From contig NW_006767444.1 in assembly GCF_000264995.1 (NCBI RefSeq), positions 895,252-959,251 on the forward strand: a stretch of DNA of 64,000 nt, given 5' to 3'. The notes beneath the pieces were generated by a model that made no database searches, was not told where the DNA came from, and saw only the letters and a list, made by a program, of their open reading frames with translations. Shown piece after piece: positions 1 to 64,000 of the stretch. This DNA is from Punctularia strigosozonata HHB-11173 SS5. Its lineage: Eukaryota; Basidiomycota; Agaricomycetes; Corticiales; Punctulariaceae. Each line of letters begins with the position of its first letter. The first letter of the stretch is position 1. The translations under genes were made by a program, and so were the position numbers.

Positions 1-1
1 T

Positions 2-716
2 TACCGCGTCGCGCTCGCGCTCTTGCGGGAGGCCGAGGTTCGCCCGCGATGGGACCCGCCGGATACGCTTTTCGGCGCCTCCGCGCCTAACCCGCCGCGC
101 GTCGTCGCCCCGCCGCCGTCGCACGCCGTGCCCATCGTTCCCGCCAATACACCCGCCACGCCAGCAGACGCGAAGGGTGACGGCGGGCGGGAGAAAGTCC
201 CGCTCCCGAGCGCGCCTCCGCGACCCGTAGTCTACCCGGAGCACATCGCGCCGTCCATCTCACAGCAGGGCTCGCGCCTGCCCGAGCTCGCGCGGCAGAT
301 CCTTCCCGTAAGCGTTCCTTCATCGACGGCGGAGTAACTTGCGATCTAATGCCATATGTGCAATTCAGCTCGCCGTTCATACGCGCGCCACCAAACTGTC
401 GCATCCGCCGCCGCTCTGGCGTGGCTCGGAGAAGTTGATCTATCCACCTGCCGTGCCCGCGCCGTGGAACGGGTATGCGGCGGAGCTCGCCAAGGAGTCG
501 AAGGAGAAAGGCAAAGACAAGGACAAGGCGAAGGATGCGACAATCCTGAAAGACGCGAAGATGTATGCGACGTGGCCTTACGAGCAACGCTCCTACACCG
601 ACGATCTTCCTGCGCATCGTCGCACGCGGGCGCCGACGCTACAATCTACGGGGGCGCCCTCGGTGACTGTGCCGGCGAGTCGACCACGGAGTATGAGCAA
701 GGACTTGCAATCGTAG
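2..716 (+). CDS. 3' end of an unrecognised protein-coding gene (5' part outside the window)
   Basis: An open frame enters from the left edge and runs to about 307, where a GTAAGC donor follows. A CAATTCAG acceptor ends at 368 and the frame resumes at 369, reaching TAG at 716. The visible product is rich in Pro, Ala and Ser, then has a Lys/Asp/Glu patch (around ESKEKGKDKDKAKD) and a Ser/Thr-rich end. It looks mostly disordered and shows no domain I recognise. The intron is inferred from splice signals and from sustained codon-like composition on both sides. I cannot name the protein. Confidence 0.5.
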
Positions 717-1084
717 CCCACTGCCTTCCCTATCATCCGCCTCTTACTACACTCCTCATTGCCTCTGCTTTGCCGATGCCCGCCTCTATTCTTACTCCAC
801 CGCGCTTGTACACTTGTGTTTAGCTGACCATTCCGAAGAGCTCCCCGACTGCAATACAAGCAAGCGTGTTACAGGATTGAGCATGCGAACTGAGAACACT
901 CGTAAGGCGTTCCTTTGCCCCTCTCCACAGCCCTGGCGACAGATACATGCGAAACAAACACACTGAGAGAGTGAGATGACATCGATACTGTCGATACAAG
1001 GCAAGATGACGTCAATTCCTGACGCTTAGGAAGTGCATATATGCGTACCAGAGCAGAAAAAAAAAATGAGAGAAGGCGACCCGA
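717..1084. other. Intergenic, convergent 3' ends
   Basis: This stretch lies between the plus-strand gene ending at 716 and the minus-strand eIF5A gene ending at 1085. I see only short open frames without family resemblance and an A-run near 1059-1067. It probably holds two 3' UTRs. Confidence 0.5.
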
Positions 1085-1786
1085 CTATTTGGGAGCCTCC
1101 TTGTAGGAGATGGCCTGCTCCTCGCCCATGGCGGAGACGACGGTGACGAGGAGGTCCTTGCCATCCTCGAAGCCTTGAACAATCTGCTCGCCAAGCTCGC
1201 CCTCGGGCACGCGCACATCATCCTTAGCAACCGAGTCCTGGGACATGAGGGACATGAAACCGTCGTCGATGTTCATGAGTTGGTACTCAGTGCGGCGGAC
1301 GTTGGGCACGTCCATGTTGTGCGTCGACGGGCAAATATCTTCCTGTGGGGTGCGTGAGAAACTATGAGGCGAGAAGAGAAGGCATGCATGCGAACCAGTT
1401 TTTTGCCGGTGAAGATCTAATCAGACACAGTGAGATCAGCGAGAGCTGCAAGGTATACAAGGCGAGGTCCTTACGTCGATGGCGACAAGGTGGACCTTGG
1501 CGTGTCCGTGCTTGCCGGTCTTCGAGGTAGACATGTCAACGATCTTGCACGGGCGACCTGCACAGAAACTGAGCCTTTGCTACAGGCAAGACATGGGCGT
1601 ATATGTACCCTTGATGACGACGTGTCCGTTCTTGCGAAGGGCAGAGCATTGCATCGGGTACGTCGTGGACGCGCCGGCGGACGCCTGGGTAGCAGGAGCG
1701 CACGCGAGTCAGTCCCACCCGTGCCTCTAGACGATCGCAAAAGTGCGCACCTCCTGGAAATCGTGGTTGTGCTCGTCGTCAGACAT
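1085..1786 (-). CDS. Translation factor eIF5A (hypusine-containing)
   Basis: This is the conserved cytosolic factor that binds the ribosomal E site and helps peptide-bond formation on stalling motifs and termination. Five exons are needed: 1786-1751, 1684-1609, 1557-1475, 1416-1396 and 1342-1085. They join in phase to 157 residues, the usual length. The start is [12 protein letters not shown], followed by [19 protein letters not shown]. The hypusine loop [12 protein letters not shown] is present; its lysine is modified by deoxyhypusine synthase and hydroxylase. The C-terminal OB-fold half begins at [13 protein letters not shown]. The fourth exon is only 21 nt (IFTGKKL) but supplies exactly the expected residues. 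The gene runs head-to-head with the LIM gene at 2268. Assignment is secure from motif order and length. Confidence 0.95.
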
Positions 1787-2267
1787 GATGGTTTCGTCAG
1801 ATGCGGGTGAGGTCTAAGGAGGGAGGGTCTAGTGGAGGGAGAAGGAGGGAGGCAGAGCGGTGCGGAGCGCAAAAAAGTCTTCATCGATCTATACATCTCC
1901 ACGTGCATTGATTATCTAAGCGGCGTTCAAGCGGTGATTTCGTCCAGGTCCTTTGCACGGCGCGAGTCGCTAACGTCTATTCTTTTCCAGAGCGCTTCGT
2001 AGTATACACCTCGCGTTCATTTGGTAGCGTATGGATCGCATGTTTGTTTTTTGGTTCCGCTCCGGTACATGGTCGTTGGGCGTCCACGGGCGCTTGTGCT
2101 TTGATCTGACTCGGCTCCGGGCGGCCAATGCTGTAGCACGCTGATGTCAACTTTCCCACATGCCTTCCAGATAATTCATACCGCGATCATCCAGCAACGG
2201 GTTACGAGCCTTTCTGCCGCAGTCCAAACCCCCCTTGTTTCTGACCACCATAACTGCTCAGGCGACC
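1787..2267. promoter_or_regulatory. Divergent intergenic region between eIF5A and the LIM gene
   Basis: The roughly 480 bp between the two start codons must hold both 5' UTRs and promoters. I see no obvious TATA box and no gene. The shared-promoter role is inferred from position only. Confidence 0.4.
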
Positions 2268-3809
2268 ATGCATCCGTACGGCGGAACGCCCATCTGTCCA
2301 CGATGTAACAAAGCGGTTTACGCCGCGGAGCAGGTGCGCCGGATGTTGCTTCCCGTGGTTGCTTGCAAGTTGACATGGGATCCGTGTATTAGGTGATGGG
2401 CCCGGGGAGAAAGGTGTGTCATCTTGCTTCGCGGCCGGGATGCACGTTACTAAACGTGTGCGTAGCTGTATCATAAGGTGGATCCTTGCAGCTTATCGCC
2501 CGCGAACGGACTGGGACTGAAGGCCGACCTTTTCAGCCTTGTCTATCATGTATGATCTGCAAGAAACGGCTTGACTCGTACAACCTTGTGGAACACAATC
2601 ATGAAGTATGCTTTCCATCCCTGCCGGCGGAAACGTTCGATTGATGATCACTCCCTCTCTAGCCTTACTGGTAAAATGACTTAGTCTCTCGATGCACTTG
2701 ATGAGACGCTCACCGTTCACCTCAGTAAGAACTGTCACGTCAAGACGTTTGGCACTCGCGACCTCCGCCACGCCAACCTTCCGACAGTACCAAGCTCGCC
2801 ACCGCTCTCTCCAACGCGCACAGGCTCGTCATTGCCTTCGCCACCGACCTCCCCCGGCCGGACCTTGGCCGCCTCCCCGCCTCCATTGCTAGGACGGCCT
2901 TCACCCGCAAGCGGATTCAATGGTACAACGTCAGATGGGCTGAGGCGCACGGGGACGCTTGGCAGAACATCCTCTCCGAGCCCTATCCTCCGTCCGAACC
3001 GCACCCACAGTCCACGCTCGTCCGTGAGCCTGACGCCACTCTCGCCTTCGGGATCTGCTTCCTTCGCATCTATTCCAGAGGAGATCAAGGAGCAACCTGT
3101 GGAGACAAACGGGACGGCGGATGACGCAGTTGTTAATGGAATCGACCAGGAGGCGGCTTCGCCGGCACCAGCGAGTGCCCACAGTACGCCATCGGACGCT
3201 CAGTCGCAAGGCGAATATCGACCGCGTCTCTATACGCCTTCCACCATCCCCTCCGCCTACACCTCCACTCCTCTCGTCTCGCGCTCCCTTTCCCGCCCGA
3301 ATCCGCCTACCACCACCACTCCTTCCTCATCAGGCACTAACTTTCAGTCCTCCACTGTTGGCCCTGCCATGTCGAAGACGATGTCCATGCCTCCACTCCA
3401 GCCCACGATGACCGGCACGCGGTACGGTGCCGCCCTCGGAGGATCAGGAGCAAGCATTGGCCCCGCGTCGCCTCTGCGTCCCACCGCGACAGGTGGCGCC
3501 GGGAGATCGTGGGGCGGAGGGACTCCGCAGTGCGGGAAATGTGGAAAGAGCGTCTACTTTGCCGAACAGGTTTATCTATCACTCGCCTATGTTGACTGGA
3601 CACGAAGCTGACGGTCTTGGCCGATCTAGGTGAAAGCTGTCGGCAAGACCTTCCACAAGAACTGCTTGCGCTGCACAGAATGCAACACTCTCCTCGCGCC
3701 CGGTCGACTCGCGGAGAAGGAGGGCGAGCCGTTCTGCAATCGGTGTTACGCGCGCGTGCATGGTCCCGCAGGGGCGGGCTATGCGTTGCTTGGCAAGGCC
3801 GGGGGCTGA
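2268..3809 (+). CDS. Two-LIM-domain cysteine-rich protein
   Basis: Predicted product of 399 residues with one LIM zinc-binding domain at each end and a long Ser/Pro/Thr-rich disordered middle. LIM1 begins CPRCNKAVYAAEQ and includes LYHKPC and PYCKNCH; LIM2 begins CGKCGKSVYFAEQ, with FHKNCLRC and FCNRCY. All eight metal ligands are present in each. Seven exons fit: 2268-2333, 2393-2413, 2466-2477, 2537-2605, 2663-2670, 2726-3569 and 3630-3809. Two are micro-exons of 12 nt (LYHK) and 8 nt, and without them LIM1 lacks ligands. LIM proteins of this CRP/CSRP type are adaptors, often at actin structures; the exact partner here is unknown. The start at 2268 gives a short lead before the first CxxC, as is usual. 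Confidence 0.9.
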
Positions 3810-4221
3810 AATACAAGCCGCTCGTTGTATTCCATTTTTTTTCTCTGCGGCACGATCATATGACTATAACGGACACTCGCGTGCAGAATACCCGAATGTA
3901 TCGATAAACCCTGGTTGAACCTTGTTTGCAAGTAAAGGTGGCGTCCCCCAATTTAGTGAGGGTTACAACCGGCATATTATCTTCTGGAGACTTTGCAACT
4001 TCTTACGCTCGATTTTTGGGCTGAAGCCTCGAAGATCGTAGGAGACCGCCCAGAACACTTGGAGGCTGTGCTAATAAAGACGTTCGCCGCTTCGTTCAGA
4101 TCCCCGTCGTCATTTCACGTTCGCGAGGGTTCCGTCGTCCCGGAATATGTGACAATATTTTATCACTCGCAGCGGCCTTCTCGCCCTCGGCGGCCCTTCT
4201 TGCATCACTCTCCTCGACGAC
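3810..4221. other. Intergenic region
   Basis: The 3' flank of the LIM gene and 5' flank of the chromodomain-like gene. I see no supportable gene or clear promoter element. Confidence 0.4.
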
Positions 4222-5973
4222 ATGCCACCCGCCCCCGAGTTGACCCCTGCTCGCCGTCGCCGCCGCCGTCGCAAACCGTGGACACCGAAGAGGAAGCCGA
4301 AGCCGACGTATAGAGAACGCAACATACACGAAGTCACGGAAATTACGGATGAAGCGGACGATGAATACGGAAAATGGTATCTGGTGGAGTGGGCGGGTAT
4401 CGATCCGCGCACGGGCGGTCCTTGGCCCCCGGATTGGATCCACGAACGAGGGATGCGCGCTCCCGAGTGTCTCAAGAGGTGGCAAGTAGAGAAGAGGCGG
4501 AGGTTGTACAACAAACTTCATTCGCGTGCGTTTTCAACTTGTCTTACCGATTATGTGACGCTTATGAGGCAATATTATACTCATGTCTCTATTCGCGACG
4601 TAGGTACCATCAAACCAAAGAGAATACCATCGGCAGAATTGCGCAGATATACACCTTTTACAGCACCTACCCTTTATGGACACACCCCGACCCAGCTCAG
4701 GTCATGCGTGCCACGGGACGATGTCGAACACTGCCCCGGCACAGACGAAGAGATCCCTGTCTTCTACGAAGGGCACTCCGGCCCATCTAAAGACGACCAT
4801 ATGGACATCGATCAAGCACTTCTTTCGGAAACGCGAACCGCCCTCGAACCGGATGACAAGGGTCGCGACGGATCCGACGAGGACGACATGCTACAGTACC
4901 CCCCGGACGAAGGTAAGCTGTTTCAGCGTATTCCATGCCACGTGGGGCGCTAACTGTCGCCTCCAGAACTCAAGGAAGGCTTTGAAGATCTCTTCGACAG
5001 CGTGGACCTGGATGCCGACCCGGAAGTCGCCAGCGTCAGCTACAAGAACTCTACACTCCATGCGGACTTCGCATTCGATGACATGCCGCCTCTCCCCCCG
5101 ATCACGTATGCACCTATCAATTGTGCCGCTGCGTGCGCGAACGATCGGTGCTCCGACAGCATGACGAAGGCCCCTGAAGCCGTGCTCGTGCGGTCGACCT
5201 CGAGTATCCCCGAGGACGGGTTGTCAAGCGCGTTAGCGGGGCGTGCCCGCCCGCGCACCGTATGCGAGCTAGCCCGCTTGCGTTATGGCGACGATTACGA
5301 TCAAGACGACGGCTTCGACGACGAAGACTCAGTTCCCGAAAGCAACGATGACCTGCCAATGCACTTGCCGGTGCAGGCGTCGCATGTGGGGAGTGCGTCA
5401 CAGGATACTGGGTTCGAGACGTTCGCGCTGCCAGCGCATGCTGTCGATGTGGTCGGTGCTGGCGAAGACGACTGCGCTGAGGACGTCTTCCTAGACTCTG
5501 AAACCCTCCTCTATCCGGAGGAGCCCGATTCCGAAGAAGACGCTGCGAACGCGGCAGCTTCGACGTCTCAGCTTGCAGCCCCATCAGTCATCGAGGATCG
5601 CGACGCCACGCTGCCGGACAAGGGCTCGGACGCCATCTCCGCGGGAAGCAAGCTCCCCCAGGCGCCGAAGCCCGTCTTCGCGTTCCCCCGATTCAACTCC
5701 AACGAAAACGTGAACGCCGGCATCGATGGTCAAGCCAGCTCGAAGGGCGTGCAAGGCCTCATCATTACGCCCGTTCGGCCATCCCCATCGGAGCTCCAAT
5801 TCACGAAACGGCGCATCAGCTTCGCGGGGCCGCCGTCTGGCTCGTTGCGCTCCGCCTTGGGAGGCCTCGGCGTTGAAGGCGCGTTTGGAGCCGCAGTTGC
5901 GTTCCCCTTCCATAAGCCCGTCAGGAACCCCTTCGCTGCTTCTCGTAGTGATCAGTGCAAGGGTCGTCATTAA
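4222..5973 (+). CDS. Chromodomain-like, largely disordered protein
   Basis: Three exons, 4222-4525, 4604-4912 and 4967-5973, join in phase to about 539 residues. A basic Arg/Lys/Pro start is followed at about residues 40-75 by a chromodomain-like stretch with WYLVEWAGIDP and WPPDWI. This keeps the aromatic and WxxW-type positions of chromodomains, which read methylated histone tails. The remaining ~440 residues are acidic and Ser-rich, with no other fold visible. The first intron (4526-4603, GTGCGT...TAG) is a multiple of three without a stop, so retention is possible; the second shifts frame and is firmer. The ATG at 4222 directly precedes the basic segment. Nuclear location and chromatin binding are inferences from one domain. 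Confidence 0.65.
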
Positions 5974-6440
5974 GGTGAGCGGCACCAGTCGCTCTGAGAG
6001 CCAAAGGGTTGCAACTGACCCACTTGGCGTAGAACGTCCTGAAGAATTATAATCATGTGTGGTGCGCAGTTCATGCTTCCGTTTTGATTGTCTCATACAC
6101 TTTTGCTCCTCCTGCTATCTTCTCTGCCGCTGCTAAGTATGCTCTGCTCTCGTTTCGCTTTCATTCGATGCCTGCCATAACTCGCTTTCACTATGCTTTC
6201 GTGCTCATCCGTCTTTGCACTTCACTCCCCTCCCTATGGGGCATACTCACTTATAATACTCTGAGATTATGCTGCTATTGACAAGTTATGCTACCTATCG
6301 TAACGATACCTGAGGCATGACCGCTGAGCGTCCGATCCTCCCGAGGCACCGGCTGGCAGTTGTCTTCAACACCGGAACGGTGTACCACTCCGAAGACCTT
6401 CAACGCCATAACGTTTCATTCGATTTGTAATGATTGTTGT
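5974..6440. other. Intergenic, AT-richer than surroundings
   Basis: The 3' flank of the chromodomain-like gene. It is T-rich on the plus strand around 6070-6280 and holds no family-like open frame. Confidence 0.4.
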
Positions 6441-6918
6441 TGACATTCTGCCGCGTACGCAGAGGTGCGGTAGTTGGTTTCGTTCTGGACCCTATGGATA
6501 TCAGGATTAGTAGAAACTCTTGCGATCGATAGAATCACTTTTCTGTTATTCGAATACCAGGCCCCATACGGTAATATGGCACCAGCGAATTCGTCAATGC
6601 GCCTTGTGTCTTATCTTCGTAGTGCGATAGTAGCTGATCGGCGAAGTTCATGAGAGCCGAACAACAGTTAGCCATGATCCGCAGGTTGTCGTTGAGGCTA
6701 GGCCGGACACAAGATCGGGTGTACGTCGGGCTTGATCATCATCATGAGCACGTCGCACGCGCGGTCGAGGCGTTGTCCTTAACATTGACATTCGGGTCTG
6801 CCATTAGATGAGTGAGGAGCGAGAGCACCTGTCTCATGTGCGGGAGCAAGAATGAAATGGGCCCCTGGGGTATCGAAACGAATTCGAACGTCATGATGGC
6901 CCCTTCGTGCGCGTGCTT
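6441..6918 (-). pseudogene. Broken internal fragment of importin-beta (KAP95)
   Basis: This segment aligns along its length with 29743-30254, inside the intact importin-beta gene of the core, in the same orientation. On the minus strand one can read MNFADQLLSHYEDKTQGA where the intact gene reads [18 protein letters not shown], and ANCCSALMNF against [10 protein letters not shown]. The region matching the parent's intron near 29800-29855 is also present, so this was a DNA-level copy and not a reverse-transcribed mRNA. The copy has many changes and small indels, and no start, end or splice context. It stops abruptly at about 6918, where an NLR tail begins. It is almost certainly non-functional. 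Confidence 0.85.
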
Positions 6919-6929
6919 TTTACCTGGAC

Positions 6930-7115
6930 ATGGATGGGTGGATCAGGGGTTTCAACCAGGAGCGTCTGTTATGGGTTCCTGATGGCAATCGTTCCACTCT
7001 CTGGCAACCTTCTTCCCGACTCCTGTTGCAAGAGGAGAGTACGACGATGCTCGATCTCAGCCGCTTTGCTCACGGCAATTCATGGCCTGAGTGCTATACG
7101 CCAAGGTCGAGGTAA
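6930..7115 (+). pseudogene. Orphan C-terminal tail of a NACHT-WD40 (NLR) gene
   Basis: An open stretch reads ERLLWVPDGNRSTLWQPSSR, then TTMLDLSRFAHGNSWPECY, and a stop. The four intact NLR genes end with ERLLWVPQHSRWNLWQPASR and TTMLDLSRFVHGERWAECY, so the relationship is plain. Nothing upstream resembles WD40 repeats or NACHT; the importin-beta fragment abuts instead. It differs from every intact copy at many residues, so it derives from another, probably older, family member. I treat it as a relic, though the frame is still open. Confidence 0.85.
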
Positions 7116-8840
7116 ACGCCGGCGCGCCGGGCCTTTCTCCGGGTCTCTCTCTGACCGCACCTTCATTGGGGCATTATCTACATATAGTCTGACAAACGAA
7201 ATAGTAACACGCAACGAGCGATCACGTACATACGGCTTCGACCCACCATTCGATGGCTATGCGTCCCCGACGGATAGCGCAGAACAACTAGATACAGAAG
7301 GAATTAGTGAAAGCCGTCATTGACCATACCAATGCAAGCGCGCGCTGGAGCAATTGTGGATCTTACGCGCCTGCGAAGGGAGTGAATGAAGAAGGCCCGT
7401 TGGCCGGCAATCTGCTGGGTGAGATTCCGGATACTCCTCTGATACTGTAGTGCGAATTGGGTGCATTCATGACAGTCCATGGCGGAGAGGACTCAGGAGG
7501 CAACGTAACACCTCAACGCCAAACCCCCAAATCGTGTTCTCTACCAATGTGGATGTAGCGTAAAGTCGGTGGTGATCTGTGGCTCCGGCGCGCCCTTGAA
7601 ACCGATCACCTCCCGCTGCTTCCCTGCAGAATGCTCCAACTCACGTTGCGTTAGCGTTGGTGGCCGGATAAGTATGGTCGCATACGTATGTTAGTGGCAG
7701 GCCCTGTTGGTCGTGCTTGGAAGCTTGGTATAGGTGCGAGCGGCGGGGCCGGTGGCTATGTTGCGTGCCAGCACTCCCGCTCTCAATACAGAGGCCGAAC
7801 TCGATGACCGGATGTGGGTCTCCCGGGTACTGACGGCGACCTTTTGGGCAGAGTATGATGCGATGGGAGGGGTCATGGTTTTTGTGAGTGAAGCTGGTGA
7901 AATAGCTTGCGATTGGCTAGATGGAATGAAGCAGATTCTTGCGGTCATAGGTGAGGAAAGCACATGGGGTGAGTCGATGACACGAGGGGCCGTCGCACAC
8001 GTTGAATGTTGAGCACCCTATCCAGTCGAAGGCGAGGGCCTTATTTCATCATCGAAGCTGTCCTCCTGCCGCATCCCAACTCCGCATGCCTGGGCCTCGG
8101 CGTTCACGCCTCTGAGTTCCTCTTGGAGGTGGGGGCAGTCGATACCGACGTAACGAGGCCGACTGGAACCGAATTTGAGTTATCGCTTGTCTGCGTCAGG
8201 GTGTCAGGAGTTGGGCTTGTTGCGATGATTATGGTGGCCTGCTGATGACAGTACGTAGCGATCGAGAGACGGGGTTGCGGAGCACGGCTGGAGGATGTAA
8301 AGTAGGTGGAGGCCAACGTTTGCGATCGTCATAGGTGAAGCGAGGATATGAGAAAGATGGATATGCATGTTGCTGAAGATCTTGACGATGGCGATGGCCT
8401 CGTTCCGTCGTCAAAGCTGTTCCACCTCCGCCGCCGTTTGTGCTGTCCACATCCTACCTCCCCTTTCCTTGTCCTCGCCGTCCTCGTTCACAAATTCCTC
8501 GCACAGGTGGAGGCAGCTGATGCAGAATCGAATCCTGCAGCTTAACTGATGCCCGTGTCAGAGGTTGGTAGAGCGGGGCCTGCTTGGGCGAATGCGGAGA
8601 GGACAGCTGGAACAGAGACTTCTAGCGATGGTTCGAGGGCGGACCGCCAACGAAGCAGTGGGCGTCGAATCGGGCATCGGGTGTGCTCTACGTACGAAGG
8701 CGGCGTGGCATGTCAGCGAAATCGGAGATGGGAGAACTACAGCGTGAAGATCTTACAAAACCAGACTCGATCAGAGCAAACCGTCTGAACCTCTTCGAAC
8801 CAGGTGTTGTCAACGTGTTTTTTGCTCCGTCTGGCAGAGA
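7116..8840. other. Non-coding accessory stretch with a faint diverged duplication
   Basis: No gene can be supported here. Segments near 7925-8225 and 8325-8570 share ordered short matches (GTCATAGGTGA, then CGA-GGCGA-GGCC, then TCGTCAAAGCTGT-type words), suggesting an old tandem duplication. Open frames up to 92 codons occur on both strands without recognisable similarity. Confidence 0.35.
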
Positions 8841-9638
8841 CTTCGTCGCCCGTGAACGATATAACTTATGTACCAGTCAGCTGGAAAAGCGGAAGTCTGG
8901 GTGGCGCCAACAGCCCTCACAGAGACGAAGCGCACTCATCCGGATTTCGCACGATACGCCGATCGTCTGCTCTATGTCACTTACCGTGGTGGACGAAATC
9001 TCGGCGTCGCGTGTATTGATGTTCTGATCGTTCAGGAAAGTCGCGAAGATATATCTCTGAGAACGCTGGCCCGCGCGGCGGACATTGACTCGCTGCAACG
9101 ACGACCCAACGTGGAGGGTGTAAGGGTCCTCCTGCTAAACCTAGCCCCCGTCTTCGAGATCTTGATTCTTTGGAACTTCTTGCAGTTCTCCCGGCGACTC
9201 TTGCGGCCCGTGGTTGTTCCGTGCCCGGAGACGAAGCTTAAATTGGACTCAACTCCTCTTGCCCCAAGGACCAAGGTATTGATACAGACTCTAGCCCGTC
9301 CTTGATAGCTATGGGGTAATGCCCGACCGATGGCCAATCGCCCGCTCGATCGTTAAGGCAGCACGAACGAGTGGAACGGCGCATGTCGCTCGAATGCTTC
9401 CCTCCCGGGATCGGAAACGTCGTACGCTCTGTAAGAATGAAACTCTAACAGCATGTGTTCATCACACCACCGAACTTCTCATGTCATGTACGATACCGTG
9501 CATGCTGAGTGCGTAGATAGCACGGCGGCGTTCTCATGCATGTGGTGCGCAGGACATGAGGTTATCGGCAGGCGAGCACATCGTAATTCGGTGACACGTA
9601 TAGGTTGTTCCACCTTTCATCTTTCTCATCCTCCCGCC
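8841..9638. other. Upstream flank of the left outer NLR gene
   Basis: Homologous to the minus strand of about 63347-64000. A 145-codon frame starting at 8868 is not kept in the mirror copy, where the equivalent sequence carries stops, so I read the region as non-coding 5' flank. Confidence 0.5.
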
Positions 9639-12600
9639 ATGACCGAAGCCGCAGGAGACCCTACTCTGCCGTCTGGAGGCCGAGTGAACGACAGCAGTAT
9701 GACTACACCATCCAAGATGTTGGAACTAACTGGTGCGCGTGCTCATACCTATGCGGCTTGTGGACCCGCCTCACTATCGTCGACAGGACTACGCTGCACG
9801 GGCTTGCGCAAACGTCGCTATTATTGTATCATACAGTTTGGGGCCATGTCATTCAAGACCTCTGTCTCCCCTGAAACGAAAGACCCATCTTGGGATGGCT
9901 CCATTCGCCTGTATGTGTCCGATTTAGTCACGATGGATGTCACCGACGCAATCCACAGGTTAGGCGATGCATCCAGCATCATCATCAACGTCCGTAGGCA
10001 GCGGATGTTCTTTTGCGGTAAACTTCGCAGCGACTCCCGAGTGGCTCATATCACCGTCGATCAGCTGGGCTCGCAGCCAACGGGTCAGTGGTTCGCCTAT
10101 ATTCCCTTCCTGTTTCTTGACGTTGGTGCTCGTGCAGATGCTTCCGCGACAGATAGACCTTTGGTCATGGAGGGGCTTCGCCATCGATGGTTGAAAGCTT
10201 CCATTTCCTTCGTCGCCACCCAATCGATGGCGTCTTCTCCATTCAGCCCCGGGACCACAGCGGCTGCCAAGCCTGAACCATCGACACAGCTTCCCCAGGG
10301 CGAGTTATCCGGTCGCGAAGATGGCAACGTTCCAAATAAGGGCTCGGAGAACGAGGAAGATCCCTTTGGGGCTAATGGGTGAGTGACCGAACCGACAGAT
10401 CAACTTCATGGGGGCTCATCTTCCCAGTAAACTTCGCGAACTCGTCCATGACACCAAAGCGGATGCTGATGCGATGCGCTCTGCGCCCGATATTGTCGAG
10501 ACCGTCGCCGATGCTATCCAAACCGGCAAGGATGCCGCCGAGTCTCACAGCGACGCGTTCGAGAGTTGGAAGTTCCTGCTGGACAAGCTGCAGTTTTTCG
10601 TGACTATCTCGGATGGATTAGCTCAGGTAAATGGCACTGCGCAATACGATGCCTCTGTGATAGCTCTTGATGTGACTTATAGATCCATCCTTACGCGCAG
10701 GCGGCCCTCAGCATCATATCAGCCGTTCCGAAGGTAGTGCTCGCTTCCTGGAGAAAAATCCGCCACTCAGTTGCACTTCTGCCGCAGGCAATCATAGAGC
10801 AGACAGGAAAAGATGCAGCCATACGTGATTTGGTGAAGATCATCAACAGGACGTTGAAGCTGATGGACGAAGCCGAGCCTCTTCGTCAAGAAGGCAACCG
10901 ACGAGAGACCGCGAGTCTCATCGCTCAACAAATCGGCGAATGTGCAAAGTTCGTCTCCGATTACGCGAAGACCGAGGGTTTCAGTGAGCATCGCCGTCGA
11001 TAGGTATAACGTAGCTAATTGGAGAGCATGTTCAGCGTTACGGCTCGCTAAGAATTTCGGTTGCGATGTCGAGGGCGCTGTCGCGGAATACAAGAAATGC
11101 CTTGAAGTACTCATTGAAGATTTTGAATGTCATACCAGTGTGGCTACAAACATTGTTGTTCTGGAGGTTCTGGAGAGCGCACGGCGTGTCGGTCGGTGAC
11201 GTCATCCACCCCGTGTATCGCTTTTGTTGACATCGCACAGACCAGAACGTTATCTTCCGCGAGCTTCCCGTTGCGTCGGGCTCAGGCTTCGACCCCGACA
11301 AGGGATGTCTACCTAAGACCCGTATTCCGCTCATCAATCTCATCATTGATTGGATCGATTCCCCCGACGAAGCCAACTCGCAGCGGGTCTTTTGGTTGCG
11401 GGGTCCTGCGGGCGCCGGGAAATCCGCGATTGCTCACACTATCGCCAAGCATTACAATGACAAGAGGAGGCTCGGTAGTATGGTGTGCTTCAATGCCGCC
11501 GGATGCAAGATTGAACAACTATTTCCTACGCTTTCCTTCGATCTATCAGATTTCGATCGAGGATGGAGGAAGGCGCTATGGGAAGCGGTCAAAGACAACA
11601 GTAACCTTCGCCACACCCACTCGCTGCAGCTCCAGTTCGATGGTCTTTTCCTTGGTCCAGCAAAAGCCGTAGCAGAGCATTCTGTGAGCCCTATCGTGAT
11701 CATCCTGGATGCTTTGGATGAGAGTGGCAAAGAATCGGAACGGTCTAAACTGCTGCCATACATATTGCGGCTACAGGAGCTCCCCAACAACTTTCGTTTT
11801 CTGGTCACCTCGAGGGACGAGAAGGACATACGAGACAAACTCACAGACCTGCGATGCGTACGCCAGCAGAATATTGCCGTTTACAACGACACTGTTGACC
11901 ATGATATCGCTCTGTTCGTGCGCGAGGACTTTTCCGCCAAGGCACCTCATATAGTAATGGACGCACGGTGGAAGGGAGAGTCAATGGTACAGGAAATCGT
12001 TAAGGCCGCTGAGAAGTCTTTTCAGTGGGCGTTCACGGCGTGCAGCTTCATCCGAGGAGAAGACAAGTACAAGGAGTACGACTGGCACGATCGTTTCTTG
12101 GCCGTTCTGTCTTCTGGATCTTCGTCGCAAGATCAGGAATCCGGCGTTCGTTACAGTCATCTGGATACCCTCTACAAGCTAGTTCTAGGTCAGCTGTTCG
12201 GGGATGGACCATCGGATCGTTTCAAACGCGTGTTGGGATGTGTCCTCTCAGCAAAGGTACCGTTACCCCTGGATGCACTGGAAGAGCTACAAGAGGAGAA
12301 AGATCCGCGAGGCTGTACCACCAACGTCTTGAACATCATGGGATCTTTGTTATATGGTGTTTCCAACCCAGGAGATCCGATTCGTCCCCTACACAGCTCC
12401 TTTCGTGATTTCCTGACCGACAATTCTCGAAGCGGTGCTTACTGCGTGAATCTTATGGATGCGAATGAGCTGCTAGCCCACTCGACGCTACGAATCATGC
12501 GGACATCGCTTCGCTTCAACATATGCCATCTTGCGTCTTCATACGACCTCAACGACGAGTACGATGATCTTGATCAGCGTATCCTGAACAACGTGACGTC

Positions 12601-15431
12601 TGGTCTCATCTACGCAGTCTGTTATTGGGCGCAACATATCGTCCCTGGACCCGGGGCTACTCTATCCCCCGAATTGCTAACTCAAATCGAAGGATTTTTC
12701 AAGACTCGGGCGTTGTTCTGGTTAGAGTCACTGAGTCTGTTGAACTCATTACAGTCGGGTTCGTCCGCGCTGCTGACGTTGAAGAGAGCCTTGACGGTGA
12801 GCATTCCTATACCGAACGACATTCGCGTGTTAACAAGGCGCTATCTTTTAGGGAAACGATGAGGCGAGCGATGTTCTTCGCTTGGTCGAGGATCTCGATA
12901 GATTCCTCAGTTTATACTGGGACGTGATCTCAATCTCAGCACCCCACATCTATCTCTCTGCTCTTTCCTTCACTCCGGAGACTTCGCTCGTATCTCAAAA
13001 TTATATGGAGTCCTTCCCCAACAGCGCGAGGGTCTTGCAAGGTCGACTGGCTCATTGGCCAGCGTTACGATGCACAATGCAAGGTCACCGGGGTGTTGTC
13101 AGATCTGTCAAGTTTTCGCATGATGGGAAGTGGATAGTATCGGGCTCACATGACTGTACTATTCGTATGTGGGACGCCGAGTCAGGTCAGGCTGTCGGAA
13201 AGCCGTTCGAGGGTCATACGGATACCATTTATTCGGTAGCATTCTCTTCGGATGGGAGACGCATCATCTCAGCCTCCGCCGACAACACCATCCGAATGTG
13301 GGATACAGCAGAGGGCAAGGCGATTGGAGAACCGTTCCGCGGCCATACCGTAGAAGTCAATTCCGTCGCATTCTCGCCACAGGCTGATGATCCGCGCGCA
13401 GTCTCAGGTGCCAATGATTCGACTATTCGCTTATGGGATACGAGCACGGGGAAAATGCTCGGAGAACGCATGAACCACACACACGTTGTAATGTCTGTAG
13501 GATTTTCACCAGATGGAACGCGCCTGGTCTCTGGCTCTGAGGATCATACAATACGCATATGGGATGCGCAATCACAAAAACTCGTGGCAGGACCTCTCTC
13601 AGGTCACGGTGATACTGTCCTTTGTGTCGCCTTTTCACCTGACAGCATGCGCGTTATGTCGGGATCCAGAGATGGCACAATTCGAATCTGGGATGCAGAA
13701 TCCGGGCAGACGATAGTAGGCCCGCTCGTGGGTCACACCCGTCCTGTGACGTCTGCGAGTTTCTCCCCCGACGGAAAGTACATCGTTTCCGGATCAGTGG
13801 ACGACACGATTCGACTGTGGGACGCGAAGAACGGGGCCAAACTCGGAGAGCCGGTTCATTGCCAGAGTATACAAGTTCTGTCTGTGGCGTATTCCCCGGA
13901 TGGATCCCGCATAGCCTCTGGATCATGGGACGGACATGTACGAGTGTGGCACACGGCGGAGATGGCAACGACCAAGGCTTCTGGCACTCCAACTCCTGTT
14001 ATGTCCATCGATGTGACCTCCGATGGCAGCCAAATCGTCGCGGCTGACGTGGATGGCTGGCATCGGTGTTATGATACCGCAACACAAGCGGCCATTGGGA
14101 ATCCTTTCGGCGGTGACGAGCTGCAGAGTGGTAACACACTTTGGTGTGTCGCCTTTTCCCCAGATGGCAGTCGGATAATCTCGGGCTATTACGATGGTAG
14201 CATCCGACTATGGGATGTAGAAAGGGGAACCGTCATCGGAGAGCCGTGGAAAGGCCCGCATAAAGGCCTCATCTCCTCTATTCTCTTCACGCCCAGCGGC
14301 CAGCAAGTGATCTCAGGGTCTTGGGACGGCACTATCTGTGTGTGGGACGTGGAGACTGGTAAAGCGCTCGGTGAATCTTTCAGCGGACACGACGCTGGCG
14401 TTACATCCCTCGCACTATCACCCATCGGCAAAAGACTTATCTCCGGATCAAAGGATCACACCATTCGAGTCTGGGATGTGGAGATTAGACAACCTGTTGG
14501 AGAGCCTCTCCAAGGTCATACCAATGAGGTCAGTTCCGTCGCATACTCCTCAGATGGGAGCCGAATCGTTTCCGGATCGGATGACGTCACGGTCCGGCTG
14601 TGGGACGCAGAGTCCGGGGATCCCATCGGAGAGCCTTTGGTTGGCCGCGCCGTGAACTCCGTGGCATTTTGCTCCCATGATGAGTATGTGATCTCTGGAT
14701 CTTGGGATGGCACGGTACGGATTTGGGGCGTAGGGACGACATCGGGGCCACTGGTCGCCGTTTCACGAGGACATTCGCACGGGGTCGCATCGGTCAAATG
14801 GTCGTCTAAGACGAGCTGCATCGTTTCCGGCTCGTGGGATGGCTCTGTCCGGTCTTGGGACATCCGAGAGCTTATCGGCAAGCCTACCCAATCACTCATG
14901 CAGGACCAAACAGCAGTCGAAGAGCCGATGTTCAACGGCGATACCGGAACCGATGCACCATTATCTTCGGAGTTGACGAGTTCAAAATCTACAGGTGACG
15001 TTCTCCTTTGTTATCCCAAGTCATCGACTCACGGTGCAACTACAGACGAGGACACGACGTCCCCTGATTCTCCGTCTCAGATCTCCATCTGTTTCTCATC
15101 CGCTCCCGAACATCAACTCCGTGACGCTCATACGTTCTTCCCGAACGGCGAGCCAGGATGGAGCCACGCGCGCATGAAAGCTTCATTCGGACTAGCTTCA
15201 TGGAGATCGGACAATAAGGGATGGATTTTAGGTCCCGACGACGAGCGACTACTCTGGGTCCCACAGCATAGTCGTTGGAACCTCTGGCAACCTGCGTCCA
15301 GACTGTTCTTGCCCTCGGAGGAGACGACGATGCTGGATTTGAGCCGCTTCGTGCACGGCGAGAGGTGGGCAGAGTGCTACAAGTTCTACGAGCCCAGGAC
15401 GGACGAGGGCGAAGCTGGTGGAGAGCACTGA
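9639..15431 (+). CDS. C2-NACHT-WD40 NLR-type protein, left outer copy
   Basis: Nine exons join in phase: 9639-9732, 9787-9910, 9959-10378, 10428-10626, 10683-10733, 10788-10983, 11036-11191, 11241-12796 and 12852-15431, giving 1791 residues. A C2-like domain (ELTGLRCTGL, SPETKDPSWDG) is followed by a helical linker. The NACHT ATPase has Walker A GPAGAGKS, Walker B IVIILDALDES, a TSR sensor and the winged-helix motif LHSSFRDFL. Fourteen WD40 repeats then fit two seven-bladed propellers, before a ~160-residue tail with LWQPASR and LDLSRFVHG. The stop between NACHT and WD40 lies in a GTGAGC...TTTTAG intron. Fungal NLRs of this build act in non-self recognition and programmed cell death; the ligand is unknown. 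The C2 and linker resemble the right outer copy, while NACHT resembles the inner copies, so the gene looks recombinant. Confidence 0.88.
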
Positions 15432-16234
15432 GAATGCCGAAGGCTGCGGCGATGATTGTTCGGATCATTCGGAGACGGAACGCACGACACGTATATGATG
15501 TATTTGCATTGGCAGTCAGGATACATGCAAGGTGCATTCTTACCGCTGTATTTTGATAGCCAGACAGGCATGGTAGCAAACACGACGCAGGGAGTGCAAG
15601 CGGCGCCTCTCGATGTTGAGCTTCGAGCTTTCAAGGTACGAGTCATGGCTCCACCAGTCCGAACTTAGGCTGTCGGTGGCATGCATACGACGAGCGGCAA
15701 TGGAGGGAACGACCGGGTTCTAGCTGAGCGAGGCAGCGGGGGCAGCGGTCCCGATTGCTCGTGCTATTGGCTCTCGACGGGTTCACGAAACCCCGGTGAA
15801 CGCGGTTGAGCACGAGCTTGGAGAGGAGGCGTGGTCGAATAAAGTCAAAGGAGCAATGAGCGCAGTCGGGAACGATTTCGCTCTTTCAACTGATTGAGCG
15901 AAACGATCATCGCCAAATAGTGACGCTGACGCACCTTTTTGTGCTTTTTCACATCGTCGAGCAGCATCATGCGTGTCTAGGAGCTCAGCCATATGGAGTG
16001 ATTGAAGCCTTGTACTCATGCAGGCGACGAGTGCTCGTGGATGTTTGTGCCAAGAGAAGCAATCGGTACGTATCCGACGTCGAACACGTAAAAAGAACGG
16101 GGCTTTCAGCGCTGAGCGTTCACGTCTGCATAGAACGGGTGTTATCCAGATCCCTTGGTCGAATTCAATTAGAGTGCGCAAGTCAATCCGAGAGAGGTGC
16201 GTCATAGCACCGTCTATGTATGTAAGGTAAGTTG
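15432..16234. repeat. Conserved NLR 3' flank, copy 1 of 4
   Basis: This block recurs after each of the four NLR genes (also 26944-27725, 44480-45314 and 56705-57512 in matching orientation). Open frames in it are not conserved among copies, so it is likely a 3' UTR plus spacer amplified with the gene. Confidence 0.7.
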
Positions 16235-16706
16235 AAATGTAGAGAAATTGGCCGGGCAATAGAGGTTGTATATGTAACGGCGACCTGTTTGGAGCCCTTG
16301 CTCCCGCGTTGCGAGCTCGACCTCTCTTGTACATGCCTGCTTTCCTCCTCCCCCTCTGCCCTCATCGACGTCAGTAGTAGCAGCCGCGCACAGCGTGCAC
16401 CAGCGTCAATGGCCTGACTATCCTCCTTGCTTGGATGATCGTATTTGCAGCGCTATCAGATCCGCGTTGGGCTTCTGTCTCATTCTGCTTCCGGCCTATC
16501 CGAGGCACGGGCCCTCCGAGTATCTTGCACACCGCCGCCACGGACGACGACGACGACGACAACAACAACAAGAATTTACTCTGCGTTCGTATCTCATGCC
16601 GTCGATGCTGCCTTCACCCCAAGACATCGACCATCGCCTGGGGACCATATGTGAACCGACTCCACCTTGTCGCGTAGGAAGGCCCTGAAGGACACACATA
16701 TACGCC
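16235..16706 (+). promoter_or_regulatory. Copied Lon-protease promoter region (left arm)
   Basis: Homologous to the minus strand of about 42080-42560, upstream of the intact Lon gene. It keeps the GGCCGGGCA word, a TATA-like stretch (TTGTATATG at about 16265) and a GAC/AAC trinucleotide run near 16540-16572. It precedes a broken Lon reading frame, so any transcript would be non-productive. Confidence 0.6.
16540..16572. repeat. Trinucleotide microsatellite (GAC)n-(AAC)n
   Basis: A short run of GAC then AAC units. Equivalent runs of different length occur in the right-arm copy (about 56365-56400) and in the intact Lon promoter (about 42206-42230), as expected of slippage at a shared ancestral site. 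Confidence 0.8.
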
Positions 16707-18130
16707 ATGGAATCCGCACCCCTACCCCCCGCTCTCCACATCTTGCCTCTCCCGTACCCGCTTCTGCTCCTGCCAACCGCTCATTTGATGCCCCTCTTCT
16801 CGTTGCCCGTCGGCGAAGCCCTACTTCACGTCCTCCACACCAGCGACGCGGTTTCCCGCTAGGCCCGCCCCCGCCACGGCACATACGACAGACGACCAAA
16901 GGACCCGTGCACGAACGCCCTCGTATCCCACGACAAGAACACAGCGCCGGTCGTGTTTTCCTTCTCGACAGAGTACTTTGTGCACGCCCAACGCTCGCGG
17001 CGCGATCGCAGCGCGCGACGGCGCTCTGCGTCAAGCGCTCGAGCATCCTCGAAGTGAGCTCGAAGGTGGCGAGCGACGTCGCGGAGAGCCTCGGTCGGCA
17101 GCGAGAAGGTGTTTAAGTCCGGCGGCCGATGACCCGCCACACAGAAGGAGCTCGTCGGTGAGTTTCCTCCGTTCGTCGATCCCTGATTACTGTGAAGTTG
17201 AACCGTTTCGATTTTCTAGCGCTGATCTTGTCCTCGTCGCGCGGGCTCATCGGCGATGGCGCGCAGGGTCCCGTGCGCCGCCGGCGAGCGATCTCGATAC
17301 CGACGAAGGCGCGGATGCGGACGAGCTCGCGGCGCTCCGGGCGAGGATGGGGGCGCTCGTGCCTGTATCCAATGAACGTAAGACACGGCGACCAAGGCGT
17401 CTCAGCGGATGAAAAGGATTCAGCCGAGCAGTGCCGATGCTGGGGTCGTGAGGAGCTATACGTGAGTGCTTCTCTGCGCTTATATGCGTCTCGTTCTCGA
17501 TGGAAGCACGATGCTGACTTTGTCTTGCATTTTGTAGCTGGAATGGCTCGTCGCGCTTCTCTGGCCGACCGCTCGAAGCGACCACGCGAAAGAGAACGAC
17601 GGGACCCTGGCCAACACGGCCTTTTTTGCAGAAGGCGCGCGTACAGCTACGGCGGGATCGTTACGGCGTCGACATGGTCAATCGCCGGTTCATCGAGTAC
17701 TTGGCCGTTGTCTGGTTTCGTGCCCCGGTCGACGGGGAAGATAGTTCTCCGGCGCGGGTGGTTGATCAGGGCAGGATCCGGAGGTGAGGGAGGGCGTGCG
17801 CTCGGTGGGTGGGGAGGTGTCGGTGCCGAAGGAGAGACCGAAGAGGGCACGAGGGGGCGTCAAGGCCCCGATACCGTTGGTTATCGGCCCACCGGGTGCA
17901 GGGAAGATGTCGCTGGGAGCGTCGATTGCTCGCGCTGGACGGACCGTCAGCGAGGGTGTCCCTTGGTATGCTGATTTCACCGCATTCGAACGCTTAACTG
18001 ACACTGACATCGACGTCGAAGGTGAAACGCGCGATGAAGCGGAGATCGGCGGGCATAGGAGGACGTACGTCGCTAGCGGCCTTCGACGATGGATCGTGCA
18101 GGCCATCAGCATGGCGATGTTGCTCGACGC
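16707..18130 (+). pseudogene. Broken 5' part of a Lon protease gene (left arm)
   Basis: Starts with an ATG whose product (MESAPLP, then [13 protein letters not shown]) mirrors the start of the intact Lon at 42075, but the frame fails soon after. Most of the Lon N domain is missing. Recognisable islands follow in several frames: [20 protein letters not shown], a Walker A remnant [17 protein letters not shown] (intact gene: [17 protein letters not shown]), and HRRTYVASG. Homology ends near 18130 inside the AAA+ domain; the protease domain is absent. Several frame breaks are present, so no Lon can be made. It sits between two NLR genes in the same orientation. Confidence 0.88.
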
Positions 18131-19596
18131 AGGACGACGCCGGCTGAGGAAGACCGGATCATGTCGTTGGGCACGTAGCTCTCGCTCCGGGAGGATATGT
18201 GCAAGCTGTTCGAGATCGATCCCCGGGCAAGGAACGAGCTCGTGAACGTGCTCGCGGGCAAGTGCGCGCGTGGAGGCGGAGGTGAAGAAGCGCCGGACGT
18301 AGCTGAGGGCGTAGAAGAATCGCGTTGGGGAACTGGAGAGGACGTGTCGAGGGTCGGAGAAGCATGTGGATAGGGGTCGATAGGAGGACTCGGAGCGCGG
18401 GGGAAAACAGGTGAGCATCCCGTTGCGCGGTTGAGCGTTCAGTGGCTGAACGAGGCGTTCAGCTCGAGGAAGAGATTGGGCAGGAACGCGCTCACGCTGA
18501 TCAACTGGAGTCGGCTGTTCAAGAACACGACGTACGCATATCCGAGCTGGAGCACGAACGTAGCTAACGCTGCACGCGCAGAAGAGCTTGTCCAGGAGTT
18601 CGACGCCGAGATCGAGAACCTTAGCCGTCGTGTCGTCTCATGCGATGACGAAGCGAGAGCCTTCGCGAGCAGTTGTCCGCCGTCGAACGCGAACACGATC
18701 GCCTTGCAGGCGAGCATCGCCGGACGCTTGACGAGAGTGACAAGTGCTCCGACGAACGCGTCTCGCAAGTAATCGAGGAGAAGGCCGAGGCGGAGGAGCA
18801 GCTCCGGGCCCTCGAGGAGCGGGTCAAGGCGCTCGGCGATCGAGGCAAACAAGCTGCGGAAGGGGGCGCACGAGCTGAAGATGGAGGGTTCCGACAAGCA
18901 CCTGAAGATAGTGCATGAACAAGCAGCTTGTGGCTAAGGAAGAGGATAACGAAGGCCTGGATGTTGCTTTGGATTCTGAGCAGCAAGAGCTGAGACTTGT
19001 CAGCTGTTCGGTCTTCGTGTGCAAAGACAAGGCTGATGTCAACTCCTTGAAGGTGAAATGGAAACTCGCTGTCCGCGCTGCGACGGGAGGTGCACCTACG
19101 CTCTCCAAGGCGACGCGACAGGAGTCGGTGCTGGCTACGCCGGCCTTGCGTCGGCCATCCGTCGTCGCCGACACACTCAACGCTTCTCGACCTTCGTCGA
19201 CCATGTCCGAAGCAAATACGACAGCCAAGGCGCTCACGTCTCGCCCGAATCCCGACTCGGTAGGGTCCGTGGGCTCGAGCGGATCGAGCACCGCAACAAA
19301 AGCGAGGATCGCAGGGACAATGGGCTTTCCTTTATCCATCTTCGAGCCCCGGTCTTCCGTGTCTGGAACAACGTCCACACCTGAGTCTCGCATAGGCTCA
19401 ACCACCAGTCGCCGTCCGGCGCTCGCTCCTCGCCCTCGGCCATACCTCATTCCTGGACGACGAGCGTAAGAAAGCGTGTGTCGGTTGACGCATCGACGAG
19501 GACGCCGATCAAGAGCCGAGAAGCGGCGAATCAGAGCGAGAGCGAGCAGAGTGGCAGCGGCAAGGAGAACAACCCGAAGGCTGCGAGAAGGATGTA
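18131..19596 (+). pseudogene. Broken 3' part of a coiled-coil protein gene (left arm)
   Basis: A new homology starts right after the Lon relic. Islands include a strong coiled coil (LREQLSAVEREHDRLAGEHR, VSQVIEEKAEAEEQLRALEE), the piece LKMEGSDKHLKIVHEQAA, and a Ser/Thr/Pro-rich tail with TPALRRPSVV and GKENNPKAARRM before a stop at 19596. The pieces lie in different frames, and compared with the right-arm copy about 0.5 kb is missing near 18385. The parent gene is not in this window. The coiled coil plus basic Ser-rich tail suggests a cytoskeletal or spindle-associated protein, but I cannot name it. Confidence 0.7.
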
Positions 19597-20646
19597 GGCC
19601 ATCCCGGTCTCGGCGTGATATACCCTTACACACCACATCACGCACCCTATCGACACTTGCCACCCATCTCGATAATGTAGCATCTCAGCACACGCCGCAT
19701 TCCACGCATTTATGCACGCATATCGACATTTATCTATCAGGGATACGCTCGTGAATAACGTCGTAGCCCACTCTCCGCTCCTTGCTAATTCGCATACTCG
19801 CTGATATATGGACAAGAATGTGTTCTGCTCTGCTGCTTTACTTTGCTGTGTTCGCCTGCTTTCTGGTGCATTGGCGCTTGCCGCCTCATATACTCTTCAT
19901 GCTCTCTGTCCACAAGCCGTGCTGAATTGTTTTATTTATGCTCTCGAACATGTATCACCGAACCACAGAAATCTAAGATCTTGTCATGAATGTTCCGTAG
20001 CCAGCTCTACAATACGGTACCTATTCCGCCTTGACCCCGTCAGATCTTGTGGATTGCGCGGGCATATACTCTACATGTCTTGAGTGGTCGAGACGCTCGT
20101 GGACGGCTGGACGGACGCAGGCGAATAATCGAATTGGCAAGCACTGCAGGCGTGATGCGTCGCGGTGTCTGGCTCACTACCAGCACTTTTACAGCAAACC
20201 ACCGTCACGTCATGCGCAGTCTTGATTTTCTGCACATCGCACATATGTTCAAGCTTCAAGCTTGAAGTCCCGCCGCAAGTTACCCAGCGTCCCCGGTGCT
20301 CGAGCCCGACCCGACTGAAGCTTGGGGCTTCAATCAAGACGTCCTGTACTGAGGCTGTTTCATGAAACCCTGAAACCAACGGCACCACCCCCACCTGCCA
20401 TTCTACCACCACCTTATCCGCGATCGGCAATAGGTTGGGCTATTCAGGGCGATGCTCCGTCCGATATGGATGGTCCCGTGAATACCATGCAGGCAGTTCG
20501 CTTCACGGCAGACTCCCACACCGCTTCAAGGCCTCCTCATCTTACCCTGTTACACCGGCGTTGGCGCAACTGATAGCTCACATTCAAGGGACCTCACCGT
20601 GTGTGACTCGAGGAGACATCCTAACGGCGAGGCTGGGATACCTGCC
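19597..20646. other. Upstream flank of the left inner NLR gene
   Basis: Mirrors 51821-52867 closely. Open frames differ between the two copies, so it is read as promoter and 5' flank. A small HindIII-type palindrome near 20250-20266 is partly duplicated here but single in the mirror copy. Confidence 0.5.
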
Positions 20647-23600
20647 ATGATCGAGCTCACAGGTGCGTCCTGTGGACATTTGAGTGCTTGTCGTGCTGAT
20701 TTGGCGCTGAGGATAGGCTTACGTTGCACGGGCTTAGGCAAACACCGTCATTATTGCACCATACAGGCAGGGCGGGAGTCGTTGCGAACGCCCATCTCGC
20801 CGAAGACGAATCAACCGATATGGGACGATGCCTTCAGCTTGTCAGTACCCGAGTCTGTCCCCATGTCAGCCCTCTGATGCTCCTCCAGCTCGGGCGAAGA
20901 TTTGTCTCCCGTGGTCATCAAGGTTTGGGTGCGGCACGCGAATCTCCCTGGATTGATTCTTCGTCGGGATACTTTGGTGGGACAAATCACGGTTGATCAG
21001 CCCAGCGCGGGGCCGACCCGTCAGTACGACAATCTTCCCCCTAAGGCCACCGGTTGACGATAGTGCAGATGTCGCATCCCGGCCCCTGCAGATGGACGAT
21101 CGTCGCGCTCAACGGTCCAATGCGTTGATTTCCTTCGCCCTTGCCCGGTCGAACTCGCTGCCTCCCGTGCCTCCGGCGCCTACTACGATCGCCGAGCCAA
21201 ACGATTCAAAGCCAACCTCTCCAGGTATGTTTGCAGATGACCGAGATTTTCTGAACTCACCTGTCACGCACGTAGAAAACGACCGCGACTTGTTCGGAAA
21301 AGATGGGTGAGTGTCCATCTAGGGATGATCGACCGAGTGCGTGCTCAAAGTACATCCTTCATCAAGTGCAGTNNNNNNNNNNNNNNNNNNNNNNNNNNNN
21401 NNNNNNNNNNNNNNNNNNNNNNNNNNNNNNNNNNNNNNNNNNNNNNNNNNNNNNNNNNNNNNNNNNNNNNNNNNNNNNNNNNNNNNNNNNNNNNNNNNNN
21501 NNNNNNNNNNNNNNNNNNNNNNNNNNNNNNNNNNNNNNNNNNNNNNNNNNNNNNNNNNNNNNNNNNNNNNNNNNNNNNNNNNNNNNNNNNNNNNNNNAGT
21601 ACGACAATCTTCCCCCTAAGGCCACCGGTTGACGATAGTGCAGATGTCGCATCCCGGCCCCTGCAGATGGACGATCGTCGCGCTCAACGGTCCAATGCGT
21701 TGATTTCCTTCGCCCTTGCCCGGTCGAACTCGCTGCCTCCCGTGCCTCCGGCGCCTACTACGATCGCCGAGCCAAACGATTCAAAGCCAACCTCTCCAGG
21801 TATGTTTGCAGATGACCGAGATTTTCTGAACTCACCTGTCACGCACGTAGAAAACGACCGCGACTTGTTCGGAAAAGATGGGTGAGTGTCCATCTAGGGA
21901 TGATCGACCGAGTGCGTGCTCAAAGTACATCCTTCATCAAGTGCAGTGGCTCAAGAAGCGGGACACGCCACAGAGGACGCCGAAGCCATGGGCCCGGCGT
22001 GGCAGGCTGCAGAAACTCTATCGAATGCCATCGAGACTCTTGAAGGAGCAGCAGGGCCTGCCAACGATACACTTGACAGCTGGACACCCCTGCTGCAGAA
22101 ATTGCGGATTTTTGTGGAAATATCGAACGGCCTCTCCCAGGTAAGTCATACCTTGCACATCATTTTCAACTGTACTAACTCCGGACGAATAGATCCATCC
22201 ATACGCGAACCTCGCGTTCAGCGTTATAGCTGCCGTCCCGAAGGCAAATACTTCCTGATGGGAATATCTGCCACGTTGTCTCACTCCGCAATAGACTATC
22301 ATAAAACAAATCCAGACGGACGCGGCGATGCGCGGTCTCGTGGAGACGATGAACTTGTCCCTAGAGCTGATGCAGGAAGCCGAGCCTCTCCGGCAAAGTG
22401 GCCATCGCCAAAAAGCCGCGCAGTTGATCGCAAGACAGATCAGGGAATGCGCGCACTTCATCTCCAAGTACGCTAACACGGACGGGTTTGGTGAGTCGAT
22501 GACCCGGCGTAGGACCGAATCGTGCTGACCGCTCGCCACAATGTGCTAGCGAAGCGATTCTTTAAGGGACTTGGCCGAAATATTGCGGACGACATCGAGA
22601 GCTACCAAAACCGTCTGAAACAACTCGTAGAATATTTCAACGGTCATACGACGGTGGACACGAACATCGTCGTTCTGAGAGTTCTGGAGAGCGTAGGACG
22701 TTTGGGTCAGCCACTTTCTCATGCTTGTTCGCATGCGTCGGCTGACGTGGCGCAGACCAGGAAATGATCTTGAGAGATCTCCCCGTTGCTTCAGGCTCGG
22801 GCTTTCAACCCGAAAAGGGATGTCTACCCGGGACCCGTCTGCCGCTTATCGATCTCATCATGGCTTGGATTTACTCCCCTGACGAAGCGAACCCGCAACC
22901 TCTCTTCTGGTTGTACGGTCCCGCAGGCGCTGGAAAATCCGCCATTGCTCATGCCGTCGCACAGCTATGTAAGGAGGACGGGCGGCTCGGGCGCATGTTC
23001 TGTTTCAGTGCCTCCGGATGCAAGCTGGAACAGCTGTTCCCAACGCTTGCCATCGGGTTGGCCGATCTCGATTCAGAATGGAGGAAGGTGCTATGCGAGG
23101 CGGTCAAAAACGACAGTGACCTCCGTTCCACGCATTCACTACAGCTCCAGTTCGAAAACATCCTTCTAGGTCCTGCAAAAGCCATAGCAGACCGCATTGT
23201 AGGGCCCATCGTGATCATCCTCGACGCTTTAGATGAGAGCGGCGGCGAACGTTCGGAATTGCTGAAATATATTTCACGGCTAGCGGAGCTCCCCCGTAAC
23301 TTCCGAATTCTAGTTACCTCGCGACCCGAACAGGACATACGAGAGAGTCTAGCAGCACTAAACTGCGTAGTTCGTCAGGATATCGCCGAGGATCAGTACG
23401 ATACCGCCGATGATGATATCTCTCTGCTCGTTGACAAAAGGCTTTCCGAGTGGTCTCAGATAGGAAAGGACTCGCGGTGGCAGCGAGATACGATGGTGCC
23501 GCAAATCGTCCAGGCCGCCGAGAAATCTTTTCAGTGGGCGTTCACGGCGTGCGGATTCATCCGAGGGGAAGACAAGTACAAGGGGTACGACTGGCACGAA

Positions 23601-26600
23601 CGTTTCTTGGCCGTCCTGTCCTCTGGATCCTTGTCGCAGGATCAGGAATCCGGTGTTCGTTACAGCCATCTGGACACCCTCTACAAATTAGTCTTAGGTC
23701 GGCTGTTCGGGGATGGACCATTGGATCGTTTCAAACGCGTGTTGGGACGTGTCCTCTCAGCCAAGGTACCGTTACCCCTGGACGCATTGGAAGAGCTACA
23801 AGAGGAGAAAGATCCACGAGGCTGTACCACCAACGTCTTGAATATCATGGGATCTTTGTTATATGGCGTTTCCAACCCAGGCGATCCGATTCGTCCACTA
23901 CACAGCTCCTTTCGTGATTTTTTGACTGATAAAGCTCGAAGCGGCCCTTACTACGTGGATCTCAGCAGCGCGGATGACCTGCTAGCCCGCTCGACGCTAC
24001 GAATCATGCGGACATCGCTTCGCTTCAACATATGCCATCTTGAGTCTTCATACGACCTCAACGACGAGTACAGTGACCTTGATCAGCGTACCCAGAAGCA
24101 CATGACACCTGGGCTCAAATACGCGGTCCGTTATTGGGCGCAACATATCGTTCCTAAACCCCGGGCTACTCTATCTCCCAAATTGCTCACTCAGATCGAA
24201 GGATTTTTCAAGACTCGGGCGTTGTTCTGGTTAGAGTCGCTGAGCCTGTTGAACTCATTACAGTCGGGTTTGTCCGCGCTGCTGACGTTGAAGAGAGCCT
24301 TGACGGTGAGCATTCCTATTCCAAACAATATTCACGTGTTAACGAGGCGGTATCTTTTAGGGTATAGATGAGGCGAGCGATGTTCTTCGCTTGGTCGAGG
24401 ATCTCGATAGATTCCTCAGCTTATACTGGGACGTGATCTCAATCTCGGCACCCCACATCTATCTCTCTGCTCTTCCCTTCACTCCGGAGACTTCGCTCGT
24501 ATCTCAAAATTACATGGAGCCCTTCCCCAAGAGCGCGAGGGTCTCGCAAGGTCGACTGGCTCATTGGCCGGCGTTACGATGCACAATGCAAGGTCACCGA
24601 TATGGGACCAGATCTGTCCAGTTTTCACACGATGGGAAGTGGATAGTATCGGGCTCAGATGACAATACCGTTCGCATGTGGGACGCCGAGTCCGGGCAAG
24701 CTGTTGGGAAGCCATTCGAGGGTCATACAGGTCCCGTTTATTCGGTAGCATTCTCTTCGGATGGGAGGCACATCATCTCAGCCTCCGCCGACAACACCAT
24801 CCGAATGTGGGATACAGCATATGGCAAGGCGATTGGAGAACCATTCCGCGGCCATACCGACGCAGTCAATTCTGTCGCATTCTCCCCTCGGGCTGATGAT
24901 CCACGCGCAGTCTCAGGTTCCGCCGATAAGACTATTTGCTTATGGGATACGAGCACGGGGAAAATGCTCGGAGAACCCATGGAAGGCCACACAGGTGTTG
25001 TACGGTCTGTAGGATTTTCACCAGATGGAACGCGCCTGGTCTCTGGCTCTCAGGATCATACAATACGTATATGGGATGCGCAATCACAAGAACTCGTGGC
25101 AGGACCTCTCTCAGGCCACGGTGATATCGTCGCCTGTGTCGCCTTTTCACCTGACAGCAAGCACGTCGTGACGGGATCCTGGGATGGCACAATTCGAGTC
25201 TGGGATGCAGAATCCGGGCAGACGATAGTAAGCCCGCTCGTGGGTCACACCAGTCCTGTGAAGTCTGTGAGTTTCTCCCCCGACGGAAAGTACATCGTTT
25301 CCGGCTCATACGATGACACGATTCGACTGTGGGACGCGAAGAACGGAGCCGAACTCGGAGAGCCGGTTCATTGCCAGAGTATACGAGTTTGGTCTGTGGC
25401 ATATTCCCCGGATGGATCCCGCGTAGCCTCTGGATCACACGACGGACATGTACGAGTGTGGCACACTGCGGAGATGGCAACGACCAAGGCTTCTGGCACT
25501 CCAACTCCTGTTACGTCCATCGATGTGCCCTCCGATGGTAGCCAAATCGTCGCGGCTGACGTGAATGGCTGGCATCGGTGTTATGATATTGCAACACAAG
25601 CGGCCATTGGGAAACCTTTCGGCGGCGATCAGCTGCAGAGTGGTGCCACACTTTGGTGTGTCGCATTTTCCCCAGATAGCAGTCGGATAATCTCGGGCTA
25701 TTCCGATGGTAGCATCCGGCTATGGGATGTAGCGAAAGGAACCGTCGTCGGAGAGCCGTGGAAACGCCCGTATACAGCCTTCGTCTTCTCTATCCTCTTC
25801 ACGCCCAGTGGCCAGCAAGTGATCTCAGGGTCTTTGGACGGCACTATCTGTGTGTGGGACGTGGAGACTGGTAAAGCGCTCGGTGAATCTTTGCGCGGAC
25901 ACAACGCTGGTGTTAGATCCCTCGCACTATCGCTCATCGACGGCAATAGGCTTGTCTCCGGATCAGAGGATCACACCATCCGAGTCTGGGATGTGGAGAA
26001 TAGACAGCCTGTTGGAGAGCCTCTTCGAGGTCATACCCATGAGGTCAGATCCGTCGCATACTCCTCAGATGGGAGCCGAATCGTTTCCGGATCGGATGAT
26101 GGCACGGTCCGGCTGTGGGACGCAGAGTCCGGGGATCCCATCGGAGAGCCTTTGGTTGGCCATGACGGCATTGTGCACTCCGTGGCATTTTGTTTCAACG
26201 ATGAGTATGTGATCTCTGGATCTATGGATGGCACGGTACGGATTTGGGGCGTAGGGACGCCCTCTGTCGCCGTTTTACGAGGTCATTCGCACAGGGTCAT
26301 GTCGGTCAAATGGTCGTCTAAGACGAGCTGCATCGTTTCCGGCTCGTGGGATGGCTCTGTCCGGTCTTGGGACATCCGAGAGCTTATCTGCAAGCCTACC
26401 CAGCCACTCATGCAGGACAAAACAGCATTCCAAGAGCCGATATTCCACAACGATATTGGAACCGATGCACCATCATCTTCGGAGTTGACGAGTTCAAATT
26501 GTACAGGTGACGTTTTCCTTTGTTGTCCCAAGTCATCCACTCATGGTGCAACTACAGACGAGGACACGACGTCCCCTGATTCTCCGTCTCAAATCTCCAT

Positions 26601-26943
26601 CTGTTTCTCATCCGCTCCCGAACATCGACTCCGTGACGCTCATACGCTCTTCCTGGACGGAAAGCAAGGATGGAGCCACGCGCGCATGAAAGCTTCATTC
26701 GGACTAGCCTCATGGAGATCGGCGGATGAGGGATGGATTTTAGGTCCCAACGACGAGCGACTACTCTGGGTCCCACAGCATAGTCGCTGGAATCTCTGGC
26801 AACCTGCATCCAGACTGTTCTTGCCCTCGGAGGAGACGACGATGTTGAATTTGAGGGACTTCGTTCACGGCAAGAGGTGGGCAGAGTGCTACAATTTCTA
26901 CGAGCCCAGGACGGACGAGGGCGAAGCTGGTGGAGAGCACTGA
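20647..26943 (+). CDS. C2-NACHT-WD40 NLR-type protein, left inner copy (N gap inside)
   Basis: Collapsing the duplicated sequence around the N gap gives eleven in-phase exons: 20647-20662, 20717-20840, 20889-21019, 21069-21224, 21276-21306, 21942-22140, 22193-22243, 22295-22490, 22550-22705, 22756-24305 and 24361-26943; 1730 residues. The order is C2-like domain, Ser/Pro linker, helical region, NACHT (GPAGAGKS, PIVIILDALDES, LHSSFRDFL), 14 WD40 repeats and the family tail. An upstream ATG at 20599 is in frame but missing from the mirror gene, which favours 20647. The intron at 22244-22294 begins GC and not GT, as in the mirror copy. The NACHT region is about 96% identical to that of 45315-51820, with far more WD40 loop differences. 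Role inferred as non-self sensing. Confidence 0.85.
21023..21947. other. Assembly gap with identical 350 bp on both sides
   Basis: Bases 21023-21372 are repeated as 21598-21947 around 225 Ns. I find no difference between the two copies. The duplication lies within NLR exons and introns and would break the gene if real; one copy restores a clean exon chain. An unmerged contig overlap is the simplest explanation. Confidence 0.85.
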
Positions 26944-27825
26944 GAATGCCGAAGGCTGCGGCGATGATTGTTCGGATCGTTCGGAGACGAAACGCACGAC
27001 ACGTATATGACGTATTTCCATTGGCAGTCAGGATACATGCAAGGTGCATTCTTACCGCTGTAGCGAACACGACGCAGGGAGTGCAAGCGGCCCCTCTTGA
27101 TGTTGAGCTTCGAGCCTCCAAAGCACGAGTCGTTGCTCCAGCAGTCCGAACTTGGGCTGTCGGTGGCATGCGTACGGCGAACAGCGATGGAGGGAACGAC
27201 CGGGTTCTAGCTGAGCGAGGCAGCGGGGGTAGCGGTCGCGATTGTTCGTGCTATTGGCTCTCGGCGGGTTCACGAAACCCCGGTGAGCGCGGTTGAGTAC
27301 GAGCTTGGAGAGGAGGAGTGGCCGAAATAACTCAAAGGAGCGACGAGCACAGTCGGGAACTATTTCGCTATTTCATCCGATTGAGCGAAGCGATCATCGC
27401 CAAATAGTGACGCTGACGCACCTTTGTGTGCTTTTCAGACCGTCGAGCAGCATCGTGCGTGTCCCGAAGCTCGGCCATCTAGAGCAAACGGATGCTTGCG
27501 CGTAGGAGACAAGTGGTTGTGGACGTTTATGACGTCAGACGCGTCGCGAAGACGGGGCTTTCAGCGCTGAGCGTTCACGTCTGCGTAGAACGGGCGTTAT
27601 CCAGAACCCTTGGTCGAATTCGATTAGAGTGCGCAAGTCAAATCGAGAGAGATGCGTCAGAGCAATAGCCCATCTATGTAGATGACGAAGATGGCAGCGA
27701 GCTACCTCGCCGCCAGCAGTACGTTATATACTTGAGGAGGGTGCACAGAAATCCGTGAAGGCGAGCCGAGGTCGCGAGGTATGCATCGGCCGCCCATCAT
27801 CCATGCGCTCAGAGACAAGGGGGAA
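26944..27825. repeat. NLR 3' flank, copy 2, ending at the left arm's inner edge
   Basis: Matches the other NLR 3' flanks to about 27725. The last ~90 bases (27735-27815, minus strand) match a block at 42605-42690 upstream of Lon and another at 44380-44450. The mirror similarity fades by about 27825. Confidence 0.65.
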
Positions 27826-28478
27826 GAGAAAATTGGCCCCATACTGTAGTAATAGCGCCGGCGTCTTGTCTCAGCGCTCCCGCGCAAGCCCCGAACCGGC
27901 CAGTCTATACACGTTCAATTGTGCTCGCGATCCACAGCATTTGGCGTCGTACACCGATTCCAGCTCCGCAAAAGGGTGTAGAATACGAACCCGTAGACCT
28001 CGCGAGGCATATCGTTGTCAACAAGGATGGCACGACTCCGAGTCGCGGGGGCCTAGTATGGGATTGAATCCACCAACGTGGTAGTCGCACGTATATGGGA
28101 GTGTGGTCGTAGCAAATGAAGTGAATATTTGGGAGGGCAAAGAACACGCGTTAAGATACAGCGCAGGACCGAGGAGGACTAGGTGGATGGCAATGGAAAT
28201 GCAGACTAAGGACGTTTTTCGATACAGGTGACATTGTGAGGAGCGCGAGTTTGACGGAATCAAGGCGCGCGGTGGGTAGCGAGGGGTCTAGTGACGGATG
28301 TAAAAACTTGCATTTAACCTCTGGTTCGAATGTAGATAAGCGAGAGCGAGGCCGTGCTATGTCCTCCTTGAGAGGGGCAACGGGCTCAATAGCGTAGGTA
28401 GTCGACAACAGGAGATGAGAAGAGAAAGAAAACGACAGAAAGAATCCCAATTCAAGCGCGTCGGTTGAACGACGATGT
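27826..28478. other. Intergenic between the left arm and importin-beta
   Basis: Downstream flank of the minus-strand importin-beta gene. No gene seen. Confidence 0.4.
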
Positions 28479-31400
28479 TTATGCGGTAGCCCGCTTGACC
28501 ATCTGAAGACTGCGGTTAGCATCGTCGCCGTCTCCGAGGAGATAGGGGAGACATACCTCTCTCGCCCAGCGCATGGTCTTCTTCGTTTCGGGTGGCATAC
28601 GGCCCTTCGACCGGAGCTCGTTCGCTAGCCACTCGGCGAGCAGGTACTGCTTAATTTGGCCGTTCTGGAAGGCGTCCGCAAGATCGCCGACGAGGCCAAG
28701 AGAAAGCTTCACGATGGCGTCTGTCCTCTCCTCGTCCGTGAGGCATCGTTGGATCAAGTTGAGGATGCTCGGAACGTGCGGGATTATCAAGTTGACTGTG
28801 ATCGATGGTTAGCACGATGGAAGGTATGAGCGAACACGGACGTACCCTTGTCACTCGCCTTGAGACCAGTGACGATGCCGGTGTATGCCTCGAGAATACC
28901 TTCTCGCAGCTGCGCGACGTAGTCGAGCAAGTCGTAGTCCAGCTAGACTACCATCAGCGTATAGTCATATCCGGCTAAGATCGGACGTACAGGGTTCGGT
29001 TGTAGGGAGCCAGCCTGCTCTAACACGGTCATGGTGGTGTTGAGGTAGGGTTCGAACGAGGGCCCAATCGCGAGGGCGATGTCGCCGAAGCACGACACGA
29101 TCGGAATCTTCACGTTCCGATTGAGCACTTCGCTCTGCAGGTTCTCGAGCAGCACAGTCATGAACTGGCTCGCGTACGGCGTGCTCTGCTCCCCGAGCGC
29201 GCGGGAGATGTCGCCGATAAGACCGACGGCGACCATGCACAATTGTGTGTCTTCGTGCGCCTTCAACGCAGGATAGAGGAACTGCAGGAACGCTTGGACG
29301 TAAGGCGCAAAGTTCTTCTCGAGAGCTGTTGAAAAAGTTGGAGCATTAGCGCCGGCCCGGAGTGGAAAAGAATCGGAGTGTTACGTGCCTGTCGCGAGCG
29401 TGCCAACGACGAGAAACGCGTCTTCGAGTATCGTGGACGTTTTACCAGCAGCTGCCATGAGCTGGAGGAGTAGAGTCATGATTCGATCCGACAGAGGTGC
29501 GATGCCCGCCTCCAGCTTGCGAACAACGCTCTGCGGAACGACCGTCATCAACGCGCTTCCTCACAATTGGACGTCGATCTTACCCCAGTCACGCTGCAGA
29601 AATTACTTTGCAGGTCATTCCAGTTGTTACGGTCGTCGACTCCCAAGATCTGGTTTTGCATGCCTAATAGCTGTTCCATGCGCATAAGGATCGTGACCAC
29701 GGTGTTCTGCACGACGGGAATGGCGTCCGGAGGCGCGTTGGTCATGAATGAGGTGATGGCCTCGTATGCAGAGGTGCGGTAGTTAGCTTCGTTTCCGGCG
29801 CTATGAGTATCAGAGTGAGCGGGGAGGTTCCAGAGATGGACAGCATGACTGACGTTTCTGTTACTCGTAACAGGGCCTCAACGACGCCTTGGTAATATGG
29901 CGACAGAGGGTTGCTCGTCGCACCCTGTGTCTCGTCTTCGTAGTAAGAACCAAGCTGATCGGCGAGGTTCATGAGCGCCCAACAGCAGTTGGCCACGATT
30001 CGTGGGTTATCGTTCAGGCCAGCAACGAGCGCCGATACGAGGTCGTGGAGGTGAACGTCGGGCTTGATGGACGTGACAAGCAGATCGCACACTCTGCCAA
30101 GCGTCCACGCCGTCGTATCCTTGACGTTCACATTCGGGTCCGCCATGAGCTGGATGAGGAGCGGTAGGGCTTGGTTCACGAGCGGTGCGAGCACGGCCGG
30201 GTCAGGGCCCTCGAGGATCGAGCCGAACGTCATGATGGCCGCCTCGCGCGAGTGCCAGTCCGGATCGCGGATCTTCAGCTCGATGAACGGGATCACCGCT
30301 GGCACGATCGCGTCTTGCACGGCTTGTGCGAGAAGGCCGATACATGTTCCAGCAGCCATCGCGACGTTCCACTCGTCCTCGTCTGCGTCCTCGTCCTGGT
30401 GAGTGAGCAGCTCAAGGAGGACGGGCACAATCTCGGGTAAGGCGATCTTCGCGAAGTATTTGGACTCGCGCTCGGGGATCTCGCCGTACTCAGCAGCCTG
30501 GAAGATCATAGGCATGCTCAGCGAATGACAATCTTACATAAGGGGCGAGCAATCTCACCTCAGCAGCTTCCATGTTCAGCTCACTCTCTTCTTCGCAGAC
30601 AGTAGACCAGAACTCAATGGCTTGCAATGCGACGGATTCCTCACTCGACTTCATTCCTTGGACAGTAAGCTGCTCGTGCGGTATGATCAGTACAGCCATC
30701 AAAGGCGGAAAAGTGTGGCACTCACCCCGAACAACGCGCGCTCCATGTAGAACGTCATCTTATCGTAGTACAAGCTCATGATGCGCACCAAACATTCGAA
30801 CGCGCCGACCTGAACTTGCACGTTCGGATTTTGCGTCGCCTCGCAGACGACCTGCATGATGTAATTTCTCTCGCCCTAGAAGAGAGCATGGTAAACAGGA
30901 GATCCATGCTTGGACGGTGTTGTGAGATACTGACCTCGCGCTCAAAGTTCTCGCGAACGAAGTCGAGCGAGTTGAAGAGCGCGGTGACAGCGGCTCTTTG
31001 CACCTCCGTAGACGGTTCGTCCTTCCGGGCGCCGTGAATAACGGCGGTGAGAATCGAGTTTGATTGATGCGTGAGGATTTCCGGTTTCTGGGGAAGAAAG
31101 GAGAGAGAACCTTGAATATCGTCTATCACGCAGAGTTTGCATAATCTGCGTACCACTTGTTCGCAGACGAAGCCGATCGCTTCCAACGTAGCTATCCTAA
31201 GGTTGACATTCGTCGCGTCGTTCACGAAGCCGAGCAGGATGTCGATGAGCTCTGGCCACTGGCCATGGGGAAGCTCGACGGCGGCGATGGCAGCCACGAA
31301 CTGGGCAGCCACGGTTCCTGCTCGTTGTTGGGGCGAAGCGAGAGACATGAGCGCATCCTGCTTGATCTTGCCCCTCGTTTGAGTATCGATGCCTAGCCAT

Positions 31401-31827
31401 CGGTTGGCGTAATCGGTCTGCCTTGTGGCGTCCTACATCCGTACACCAAATAGGTAACGAGTTCCGATTAACGTCAAATTGTGAGACATACGCGTGCGGT
31501 CAGGGCGTTCTTCAACGCGAGACCTGCGGCGCTCCTAAGATGCGGCGGCGTGTTCTCGTTCACGAGTTCGGCGGATAACATGAGCATGTACGCAGGCTAG
31601 AGGATCGCGCACGAACGCAGACAATCAGCTTCAGATCGGCATAGGGAGCACGAGCGACTCACATAGTTGGTCGCAGCCGCCTGTTCCAGCTTTTGCGTAG
31701 CATCCTGACGCGTCGCCTGGTCTGAAGGTAGCGAAGACGATCGTGGTGAGGTCAAGGGAGAGGGTCAAACGCGATAATGATGCGCACCAGGCGAGAGCGT
31801 ATGTTCCAGAAGTTCGCGGGCACTCAT
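28479..31827 (-). CDS. KAP95: Importin subunit beta-1 (karyopherin-beta)
   Basis: Nuclear import receptor that carries importin-alpha with NLS cargo, or cargo directly, through the pore and is released by Ran-GTP. More than ten exons are needed. The first encodes [13 protein letters not shown] (start at 31827) and joins in phase at 31721 to [16 protein letters not shown]; next come [21 protein letters not shown] and [13 protein letters not shown]. The HEAT-repeat body contains [37 protein letters not shown] and [20 protein letters not shown]. The acidic DEDADEDEW loop characteristic of the family is present. The C terminus has [14 protein letters not shown], followed by a short basic end. Order and length (roughly 860 residues) fit the family. 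An internal segment is duplicated as a relic at 6441-6918. It is convergent with the left inner NLR. Confidence 0.95.
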
Positions 31828-32275
31828 GGTCGTCGAAAAAGGGCCGGACGGGCGTGGGTCGTCGTCTCAGTAGCGGAGGTGTGCGATCGCGTCGTGTATT
31901 TATGGGCGGGCGGATTATTTTGTGGTCTTTGTTGGGGGCGTGGCCTGGTCGTGGTGGTCGGGGAACAAGGCGGGCAGTGTGGACGGCGCAAACAAGGAGG
32001 ATCGGTTCAAGGCCTGATCCGCCACACTATTTTCTATCACGTACACGGCCCCAGCTCGTGCTTCAGTGCTGTCTGATCTCCCGCTCGCTACGCCCTTATC
32101 GCGTCGGTCGATATCCACCGGGATTCCACCCGCCCGCTTTTCTGCAGCGAGCGCTTGACTCGACGAGCCCCGGCCAACCATCCGCGACGCGTGGGGGTTT
32201 CGCACGAAAATCCCTCAACAGCCATCTTTCAGAGTTCTCGACCCACCCAACAAAACCACATCCACCTCTCGTACG
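31828..32275. promoter_or_regulatory. Divergent region between importin-beta and LSM7
   Basis: About 450 bp separate the two start codons. It must contain both promoters; no TATA box or recognised element stands out. Short open frames here lack similarity. Confidence 0.4.
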
Positions 32276-32825
32276 ATGGCAGACAGGGTAAGCCACACCT
32301 CCACGCATTCCGGAGCTCAGGATCGATGTTGATCTCATAGGGCCGTGGTGCACCCAGGGGAGCGCGCGGTGGCATGGGAGGGGGCGCAGGTAGAGGGCGC
32401 GGTGGCCCCCAGGGGCCCCAGCCGACAATGGACAAACCCAAGCGCGAGGCCATCCTCGACCTCTCAAAGTACTCGAACGAGCGCATCCGCGTCAAATTCA
32501 CCGGTGGACGGGAAGGTGCGTCGCGCCGTGTGCTCATACATCACTCAGCGTCGGCTGACAAGACGCGACTGTTCCAGTCACAGGCGTACTGAAAGGCTAC
32601 GACCAGCTGCTCAATCTCGTTCTGGACGAGGTCGAAGAGCACTTCTCTGGTACGCTTTCCATGGAGCCTTGTCGCCGTACCAACACTGACCCTGCCGTTT
32701 TTCCAGAACCCGAACCCCATACACGATCCCTAGGTCTCGTCGTCCTCCGAGGTCCCACCATCACCTTGCTCAGCCCCGTAGACGGTTTCGAAGAGATCGC
32801 AAATCCATTCGCGGCCCAGGAGTAA
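32276..32825 (+). CDS. LSM7: U6 snRNA-associated Sm-like protein LSm7
   Basis: Subunit of the heptameric LSm1-7 (cytoplasmic decapping) and LSm2-8 (nuclear U6 snRNP) rings. Four exons, 32276-32287, 32341-32515, 32578-32649 and 32707-32825, join to 125 residues. A Gly/Arg-rich start (RGRGAPRGARGG) precedes the Sm1 motif, with ILDLSKY and IRVKFTGGREVTGVLKGYDQ, and LLNLVLDEVEE. Sm2 follows with LGLVVLRGPTITLLSP. The third acceptor is set at 32577 because it restores the expected VTG; the next AG, six bases on, would drop two residues. RG-rich N termini occur on fungal LSm7 and may add RNA contact. Cytoplasm and nucleus. Confidence 0.93.
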
Positions 32826-33220
32826 AACCAAATCTACTCATCCTGGTGCTGTCGCGGCCCTTCCTTGACCTTCACACACACGCTTTCCGTAGCCCCACCG
32901 CTTCGTATGCGCCTGCAGGCTCCATTCCCCGCGCGTACATGTACATTATCTAAAATGTAACGCGACAACGCGCCAGTGGCTTGCGGGACCGGTCGGAGCA
33001 GTACGACGGTTCGCTCCGAGCATATACGCGAGACGATCATGAGGTAAGAATCCACGACAATTGCACGACGGATCCTAAGTAAGCGAGATAAAGAATACGG
33101 ATATCCGCTTCTATTCGGGGTGGCTGAAGGTCAAAATCCCTTGCCAGCTTGTGCGCATCCCCACGGACAGCATGATGTGAAATCAGAGGCAGCCCTCGAA
33201 ATCCGTCACACCGGTGGGTC
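32826..33220. other. Intergenic, convergent 3' ends
   Basis: Between LSM7 and the minus-strand nucleotidyltransferase gene. No gene seen. Confidence 0.45.
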
Positions 33221-36200
33221 CTACGGCTTGTCGTCCACTGGATGTCGAAAGTCGGTGTTGAGGGCAACGGTTGGCAACGAAGGCAAATTTGGAGATGCGA
33301 GTCTGGACGATCCAGGCGCCGAAGATATCGTGGAAGTTGACCTCGTCATGACCACTGTCGACGCCGCAGTCGAGCTTGGGCTGACGGAACCACCAGGCGA
33401 CGCCGTCGTCGGCTTCTCCCCCGCCACATCGGCGGTACTCAGCAAGGAGAACCCGCTCAGCAGTGACGGCGGCACCGCCGTATCGGGTGTAGGCGGATAC
33501 TCCGACTTGGGCGTCGGCGACGCCGACGGCGAGAACGCTTCCTCCTCTGCCACGCTCGGCGGAAGCGTGACGTTGAACCCGCTCGCCGGCCGGTGCAACG
33601 GCGACGCGGGCGAAATCGAGCGCGACGAGAGCGACGATGGCGGATAGTGCGAGCTCACAGACGACGACGCCGGCGACTCGCTTCCCGACCGCGGCGGGGA
33701 AGGGGATTGACTTTGACTTTGGTTCTTCGCAACCGTTGAGGGTGATGGCGGCGACAGCTTCACGCCGCTCGGGGCAAGGCGCGAGATGCCGCTGAGATGC
33801 TGCGGCGGGGACCGTGAGCGGGACGGCGACGCGCTCGACGACCTCGAGATATCCACGATAGGCCGCCTCGCTGCCGCCCCAGGTGTGAGCGGCGGGACGA
33901 TCGTCGCCGCCGAATGCGTGTGCGAGTGCGATGCCCGTCTGTGGGGCACGGACGACAGACCTGGATCGCCCGGGGTGGGCGTGTGGGTGTCGGATGAGTT
34001 TGGCGAGCGCGATGGCGACAATCGCGGCGGAAGCTGCTGGTATCCGCGCGTTGGCTGGGTATGGTGCAGCGCAGTGCCTGCCTGCCGTCTCCCTGGCGAC
34101 GGCGGGGAAGACCACGACGGCGGCGGAGACGAAGCCGCAACCGCTGCGTTCGCGGAAGCGGCAAGGCTGGCGAGGTACTGCTGCTGCTGCTGCTGTTGCT
34201 GTTGGTGATAGTATGGCGCGAGCATTGCTACATATGTTCCTGCTTGAGTTGGTGCTTGAATTGCTGGATGTTGAGGTTGATGATGCTGTTGTGGAGGTGT
34301 TTGAGAATGCGAGTAAGGAACGGCGTTGACGACGGGCACGGGCGTCCTCGGCGAGGTGCCCGTCTCGTAGAATATGTTTGAATGCGAAGGAGCCGGGTCC
34401 CTCTCCACTCCACGAGGGACCGGAAACTGGAACGGTGGAGACTGATGCCCATACGTAGGCATCACGGGGAGTGAAAGGCGATGCGAGGCTGGTCCGGGCG
34501 TGGACAGCGATCTCCGCGGTGGGTCCACCTGCGCAGCGTTGACGAGCGCCCTAAAGTCGCGGTTCGTGACAGGCGCTTGTGATACCGGCACATCCTCTCC
34601 AGGACGGTTCGCGGGCCGCCCGCGGAAGCGGAAAGGCATGCGCTGGTTCGCAGGCGGTCGCGGGCGCGCGGGTAAGTGCGCGGACGACTCCGATTCGTAC
34701 GACGTCGACGGCGCGCCGAGCGGGGGCGAGTTCAGCAGTGGCGGCTGCAACGACTCTTCTGTGTATGAGCGCACGGAGCGGACCTCGTCCAGGTCCGCAA
34801 CGTCGGACGGCGTGCCCCCGTCATCCGTGAGCACTTCACTGTTGTTCGACGAGGACGCGTACGACGTCGAGCGCTCGCGCGCCTCGGTCGACAACGTTGC
34901 AAGCAGCAGGCCCTCGCCGAGCCGATCCTCAAACGACACCCGGTCCTCGACCGGCGCGTGCTCCGGCGGCGGGCTCGTCCACTTCAACCGCTGAGGGCCC
35001 ATATGATCCGGCGGAGGACTGATCGGCACTTCCGGCAGCGGCTCCGTAGGCTGCCGTGAGAGGGAGGGCCCCAGCACGCTGTCCCCCTTGAAGGGTACCG
35101 CACCCGGGCGGAGGTTGCTGCTCGTGACAGTGTACGGTGTCTGTGGCGGAAGGTTCGAGAGGCGCTGTGGTACGCGCGGTTTGGGCGGCGGCGAGGCTCG
35201 CAATGGTTCATCCTCCGGCCGTTCTTCGCAAAGCTGAGAAAGCGCGACTATGGCGCGATCCGGGCGGTTACCGATGATCCGTGACGCCCGCATGAGCTCG
35301 CCGCGAATCTTTGAACCCTCATGAACAATCAAGCAGTTGCATCCGCTTTCGATGCGCTCACCGTGTACAGACCATCTTTGGAGACGCAACGAGCGACGTT
35401 GTAATCCAACTCGAACGGATCCTGTACGATATTGAGCCATCATGGCCGACTGAAACCATCTGAGACACTCACTTCGATGCAGAACCGGTTGGGCTCTCTC
35501 GCATCATTATAGCTGCTGAGCTGAGAAACAGTCAGCAACGGCAGAGGCAGCGATATTTCCGACGAACGCACCTCTGTTAGCCAGCCTTTATCTTCCTTCT
35601 TCACCAGACCTGCCCTCACGGACACGACGCCCAAGGAATAAGGAAAATCTCTTGCATAGTACCTGTAAAAGTCCGAAAGCCTGACCGCATATCAGAATAT
35701 GAAGCATAAAGACGGCGGAAGCGACGTACAACTCGGCGACCGTTTGTGTATTAGAGGATTTCCAACGTTGGCGAAGCAGATCTATATCATCAAAGAACCT
35801 GGCCACGCGGATCAGGAATGGGTCCAGGCCACCTTAAGGTTAGCGTACCAGATATCATGTTCGCCGATATGACTCTCTTCCTGAGCGGTCATCAAAATCC
35901 GAAAAAAGGGTACTGCAGCAAAGGGACTCTCACGTGCGATATAGGGCGAAGAGGCGGCATCGATTGTAGATTCGGAAGCACGGGCGGATTCTTGACGTGC
36001 ACAAGGAAATATATGACCAGCAGAACGTAGCCGTAAGATGACAACGTGCCCTTGTACGGCGAGTTGATCTTTCTATATCAGGATGGCCGGCGTGAGTCAC
36101 CATCGGCATCAACGAGGGTGCAGCGCGGGACGGGAAGCGAGAAGAGAGATATCGATGCGTACCGCCGTTTGCTCCAAACCTTAACTGTGCCACCGACAAC

Positions 36201-36945
36201 ATGTCAGAATGGGGCATGGGCGCGGCGTGGGGGGCGGAGGCGTACGTACGGAAGAGGACCATGGTCCGCACGCGGGCGGGGTCGATCATGGCGTAGCACA
36301 TGAGCAATCGCGTGTTCTCGAGAGCCAGTCGATTCTCGAATCCGATGTCACACGCTATGCCACACGGAAGCCCGGGGGACGGATCGAGGGACAACTTGAC
36401 GATGGGTATCCGGGCGTAGGGGAGAGGCTTGACGTGAAATTTGGTTTCTGCGAGGTGCAAACAGTTCGCCGAGGAAGGTAATCGCGGGTGATTCTGGACG
36501 TTACACGTACCACGCTCCAGCAGATCTCCAAGCATGTTCACCAGGTCGCTCGCAGGCAATCGATTCTCAGAATCAATGAGGCAGCACAGATCCATGTCTT
36601 GTACACGCTCGCAATCAACTTTCAACGAAAACTTTGCGCGCGGCGCTCACCAGAATTGCGTAGACTGAAGCCGTTCGCGGTGCTCCCGAAGGATAATAGG
36701 CGGCTGTTAGGCTCTATGGTGCGAATCAGCCGCTCGAGCAGCCTCCGCACGTCTTCCTTGACGGCCATCTCTTCCGGCGTCGGCAAGAGCTGTATGACAA
36801 AGTCGTAGAGACACTGCGAGAGCTCGGCGTAGAAACGCTGCTTGGAGACATGGCGCCGGTGCGAGCCCGAGGCGACGGGCGACTGATGGTAAGGCGAGCG
36901 AAGGTGGTGGCCGTTGCCGACGGAGGCCTGTGTGTAGGACTCCAT
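33221..36945 (-). CDS. Cid1/Cid13-family terminal RNA nucleotidyltransferase (poly(A)/poly(U) polymerase)
   Basis: Non-canonical polymerase that adds U or A to RNA 3' ends. The N-terminal exon (start 36945) holds the nucleotidyltransferase core: GSTANGFSLRNS, followed after an intron by the DMDLCCL catalytic aspartates; the third carboxylate lies in IACDIGFENRLAL. The PAP-associated domain follows in separate exons (FFDDIDLLRQRWKSSNTQTV, GVVSVRAGLVKKE, DPFELDYNVARCVSKDGLYT, IRGELMRASRI). After it come over 600 disordered residues rich in Pro/Ser, with a nine-residue Gln run coded near 34183-34205. Exon limits in 35.3-36.6 kb are approximate. The frame continues upstream of the chosen ATG for about 27 codons to a stop, so a longer start through an extra exon is possible. 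U versus A preference cannot be read from the sequence. Confidence 0.85.
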
Positions 36946-37521
36946 TGCGAGTTGGTGATCCCAAGGGTTGTCCGGGGTATCCAGCCGCCAGAGAGGGAGG
37001 GACGCGGACGGGGCCTTGTCCAGAGAACGAGGAGATCAACGCCCGTTACGCTTATAGCAGCCCGCCTGTTAGATCCCGTGGGCATTCACCGCGTTCATCT
37101 CAGACGCTTTGTCAATTCCTCCATTTCTTTTGCTCCGTGCTTTGATCACCCACTTATCACACGCGGACCTGGTCTTGCAAATAATCCCGGTCAAGAAACT
37201 GGTCAAGGCCACCTTGATTCGTCTAGTTCTGTCATGGCAACAAACGGTCCACAACGCCCACCGCGGTGCACCGATCTTACTTCTCTTGTGGCCTTGCAGC
37301 ATCTACGCCCTGAACAATGACTTCCCTGCTGCGCATCCGGTGGCCTTGCTTCAGCGTCAGCGCATTGCAGCGTCCAGTGGACACAACGCCCGGGCTGCCA
37401 CTCCGCCTGTCACCGACTCCGGATCTGACACTATATCAACAATCCAGCAATGTCTCCATCCTCTCGTCCACACCCCGCAGGATACCATCATCTCTACTCG
37501 ACACACTAACGCTCCAGCAAC
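36946..37521. promoter_or_regulatory. Divergent region between the nucleotidyltransferase and the next gene
   Basis: A 576 bp head-to-head spacer. Open frames on both strands lack similarity. The role is inferred from position. Confidence 0.4.
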
Positions 37522-38406
37522 ATGGACTCGGAACTATTCGACTACCTCGTCAAGACCTTGGACCCCACTGCGTTCAGGGATCAACCCGCGCTGCAGCCCG
37601 CGCCCGCGCCCGAAAAGGCGTGCAATCAGTGCGGGGACGACGACCGCGACATGAAAATAAGCCCCGAATCTTTCATCAAGATCTGCAATGGTCTCAAGAA
37701 GGAGTTCTCCCGTGGCGTCGTCCCTCAGGACGCCGACATCATGAAATGCACCATAACGGTAAGTGCATCCGACTCGTGCCCGACGCCGCAAAGCGCTCAA
37801 CCTTCTCCTTATACAGGACTTGTGCGATACTTACATCAACGACACGATGTTTGCCGAAGTAATCGAATGCCTCGTCCGCGAAATACCCGTCTCATTACCA
37901 GGGAGCGCGGTTCTCGAGCAGCTGATCGACGCAGCATTCGTTCGCGCGGGCGCCATGAACCTCTGGGAACTCACCAGTACGTCTTCCAGCCACCATGCTC
38001 GCTCGCTCATCACCCGCGCCACCGACGCTCAACGACTTCGCCCATAGTGGACTTGCTCGTCCTCGGCGCGCAGCTGAAGTCGGAAACGAAAACATTTCTG
38101 GCCAGTATGCCCTCCGAATGGAAGAGCACGCCCCAAAACGCGCTTTCCGAATCCGACGCATCCCGAGGTCCACTGCGGCCGTCCGCGTCAGGACACGACA
38201 ACCTCGGCACGCCGACGGCCGACGCGGAACCGTTCAAGGCAGCAGCCGCCTCGCCCACGAAGCTCCCGTTACCAAACCTCCATCTTCCGGAAAAGCTGAC
38301 GCACGATGCGCGCCAACGAGTGGCGAAGAAGCTCGGGAAGGAGAACAGCATCGCCACGATGGTCGGCATGTTGAATATCACCAAGAACAGCACCGCTGCG
38401 CAATGA
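37522..38406 (+). CDS. Unrecognised protein of 251 residues
   Basis: Three exons (37522-37758, 37817-37976, 38048-38406) join in phase through clean donor and acceptor sites (GTAAGT...ATACAG and GTACGT...CATAG). The product starts MDSELFDYLVKTLDP and has one ACNQC motif at about residue 33, a helical, mostly hydrophobic-patterned middle (YINDTMFAEVIECLVREIP), and a Ser/Ala/Pro-rich end rich in Lys (LTHDARQRVAKKLGKE). There is no signal peptide or membrane segment. I do not recognise the family. The clean exon structure and sustained frame support a real gene. It is convergent with Lon, about 320 bp apart. Confidence 0.7.
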   Translation: MDSELFDYLVKTLDPTAFRDQPALQPAPAPEKACNQCGDDDRDMKISPESFIKICNGLKKEFSRGVVPQDADIMKCTITVSASDSCPTPQSAQPSPYTGLVRYLHQRHDVCRSNRMPRPRNTRLITRERGSRAADRRSIRSRGRHEPLGTHQYVFQPPCSLAHHPRHRRSTTSPIVDLLVLGAQLKSETKTFLASMPSEWKSTPQNALSESDASRGPLRPSASGHDNLGTPTADAEPFKAAAASPTKLPLPNLHLPEKLTHDARQRVAKKLGKENSIATMVGMLNITKNSTAAQ

Positions 38407-38722
38407 CCGTCTGTATGCGTTACATGCCCCCCCCCCCCTCTACCATGATCTTGCAGTCCAGTCAGAATATTACTTCACATGTATAGTATCCACACTGCTA
38501 TTCGAATATACCTTATGTTGCTCTCTCTGGCCCTGTTCCGGTATCGCTACCGCGAATCGAGATCCAACAAGACTGTTTATTTCCGATGTCCCTATCCCAC
38601 AGACCGTACCTCCGCCATTAACAAATGATACACTGTACAGCTATTCCACTTGGTATCCAGCCCCGGCCCACTTCCGACCGGGACTCAGCAAAGCACCGTC
38701 CGTTCCGATTCAAGATATCCTC
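38407..38722. other. Intergenic, convergent 3' ends
   Basis: Short spacer with a C-homopolymer near 38427-38437 and nothing else of note. Confidence 0.45.
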
Positions 38723-41700
38723 CTACAGCCGACTCTCGAGCATCACATGCTGCGTCTGCGTCCTCCACCTCAACTGGGGCCCGAACGCCGCCTCGAGCGC
38801 CTCCTCCACGCTCCTCACGAACACGAACGCCACCTCCTTCCTCACCTCGGGCGCGACCTCGTGCTCGACCTCCCGCCGGTTCGCCCACGGCACGATCACC
38901 TTCGTCACCTGCGCCCGGTGCGCGCCGAGCACCTTCTCCTTCACGCCCCCCACGGGCGCGACGCGGCCCCGGAGCGTGATCTCGCCCGTCATCGCGATCG
39001 ACGTCGGGACGCAGAGGCCGGTGAGGAGCGAGACGAGCGCGCAGACCATGGCGACGCCCGCGCTCGGGCCGTCCTTGCGCTGCGCGCCCGCGGGCAGGTG
39101 CATGTGCACGTCCACGGCGTCCATCCCCTGCTTGAGCGGGTCCTGGCCGCGCGCCTTGGTGACGTACAGGTCGTACGCGTGCGCCTTGACCCAGGACAGC
39201 GCGAGTTCCGCCGACTCCTTGATCACCTGCGCATACATAGAAGAACGTCAAGCGGTGCACGAAACAAACCGAGGGGTCAAACGCACCTCGCCAAGCGACC
39301 CGGTAAGCTTCAGCCTCCCGCTCCCGGGCACAAGCCCCGTCTCGACCGGCATAATCCCGCCCTCCCCAAGGCCGGTCACCACGAGCCCATACACGAGCCC
39401 AGGCCGTTCCTCCCTCTCCCTCTCCTCCACGTTCCCAAAGCTCGGGCCCAATATCGTCTCGAGCTCCCACTCGCCCACCTTCGGCTCAAACCGTTTGCCG
39501 CCCTTCTCCGCCGCCCCCGCATCGCGCGTCTCGGCCCACTGCACGGCCTTATACCGCACCACGGCGCCGACCGCGCGCTCGAGGCTGCGCACGCCCGCCT
39601 CGCGCGTCCACCCGTCGACGACGCGCCCGACGCACGCGTCGTCGACCACGCACCGCGTCTCGTCCATCCCGTTCGCGGCGAGCTGCTTGGGGAGTATGAA
39701 CCGGCGCGCGATCGCGAGCTTCTCGGCGTGGGTGTAGCCCGCGAGCCGGACGACCTCGCACCGGTCGAGCAGCGCGGGGTGGATCGTCTCGAGCGTGTTG
39801 GACGTGCACACGAACAACACGCGCGAGAGGTCGAGCGGGACGTTGATGTAGTGGTCCTAATTCAACGCGCGACGCGTCAGCCCCGTTTCGCATCAGGAGT
39901 AAGAGGCCGACGTACGACGAAGGCGTGGTTCTGCTCGGGGTCCAGAACTTCGAGCAACGCCGCGCTCGGGTCACCGTGCACGCTGCTCTGTCCGACCTTA
40001 TCGATCTCGTCGAGCAGCATGACCATATCCGAGCGACCCGCCCTCCTGATAGCCTGCACGATCCGTCCAGGGCCGCTGGCAACATACGTCCTCCTATGTC
40101 CACGAATCTCCGCCTCGTCGCGAACTCCACCTGCAGCACGACGTCAATTGAGTGTAAAGCATCGCGAAGTGAAAAGCGCGTACCAAGCGACACCCTCGCG
40201 AACGGCCTGCCCAGCGCGCGCGCGATCGACGCCCCGAGCGACGTCTTCCCCACACCCGGCGGACCCGTAAGCAACAATATCGGGCCCTTAACGCCTCCCT
40301 GCGCCCTCTTCGGCGCCTCCTTCGACACCGACGACACCTCGCCGCCCACCAAGTGGACGCCCTCCTTCACCTCCTCGATCCTCCCCTGATCGCTGCCCAC
40401 CTGCGCCCGCGCGCTTTCTTCCCTCTCCGCCGCGGCGCGAAGCCGGACGACGGCGAGGTACTCGATGAGCCGGCGCTTGACCTTGTCCAGGCCGTAATGA
40501 TCCCGATCGAGCTGCGCGCGCGCTTTCTGCAGGAAGGCCGGGTCTCCCAAGATCTCGTCGTTCTCTTTCGCGCGGTCGCCCTGGGTCGTCGGCCACGGAA
40601 GCGCCACGAGCCATTCGAGCTGCACGGCTCATCGTAAGCGTCGCGTTTCCTCCGCGAGAACGAGAAGACGCATGTGGTATATATGCGCGGAGAGGCACTC
40701 ACGTAGCTCCTCACGACCCCGGCCTCGACGCTGCTAGGCTGCATCCTCCGCATCCGCTTCCACTCCCTAGCGGCCGTCTTCCGCTCCTCGGATCCCGGCA
40801 CGAGCGCCTCGATCCTCGCCCGGAGCGCCGAGAGCTCGTCCGCGTCCGCGCCCTCGTCCGTATCGAGGTCGCTCGCGGGCGGCGGCGCCGGACCCTGCGC
40901 GCTATCGCCGACGGGCCCGTTCAGAAGGAGCTCGCCGGTGGGTTTCCCCCCCCCCCCCACTCTCCGCATCCCACTGCGCGAATCTTGGAGCTGATCGTGC
41001 TCACGTTTTCCAGCGTTGAACTCGTCATCGCCTCATGGCGGCCATCTGCTGCCGGAGGTAAAACTCTTTCTGCTGCCGCCCGAGGCTCTCCGCGACGTCG
41101 CTCGCGACCTTGGAGCTCACTTCGAGGATGCTCGTGCGCTTGACGCATAGCGCCGTCGCGCGCTGCAGCCGCGCCGCGAGCGTCGGCGTGCACAAGTACT
41201 CTGTCGATCAAAAAAAAAAAACAGAATACGACGAGTCGTGTGAGATGTCGGGTTGTAGATCGGCGATGATGACACGAACCGAGCTTGTCTTCGTATTCCT
41301 GGGCGATGGCGGCGACGAGCACGTCCGCCGCCCACGCGACGCTCCCCTTCTCCCTCGTCGCGTCCGTCCTCGCGTCGTCCACCACGCGCCGGATCCGCTC
41401 CCACACCTCCTTCCCGGGCCGCTCGCCCTCCGCCGCGAGCCGGTCCAACAGCCTATGCGTCGCGATCTTGAAGCCCTCCACGAGCGCCTCGTCCACGCCC
41501 TCCTGCTCCCCCGCCGAGAAAGAAGCGAGGTACTCGACGTCGCGGTTCGCGAGCGAGGCGGCGGGGTTGGCCTCGCAGTTCTTCGGGAGCGCGCGCTCGC
41601 TCGCGTCCGGCGAAGCGAGCCGGATGCGCGCGAGGCCGTGCAAGGTGAGCGAGTACCCGCCCACGTGCGGGGCCGCCGAGTGGGCCGCGGTCGAGCCGCC

Positions 41701-42075
41701 GCTGCCGCCGCCGAGCAGGCGGAGGGATTGCGGCGAGGCGCGCGCGAGGCGGACGACGCGCGCGGCGACGCCGTACTCGCACAGCGTCGGCGGCGCGGTC
41801 TTGTTGTCGTCGGCGCCGGCCCCCTTGGTGTAGGGCACGAGGGCGTTGGTGGATGGGTGTCCCTTGTATTGGGTGTCCCGCGGGGGGTGGGGCAGGAGCG
41901 GGACGGCGCCGAGGATGGGCTGGGCGAGGTCCGGGTCGCGGGCGTGGAGGAGGTGGAGGAGGGCTTCGCCGACGGGCGCGGAGAGGAAGAGCGTCGTGCG
42001 GGCGGTGGGCAGGAGCAGGAGCGGGTGCGGGAGGGGCAGGATCGGGAGGGTCGAGGGTAAGGGTGCAGACTCCAT
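38723..42075 (-). CDS. Lon protease, peroxisomal type (C-terminal SRL)
   Basis: ATP-dependent serine protease and chaperone. The N terminus (start 42075) is [18 protein letters not shown], followed by the LON substrate-binding domain and a helical region with SSILEVSSK-like and [14 protein letters not shown]-type sequence. The AAA+ module has Walker [21 protein letters not shown], Walker [13 protein letters not shown] and [19 protein letters not shown]. The protease domain shows the catalytic Ser in [10 protein letters not shown] and Lys in [12 protein letters not shown], the Ser-Lys dyad of family S16. The protein ends LESRL, a PTS1-type peroxisome signal, and no mitochondrial presequence is evident, so the LONP2/Pln type is favoured. 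About seven exons. Broken copies of its 5' half sit in both repeat arms. Confidence 0.92.
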
Positions 42076-42600
42076 GGCGCATGTGTGTTTCCGGTCCTGT
42101 TCTGCGATGAGGTGGTCGGGTTATGTGGTCTCTGGGTGGTGGTCGATGTCTTGGGGTGATTTCAAAGCGGTGGCGACGGTATAAAGTAGAGACGTGTAGT
42201 ATGCTCTTGTTGTTGTCGCTGTCGTCGTCGTTGGCGGCCGTGTGCAGGATACTCGACGGACCCGGGCTCGGGACGGATGCGCCGGGTGCGACTGAGACAG
42301 AAGCCCGACGCAGACCTGATAGCGCTGCAACAACGCTGTGCACAAATAATTCAGGCGGAGGCGCTCAATCAAGTCGCCGGAGCTGCTGCTCGCTGGTGCT
42401 GACGTCGACGAGGACGAGAGGAGGGAAGGAGGAGGAAGAGGGAAGCAGGCAAGAGACCGGGTCGGGGCTCGCAGCGCGGGGAAGGGAGGGCGGGGTCCAA
42501 ACAGGACGCCGGGGCTATATAACGTCTGCTGCCCGGCCAATTTTCTCTCCCTTCACACGCGCACATCCCAAAAAGCGCGGGGCCGTCTCTCCCTTTGTCC
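42076..42600 (-). promoter_or_regulatory. Promoter region of the Lon gene
   Basis: On the minus strand, ATTGGCCGGGCAG (a CCAAT-type word) and TTATATAG lie near 42540-42512, about 440 bp before the ATG. The same order is kept in both broken arm copies, which shows where the copied segment came from. TATA and CCAAT roles are inferred. Confidence 0.5.
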
Positions 42601-44334
42601 GCCTCTGAGCGCACGAATGATGGCCGGCCGATGCGTTCCTCACGACCGAGGCGCGCGCCTTCACGGATCTCTGTGCAACCTCCGTGACTCGAACATAAAA
42701 GAAACTACTTCGAGAAAACTGAACATCTCTATCCGCGTAAGCGCAGGCCAACACCAAATATCGTTCGCCGTACGCGGAGGTGAGCATGGGAGGCCGCGTC
42801 CTCGCGCCCGGCCGAGCTGGCCAATCGCGATCCGGGAGCCCAGGGGGGGGCAGTGAAACGCGAGCGGTGTCGATTTCCGCGGAGGAGGGACTTGCCCCCC
42901 GTCCCTGCCCAATTGTTTCTCGGCTGCACGCGATCGAGAGAGCTGCGTGCCGCTCGTGTCTCCCTCTTCATCGCCTCCCAAGCCCGCGCTCCCCATTCCG
43001 GTCCAGATCGCCGTCGACATATGTATAATCTCAGCCAAGACGGGACCGCCAGCGCTCGCTATGTCTGTCTAGCTTTGTAACATCATCGCAACGCGGGCGC
43101 GCTTTGAAGCTTCAAGTCTGGCTTTGTTTACCCCATCCACCCGTGTATTCTCCGCCCAAGTCCCGCAACGAAACTCTCGTACCTCTCCGCGTTTCCATTC
43201 CCGTCTACATATATCACATGCGCCGTCCACCACCCCGGGCTTCTCCTGCCCAACGCGGCAAGCTGATCGAGAGCTCCCATTGTCCCCCCCGGCTCGTGCG
43301 AATCGCGGTCAAGCCCTGCAACGTCGACGAAAAAGGCGGGCCGTCCCAGGGTCGGCTGGCTCCGAAAATGAATCATCGGTTTCGGCTCACTCCCGCAATA
43401 CTTATTAAAGAAAGTCGACGACTGTCTACTTGTTGCGCGATGGTCTCTCCGGCTCGTTGGTATGACCCAGTACATAAACGTACCAAAGTCCCTTTCGATG
43501 CGCACGCACCCGTACCTAGATTCCTCGACGCGATCAAGACCCATCCTCGAAGCCCGCTGTGACCGGCACCTGAACTTAAGTTATGTACATACCTTCGATT
43601 GCCGAACGCGATCCCTTTACGTCCCCTCCGATCCACATCTTCCGTCCGCGATGCTCAACCGAAGATATCTCTCTCTCGCTTCCTTCCCCGCCAAACTGCT
43701 CATCCCAGCGGCGCATCATTCTGATTTTTTTTTTCTGCTAGCATATACCATACCACCCGCGTGCCTTTCCCTCTAAAGCTCTCGCCGAACCCGTACTCTC
43801 GCTGAATTGGGCCCCTAGAACACCGTCGAGGGCCGATGGGGACAAAGAAAGACAAGAAAAAAGAAAAAGAAAAAAGCAAAGGGCAGCCGCCGTCTTCGCC
43901 ACCTCGCTCGGTGCCAGTCACCCAATAATCACCCTCTTTTTCTCGGGCTCTCGGGCTCTGAAAGCCTGCGCCTGCGGCAACCGGAAGGACCGTTCTGGGT
44001 CTACGTCGTGCCAGCCGGCGATGCGTGTATGGTGCAAAACAAAAAAAAGGAGCTGGCTGACCGAGACGTGCTGCGCTCTCGAGAAACACTCGAGAAACAC
44101 TCGACCTGAGGCGACGACAAACGTATCGTGCTCACGATCGTATGGTCGTCGAAGCGTCTCACGATGAGCAGGCCCGAGTTGCTCCTGGAACCTGGTAGCG
44201 TCCGGTGCGTACAGTATTGCGGCCGAGTCCTTCGAAGAGGCGCTTACGCTGGAGAGTCGAATTGTAAGAGGGAGTCCACTTAATGAGTGGGGGGACGGGG
44301 GGGGTCGTCATATTGCGAGAAATCCCTCTTCGCA
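42601..44334. other. Gene-poor stretch upstream of Lon
   Basis: No convincing gene. It has pyrimidine-rich tracts, an A/G-rich run near 43845-43885 and T/A homopolymers. Bases 42605-42690 match short blocks at both inner arm edges. Open frames up to 152 codons exist but lack family features and splice support. Confidence 0.45.
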
Positions 44335-45314
44335 TGTGTACGAATCTCAAGCCGTCTCCCACTTTGTCTCTGAGCGCTTGGATGATGTACTCCGGATCCG
44401 AACCTCGCGACCTCGGCTCGCCTTCACGGATCTCTGCGCACCCCTCCTCAAATATATATATAATACTTCTGGCAGCGAGGTAGCTCGCTGCTATCCTCGT
44501 CATCTACAAAGATGCATATGGGGCTATCTCTCTGACGCATCTCTCTCGGTTTGACTTGCGCACTCCATTTGATGTCGACGTCGACTAAGTGTTCTGGATA
44601 ACGCCCGTTCTACGCGCGCGGACGCGAATGCTCAGTGCTGAAAGCCCCGTTCTTTTGACGTGTCCGACGTCGCACAGGTAACGATTGCTTGTCTTGGCAC
44701 AAACCTCCACGACCACTCGTCGCCTACATAAGTACAAGGCTTCAATTGCTCCAGATGGCTGAGCTCATAGACACGCATGGTGCCGCTCGACGATCTAAAA
44801 AGCACACAAAGGTGCGTCAGCGTCACTATTTGGCGACGATCGCTTCGCTCAATCGGATGAAATAGCGAAATAGTTCCCGACTGTGCTCGTCGCTCCTTTG
44901 AACTATTTCAACCACGCCTCCTCTCCAAGCTCGGACTCAACCGCGCTCACCGGGGTTTCGTGAACACGCCGAGAGCCCGTAGCACGAACAATCGCGACCG
45001 CAGCCCCCGCTGCCTCACTCAACTAGAACCCGGTCGTTCCCTCCATCGCTGTTCGCCGTACGCATACCACCGACAGCCCAAGTTCGGACTGCTGGAGCAA
45101 CGCCTGGTACCTTGAAAGCTCGAAGCCCAACATCGAGAGGGGCCGCTTGCACTCCCTGCGTCGTGTTCGCTACCATCCCTGTCTGGCTATCAAAATACAG
45201 CGGTAAAAATGCACTTAGCATGTATCCTGAATGCCAACGCAAATACATCATATGCGTGTCGTGCGTTCCATCTCACAGCGATCCGAACAATCATCGCCGC
45301 AGCCATCGGCATTC
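44335..45314. repeat. NLR 3' flank, copy 3, at the right arm's inner edge
   Basis: Minus-strand counterpart of 26944-27825. A block at 44380-44450 matches the Lon-upstream sequence at 42605-42690. A TATATATATA run lies at about 44453-44462. Confidence 0.65.
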
Positions 45315-48300
45315 TCAGTGCTCTCCATCAGGTTCGCCCCCGTCCGTCCTGGGCACGTAGCACTCTACCCACCTCTCGCCGTGCACGAAGCGGCTCAAAT
45401 CCAACATCGTCGTCTCCTCCGGGGCCAAGAAGAGTCTGGACGCAGGTTGCCAGAGATTCCAACGATTATGCTGTGGAACCCAGAGTAATCGCTCGTCGTT
45501 GGGACCTAAAATCCATCCCTCATTGCCCGATTTCCATGAAGCTAGTCCGAATGAAGCTTTCATGCGCGCGTGGCTCCATCCTTGCTCGTCGTTCGTGAAG
45601 AACGTATCAGCGTCACGGAGTCGATGTTCGGGAGCGGATGAGAAACAGATGGAGATTTGAGACGGAGAATCAGGGGACGTCGTGCCCTCGTCTGTAGTTG
45701 CACCATGAGTGGATGACTTGGCATAACAAAAGAGAACGTCACCTGTAGAGCCTGAACTCGTCAACTCCGAAGATGATGGTGCATCGGTTCCGGTATCGCC
45801 GTAGAACATCGGCTCTTCGGCTGCTGTTTGGTCCTGCATGAGTGGCTGGGCAGGCTTGCGGATAAGCTCTCGGATGTCCCAAGACCGGACAGAGCCATCC
45901 CACGAGCCGGAAACGATGCAACTCATCTTAGACGACCATTTGACCGACATGACCGCGTGCGAATGTCCTCGTAAAACGGCGACCAATGACCCCGAGGTCG
46001 TCCCTACGCCCCAAATTCGTACCGTGCCATCTTCAGATCCTGAGATCACATATTCATCGTTAGAACAAAATGCCACGGAGTACACGCCGCCGTTATGGCC
46101 AACCAAAGGCTCTCCGATGGGATCCCCGGACTCTGTGTCCCACAGCCGGACCGTGACGTCATCCGATCCGGACACGATCCGACTCCCATCTGAGGAGTAT
46201 GCGACGGAATTGATCTCATCGGTATGACCGCGAAGAGGCTCTCCAACAGGTTGTCTAGTCTCCACATCCCAGATTCGGAGGGTCTCATCCATTGATCCGG
46301 AGACAAATCTGTTGCCGTCGATGGGCGCGAGGGATATAACACCAGTGTCGTGTCCGCTAAAAGATTCACCGAGCGCTTTACCAGTCTCCACGTCCCACAC
46401 ACAGATAGTGCCACCCGAAGACCCTGAGATCACTTGCTGGCCGCTGGGTGTGAAGATAATAGAGGAGACGCCGCGTATACGCGGGCCTTTCCACGGCTCT
46501 CCGACGACGGTTCCTCTTTCTACATCCCGTAGTCGGATGCTACCATCGGAATAGCCCGAGATTATCCGACTGCCATCTGGGGAAAATGCGACACACCAAG
46601 GTGCGGTATCACTCTGCAGCTCGTCCCCGCCGAAACGTTTCCCAATGGCCGCTTGTGTTGCAATATCATAACACCGATGCCAGCCATAGTGGTCAGCCGC
46701 GACGACTTGGCTGCCATCGGAGGTCACATCGATGGACATAACAGGAGTTGGAGTGCCAGAAGCCTTGGTCGTTGCCATCTCCGCCGTGTGCCACACTCGT
46801 ACTTGTTCGTCGGTTGATCCAGAGGCTATGCGGGACCCATCCGGGGAATACGCCACAGACAGAACTTGTACACTCTGGCAATGAACCGGCTCTCCGAGTG
46901 CGGCTCCGTTCTTCGCGTCCCACAGTCGAATCGTGTCGTCGGATGATCCGGAAACGATGTACTTTCCGTCGGGGGAGAAACTTGCAGATGTCACAGCACC
47001 GGTGTGACCCACGAGCGGGCCCACTATGGTCTGCCCGGATTCTGCATCCCAGACTCGAATTGTGCCATCCGAGGATCCCGACACAACGTGCTTGCTGTCA
47101 GGTGAAAAGGCGACACAGGCGACGGTATTACCGTGACCCGAGAGAGGTCCTGCCACGACTTTTTGTGATTGCGCATCCCATATGCGTATTGTACGATCCC
47201 GAGAGCCAGAGACCAGGCGCGTTCCATCTGGTGAAAATCCTACAGACATTACAACGTCTGAGTGGCCTTCCATGGGTTCTCCGAGCATTTCCCCCGTGCT
47301 CGTATCCCATAAGCGAATAGTCTTATCGGCGGAACCTGAGACTGCGCGTGGATCATCAGCCCGAGGCGAGAATGCGACAGAAGTGACTTCGCCGGTATGG
47401 CCGTGGAACGGTCCTCCAATCGCCTTGCCATCTGCTGTATCCCACATTCGGATGGTCTTGTCGGCGGAGACTGGGATGATGTGCCTCCCATCCGAAGAGA
47501 ATGCTACCGAACGAACGGGACCTGTATGGCCCTCGAATGGCTTCCCGACAGCCTGCCCTGACTCAGCGTCCCACATGCGAACAGTACAGTCGTTAGAGCC
47601 CGAAACTATCCACTTCCCATCATGTGAAAACTGGACAGAGTTGACGAAGTCCTGGTGACCTTGCATCGTGCATCGTAACGCCGGCCAATGAGCCAGTCGA
47701 CCTTGCGAGACCCTCGCGCTCTTGGGGAAGGGCTCCATGTAATTTTGAGATACGAGCGAAGTCTCCGGAGTGAAGGGAAGAGCAGAGAGATAGATGTGGG
47801 GTGCCGAGATTGAGATCACGTCCCAGTATAAGCTGAGGAATCTATCGAGATCCTCGACCAAGCGAAGAACATCGCTCGCCTCATCGTTTCCCTAAAAAAT
47901 ACCGCCTCGTTAACACGCGAATGTCGCTCGGTATAGGAATGCTCACCGTCAAGGCTCTCTTCAACGTCAGCAGCGCGGACGAACCGGACTGTAATGAGTT
48001 CAACAGGCTCAGCGACTCTAACCAGAATAACGCCCGAGTCTTAAGAAATCCTTCGATCTGGGTGAGCAATTTGGGAGATAGAGCAGCCTCGGGTCCAGGG
48101 ACGATATGTTGCGCCCAATAACGGACTGCGTAGATGAGACCAGACGTCATGTCGTTCAGGATACGCTGATCAAGATCATCGTACTCGTCGTTGAGGTCGT
48201 ATGAAGACTCAAGATGGCATATGTTAAAGCGAAGCGATGTCCGCATGATTCGTAGCGTCGAGCGGGCTAGCAGGTCATCCGCGCTGCTGAGATCCACGTA

Positions 48301-51300
48301 GTAAGGGCCGCTTCGAGCTTTATCAGTCAAAAAATCACGAAAGGAGCTGTGTAGTGGACGAATCGGATCGCCTGGGTTGGAAACGCCATATAACAAAGAT
48401 CCCATGATATTCAAGATGTTGGTGGTACAGCCTCGTGGATCTTTCTCCTCTTGTAGCTCCTCCAATGCGTCCAGGGGTAACGGTACCTTGGCTGAGAGGA
48501 CACGTCCCAACACGCGTTTGAAACGATCCAATGGTCCATCCCCGAACAGCCGACCTAGGACTAATTTGTAGAGAATATCCAGATGGCTGTAACGAACACC
48601 GGATTCCTGATCCTGCGACGAGGATCCAGAAGACAGGACGGCCAAGAAACGTTCGTGCCAGTCGTACCCCTTGTACTTGTCTTCCCCTCGGATGAATCCG
48701 CACGCTGTGAACGCCCACTGAAAAGACTTCTCGGCGGCCTGGACAATTTGCGGCACCATCGTATCTCGCTGCCACCGCGAGTCCTTTCCTATCTGAGACC
48801 ACTCGGAAAGCCTTTTGTCAACGAGCAGAGAGATATCATCATCGGCGGTATCGTACTGATCCTCGGCGATATCCTGACGAACTACGCAGTCCAGTACTGC
48901 TAGACTCTCTCGTATGTCCTGCTCGGGTCGCGAGGTAACTAGAATTCGGAAGTTTCGGGGGAGCTCCGCTAGCCGAGAAATATATTTCAGCAATTCCGAA
49001 CGTTCGCCGCCGCTCTCATCCAAAGCGTCGAGGATGATCACGATGGGCCCTACAACGCGGTCTGCTATGGCTTTTGCAGGACCTAGAAGGATGTTTTCGA
49101 ACTGGAGCTGTAGTGAATGCGTGGAACGGAGGTCACTGTCGTTTTTGACCGCCTCGCATAGCGCCTTCCTCCATTCTGAATCGAGATCGGCCAACCCGAT
49201 GGCAAGCGTTGGGAACAGCTGTTCCAGCTTGCATCCGGAGGCACTGAAACAGAACATGCGCCCGAGCCGCCCGTCCTCCTTACATAGCTGTGCGACGGCA
49301 TGAGCAATGGCGGATTTTCCAGTGCCTGCGGGACCGTACAACCAGAAGAGAGGTTGCGGGTTCGCTTCGTCAGGGGAGTAAATCCAAGCCATGATGAGAT
49401 CGATAAGCGGCAGACGGGTCCCGGGTAGACATCCCTTTTCGGGTTGAAAGCCCGAGCCTGAAGCAACGGGGAGATCTCTCAAGATCAATTCCTGGTCTGC
49501 GCCACGTCAGCCGACGCATGCAAACAAGTTCGAGAAAGTGGCTGACCCAAACGTCCTACGCTCTCCAGAACTCTCAGAACGACAATGTTCGTGTCCACCG
49601 TCGTATGACCGTTGAAATATTCTACGAGTTGTTTCAGACGGTTTTGGTAGCTCTCGATGTCGTCCGCAATATTTCGGCCAAGTCCTTTGAAGAATCGCTT
49701 CGCTAGCAAATTGTGGCGAGCGATCAGCACGATTCGGTCCTGCGGCGGGTTATTGACTCACCAAATCCGTCCGTGTGAGCGTACTTGGAGATGAAGTGCG
49801 CGCATTCTCTGATCTGTCTCGCGATCGACTGCGCGGCTTTCTGGCGATGACCACTTTGCCGGAGAGGCTCGGCTTCCTGCATCAACTCCAGGGACTCGTT
49901 CATCGTCTCCACGAGACCACGCATCGCCGCGTCCGTCTGGATTTGTTTTATGATAGTCTATTGCGGAGTGAGACAACGCGGCAGATATTCCCAACAGGAA
50001 GTATTTGCCTTCGGGACGGCGGCTATGACGCTGAACGCGAGGTTCGCGTATGGATGGATCTATTCGTCCGGAGTTAGTACAGTTGAAAATGATGTGCAAG
50101 GTATGACTTACCTGGGAGAGGCCGTTCGATATTTCCACAAAAATCTGCAATTTCTGAAGCAGGGGTGTCCAGCTGTCAAGTGTATCGTTGGCAGGCCCTG
50201 CTGCTCCTTCAAGAGTCTCGATGGCATTCGATAGAGTTTCAGCAGCCTGCCACGCGGGGCCCATGGCTTCGGCGTCCTCTGTGGCGTACCCCGCTTCTTG
50301 AGCTACTGCACTTGATGAAGGATGTACTTTGAGCACGCACTCGGTCGATCATCCCTAGATGGACACTCACCCATCTTTTCCGAACAAGTCGCGGTCGTTT
50401 TCTACGTGCGTGACAGGTGAGTTCAGAAAATCTTGGTCATCTGCAAACATACCTGGAGAGGTTGGCTTTGAATCGTTTGGCTCGGCGATCGTAGTAGGCG
50501 CCGGAGGCACGGGAGGCAGCGAGTTCGACCGGGCAAGGGCGAAGGAAATCAACGCATTGGACCGTTGAGCGCGACGATCGTCCATCTGCAGGGGCCGGGA
50601 TGCGACATCTGCACTATCGTCAACCGGTGGCCTTAGGGGGAAGATTGTCGTACTGACGGGTNNNNNNNNNNNNNNNNNNNNNNNNNNNNNNNNNNNNNNN
50701 NNNNNNNNNNNNNNNNNNNNNNNNNNNNNNNNNNNNNNNNNNNNNNNNNNNNNNNNNNNNNNNNNNNNNNNNNNNNNNNNNNNNNNNNNNNNNNNNNNNN
50801 NNNNNNNNNNNNNNNNNNNNNNNNNNNNNNNNNNNNNNNNNNNNNNNNNNNNNNNNNNNNNNNNNNNNNNNNNNNNNNNNNNNNNNNNNNNNNNNNNNNN
50901 NNNNNNNNNNNNNNNNNNNNNNNNNNNNNNNNNNNNNNNNNNNNNNNNNNNNNNNNNNNNNNNNNNNNNNNNNNNNNNNNNNNNNNNNNNNNNNNNNNNN
51001 NNNNNNNNNNNNNNNNNNNNNNNNNNNNNNNNNNGCCTGCCACGCGGGGCCCATGGCTTCGGCGTCCTCTGTGGCGTACCCCGCTTCTTGAGCTACTGCA
51101 CTTGATGAAGGATGTACTTTGAGCACGCACTCGGTCGATCATCCCTAGATGGACACTCACCCATCTTTTCCGAACAAGTCGCGGTCGTTTTCTACGTGCG
51201 TGACAGGTGAGTTCAGAAAATCTTGGTCATCTGCAAACATACCTGGAGAGGTTGGCTTTGAATCGTTTGGCTCGGCGATCGTAGTAGGCGCCGGAGGCAC

Positions 51301-51820
51301 GGGAGGCAGCGAGTTCGACCGGGCAAGGGCGAAGGAAATCAACGCATTGGACCGTTGAGCGCGACGATCGTCCATCTGCAGGGGCCGGGATGCGACATCT
51401 GCACTATCGTCAACCGGTGGCCTTAGGGGGAAGATTGTCGTACTGACGGGTCGGCCCCGCGCTGGGCTGATCAACCGTGATCTGTCCCACCAAAGTATCC
51501 CGACGAAGAATCAATCCAGGGAGATTCGTGTGCCGCACCCAAATCTTGATGACCACGGGAGACAAATCTTCGCCCGAGCTGGAGGAGCATCAGAGGGCTG
51601 ACACGGGGACAGACTCGGGTACTTACAAGCTGAAGGCATCGTCCCATATCGGTTGATTCGTCTTCGGCGAGATGGGCGTTCGCAACGACTCCCGCCCTGC
51701 CTGTATGGTGCAATAATGACGGTGTTTGCCTAAGCCCGTGCAACGTAAGCCTATCCTCAGCGCCAAATCAGCACGACAAGCACTCAAATGTCCACAGGAC
51801 GCACCTGTGAGCTCGATCAT
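45315..51820 (-). CDS. C2-NACHT-WD40 NLR-type protein, right inner copy (N gap inside)
   Basis: Mirror copy of the left inner gene, with start ATG at 51820 (no alternative upstream ATG here). The last exons are 49496-47947 (NACHT) and 47891-45315 (WD40 and tail), split by a 55 nt intron. Walker A reads GPAGTGKS, with PIVIILDALDES and LHSSFRDFL as in the left copy. NACHT proteins of the two inner genes differ at about 20 positions over 535 residues. The 14 WD40 repeats differ much more, at fixed blade-loop positions; repeat 11 is a few residues shorter. The linker intron after the 51 nt exon begins GC (near 50007), as in the mirror copy. The tail ends RFVHGERWVECY, slightly shorter than in the other copies. 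No coding break was noticed outside the N gap. Confidence 0.83.
50245..51451. other. Assembly gap with identical 417 bp on both sides
   Basis: Bases 50245-50661 recur as 51035-51451 around 373 Ns. This is the same situation, in the same NLR region, as in the left arm, with no visible difference between flanks. An unmerged contig overlap is likely. Confidence 0.85.
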
Positions 51821-52867
51821 GGCAGGTATCCCAGCCTCGCCGTTAGGATGTCTCCTCGAGTCGCGGACGGTGAGGTCCCTTGAATGTGAGCTATCAGTTG
51901 CACCAACGCCGGCGTAACAGGGTAAGAGGAGGAGGGTTTGAAGCGGTGTGGGAGTCTGCCGTGAAGCGAACTGCCTGCATGGTATTCACGGGACCATCCC
52001 CATCAGACGGAGCATCGCCCTGAATAGCCCAACCTATTGCCGATCGCGGATAAGGTGGTGGTAGAATGGCAGGTGGGGGTGGTGCCGTTGGTTTCAGGGT
52101 TTCATGAAACAGCCTCAGTACAGGACGTCTTGATTGAAGCCAAGCTTCAGTCGGGTTGGGCTCGAGCACCGGGGACGCCGTGTAACGACGGTTGCGGCGG
52201 GACTTCAAGCTTGAACATATGTGCGATGTGCAGAAAATCAAGACTGCGCATGACGTGACGGTGGTTTGCTGTAAAAGTGCTGGTAGTGAGCCAGACACCG
52301 CGACGCATCACGCCTGCAGTGCTTGCCAATTCGATTATTCGCCTGCGTCCGTCCAGCCGTCCACGAGCGTCTCGACCACTCAAGACATGTAGAGTATATG
52401 CCCGCGCAATCCACAAAATCTGACGGGGTCAAGGCGGAATAGGTACCGTATTGTAGAGCTGGCTACGGAACATTCATGATAAGATCTTAGATTTCTGTGG
52501 TTCGGTGATACATGTTCGAGAGCATAAACAAAACAATTCAGCACGACTTGTGGACAGAGAGCATGCAGAGTAATATATGAGGCGGCAAGCGCCAATGCGC
52601 CAGAAAGCAGGCGAACACAGCGAAGTAAGCAGCAGAGCAGAACACATTCTTGTCCATATATAAGCGAGTATGCGAATTAGCAAGGAGCGGAGAGTGGGCT
52701 ACGACGTTATTCACGAGCGCATCCCTGATAGATATATGTCGATATGCGTGCATAAATGCGTGGAATGCGACGTGTGCTGAGATGCTACATTATCGAGATG
52801 GGTGGCAAGTGTCGATAGGGTGCGTGATGTGGTGTGGAAGGGTATATCACGCCGAGACCGGAATGGC
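51821..52867. other. Upstream flank of the right inner NLR gene
   Basis: Mirror of 19597-20646; no conserved reading frame. Read as promoter and 5' flank. Confidence 0.5.
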
Positions 52868-54830
52868 CTACATCCTTCTCGCAGCCTTCGGGTTGTTCTC
52901 CTTGCCGGTGCCACTCTGCTCGCTCTCGCTCTGATTCGCCGCGTCTCGGCTCTTGATCGGCGTCCTCGTCGATTCGTCAACCGACACACGCTTTCTTACG
53001 CTCGTCGTCCAGGAATGAGGTATGGCCGAGGGCGAGGAGCGAGCGCCGGAAGGCGACTGGTGGTTGAGCCTATGCGAGGTGTGGACGTTGTTCCAGACAC
53101 GGAAGACCGGGGCTCGAAGATGGATAAAGGGAAGCCCATTGTCCCTGCGATCCTCGCTTTTGTTGCGGTGCTCGATCCGCTCGAGCCCACGGACCCTACC
53201 GAGTCGGGATTCGGGCGAGACGTGAGCGCCTTGGCTGTCGTATTGGCTTCGGACATGGTCGACGAAGGTCGAGAAGAGTTGAGTGTGTCGGCGACGACGG
53301 ATGGCCGACGCAAGGCCGGCGTAGCCAGCACCGACTCCTGTCGCGTCGCCTTGGAGAGCGTAGGTGCACCTCCCGTCGCAGCGCGGACAGCGAGTTTCCA
53401 TTTCACCTTCAAGGAGTTGAGATCAGCCTTGTCTTTGCACACGAAGACCGAACAGCTGACAAGTCTCAGCTCTTGCTGCTCGGAATCCAAAGCAACATCC
53501 AGGCCTTCGTTATCCTCTTCCTTAGCCACGAGCTGCTTGCTCATGCACTATCTTCAGGTGCTTGTCGGAACCCTCCATCTTCAGCTCGTGCGCCCCCTTC
53601 CGCAGCTTGTTTGCCTCGATCGCCGAGCGCCTTGACCCGCTCCTCGAGGGCCCGGAGCTGCTCCTCCGCCTCGGCCTTCTCCTCGATTACTTGCGAGACG
53701 CGTTCGTCGGAGCACTTGTCACTCTCGTCAAGCGTCCGGCGATGCTCGCCTGCAAGGCGATCGTGTTCGCGTTCGACGGCGGACAACTGCTCGCGAAGGC
53801 TCTCGCTTGTCATCGCATGAGACGACACGACGGCTAAGGTTCTCGATCTCGGCGTCGAACTCCTGGACAAGTTCTTCTGCGCGTGCAGCGTTAGCGACGT
53901 TCGTGCTCCAGCTCGGATATGCGTACGTCGCATTCTTGAACAGCCGACTCCAGTTCATCAGCGTGAGCGCGTTCCCGCCCAATCTCTTCCTCGAGCTGAA
54001 CGCCTCGTTCAGCCACCGAACGCTCAACCGCGCAACGGGATGCTTACCTGTTTCCCCCCGCGCTCCGAATCCTCCTTGACAGCGAGGACCTCTTGCACCT
54101 CGGCCTCCAGCTCCATATTCCTGTTATCGCTTGGCTGCCACTCCACCTCCATCCTTCGCTGACACTCTGATCAAACTGCGCCCTCGCCACATCATTCTCC
54201 CTCGTCGCGGTTCATCTTTTCGTCAGCCTCCTCCGTACCATTCTACTGCGCTTCGAGTTCGGCCTTGAGCAAATCGTACTCCTGTTTGCGCTTCGTCCGC
54301 CGCTCCTCCAGCCCATCGATCGGGCCCGCGCGCTGTCACGCGTCCCGCTTCTCCGCGAGCGATAGTTCCAGAGCCGCACGCTCGTGCTCGCATATCACCA
54401 TGGAATTGTCGCCCTCGCCTGCCGCGAGCCGCTCCATCATCTCCATGTGCTCCTTCACCTCACGGATGCCCCTCGCAACTTCCTCGCCTCGTTCTGGTCC
54501 CGTAGAACGGACTACTTCTTCCCTGCCGCTCCTCGCTCAGCCTCCCATACAACGACGCGGCTCCGCTCATCCGTGACACTCCTCTCAACGCTTTCCTATC
54601 GACCCCTATCCACATGCTTCTCCGACCCTCGACACGTCCTCTCCAGTTCCCCAACGCGATTCTTCTACGCCCGGCGCTTCTTCACCTCCGCCTCCACGCG
54701 CGCACTTGCCCGCGAGCACGTTCACGAGCACGTTCCTTGCCCGGAGATCGATCTCGAACAGCTTGCACATATCCTCCCGGAGCAAGAGCTACGTGCCCAA
54801 CGACATGACCCGATCTTCCTCAGCCGGCGT
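52868..54830 (-). pseudogene. Broken 3' part of a coiled-coil protein gene (right arm)
   Basis: The same relic as 18131-19596 but more complete: it keeps about 0.5 kb (54075-54600) with further coiled-coil sequence (EHERAALELSLAEKRDA, EYDLLKAELEAQ). It carries internal stops and frame changes of its own. The end reads RTPIKSRDAANQSESEQ and KENNPKAARRM before the stop at 52868. It joins the Lon relic at about 54831 at the same point as in the left arm, so the fusion predates arm duplication. Confidence 0.7.
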
Positions 54831-56235
54831 CGTCCTGCGTCGAGCAACATCGCCATGCTGATGGCCTGCACGATCCATCGTCGAAGGCCGCTAGCGACAT
54901 ACGTCCTCCTACGCCCGCCAATCTCCGCTTCATCGCGCGTTTCACCTTCGACGTCGATGTCAGTGTCAGTTGAGCGTTCGAATGCGATGAAATCAGCATA
55001 CCAAGGGACACTCTCGCTGACGGTCCGTCCAGCGCGAGCAATCGACGCTCCAAGCGACATCTTCCCTGCACCCGGTGGGCCGATAACCAACGGTATCGGG
55101 GCCTTGACGCCCCCTTGCGCCCTCTCCTTCCACACCACCCACCAAGCGCACGCCCTCCCTCACCTGCTTCCCTGATCAACCACCCGCGCCGGAGAACTCT
55201 CTTCCCCGTCGACCGGGGCGCGAAACCAGACGACGGCCAAGTACTCGATGAACCGGCGATTGACCATGTCGATGCCGTAACGATCCCGCCTTAGCTGTGC
55301 GCGCGCCTTCTGCAGAAAAGGCCGTGTTGGCCAGGATCCCGTCGTTCTCTTTCGCGTGGTCGCTTGGAGTGGTCGGCCAGAGAAGCGCGACGAGCCATTC
55401 CAGCTACAAAATGCAAGACAAAATCAGCATCGTGCTTCCATCGAGAACGAGACGCATATAAGCGCAGAGAACCACTCACGTATAGCTCCTCACGACCCCA
55501 GCCTCGGCACTGCTCGGCTGAATCCTTCTCGTTCGCTTACACGCCTTGGTCGCCGCGTCTTACGTTCATTGGATCCAGGCACGAGCGCCCCCATCCTCGC
55601 CCGGAGCGCCGCGAGCTCGTCCGCATCCGCGCCTTCGTCGGTATCGAGGTCGCTCGCCGGCGGCGCACGGTGCCCTGCGCGTCATCGCCGATGAGCCCGC
55701 GCGACGAGGACAAGATCAACGCTAGAACATCGAAACGGTTCAGCTTCACAGTACTCAGGGATCGACGAATGGAGGAAACTCACCGACGAGCTCCTTCTGT
55801 ATGGCGGATCATCCCGCCGCCGGACTTAAACACCTTCTTGCTGCCGACCGAGGCTCTCCGCGACGTCGCTCGCCGCCTCCGAGCTCATTTCGAGGATGCT
55901 CGAGCGCTTGATGCAGAGCGCCATCGCGCACTGCGATCGCGCCGCGAGCGTCGGGCGTGCACAAAGTACTCTGTCGAGAAGGAGCACACGACCGGCGCCG
56001 TGTTCTTGTCGTGGGATACGAGGGCGTTCGTGCACGGGTCCTTTGGTCGTCTGTCGTATGTGCCGTGGCGGGGGCGGGCCTAGCGGGAGACGGCGTCGCT
56101 GGTGTGGAGGACGTGGAGGAGGGCATCGCCGACGGGCACCGAGAGGAGGGGCATCAAATGAGCGGTTGGCAGGAGCAGAAGCGGGTACGGGAGAGGCAGG
56201 ATGTGGAGAGGGGGGGGTAGGGGTGCGTATTCCAT
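54831..56235 (-). pseudogene. Broken 5' part of a Lon protease gene (right arm)
   Basis: Mirror of the relic at 16707-18130. It begins MEYAPLPPPLHILPLPYP, loses frame, lacks most of the N domain, keeps [17 protein letters not shown], and ends in the AAA+ domain. It shares the missing N-domain segment and the same 3' join with the left copy, so the breaks mostly predate the inverted duplication. Confidence 0.88.
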
Positions 56236-56704
56236 GGCGTATAGATGTGTGCTTCAGGGCCTCTTACGCGACGAGGAGTCGGTTCACATATGGTCCCTAG
56301 GCGATAGTCGATGTCTTGCGGTGAAGGCAGCATCGACGGCATGAGGTATTAACGCAGAGTACATTCTTGTTGTTGTTGTCGTCGTCGTCGTCGTCGTCCG
56401 TGGCGGCGGTGTGCAAGATACTCGGAGGGCCCGTGCCTCGGATAGGCCGGGAGCAGAATGAGACAGAAGCCCAACGCGGATCTGATAGCGCTGCAAATAC
56501 GATCATCCAAGCAAGGAGGATAGTCAGGCCATTGGCGCTGGTGCACGCTGTGCGCGGCTGCTACTGCTGACGTCGATGAGGGCGGAGGGAAAGGAGGAAA
56601 GCAGGCATGTGCAAGAGAGGTCGAGCTCGCAACGCGGGGAAGGGAGCACGGGCTCCAAACAGGTCGTCGCTACATATATAACCTCTGTTGCCCGGCCAAC
56701 TTCT
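56236..56704 (-). promoter_or_regulatory. Copied Lon promoter region (right arm)
   Basis: Mirror of 16235-16706, with a TATATATA-type box near 56673-56680, the GGCCGGGCA word and a longer GAC/AAC microsatellite near 56365-56400. Confidence 0.6.
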
Positions 56705-57512
56705 CTACATTTCAACTTAACTTACATACATAGACGGTGCTATGACGCACCTCTCGGTTTGACTTGCGCACTCTAATTGAATTCGACCAAGCGTTCTGGA
56801 TAACGCCCGTTCTTCGCAGACGTGAACGCTCAGCGCCGAAAGCCCCGTTCTTTTGACATGTCCGACGTCGGATACGGACCCGGTTGCTTGTCTTGGCACA
56901 AACGTCCACGACCGCTCGTCGCCTACACGAGTACAAGGCTTCAATTGCTCCAGATGGCTGAGCGCGAGCTCCTAGACACACATGATGCTGCTCGACGATC
57001 AGAAAAGCACAAAAAGGTGCGTCAACGTCACTATGATCGCTTCTCTCAATCGGAAGACATAGCGAAATCATTCCCGACTGCGCTCTTCGCTCCTTTAACC
57101 TTATTCGACCACGCCCTCCTCTCCAAGCTCGTACTCCACCGCGCTCGCCGGAGTTTCGTGAACACGCCGAGAGCCCGTAGCACGAACAATCGCGACCGCT
57201 GCCCTCGCTGCCTCCCTCAGCTAGAACCCGGTCGTTCCCTCCATCGCTGTTCGCCGTACGCATACCACCGACAGCCCAAGTTCGGACTGCTGGAGCAACG
57301 CCTGGTACCTTGATAGCTCGAAGCCCAACATCGAGAGGCGCCGCTTGCACTCACTGCGTCGTGTTCGCTACCATCCCTGTCTAGCTATCAAAATACAGCG
57401 GTAAAAATGCACTTAGCATGTATCCTGAATGCCAACGCAAATACATCATATGCGTGTCGTGTGTTCCGTCTCCGAACGATCCGAACAATCATCGCAGCAG
57501 CCATCGGCATTC
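56705..57512. repeat. Conserved NLR 3' flank, copy 4
   Basis: Minus-strand counterpart of 15432-16234. No conserved frame. Confidence 0.7.
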
Positions 57513-60500
57513 TCAGTGCTCTCCACCAGCTTCGCCCTCGTCCGTCCTGGGCTCGTAGAACTTGTAGCACTCTGCCCACCTCTTGCCGTGCACGAAGCGG
57601 CTCAAATCCAGCATCGTCGTCTCCTCCGAGGGCAAGAACAGTCTGGACGCAGGTTGCCAGAGGTTCCAACGACTATGCTGTGGGACCCAGAGTAGTCGCT
57701 CGTCGTTGGGACCTAAAATCCATCCATCATCGACCGATCCCCATGAGGTTAGTCCGAATGAAGCTTTCATGCGCGCGTGGCTCCATCCTTGCTCGTCGTT
57801 CGTGAAGAACGTATGAGCGTCACGGAGTCGATGTTCGGGGTCGGATGAGAAACAGATGGAGATTTGAGACGGAGAAGCAGGGGACGTCGTGTCCTCATCT
57901 GTAGTTGCACCATGAGTGGATGACTTGGGATAACAAAGGAAAACGTCACCTGTAGATTTTGAACTCGTCAACTCCGAAGATAATGGTGCACCGGTTCCGG
58001 TATCGCCGTAGAACATCGGCTCTTCGACTGCTGTTTTGTCCTGCATGAGTGGCTGGGCAGGCTTGCCGATAAGCTCTCGGATGTCCCAAGACCGGACAGA
58101 GCCATCCACGCAGCCGGAAACGATGCAGCTCGTCTTAGACGACCATTTGACCGATGTGACCAGGTGCGAATGTCCTCGTAAAACGGCGACCAGTGACCCC
58201 GAGGTCGTCCCTACGCCCCAAATCCGTACCGTGCCATCCAGAGATCCTGAGATCACATACTCATCGTTGGAACAAAATACCACGGAGCTCACGGGGCCGT
58301 CATGGCCAACCAAAGGCTCTCCGATGGGATCCCCGGACTCTGCGTCCCACAGCCGGACCGCGACGTCATCCGATCCGGAAACGATTCGGCTCCCGTCTGA
58401 GGAGTATGCGACGGAATTGACCTCATCGGTATGACCTTGGAGAGGCTCTCCAACAGGCTTTCTAGTCTCCACATCCCAGATTCGGAGGGTCTCATCCATT
58501 GATCCGGAGACAAGTCGTTTGCCGTCGATGGGCGATAGTGAGAGAGATGTAACACCAACGTGGTGTCCGCGCAAAGATTCGCCGAGCGCTTTACCAGTCT
58601 CCACGTCCCACACACAGATAGTGCCATCCGCAGACCCTGAGATCACTTGCTGGCCGCCGGGCGTGAAGAGAATAGAGAAGACGGCGTCTATATGCGGGTC
58701 TTTCCACGGCTCTCCGACGACGGTTCCTTTCTCTACATCCCGTAGTCGGATGCTACCATCGTTATAGCCCGAGATTATCCGACTGCCATCTGGAGAGAAT
58801 GCGACACACCGAATTGAGGTACCACTCTGCAGCTCGTCACCGCCAAAAGGTTTCCCAATGGCCGCTTGTGTTGCAGTATCATAACACCGATGCCAGCTAT
58901 ACAAGTCAGCCGCGACGATTTGGCTGCCATCGGAGGTCACATCGATGAACAAAACAGGAGTTGGAGTGCCAGAAGCCTTGGTCGTTGCCATCTCTGCCGT
59001 GTGCCACACTCGTACATGTCCGTCGTATGATCCAGAGGCTATGCGGGATCCATCCGGGGAATACGCCACAGACAGAACTGCTATACTCTGGCAATGAACC
59101 GGCTCTCCGAGTTTGGCTCCGTTCTTCGCGTCCCACAGTCGAATCGTGTCGTCGAATGATCCGGATACGATGTACTTTCCGTCGGGGGAGAAACTCGCAG
59201 ACGTCACACCACTGGTGTGACCCACGAGCGGGCCTACTATCGTCTGCCCAGATTCTGCATCCCAGACTCGAATTGTGCCATCCCTGGATCCCATCACGAC
59301 GCGCTTGCTGTCAGGTGAAAAGGCGACGCAATCGACAGAATCATCGTGTCCTGAGAGAGGTCCTGCCACGACTTCTTGTGATTGCGCATCCCATGTGCGT
59401 ATTGTATGATCCTTAGAGCCAGAGACCAGGCGCGTTCCATCTGGTGAGAATCCTACAGAGTATACACCGTCTGTGTGGCCCTTCATGGGTTCTCCGAGCA
59501 TTTGCCCCGTGCTCGTATCCCATAAGCGAATAGTCCTATCATCGGACCCTGAGACTGCACGCGGATCATCAGCCCGAGGCGAGAATGCGACAGAATTGAC
59601 TTTGTCGGTATGGCCGCGGAACGGTTCTCCAATCGCCTTGCCATCTGATGTATCCCACATTCGGATGGTGTTGTCGGCGGAGGCTGAGATGATGTGCCTC
59701 CCATCCGAAGAGAATGCTACCGAATAAACTTCACCCGTATGACCCTCGAACGGCTTTCCGACAGCCTGACCTGACTCGGCGTCCCACATACGAACAGTAC
59801 AGTCTTCAGAGCCCGAAACTATCCACTTCCCATCGTGTGAAAACTGGACAGATCTGGTCCCATATCGGTGACCTTGCATTGTGCATCGTAACGCCGGCCA
59901 ATGAGCCAGTCGACCTTGCGAGACCCTCGCGCTCTCCGGAAAGAACTCCATGTAATTCTGAGATACGAGCGAAGTCTCCGGAGTGAAGGGAAGAGCAGAG
60001 AGATAGATGTGGGGTGCCGAGATTGAGATCACGTCCCAGTATAAGCTGAGGAATCTATCGAGATCCTCGACCAAGCGAAGAACATCGCTCGCCTCATCGT
60101 TTCCCTAAAAGATACCGCCTCGTTAAGACATGAATATGGTTCGGTATAGGAATGCTCACCGTCAAGGCTCTCTTCAACGTCAGCAATGCGGACGAGCCCG
60201 ACTGTAATGATTTTAACAGGCTCAGTGCTTCTAACCAGAACAAAGCCCGAGTCTTGAGAAATCCATCGATCTGAGGGAGCAATCCGGGAGACAGAGTAGC
60301 CCCGGGTCCAGAACCGATATGGATATGTTGTGCCCAATAACGGACTGCGTAGATGAGACCAGGCGTCATGTTGTTCGGAATACGCTGATCAAGACCATCG
60401 TACTCGTCGTTAAGCTTGTACGACGTCTCGAGGTGGCAAATGTTGAATTTGAGATATGTCGTCATGATGCGCAATGATGATTGGGCGAGAAGATCATCTG

Positions 60501-63346
60501 CGGCTTTGACATGTACGTGGTAGTTCCCGCTCCTTTTGGCGTCGGTAAGAAACTCCCGAAAGGAACTGTGTAGCGGACGAATCCGAGTCCGCGTATCTGA
60601 ATTCAAAACGCCGTACATCAGCGAGCCCGCGGCCTTGAGTAGGTTGGATGTGCGGTCCGGTTCCTCGTGGTTATGAAGGAGCTGTTCCAACGTCCGCAGG
60701 GACACAGGCTCTCGCACTGTGAGGGCGCACCCCATCACTCGCTCATAGTGCTCCGACGGATTCTTCCCATACAGCTTCTCCAAGATGGTTTTGTACAAGG
60801 AATCGAGCTTACGATACTCCGGACCAGAATTCTGCCCCCCGGAGGCAGATGACAATACAGCCTGGAAACGATCGTGCCAGTTGTAGTCTTTGGGCTCATC
60901 TTCACCACGGATAAACGTGCATGCAGTTGATGCCCAATGAAATAGTGACTGCGCCGCCGTAACAAGTTGATTCAACATCAGTCCAGCATCCCACCGCGGA
61001 TCGGCGGTTATCTTGCGAACAGGGAGGAGTCGGCTTTCAATAAACCTATGAATATCCGCGTCCACGTCACGATGGGGAAGACTGGCGATATCATAGCGTC
61101 GCACGGGATCCATGATGTCCTTTTGGTTATCGCGGTTGGCTAAACCATCGAAAGCATCCATGATGTCCTGTTCGTCGCGGGACGTAATCACAAAACGCAA
61201 TGCGGACGAAAGCTTGGCAAGCCGCGCGATATATGGCAATAGTGTAGCGCGGCTCTTTTCATCGCCGCTTTCGTCCAATGCGTCGATGATGATTACGATG
61301 GGACCTATGGCTCGAGCCTCCACATCTTTCGCAGGTCCAACCAAGAGGCCGTTGAACTGACGCTCCAAAGAATCGGTCGTGCTGAGATCGTGCTCGCCCT
61401 TAAGAGCGTCGCAGAGAGCTTTCTTCCACCCTACGTCAAAGTTCGCAAGGCTAGCTGCAATCGTGGGGAAGAGGCGCAGGAATTGTCGGTCCTTGATGGA
61501 GCTACTGAAACAGAAGATACATCCAAGTCGTTCGTTCACCTTGCACCACTCCGCTACGGAGTGGGCGACCGCAGACTTGCCGGATCCTGCGGGGCCATGG
61601 AGCAGGAAAAGGGGTTCGAAGCCCGAAGAGATCCAATTCGAGATCAATTGAATCAGCGGCACGCGAGTGTCCTCTAAGCACCGTTTCTCAGGCACATAGC
61701 CGGACCCTGGAGCCTCCAGAAGCTTGTCCAAAGTAAGCGCATCGCCTGCTGATGTTTATCCGCATGGTCATAGATCCGTGGTTGAAAGGACCGACCTATA
61801 TCTCCAACGCTTCCCAGAACCCTTAACGTGACGATATTCGTAGTCACAATGGTATTGTCCAGAAATTCTTTTACGAGTTTGTCAAGGCATCCCGTGTATT
61901 CCTCGACAGCGCCTTTGACATCGCCACCAATATTCTCGACAAGCCGTGACGCTGAGCATGATCTCCCGTAAGCTACATTTCACCTATCGACTGCGATGCT
62001 TACTAAAGCCCTCGGTCCTCGCGTATTTGGTAATGAAGTGGGCACATTCGCCGATTTGTCGAGCGATGAGACTCGCGGTCTCTCGTCGGTTGCCCTCTTG
62101 ACGAAGAGTCTTGGCTTCCTGCATCAGCTTCAACGCCCTATTGATGGTTTCCACCAGATCACGTATGTCTGCATCTTTTTCTGTCTGCGCTATGATAGCC
62201 TGCGGTAGAAATGAAGTTGAGTAGCGATTTTCTCCGGAAGCAAACATTACCTTCGGGACGGCTGATATGATGCTCAGGGCCAGCTGCGCGTAGGGATGGA
62301 TCTATAAATCACATCAAGAGCTATCACAAAGGCATCGATTCGTGCAGTGCTCTTTACCTGAGATATTCCATTCGAGATCGTCACGAAAAATTGTAGCTTA
62401 TCCAGCAGGAATTTCCATTTCTCGAACGCGTCGCTGTGAGACTCGGCGGCATCCTCGCCGGCTTGGATGGCGTTGGCGACGGTCCCGACAATGCTGGGCG
62501 CGGAGCGCATCGCATTAGCACGCGTTTCGGCGTCCTGGAGGAGTTTGCGAAGTTCACTGAAAAAGATAAGCCCCCATGAAGCTGGTGTGTCCGTGCGGTC
62601 ACTCACCCATCTGCCCCAAACGGATCTTGCTCGTTCTCCACATCCTGAGTTGGAACGTTGCCGTCTCCGCGGCCGGATGACTCGCCCTGAGGAAGCTGTG
62701 TCGATGTTTCAGGCTTGGCAGCCGCTGTGGTCCCGGGGCTGAATGGAGGAGACGATACCAATTGGGTAGCGACGAAGGAAATGGAAGCCTTCAAACGCCG
62801 ATGGCGAAGCCCCTCCATAACCAAAGGTCGATCTATCGTGATAGCATCTGCACAAGCATCACCATCAAGAAGCAAGGGGGAACTATATACGAGCCACGGA
62901 CCCGTTGGCTGCGAGCCCAGCTGATCGACGGTGACCTGTGCCACTCGGGAGTCGCTGCGAAGTTGATCGCAAAAGAACGTCCGCTGCCTACAGACGTTGA
63001 TGACGATGCTGGACGCATCACCGTCCCTGTGGATTGCGTCGGTGATATCCATCATAACTGTTTCAAATACATACAGGCAAATGGGGTCATCCCAAGATGG
63101 GTCTTTCGTTTCAGGGGAGACGGGCGTCTTGCGCGATGCAGTCCCATATCGTATGGTACAATAGTAGCGACGTTCGGGCAAGCCCGTGCAGCGTAGTCCT
63201 GTCGACGATAGTGAGGCGGGTCCACAAGCCGCATAGGTATGAGCACGCGCACCATTTAGTTCCAACATCTTGAGCGGTGTAGTCGCACTGCTATCATTCG
63301 TTCGGCCTCCAGACGGCAGCGCGGGGTCTCCTGCGACTTCGGTCAT
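57513..63346 (-). CDS. C2-NACHT-WD40 NLR-type protein, right outer copy
   Basis: Start ATG at 63346, with the same exon plan as 9639-15431. The C2-like part (LRCTGLPERRYYCTI, SPETKDPSWDD) and helical linker closely match the left outer gene. The NACHT exon (61745-60160) is a distinct lineage: GPAGSGKS, IVIIIDALDES, and LHSSFREFLTD, with about ten more codons and low identity to the other three until roughly NNMTPGLIYAVRYWAQHI. The WD40/tail exon (60104-57513) again has 14 repeats plus the family tail, close to the other copies outside blade loops. No coding break was noticed. This gene probably keeps the older outer-type NACHT, while its mirror partner acquired an inner-type one. Confidence 0.87.
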
Positions 63347-64000
63347 GGCGGGAGGATGAGAAAGATGAAAGGTGGAACGACTTATACGTGTCACCGAATT
63401 ACGATGTGCTCGCCTGCCGATAACCTCATGTCCTGCGCACCACATGCATGAGAACGCCGCCGTGCTATCTACGCACTCAGCATGCACGGTATCGTACATG
63501 ACATGAGAAGTTCGGTGGTGTGATGAACACATGCTGTTAAAGTTTCATTCGTACAGAGCGTACGACGTTTCCGATCCCGGGAGGGAAGCATTCGAGCGAC
63601 ATGCGCCGTTCCACTCGTTCGTGCTGCCTTAAAGATCAAGCGGGCGATTGGCCATCGGTCGGGCATTACCCCATAGCTATCAAGGACGGGCTAGAGTTTG
63701 TATCAATACCTTGATCCTTGGGGCAAGAGGAGTTGAGTCCAATTTAAGCTTCGTCTCCGGGCACGGAACAACCACGGGCCGCAAGAGTCGCCGGGAGAAC
63801 TACGAGAAGTTCCAAAGAATCAAGGTCTCGAAGACGGGGTAGGTTTGGCACAGGAGGACCCTCCTCGTTGGGTCGTCGCTGCGGGTCAATGTCTGCCGCG
63901 CGCCAGCGTTCTCGAACATATGGCTTTGCGACTTTCCTGAACGATCACAACATTAATACACACGAAGCCGAGATTTCGCCCCGATTACCACAGGAAGTGA
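63347..64000. other. Upstream flank of the right outer NLR gene
   Basis: Mirror of about 8975-9638; no conserved reading frame. Confidence 0.5.

What the first reader, a model, noticed from the sequence alone, without database searches (positions are those of the whole stretch)
8975..64000. Giant imperfect inverted repeat of NLR cassettes around a block of housekeeping genes
Two arms of about 19 kb, each with outer NLR, Lon relic, coiled-coil relic and inner NLR, face each other across a ~16.5 kb single-copy core holding importin-beta, LSM7, a Cid1-type polymerase, an unknown gene and Lon. Arms this long could recombine and flip the core, or exchange sequence between NLR copies. The element order is seen directly; the consequences are inferred. 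I know of no described NLR cluster built this way.
Basis: partly seen in the sequence, partly recalled or inferred. Interest (0 to 1): 0.85.

Follow-up and report, generated by a model that had tools for sequence, protein, structure and literature searches.

The report
Inverted-repeat cluster of four fungal NLRs
Four related immune-receptor-like genes, probably from a mushroom-type fungus, sit as two mirror-image pairs around a block of ordinary genes, and their sensor ends look as if they swap sequence with one another while the contact residues change fast.

Summary
The inverted repeat is in the sequence: the left arm (8977-27827) matches the reverse complement of the right arm (44355-64000) across a 16.5 kb single-copy core. 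The right arm meets the window edge, so arm length is a minimum. Each arm carries two NACHT-WD40 genes pointing at the core, a truncated Lon copy and a decayed coiled-coil gene. The two N gaps (21373-21597, 50662-51034) look false: their flanks are exact 350 and 417 bp overlaps, and removing N and overlap brings both inner NLRs to NLR A's spacing (902, 902, 897 bp). The inner arms and core hold no N. The outer arms join by these overlaps, with one diagnostic base on the left and five on the right, so an allelic left join is not excluded. The four WD40 exons are about equally diverged (dS 0.10-0.135) with conflicting site patterns, although NACHT dS reaches 1.5-1.7. The four WD40 codons under selection in Podospora HET-D/E have dN/dS 2.17 here, against 0.42 elsewhere. 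Most likely this is a segmental inverted duplication whose copies exchange sequence. One clustering test for exchange tracts did not hold under stricter controls; the conflict test did. Core flipping is untested. New variant of a known kind.

The parts
8977..27827 (+). left arm of the inverted repeat (minimum extent)
   Evidence: self-BLAST; pairwise profile
44355..64000 (-). right arm, mirror image; cut by the window end
27828..44354 (.). single-copy core: importin-beta, LSM protein, Cid1-like polymerase, unknown ORF, Lon
   Evidence: identity collapses at 27828
21373..21597 (.). gap 1 (225 N), inside NLR B; flanks 21023-21372 and 21598-21947 identical
50662..51034 (.). gap 2 (373 N), inside NLR C; flanks 50245-50661 and 51035-51451 identical
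9639..15428 (+). NLR A (outer left): N-terminal region, helical exons, NACHT exon from 11231, 55 bp intron 12797-12851, WD40 exon 12852-15428
   Evidence: limits read from frames by eye, not from a gene finder
20482..26940 (+). NLR B (inner left), spans gap 1; NACHT exon from 22746, WD40 exon 24361-26940; C2-like exon carries an in-frame stop
45318..51985 (-). NLR C (inner right), spans gap 2; NACHT exon from 49506, WD40 exon 47891-45318; C2-like exon carries two in-frame stops
57516..63346 (-). NLR D (outer right) with divergent NACHT (61755 to about 60400) and the common WD40 exon 60104-57516
16241..18126 (+). Lon relic, left arm: matches core Lon 42548-40030, frames broken, protease part absent
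54841..56706 (-). Lon relic, right arm
   Evidence: not scanned with Pfam
18382..19466 (+). coiled-coil gene relic, left arm; lacks 517 bp present on the right
   Evidence: coiled coil judged by eye
52999..54593 (-). coiled-coil gene relic, right arm, with the extra 517 bp at 54077-54593
29745..30533 (-). importin-beta exon; the gene probably begins near 31600 (by frames) and may end below 29745
   Evidence: 29748-30533: HEAT_EZ 1.3e-23, TPR_IMB1 1.4e-21; the next frame 30782-31432 gave no Pfam hit; frames
32344..32750 (+). LSM-domain protein (LSM7 by recall of its sequence)
   Evidence: LSM 1.6e-08 on 32559-32750; the piece 32344-32510 gave no hit
35936..36646 (-). Cid1/MTPAP-like nucleotidyltransferase, central palm
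   Evidence: MTPAP-like_central 1.9e-11
37510..38403 (+). unknown ORF
   Evidence: no Pfam hit
38726..42120 (-). core Lon gene: AAA and Lon_C above cut-off, substrate-binding domain just below it

Best explanation
A two-NLR tandem array ([NLR - Lon fragment - coiled-coil fragment - NLR]) beside the Lon gene was copied in inverted orientation to the other side of a housekeeping block, giving four NACHT-WD40 receptors that all point at the block. The copies have kept exchanging sequence by homologous gene conversion. The WD40 sensor exons of all four are shared among the copies, while N-terminal and NACHT modules stay more private. Selection drives change at the WD40 loop residues expected to touch the ligand. 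The receptors probably work as other fungal NLRs do: ligand binding by the propeller, NACHT oligomerisation, then a cell-death or defence output. Shown: arms, order, open NACHT and WD40 reading frames, conflicting site patterns, selection pattern. Inferred: history, conversion as the cause of the conflict and of the uneven divergence, receptor function, correctness of the two scaffold joins.
For: Mirror blocks in order. The inner pair and core are free of N. Gap flanks are exact 350/417 bp terminal overlaps; C3 agrees with C2's end at five bases where C2's start differs, and C1 agrees with C2's start at the one base where C2's end differs. Removing N plus overlap gives anchor spacing 902 (B) and 902 (C) against 897 (A, no gap). 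All four keep open NACHT and WD40 exons; B-C NACHT dN/dS 0.34. WD40 dS 0.098-0.135 in all 6 pairs against NACHT dS 0.074 to 1.70. WD40 two-two splits 24/19/16 against 70/8/2 in NACHT. Outside the loop codons the two minority WD40 splits hold 23 sites, while parallel change on a star tree gives 2.5 to 8.0 and never 23 in 2000 simulations for each of three rate models. Divergence of four segments taken as non-coding ranges 1.9% to 11.6% (chi2 p 6.5e-31). Gap-free identical runs of 268 bp (outer, 15429-21372) and 220 bp (inner) were reached in 0 of 1000 shuffles each. Sharp changes of identity near 12.0 kb (A against B/C) and 60.4 kb (D against all). A-priori codons 7, 9, 25, 27 of Paoletti 2007 (passages): dN/dS 2.17 against 0.42, and the set ranks second of 111,930 four-position sets by amino-acid-changing differences.
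Against: No reads, other strain or genome is available, so the outer joins rest on overlaps and on the scaffolder. Only one base in the shared stretch of about 350 bp supports the left join. Tract-like clustering of WD40 splits (3 of 5000 shuffles) is mostly short-range: it is reached in 133 of 20000 shuffles with one site per codon, 2103 of 20000 when loop codons are also left out, 810 of 20000 on third positions, and 5434 of 20000 with sites at least 10 bases apart. Different constraint can also make divergence uneven. The inner NLRs have stops in their C2-like exon and may be N-truncated or decaying. No expression or function data.
Confidence: 0.68

Rival explanations
1. Heterotype false duplication: only the inner pair B/C is a true inverted repeat, and the outer pieces (window 8977-21372 and 51035-64000) are two alleles of one flank placed on both sides.
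For: Gaps between duplicated pieces on one scaffold are a mark of false duplication (PMC9516828, passages). Both gaps sit exactly at the arm pieces. The left join has a single diagnostic base. Incompatibility-type loci can have very divergent alleles (general knowledge).
Against: The right join has five diagnostic bases in its 417 bp overlap. Each join completes one inner NLR at the same spacing. WD40 divergence of A-D (dS 0.098) is close to that of B-C (0.122), which lie in one contig.
Confidence: 0.17
2. The scaffold merges two haplotypes that differ by an inversion of the core, each having the NLR arm on one side only.
For: Arms that are 84-100% identical per 250 bases outside 10971-12658 are in the range of divergent haplotypes; contigs end in the repeat.
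Against: Needs both a real inversion polymorphism and a chimera; the 29 kb stretch 21598-50661 with B, core and C holds no N.
Confidence: 0.06
3. No ongoing exchange: the four genes come from several duplications of different age, and the uneven identity reflects different constraint.
For: Coding segments differ in constraint; in NACHT the AD|BC split dominates as plain descent predicts (70 of 80); clustering of WD40 splits into tracts is not robust.
Against: Segments taken as non-coding range from 1.9% to 11.6%. WD40 splits conflict far beyond parallel change. WD40 dS is about 0.12 where NACHT dS is about 1.5 in the same gene pairs. Identity changes sharply.
Confidence: 0.09

Closest known systems
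Podospora anserina nwd/hnwd family (HET-D, HET-E, HET-R); PMC1805685 (passages and section 7), PMC2873952 and PMC12222747 (passages)
   Same: NACHT plus WD40; divergent NACHT clades combined with WD40 domains that evolve together; diversifying selection at the same four loop positions of each repeat
   Different: There the repeats are highly conserved within a gene (over 80% in PMC12222747) and are shuffled; here they share only 36-37% on average, so exchange looks in-register between genes; no HET domain found in the pieces scanned; a gene-scale inverted repeat is not mentioned in the passages read
Sordariales NLR clusters (PMC12258605, passages)
   Same: NLRs clustered within 40 kb and with fewer than eight other genes between them; exchange proposed as a diversifier
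   Different: 225 of their 272 clusters hold two NLRs and only 16 consist of paralogous copies; head-to-head pairs are reported there, not a mirrored four-gene array around a core, in the passages read
Amphioxus VCBP2/5 immune cluster (PMC2632668, passages)
   Same: immune-type gene cluster rich in inverted repeats, with haplotype variation and gene conversion discussed
   Different: animal; inverted repeats are pieces within and around the genes, not whole mirrored receptor arrays around housekeeping genes, in the passages read
Mammalian Y-chromosome palindromes (abstract start in search listing; details recalled)
   Same: large inverted repeats that exchange sequence by gene conversion
   Different: those arms are nearly identical (recalled); here 84-100% per 250 bases outside 10971-12658, with immune-type genes and a long spacer

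Membership tests
Fungal NLR (STAND) of NACHT-WD40 type | NACHT-type NTPase | tested here: met
   NPHP3_N 1e-19 (A), 3.9e-20 (B), 8.6e-19 (D); NACHT PF05729 above its cut-off in B only; C not scanned but 95% identical to B
Fungal NLR (STAND) of NACHT-WD40 type | P-loop and Walker B motifs intact | tested here: met
   GPAG[AST]GKS and IVII[LI]DALDES in 4 of 4 copies (alignment; motifs recalled)
Fungal NLR (STAND) of NACHT-WD40 type | C-terminal repeat domain | tested here: met
   WD40 1.3e-134 in A, others 85-87% identical to A; best PDB sequence match 2ymu, 6e-179; AlphaFold model with propeller strands, Foldseek best 2ymu then Apaf-1
Fungal NLR (STAND) of NACHT-WD40 type | recognisable N-terminal effector domain | tested here: inconclusive
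   C2 hit below cut-off: 18.8 bits against 22 in B, 12.0 bits (E 0.25) in D, none in A; fold of the A region unusable, pLDDT 34.5
HNWD (HET-D/E/R) family | positive selection at WD40 codons 7, 9, 25, 27 | tested here: met
   dN/dS 2.17, bootstrap 95% range 1.33-3.99, against 0.42
HNWD (HET-D/E/R) family | high internal conservation of repeats | tested here: not met
   mean within-protein repeat identity 36-37%, maximum 60%, in 4 of 4 proteins; no WD40 array by TRF
HNWD (HET-D/E/R) family | N-terminal HET domain | tested here: not met
   no HET hit in the N-terminal pieces of A, B and D that were scanned; C not scanned
HNWD (HET-D/E/R) family | WD40 exchange between family members | tested here: met
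   conflicting splits among 4 copies beyond parallel change, 0 of 2000 simulations under each of three rate models outside loop codons; clustering into tracts not robust; genes elsewhere in the genome could not be examined
Gene-converting large inverted repeat | mirror arms with signs of conversion between them | tested here: met
   mirror arms; uneven divergence and long identical runs; conversion is the inferred cause
Gene-converting large inverted repeat | inversion of the spacer | not testable with these tools
   needs reads or several strains
Assembly false duplication | half read depth over the duplicated copies | not testable with these tools
   no reads

The most novel reading that the evidence does not exclude
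The inverted repeat works as a diversity generator for immune-type receptors. Pairing of the arms lets four receptors share and recombine one WD40 sensor pool in register while their NACHT and N-terminal modules stay apart, and it can flip the housekeeping core. Sensor diversity like that of Podospora would then arise without repeat shuffling.
Probability: 0.22. Interest if true: 0.75.

Novelty: new variant of a known kind. Interest (0 to 1): 0.53.

Why it matters
If real, it shows the selection signature of the Podospora incompatibility receptors, at the same four loop positions, in NLRs whose WD repeats are not internally conserved. Sensor diversification would then not depend on repeat shuffling, and exchange between genes held in mirror arrays becomes a testable alternative source. 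It is also a concrete case where a mirror array breaks a scaffold assembly inside the immune-type genes themselves.

Tried and rejected
Rejected: the 350 and 417 bp direct repeats beside the gaps as real tandem duplications, because they are exact to the contig ends and the gene spacing fits only without them. Rejected: the 517 bp in the right arm as an inserted element; it reads as coiled-coil sequence by eye, so a deletion on the left is likelier. Rejected: the Lon relics as working genes; broken frames, no protease part. Weak: a C2 domain at the N-terminus; AlphaFold on it failed (pLDDT 34.5). Nothing found: tRNAs, Rfam families at gathering threshold. No whole genome is held for the window; the prokaryote, phage, plasmid, viral and metagenome collections were not searched, because the window looks eukaryotic.

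Weakened on checking: my first clustering test of WD40 splits (3 of 5000 shuffles) counted neighbouring bases of one codon. Under four stricter selections it gave 133, 2103, 810 and 5434 of 20000, so I no longer claim long tracts inside the WD40 exon. The evidence for exchange there is now the conflict among splits. The longest-run test skipped gap columns and was repeated with gaps as breaks.

My first hypervariable set (six positions, dN/dS 2.02) was chosen after looking at the data. I replaced it with the four codons published by Paoletti 2007; a set swapping one of the four for position -26 carries more changes, so the published set ranks second. Two of the 13 repeats used (alignment columns 194 and 542) are one or two residues out of register because of insertions and were left in, which works against the result; a degenerate repeat near column 410 was not used. 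The pairs among four copies are not independent, and dN/dS on exchanging sequences is rough.
Full report
WHAT IS THERE. Self-BLAST of the window gives four mirror blocks in order. The left arm is 8977-27827, the right arm 44355-64000, and the single-copy core 27828-44354 (16.5 kb). Because the last block ends at base 64000, the arms may be longer. Identity along the arms varies from 84 to 100% per 250 bases outside 10971-12658 (last helical exon and NACHT of the outer NLRs, 54-74%), an alignment gap at 18.4 kb and the innermost 70 bases. Beyond 27827 it drops to about 50%. Four genes of the same build lie in the arms, A and B on the plus strand at the left, C and D on the minus strand at the right, so all point at the core. 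Pfam gives NPHP3_N for A, B and D and a long WD40 domain for A; C is 95% identical to B over the NACHT exon. All four have open NACHT stretches (541-553 codons, stop to stop) and WD40 stretches (858-863 codons), separated by a 55 bp GT-AG intron in A (sequence printed; limits read by eye). Between the two NLRs of each arm lie a Lon copy cut off before its protease part, with broken frames, and a decayed coiled-coil gene (by eye).

ASSEMBLY. The window holds two N runs, 225 and 373 long. I call the pieces C1 (to 21372), C2 (21598-50661) and C3 (from 51035). The last 350 bases of C1 equal the first 350 of C2, and the last 417 of C2 equal the first 417 of C3, exactly. The two ends of C2 are near-identical inverted copies of each other, so an assembler would be expected to stop there. 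In the shared stretch C1 agrees with C2's start at the one base where C2's end differs. C3 agrees with C2's end at five bases where C2's start differs. With N and overlap removed, the distance between two anchors (C2-like exon and helical exon; anchor places) is 902 in B and 902 in C, against 897 in A, which has no gap; as deposited it is 1477 and 1692. So the gaps look false and the joins plausible: strong on the right, thin on the left. C2 holds B, core and C without N, so the inner inverted repeat does not depend on scaffolding. False duplications with gaps between copies are a known assembly error (PMC9516828, passages), so I keep the allelic reading of the outer arms at 0.17.

HISTORY. 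Core Lon lies downstream of NLR C in the same orientation, and the Lon relics lie downstream of A and D in the same orientation. A tandem [NLR-Lon] duplication followed by an inverted copy of the whole block explains this. A piece of about 80 bp that lies upstream of core Lon (42603-42683) recurs at the inner edge of the left arm (27736-27814, 84%) and, less well, of the right arm (44351-44443, 75%), which fits a break near Lon. This history is inference.

EXCHANGE. In the WD40 exon, all six gene pairs have dS 0.098-0.135. In the NACHT exon of the same genes, dS is 0.074 (B-C), 0.43-0.48 (A against B and C) and 1.48-1.70 (D against the rest). Two-two splits in WD40 are 24 AD|BC, 19 AC|BD and 16 AB|CD; in NACHT they are 70, 8 and 2. 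Outside the loop codons the WD40 counts are 15, 13 and 10. Parallel change on a star tree, with per-branch rates taken from the singletons, would put 2.5 sites in the two minority splits with even rates, and 5.6 or 8.0 with strongly uneven rates; the observed 23 was reached in 0 of 2000 simulations each time. Like splits also lie side by side more often than in shuffles (3 of 5000), but this is mostly short-range and does not survive stricter controls (133, 2103, 810 and 5434 of 20000), so long tracts inside the WD40 exon are not shown. NACHT identity of A to B/C rises from about 65% to 90% near 12.0 kb, and that of D to the others from 37-73% to 80-92% near 60.4 kb. Arm segments taken as non-coding differ by 10.1% (3' flank A/D), 5.1% (Lon relic), 1.9% (coiled-coil region) and 11.6% (3' flank B/C), p 6.5e-31 for equality. 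Gap-free identical runs of 268 bp (outer) and 220 bp (inner) were reached in 0 of 1000 shuffles. Gene conversion among the copies is the simplest cause. Against it: coding segments differ in constraint, and in NACHT the AD|BC split that plain descent predicts dominates.

SELECTION. Paoletti et al. 2007 (PMC1805685, passages) found codons 7, 9, 25 and 27 of the WD repeat under positive selection, around conserved codons 8 and 26. Set on the conserved aspartate before the third strand (my placement), these are positions -25, -23, -7 and -5 from the repeat's tryptophan. Over 13 repeats and four copies, dN/dS there is 2.17 (bootstrap over repeats 1.33-3.99) against 0.42 for the other repeat codons; by amino-acid-changing differences the set ranks second of 111,930 possible four-position sets. 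Of 52 position quartets 50 are distinct, and in 11 of 13 repeats all four copies differ. At these codons 189 of 312 comparisons differ, 101 of them by two or three bases, against 534 of 2937 and 61 elsewhere in the repeats. In the AlphaFold model (mean pLDDT 66.8, pTM 0.46; 81-97 per ten residues over 81-330, 46-93 over 331-680, the rest under 70), -7 and -5 lie in a turn in 13 of 13 repeats, -25 in a loop in 11 of 13, and -23 in the start of the next strand in 13 of 13. Unlike Podospora, repeats within one protein are only 36-37% identical on average.

FUNCTION. The parts are those of a fungal NLR; the best solved relatives of the propeller model by Foldseek are 2ymu and Apaf-1, at TM-scores of only 0.35-0.39 by query length. 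I take the genes to be non-self receptors with a cell-death or defence output; this is inference from the family. The N-terminal domain is unsettled: a sub-threshold C2 match in B and a very weak one in D, a failed fold, and in-frame stops in the C2-like exon of B (one) and C (two). C2 domains are reported as N-terminal domains of NLRs in a few basidiomycetes (PMC4986451, passages). With the short intron this makes a basidiomycete host likely, but the organism is not identified.

KNOWN OR NEW. NLR clusters, WD40 exchange and selection at these positions are known (PMC1805685, PMC2873952, PMC12258605, PMC12222747; passages, and section 7 of the first). Searches of the open-access library listed no paper that I recognised as describing a mirrored NLR array around a housekeeping core; the lists were capped in five of these seven calls, and most listed papers were seen only as titles and abstract beginnings. 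I rate it a new variant of a known kind.

Noticed in passing
6450-6916 and 6933-7109: Outside the left arm, a decayed importin-beta fragment (67% to core 29759-30255; TPR_IMB1 1.4e-04, below its cut-off) sits beside a fragment of an NLR WD40 3' end: perhaps a further broken [NLR-importin] unit.
   Followed up: partly
60400-61755: The NACHT of NLR D is 56-58% identical in DNA to the other three over its first 1370 columns, while against A the stretch upstream (to about 62.0 kb) is 82-87% and the WD40 part 88-96% identical: a module swap, or an old module left out of conversion.
   Followed up: yes
20482-21054 and 51985-51413: The C2-like exon of both inner NLRs shares an in-frame stop, and C has a second one; the inner receptors may have lost that part.
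   Followed up: partly
54077-54593: 517 bp of coiled-coil sequence present only in the right arm; probably deleted from the left.
   Followed up: yes
42684-44350: 1.7 kb between core Lon and NLR C without a match elsewhere in the window (ORFs of 30 or more codons), flanked by direct copies of a Lon-upstream piece (72% and 89% over 54 and 28 bases).
   Followed up: partly
1100-1561 and 3630-3755: eIF5A gene (minus strand) and a LIM domain (plus strand) in the left flank.
   Followed up: no
15429-20480: C/T differences between the arm parts taken as non-coding lie most often before G (56 of 141), not before A (26); weak hint of CpG decay rather than RIP, without a composition control.
   Followed up: no
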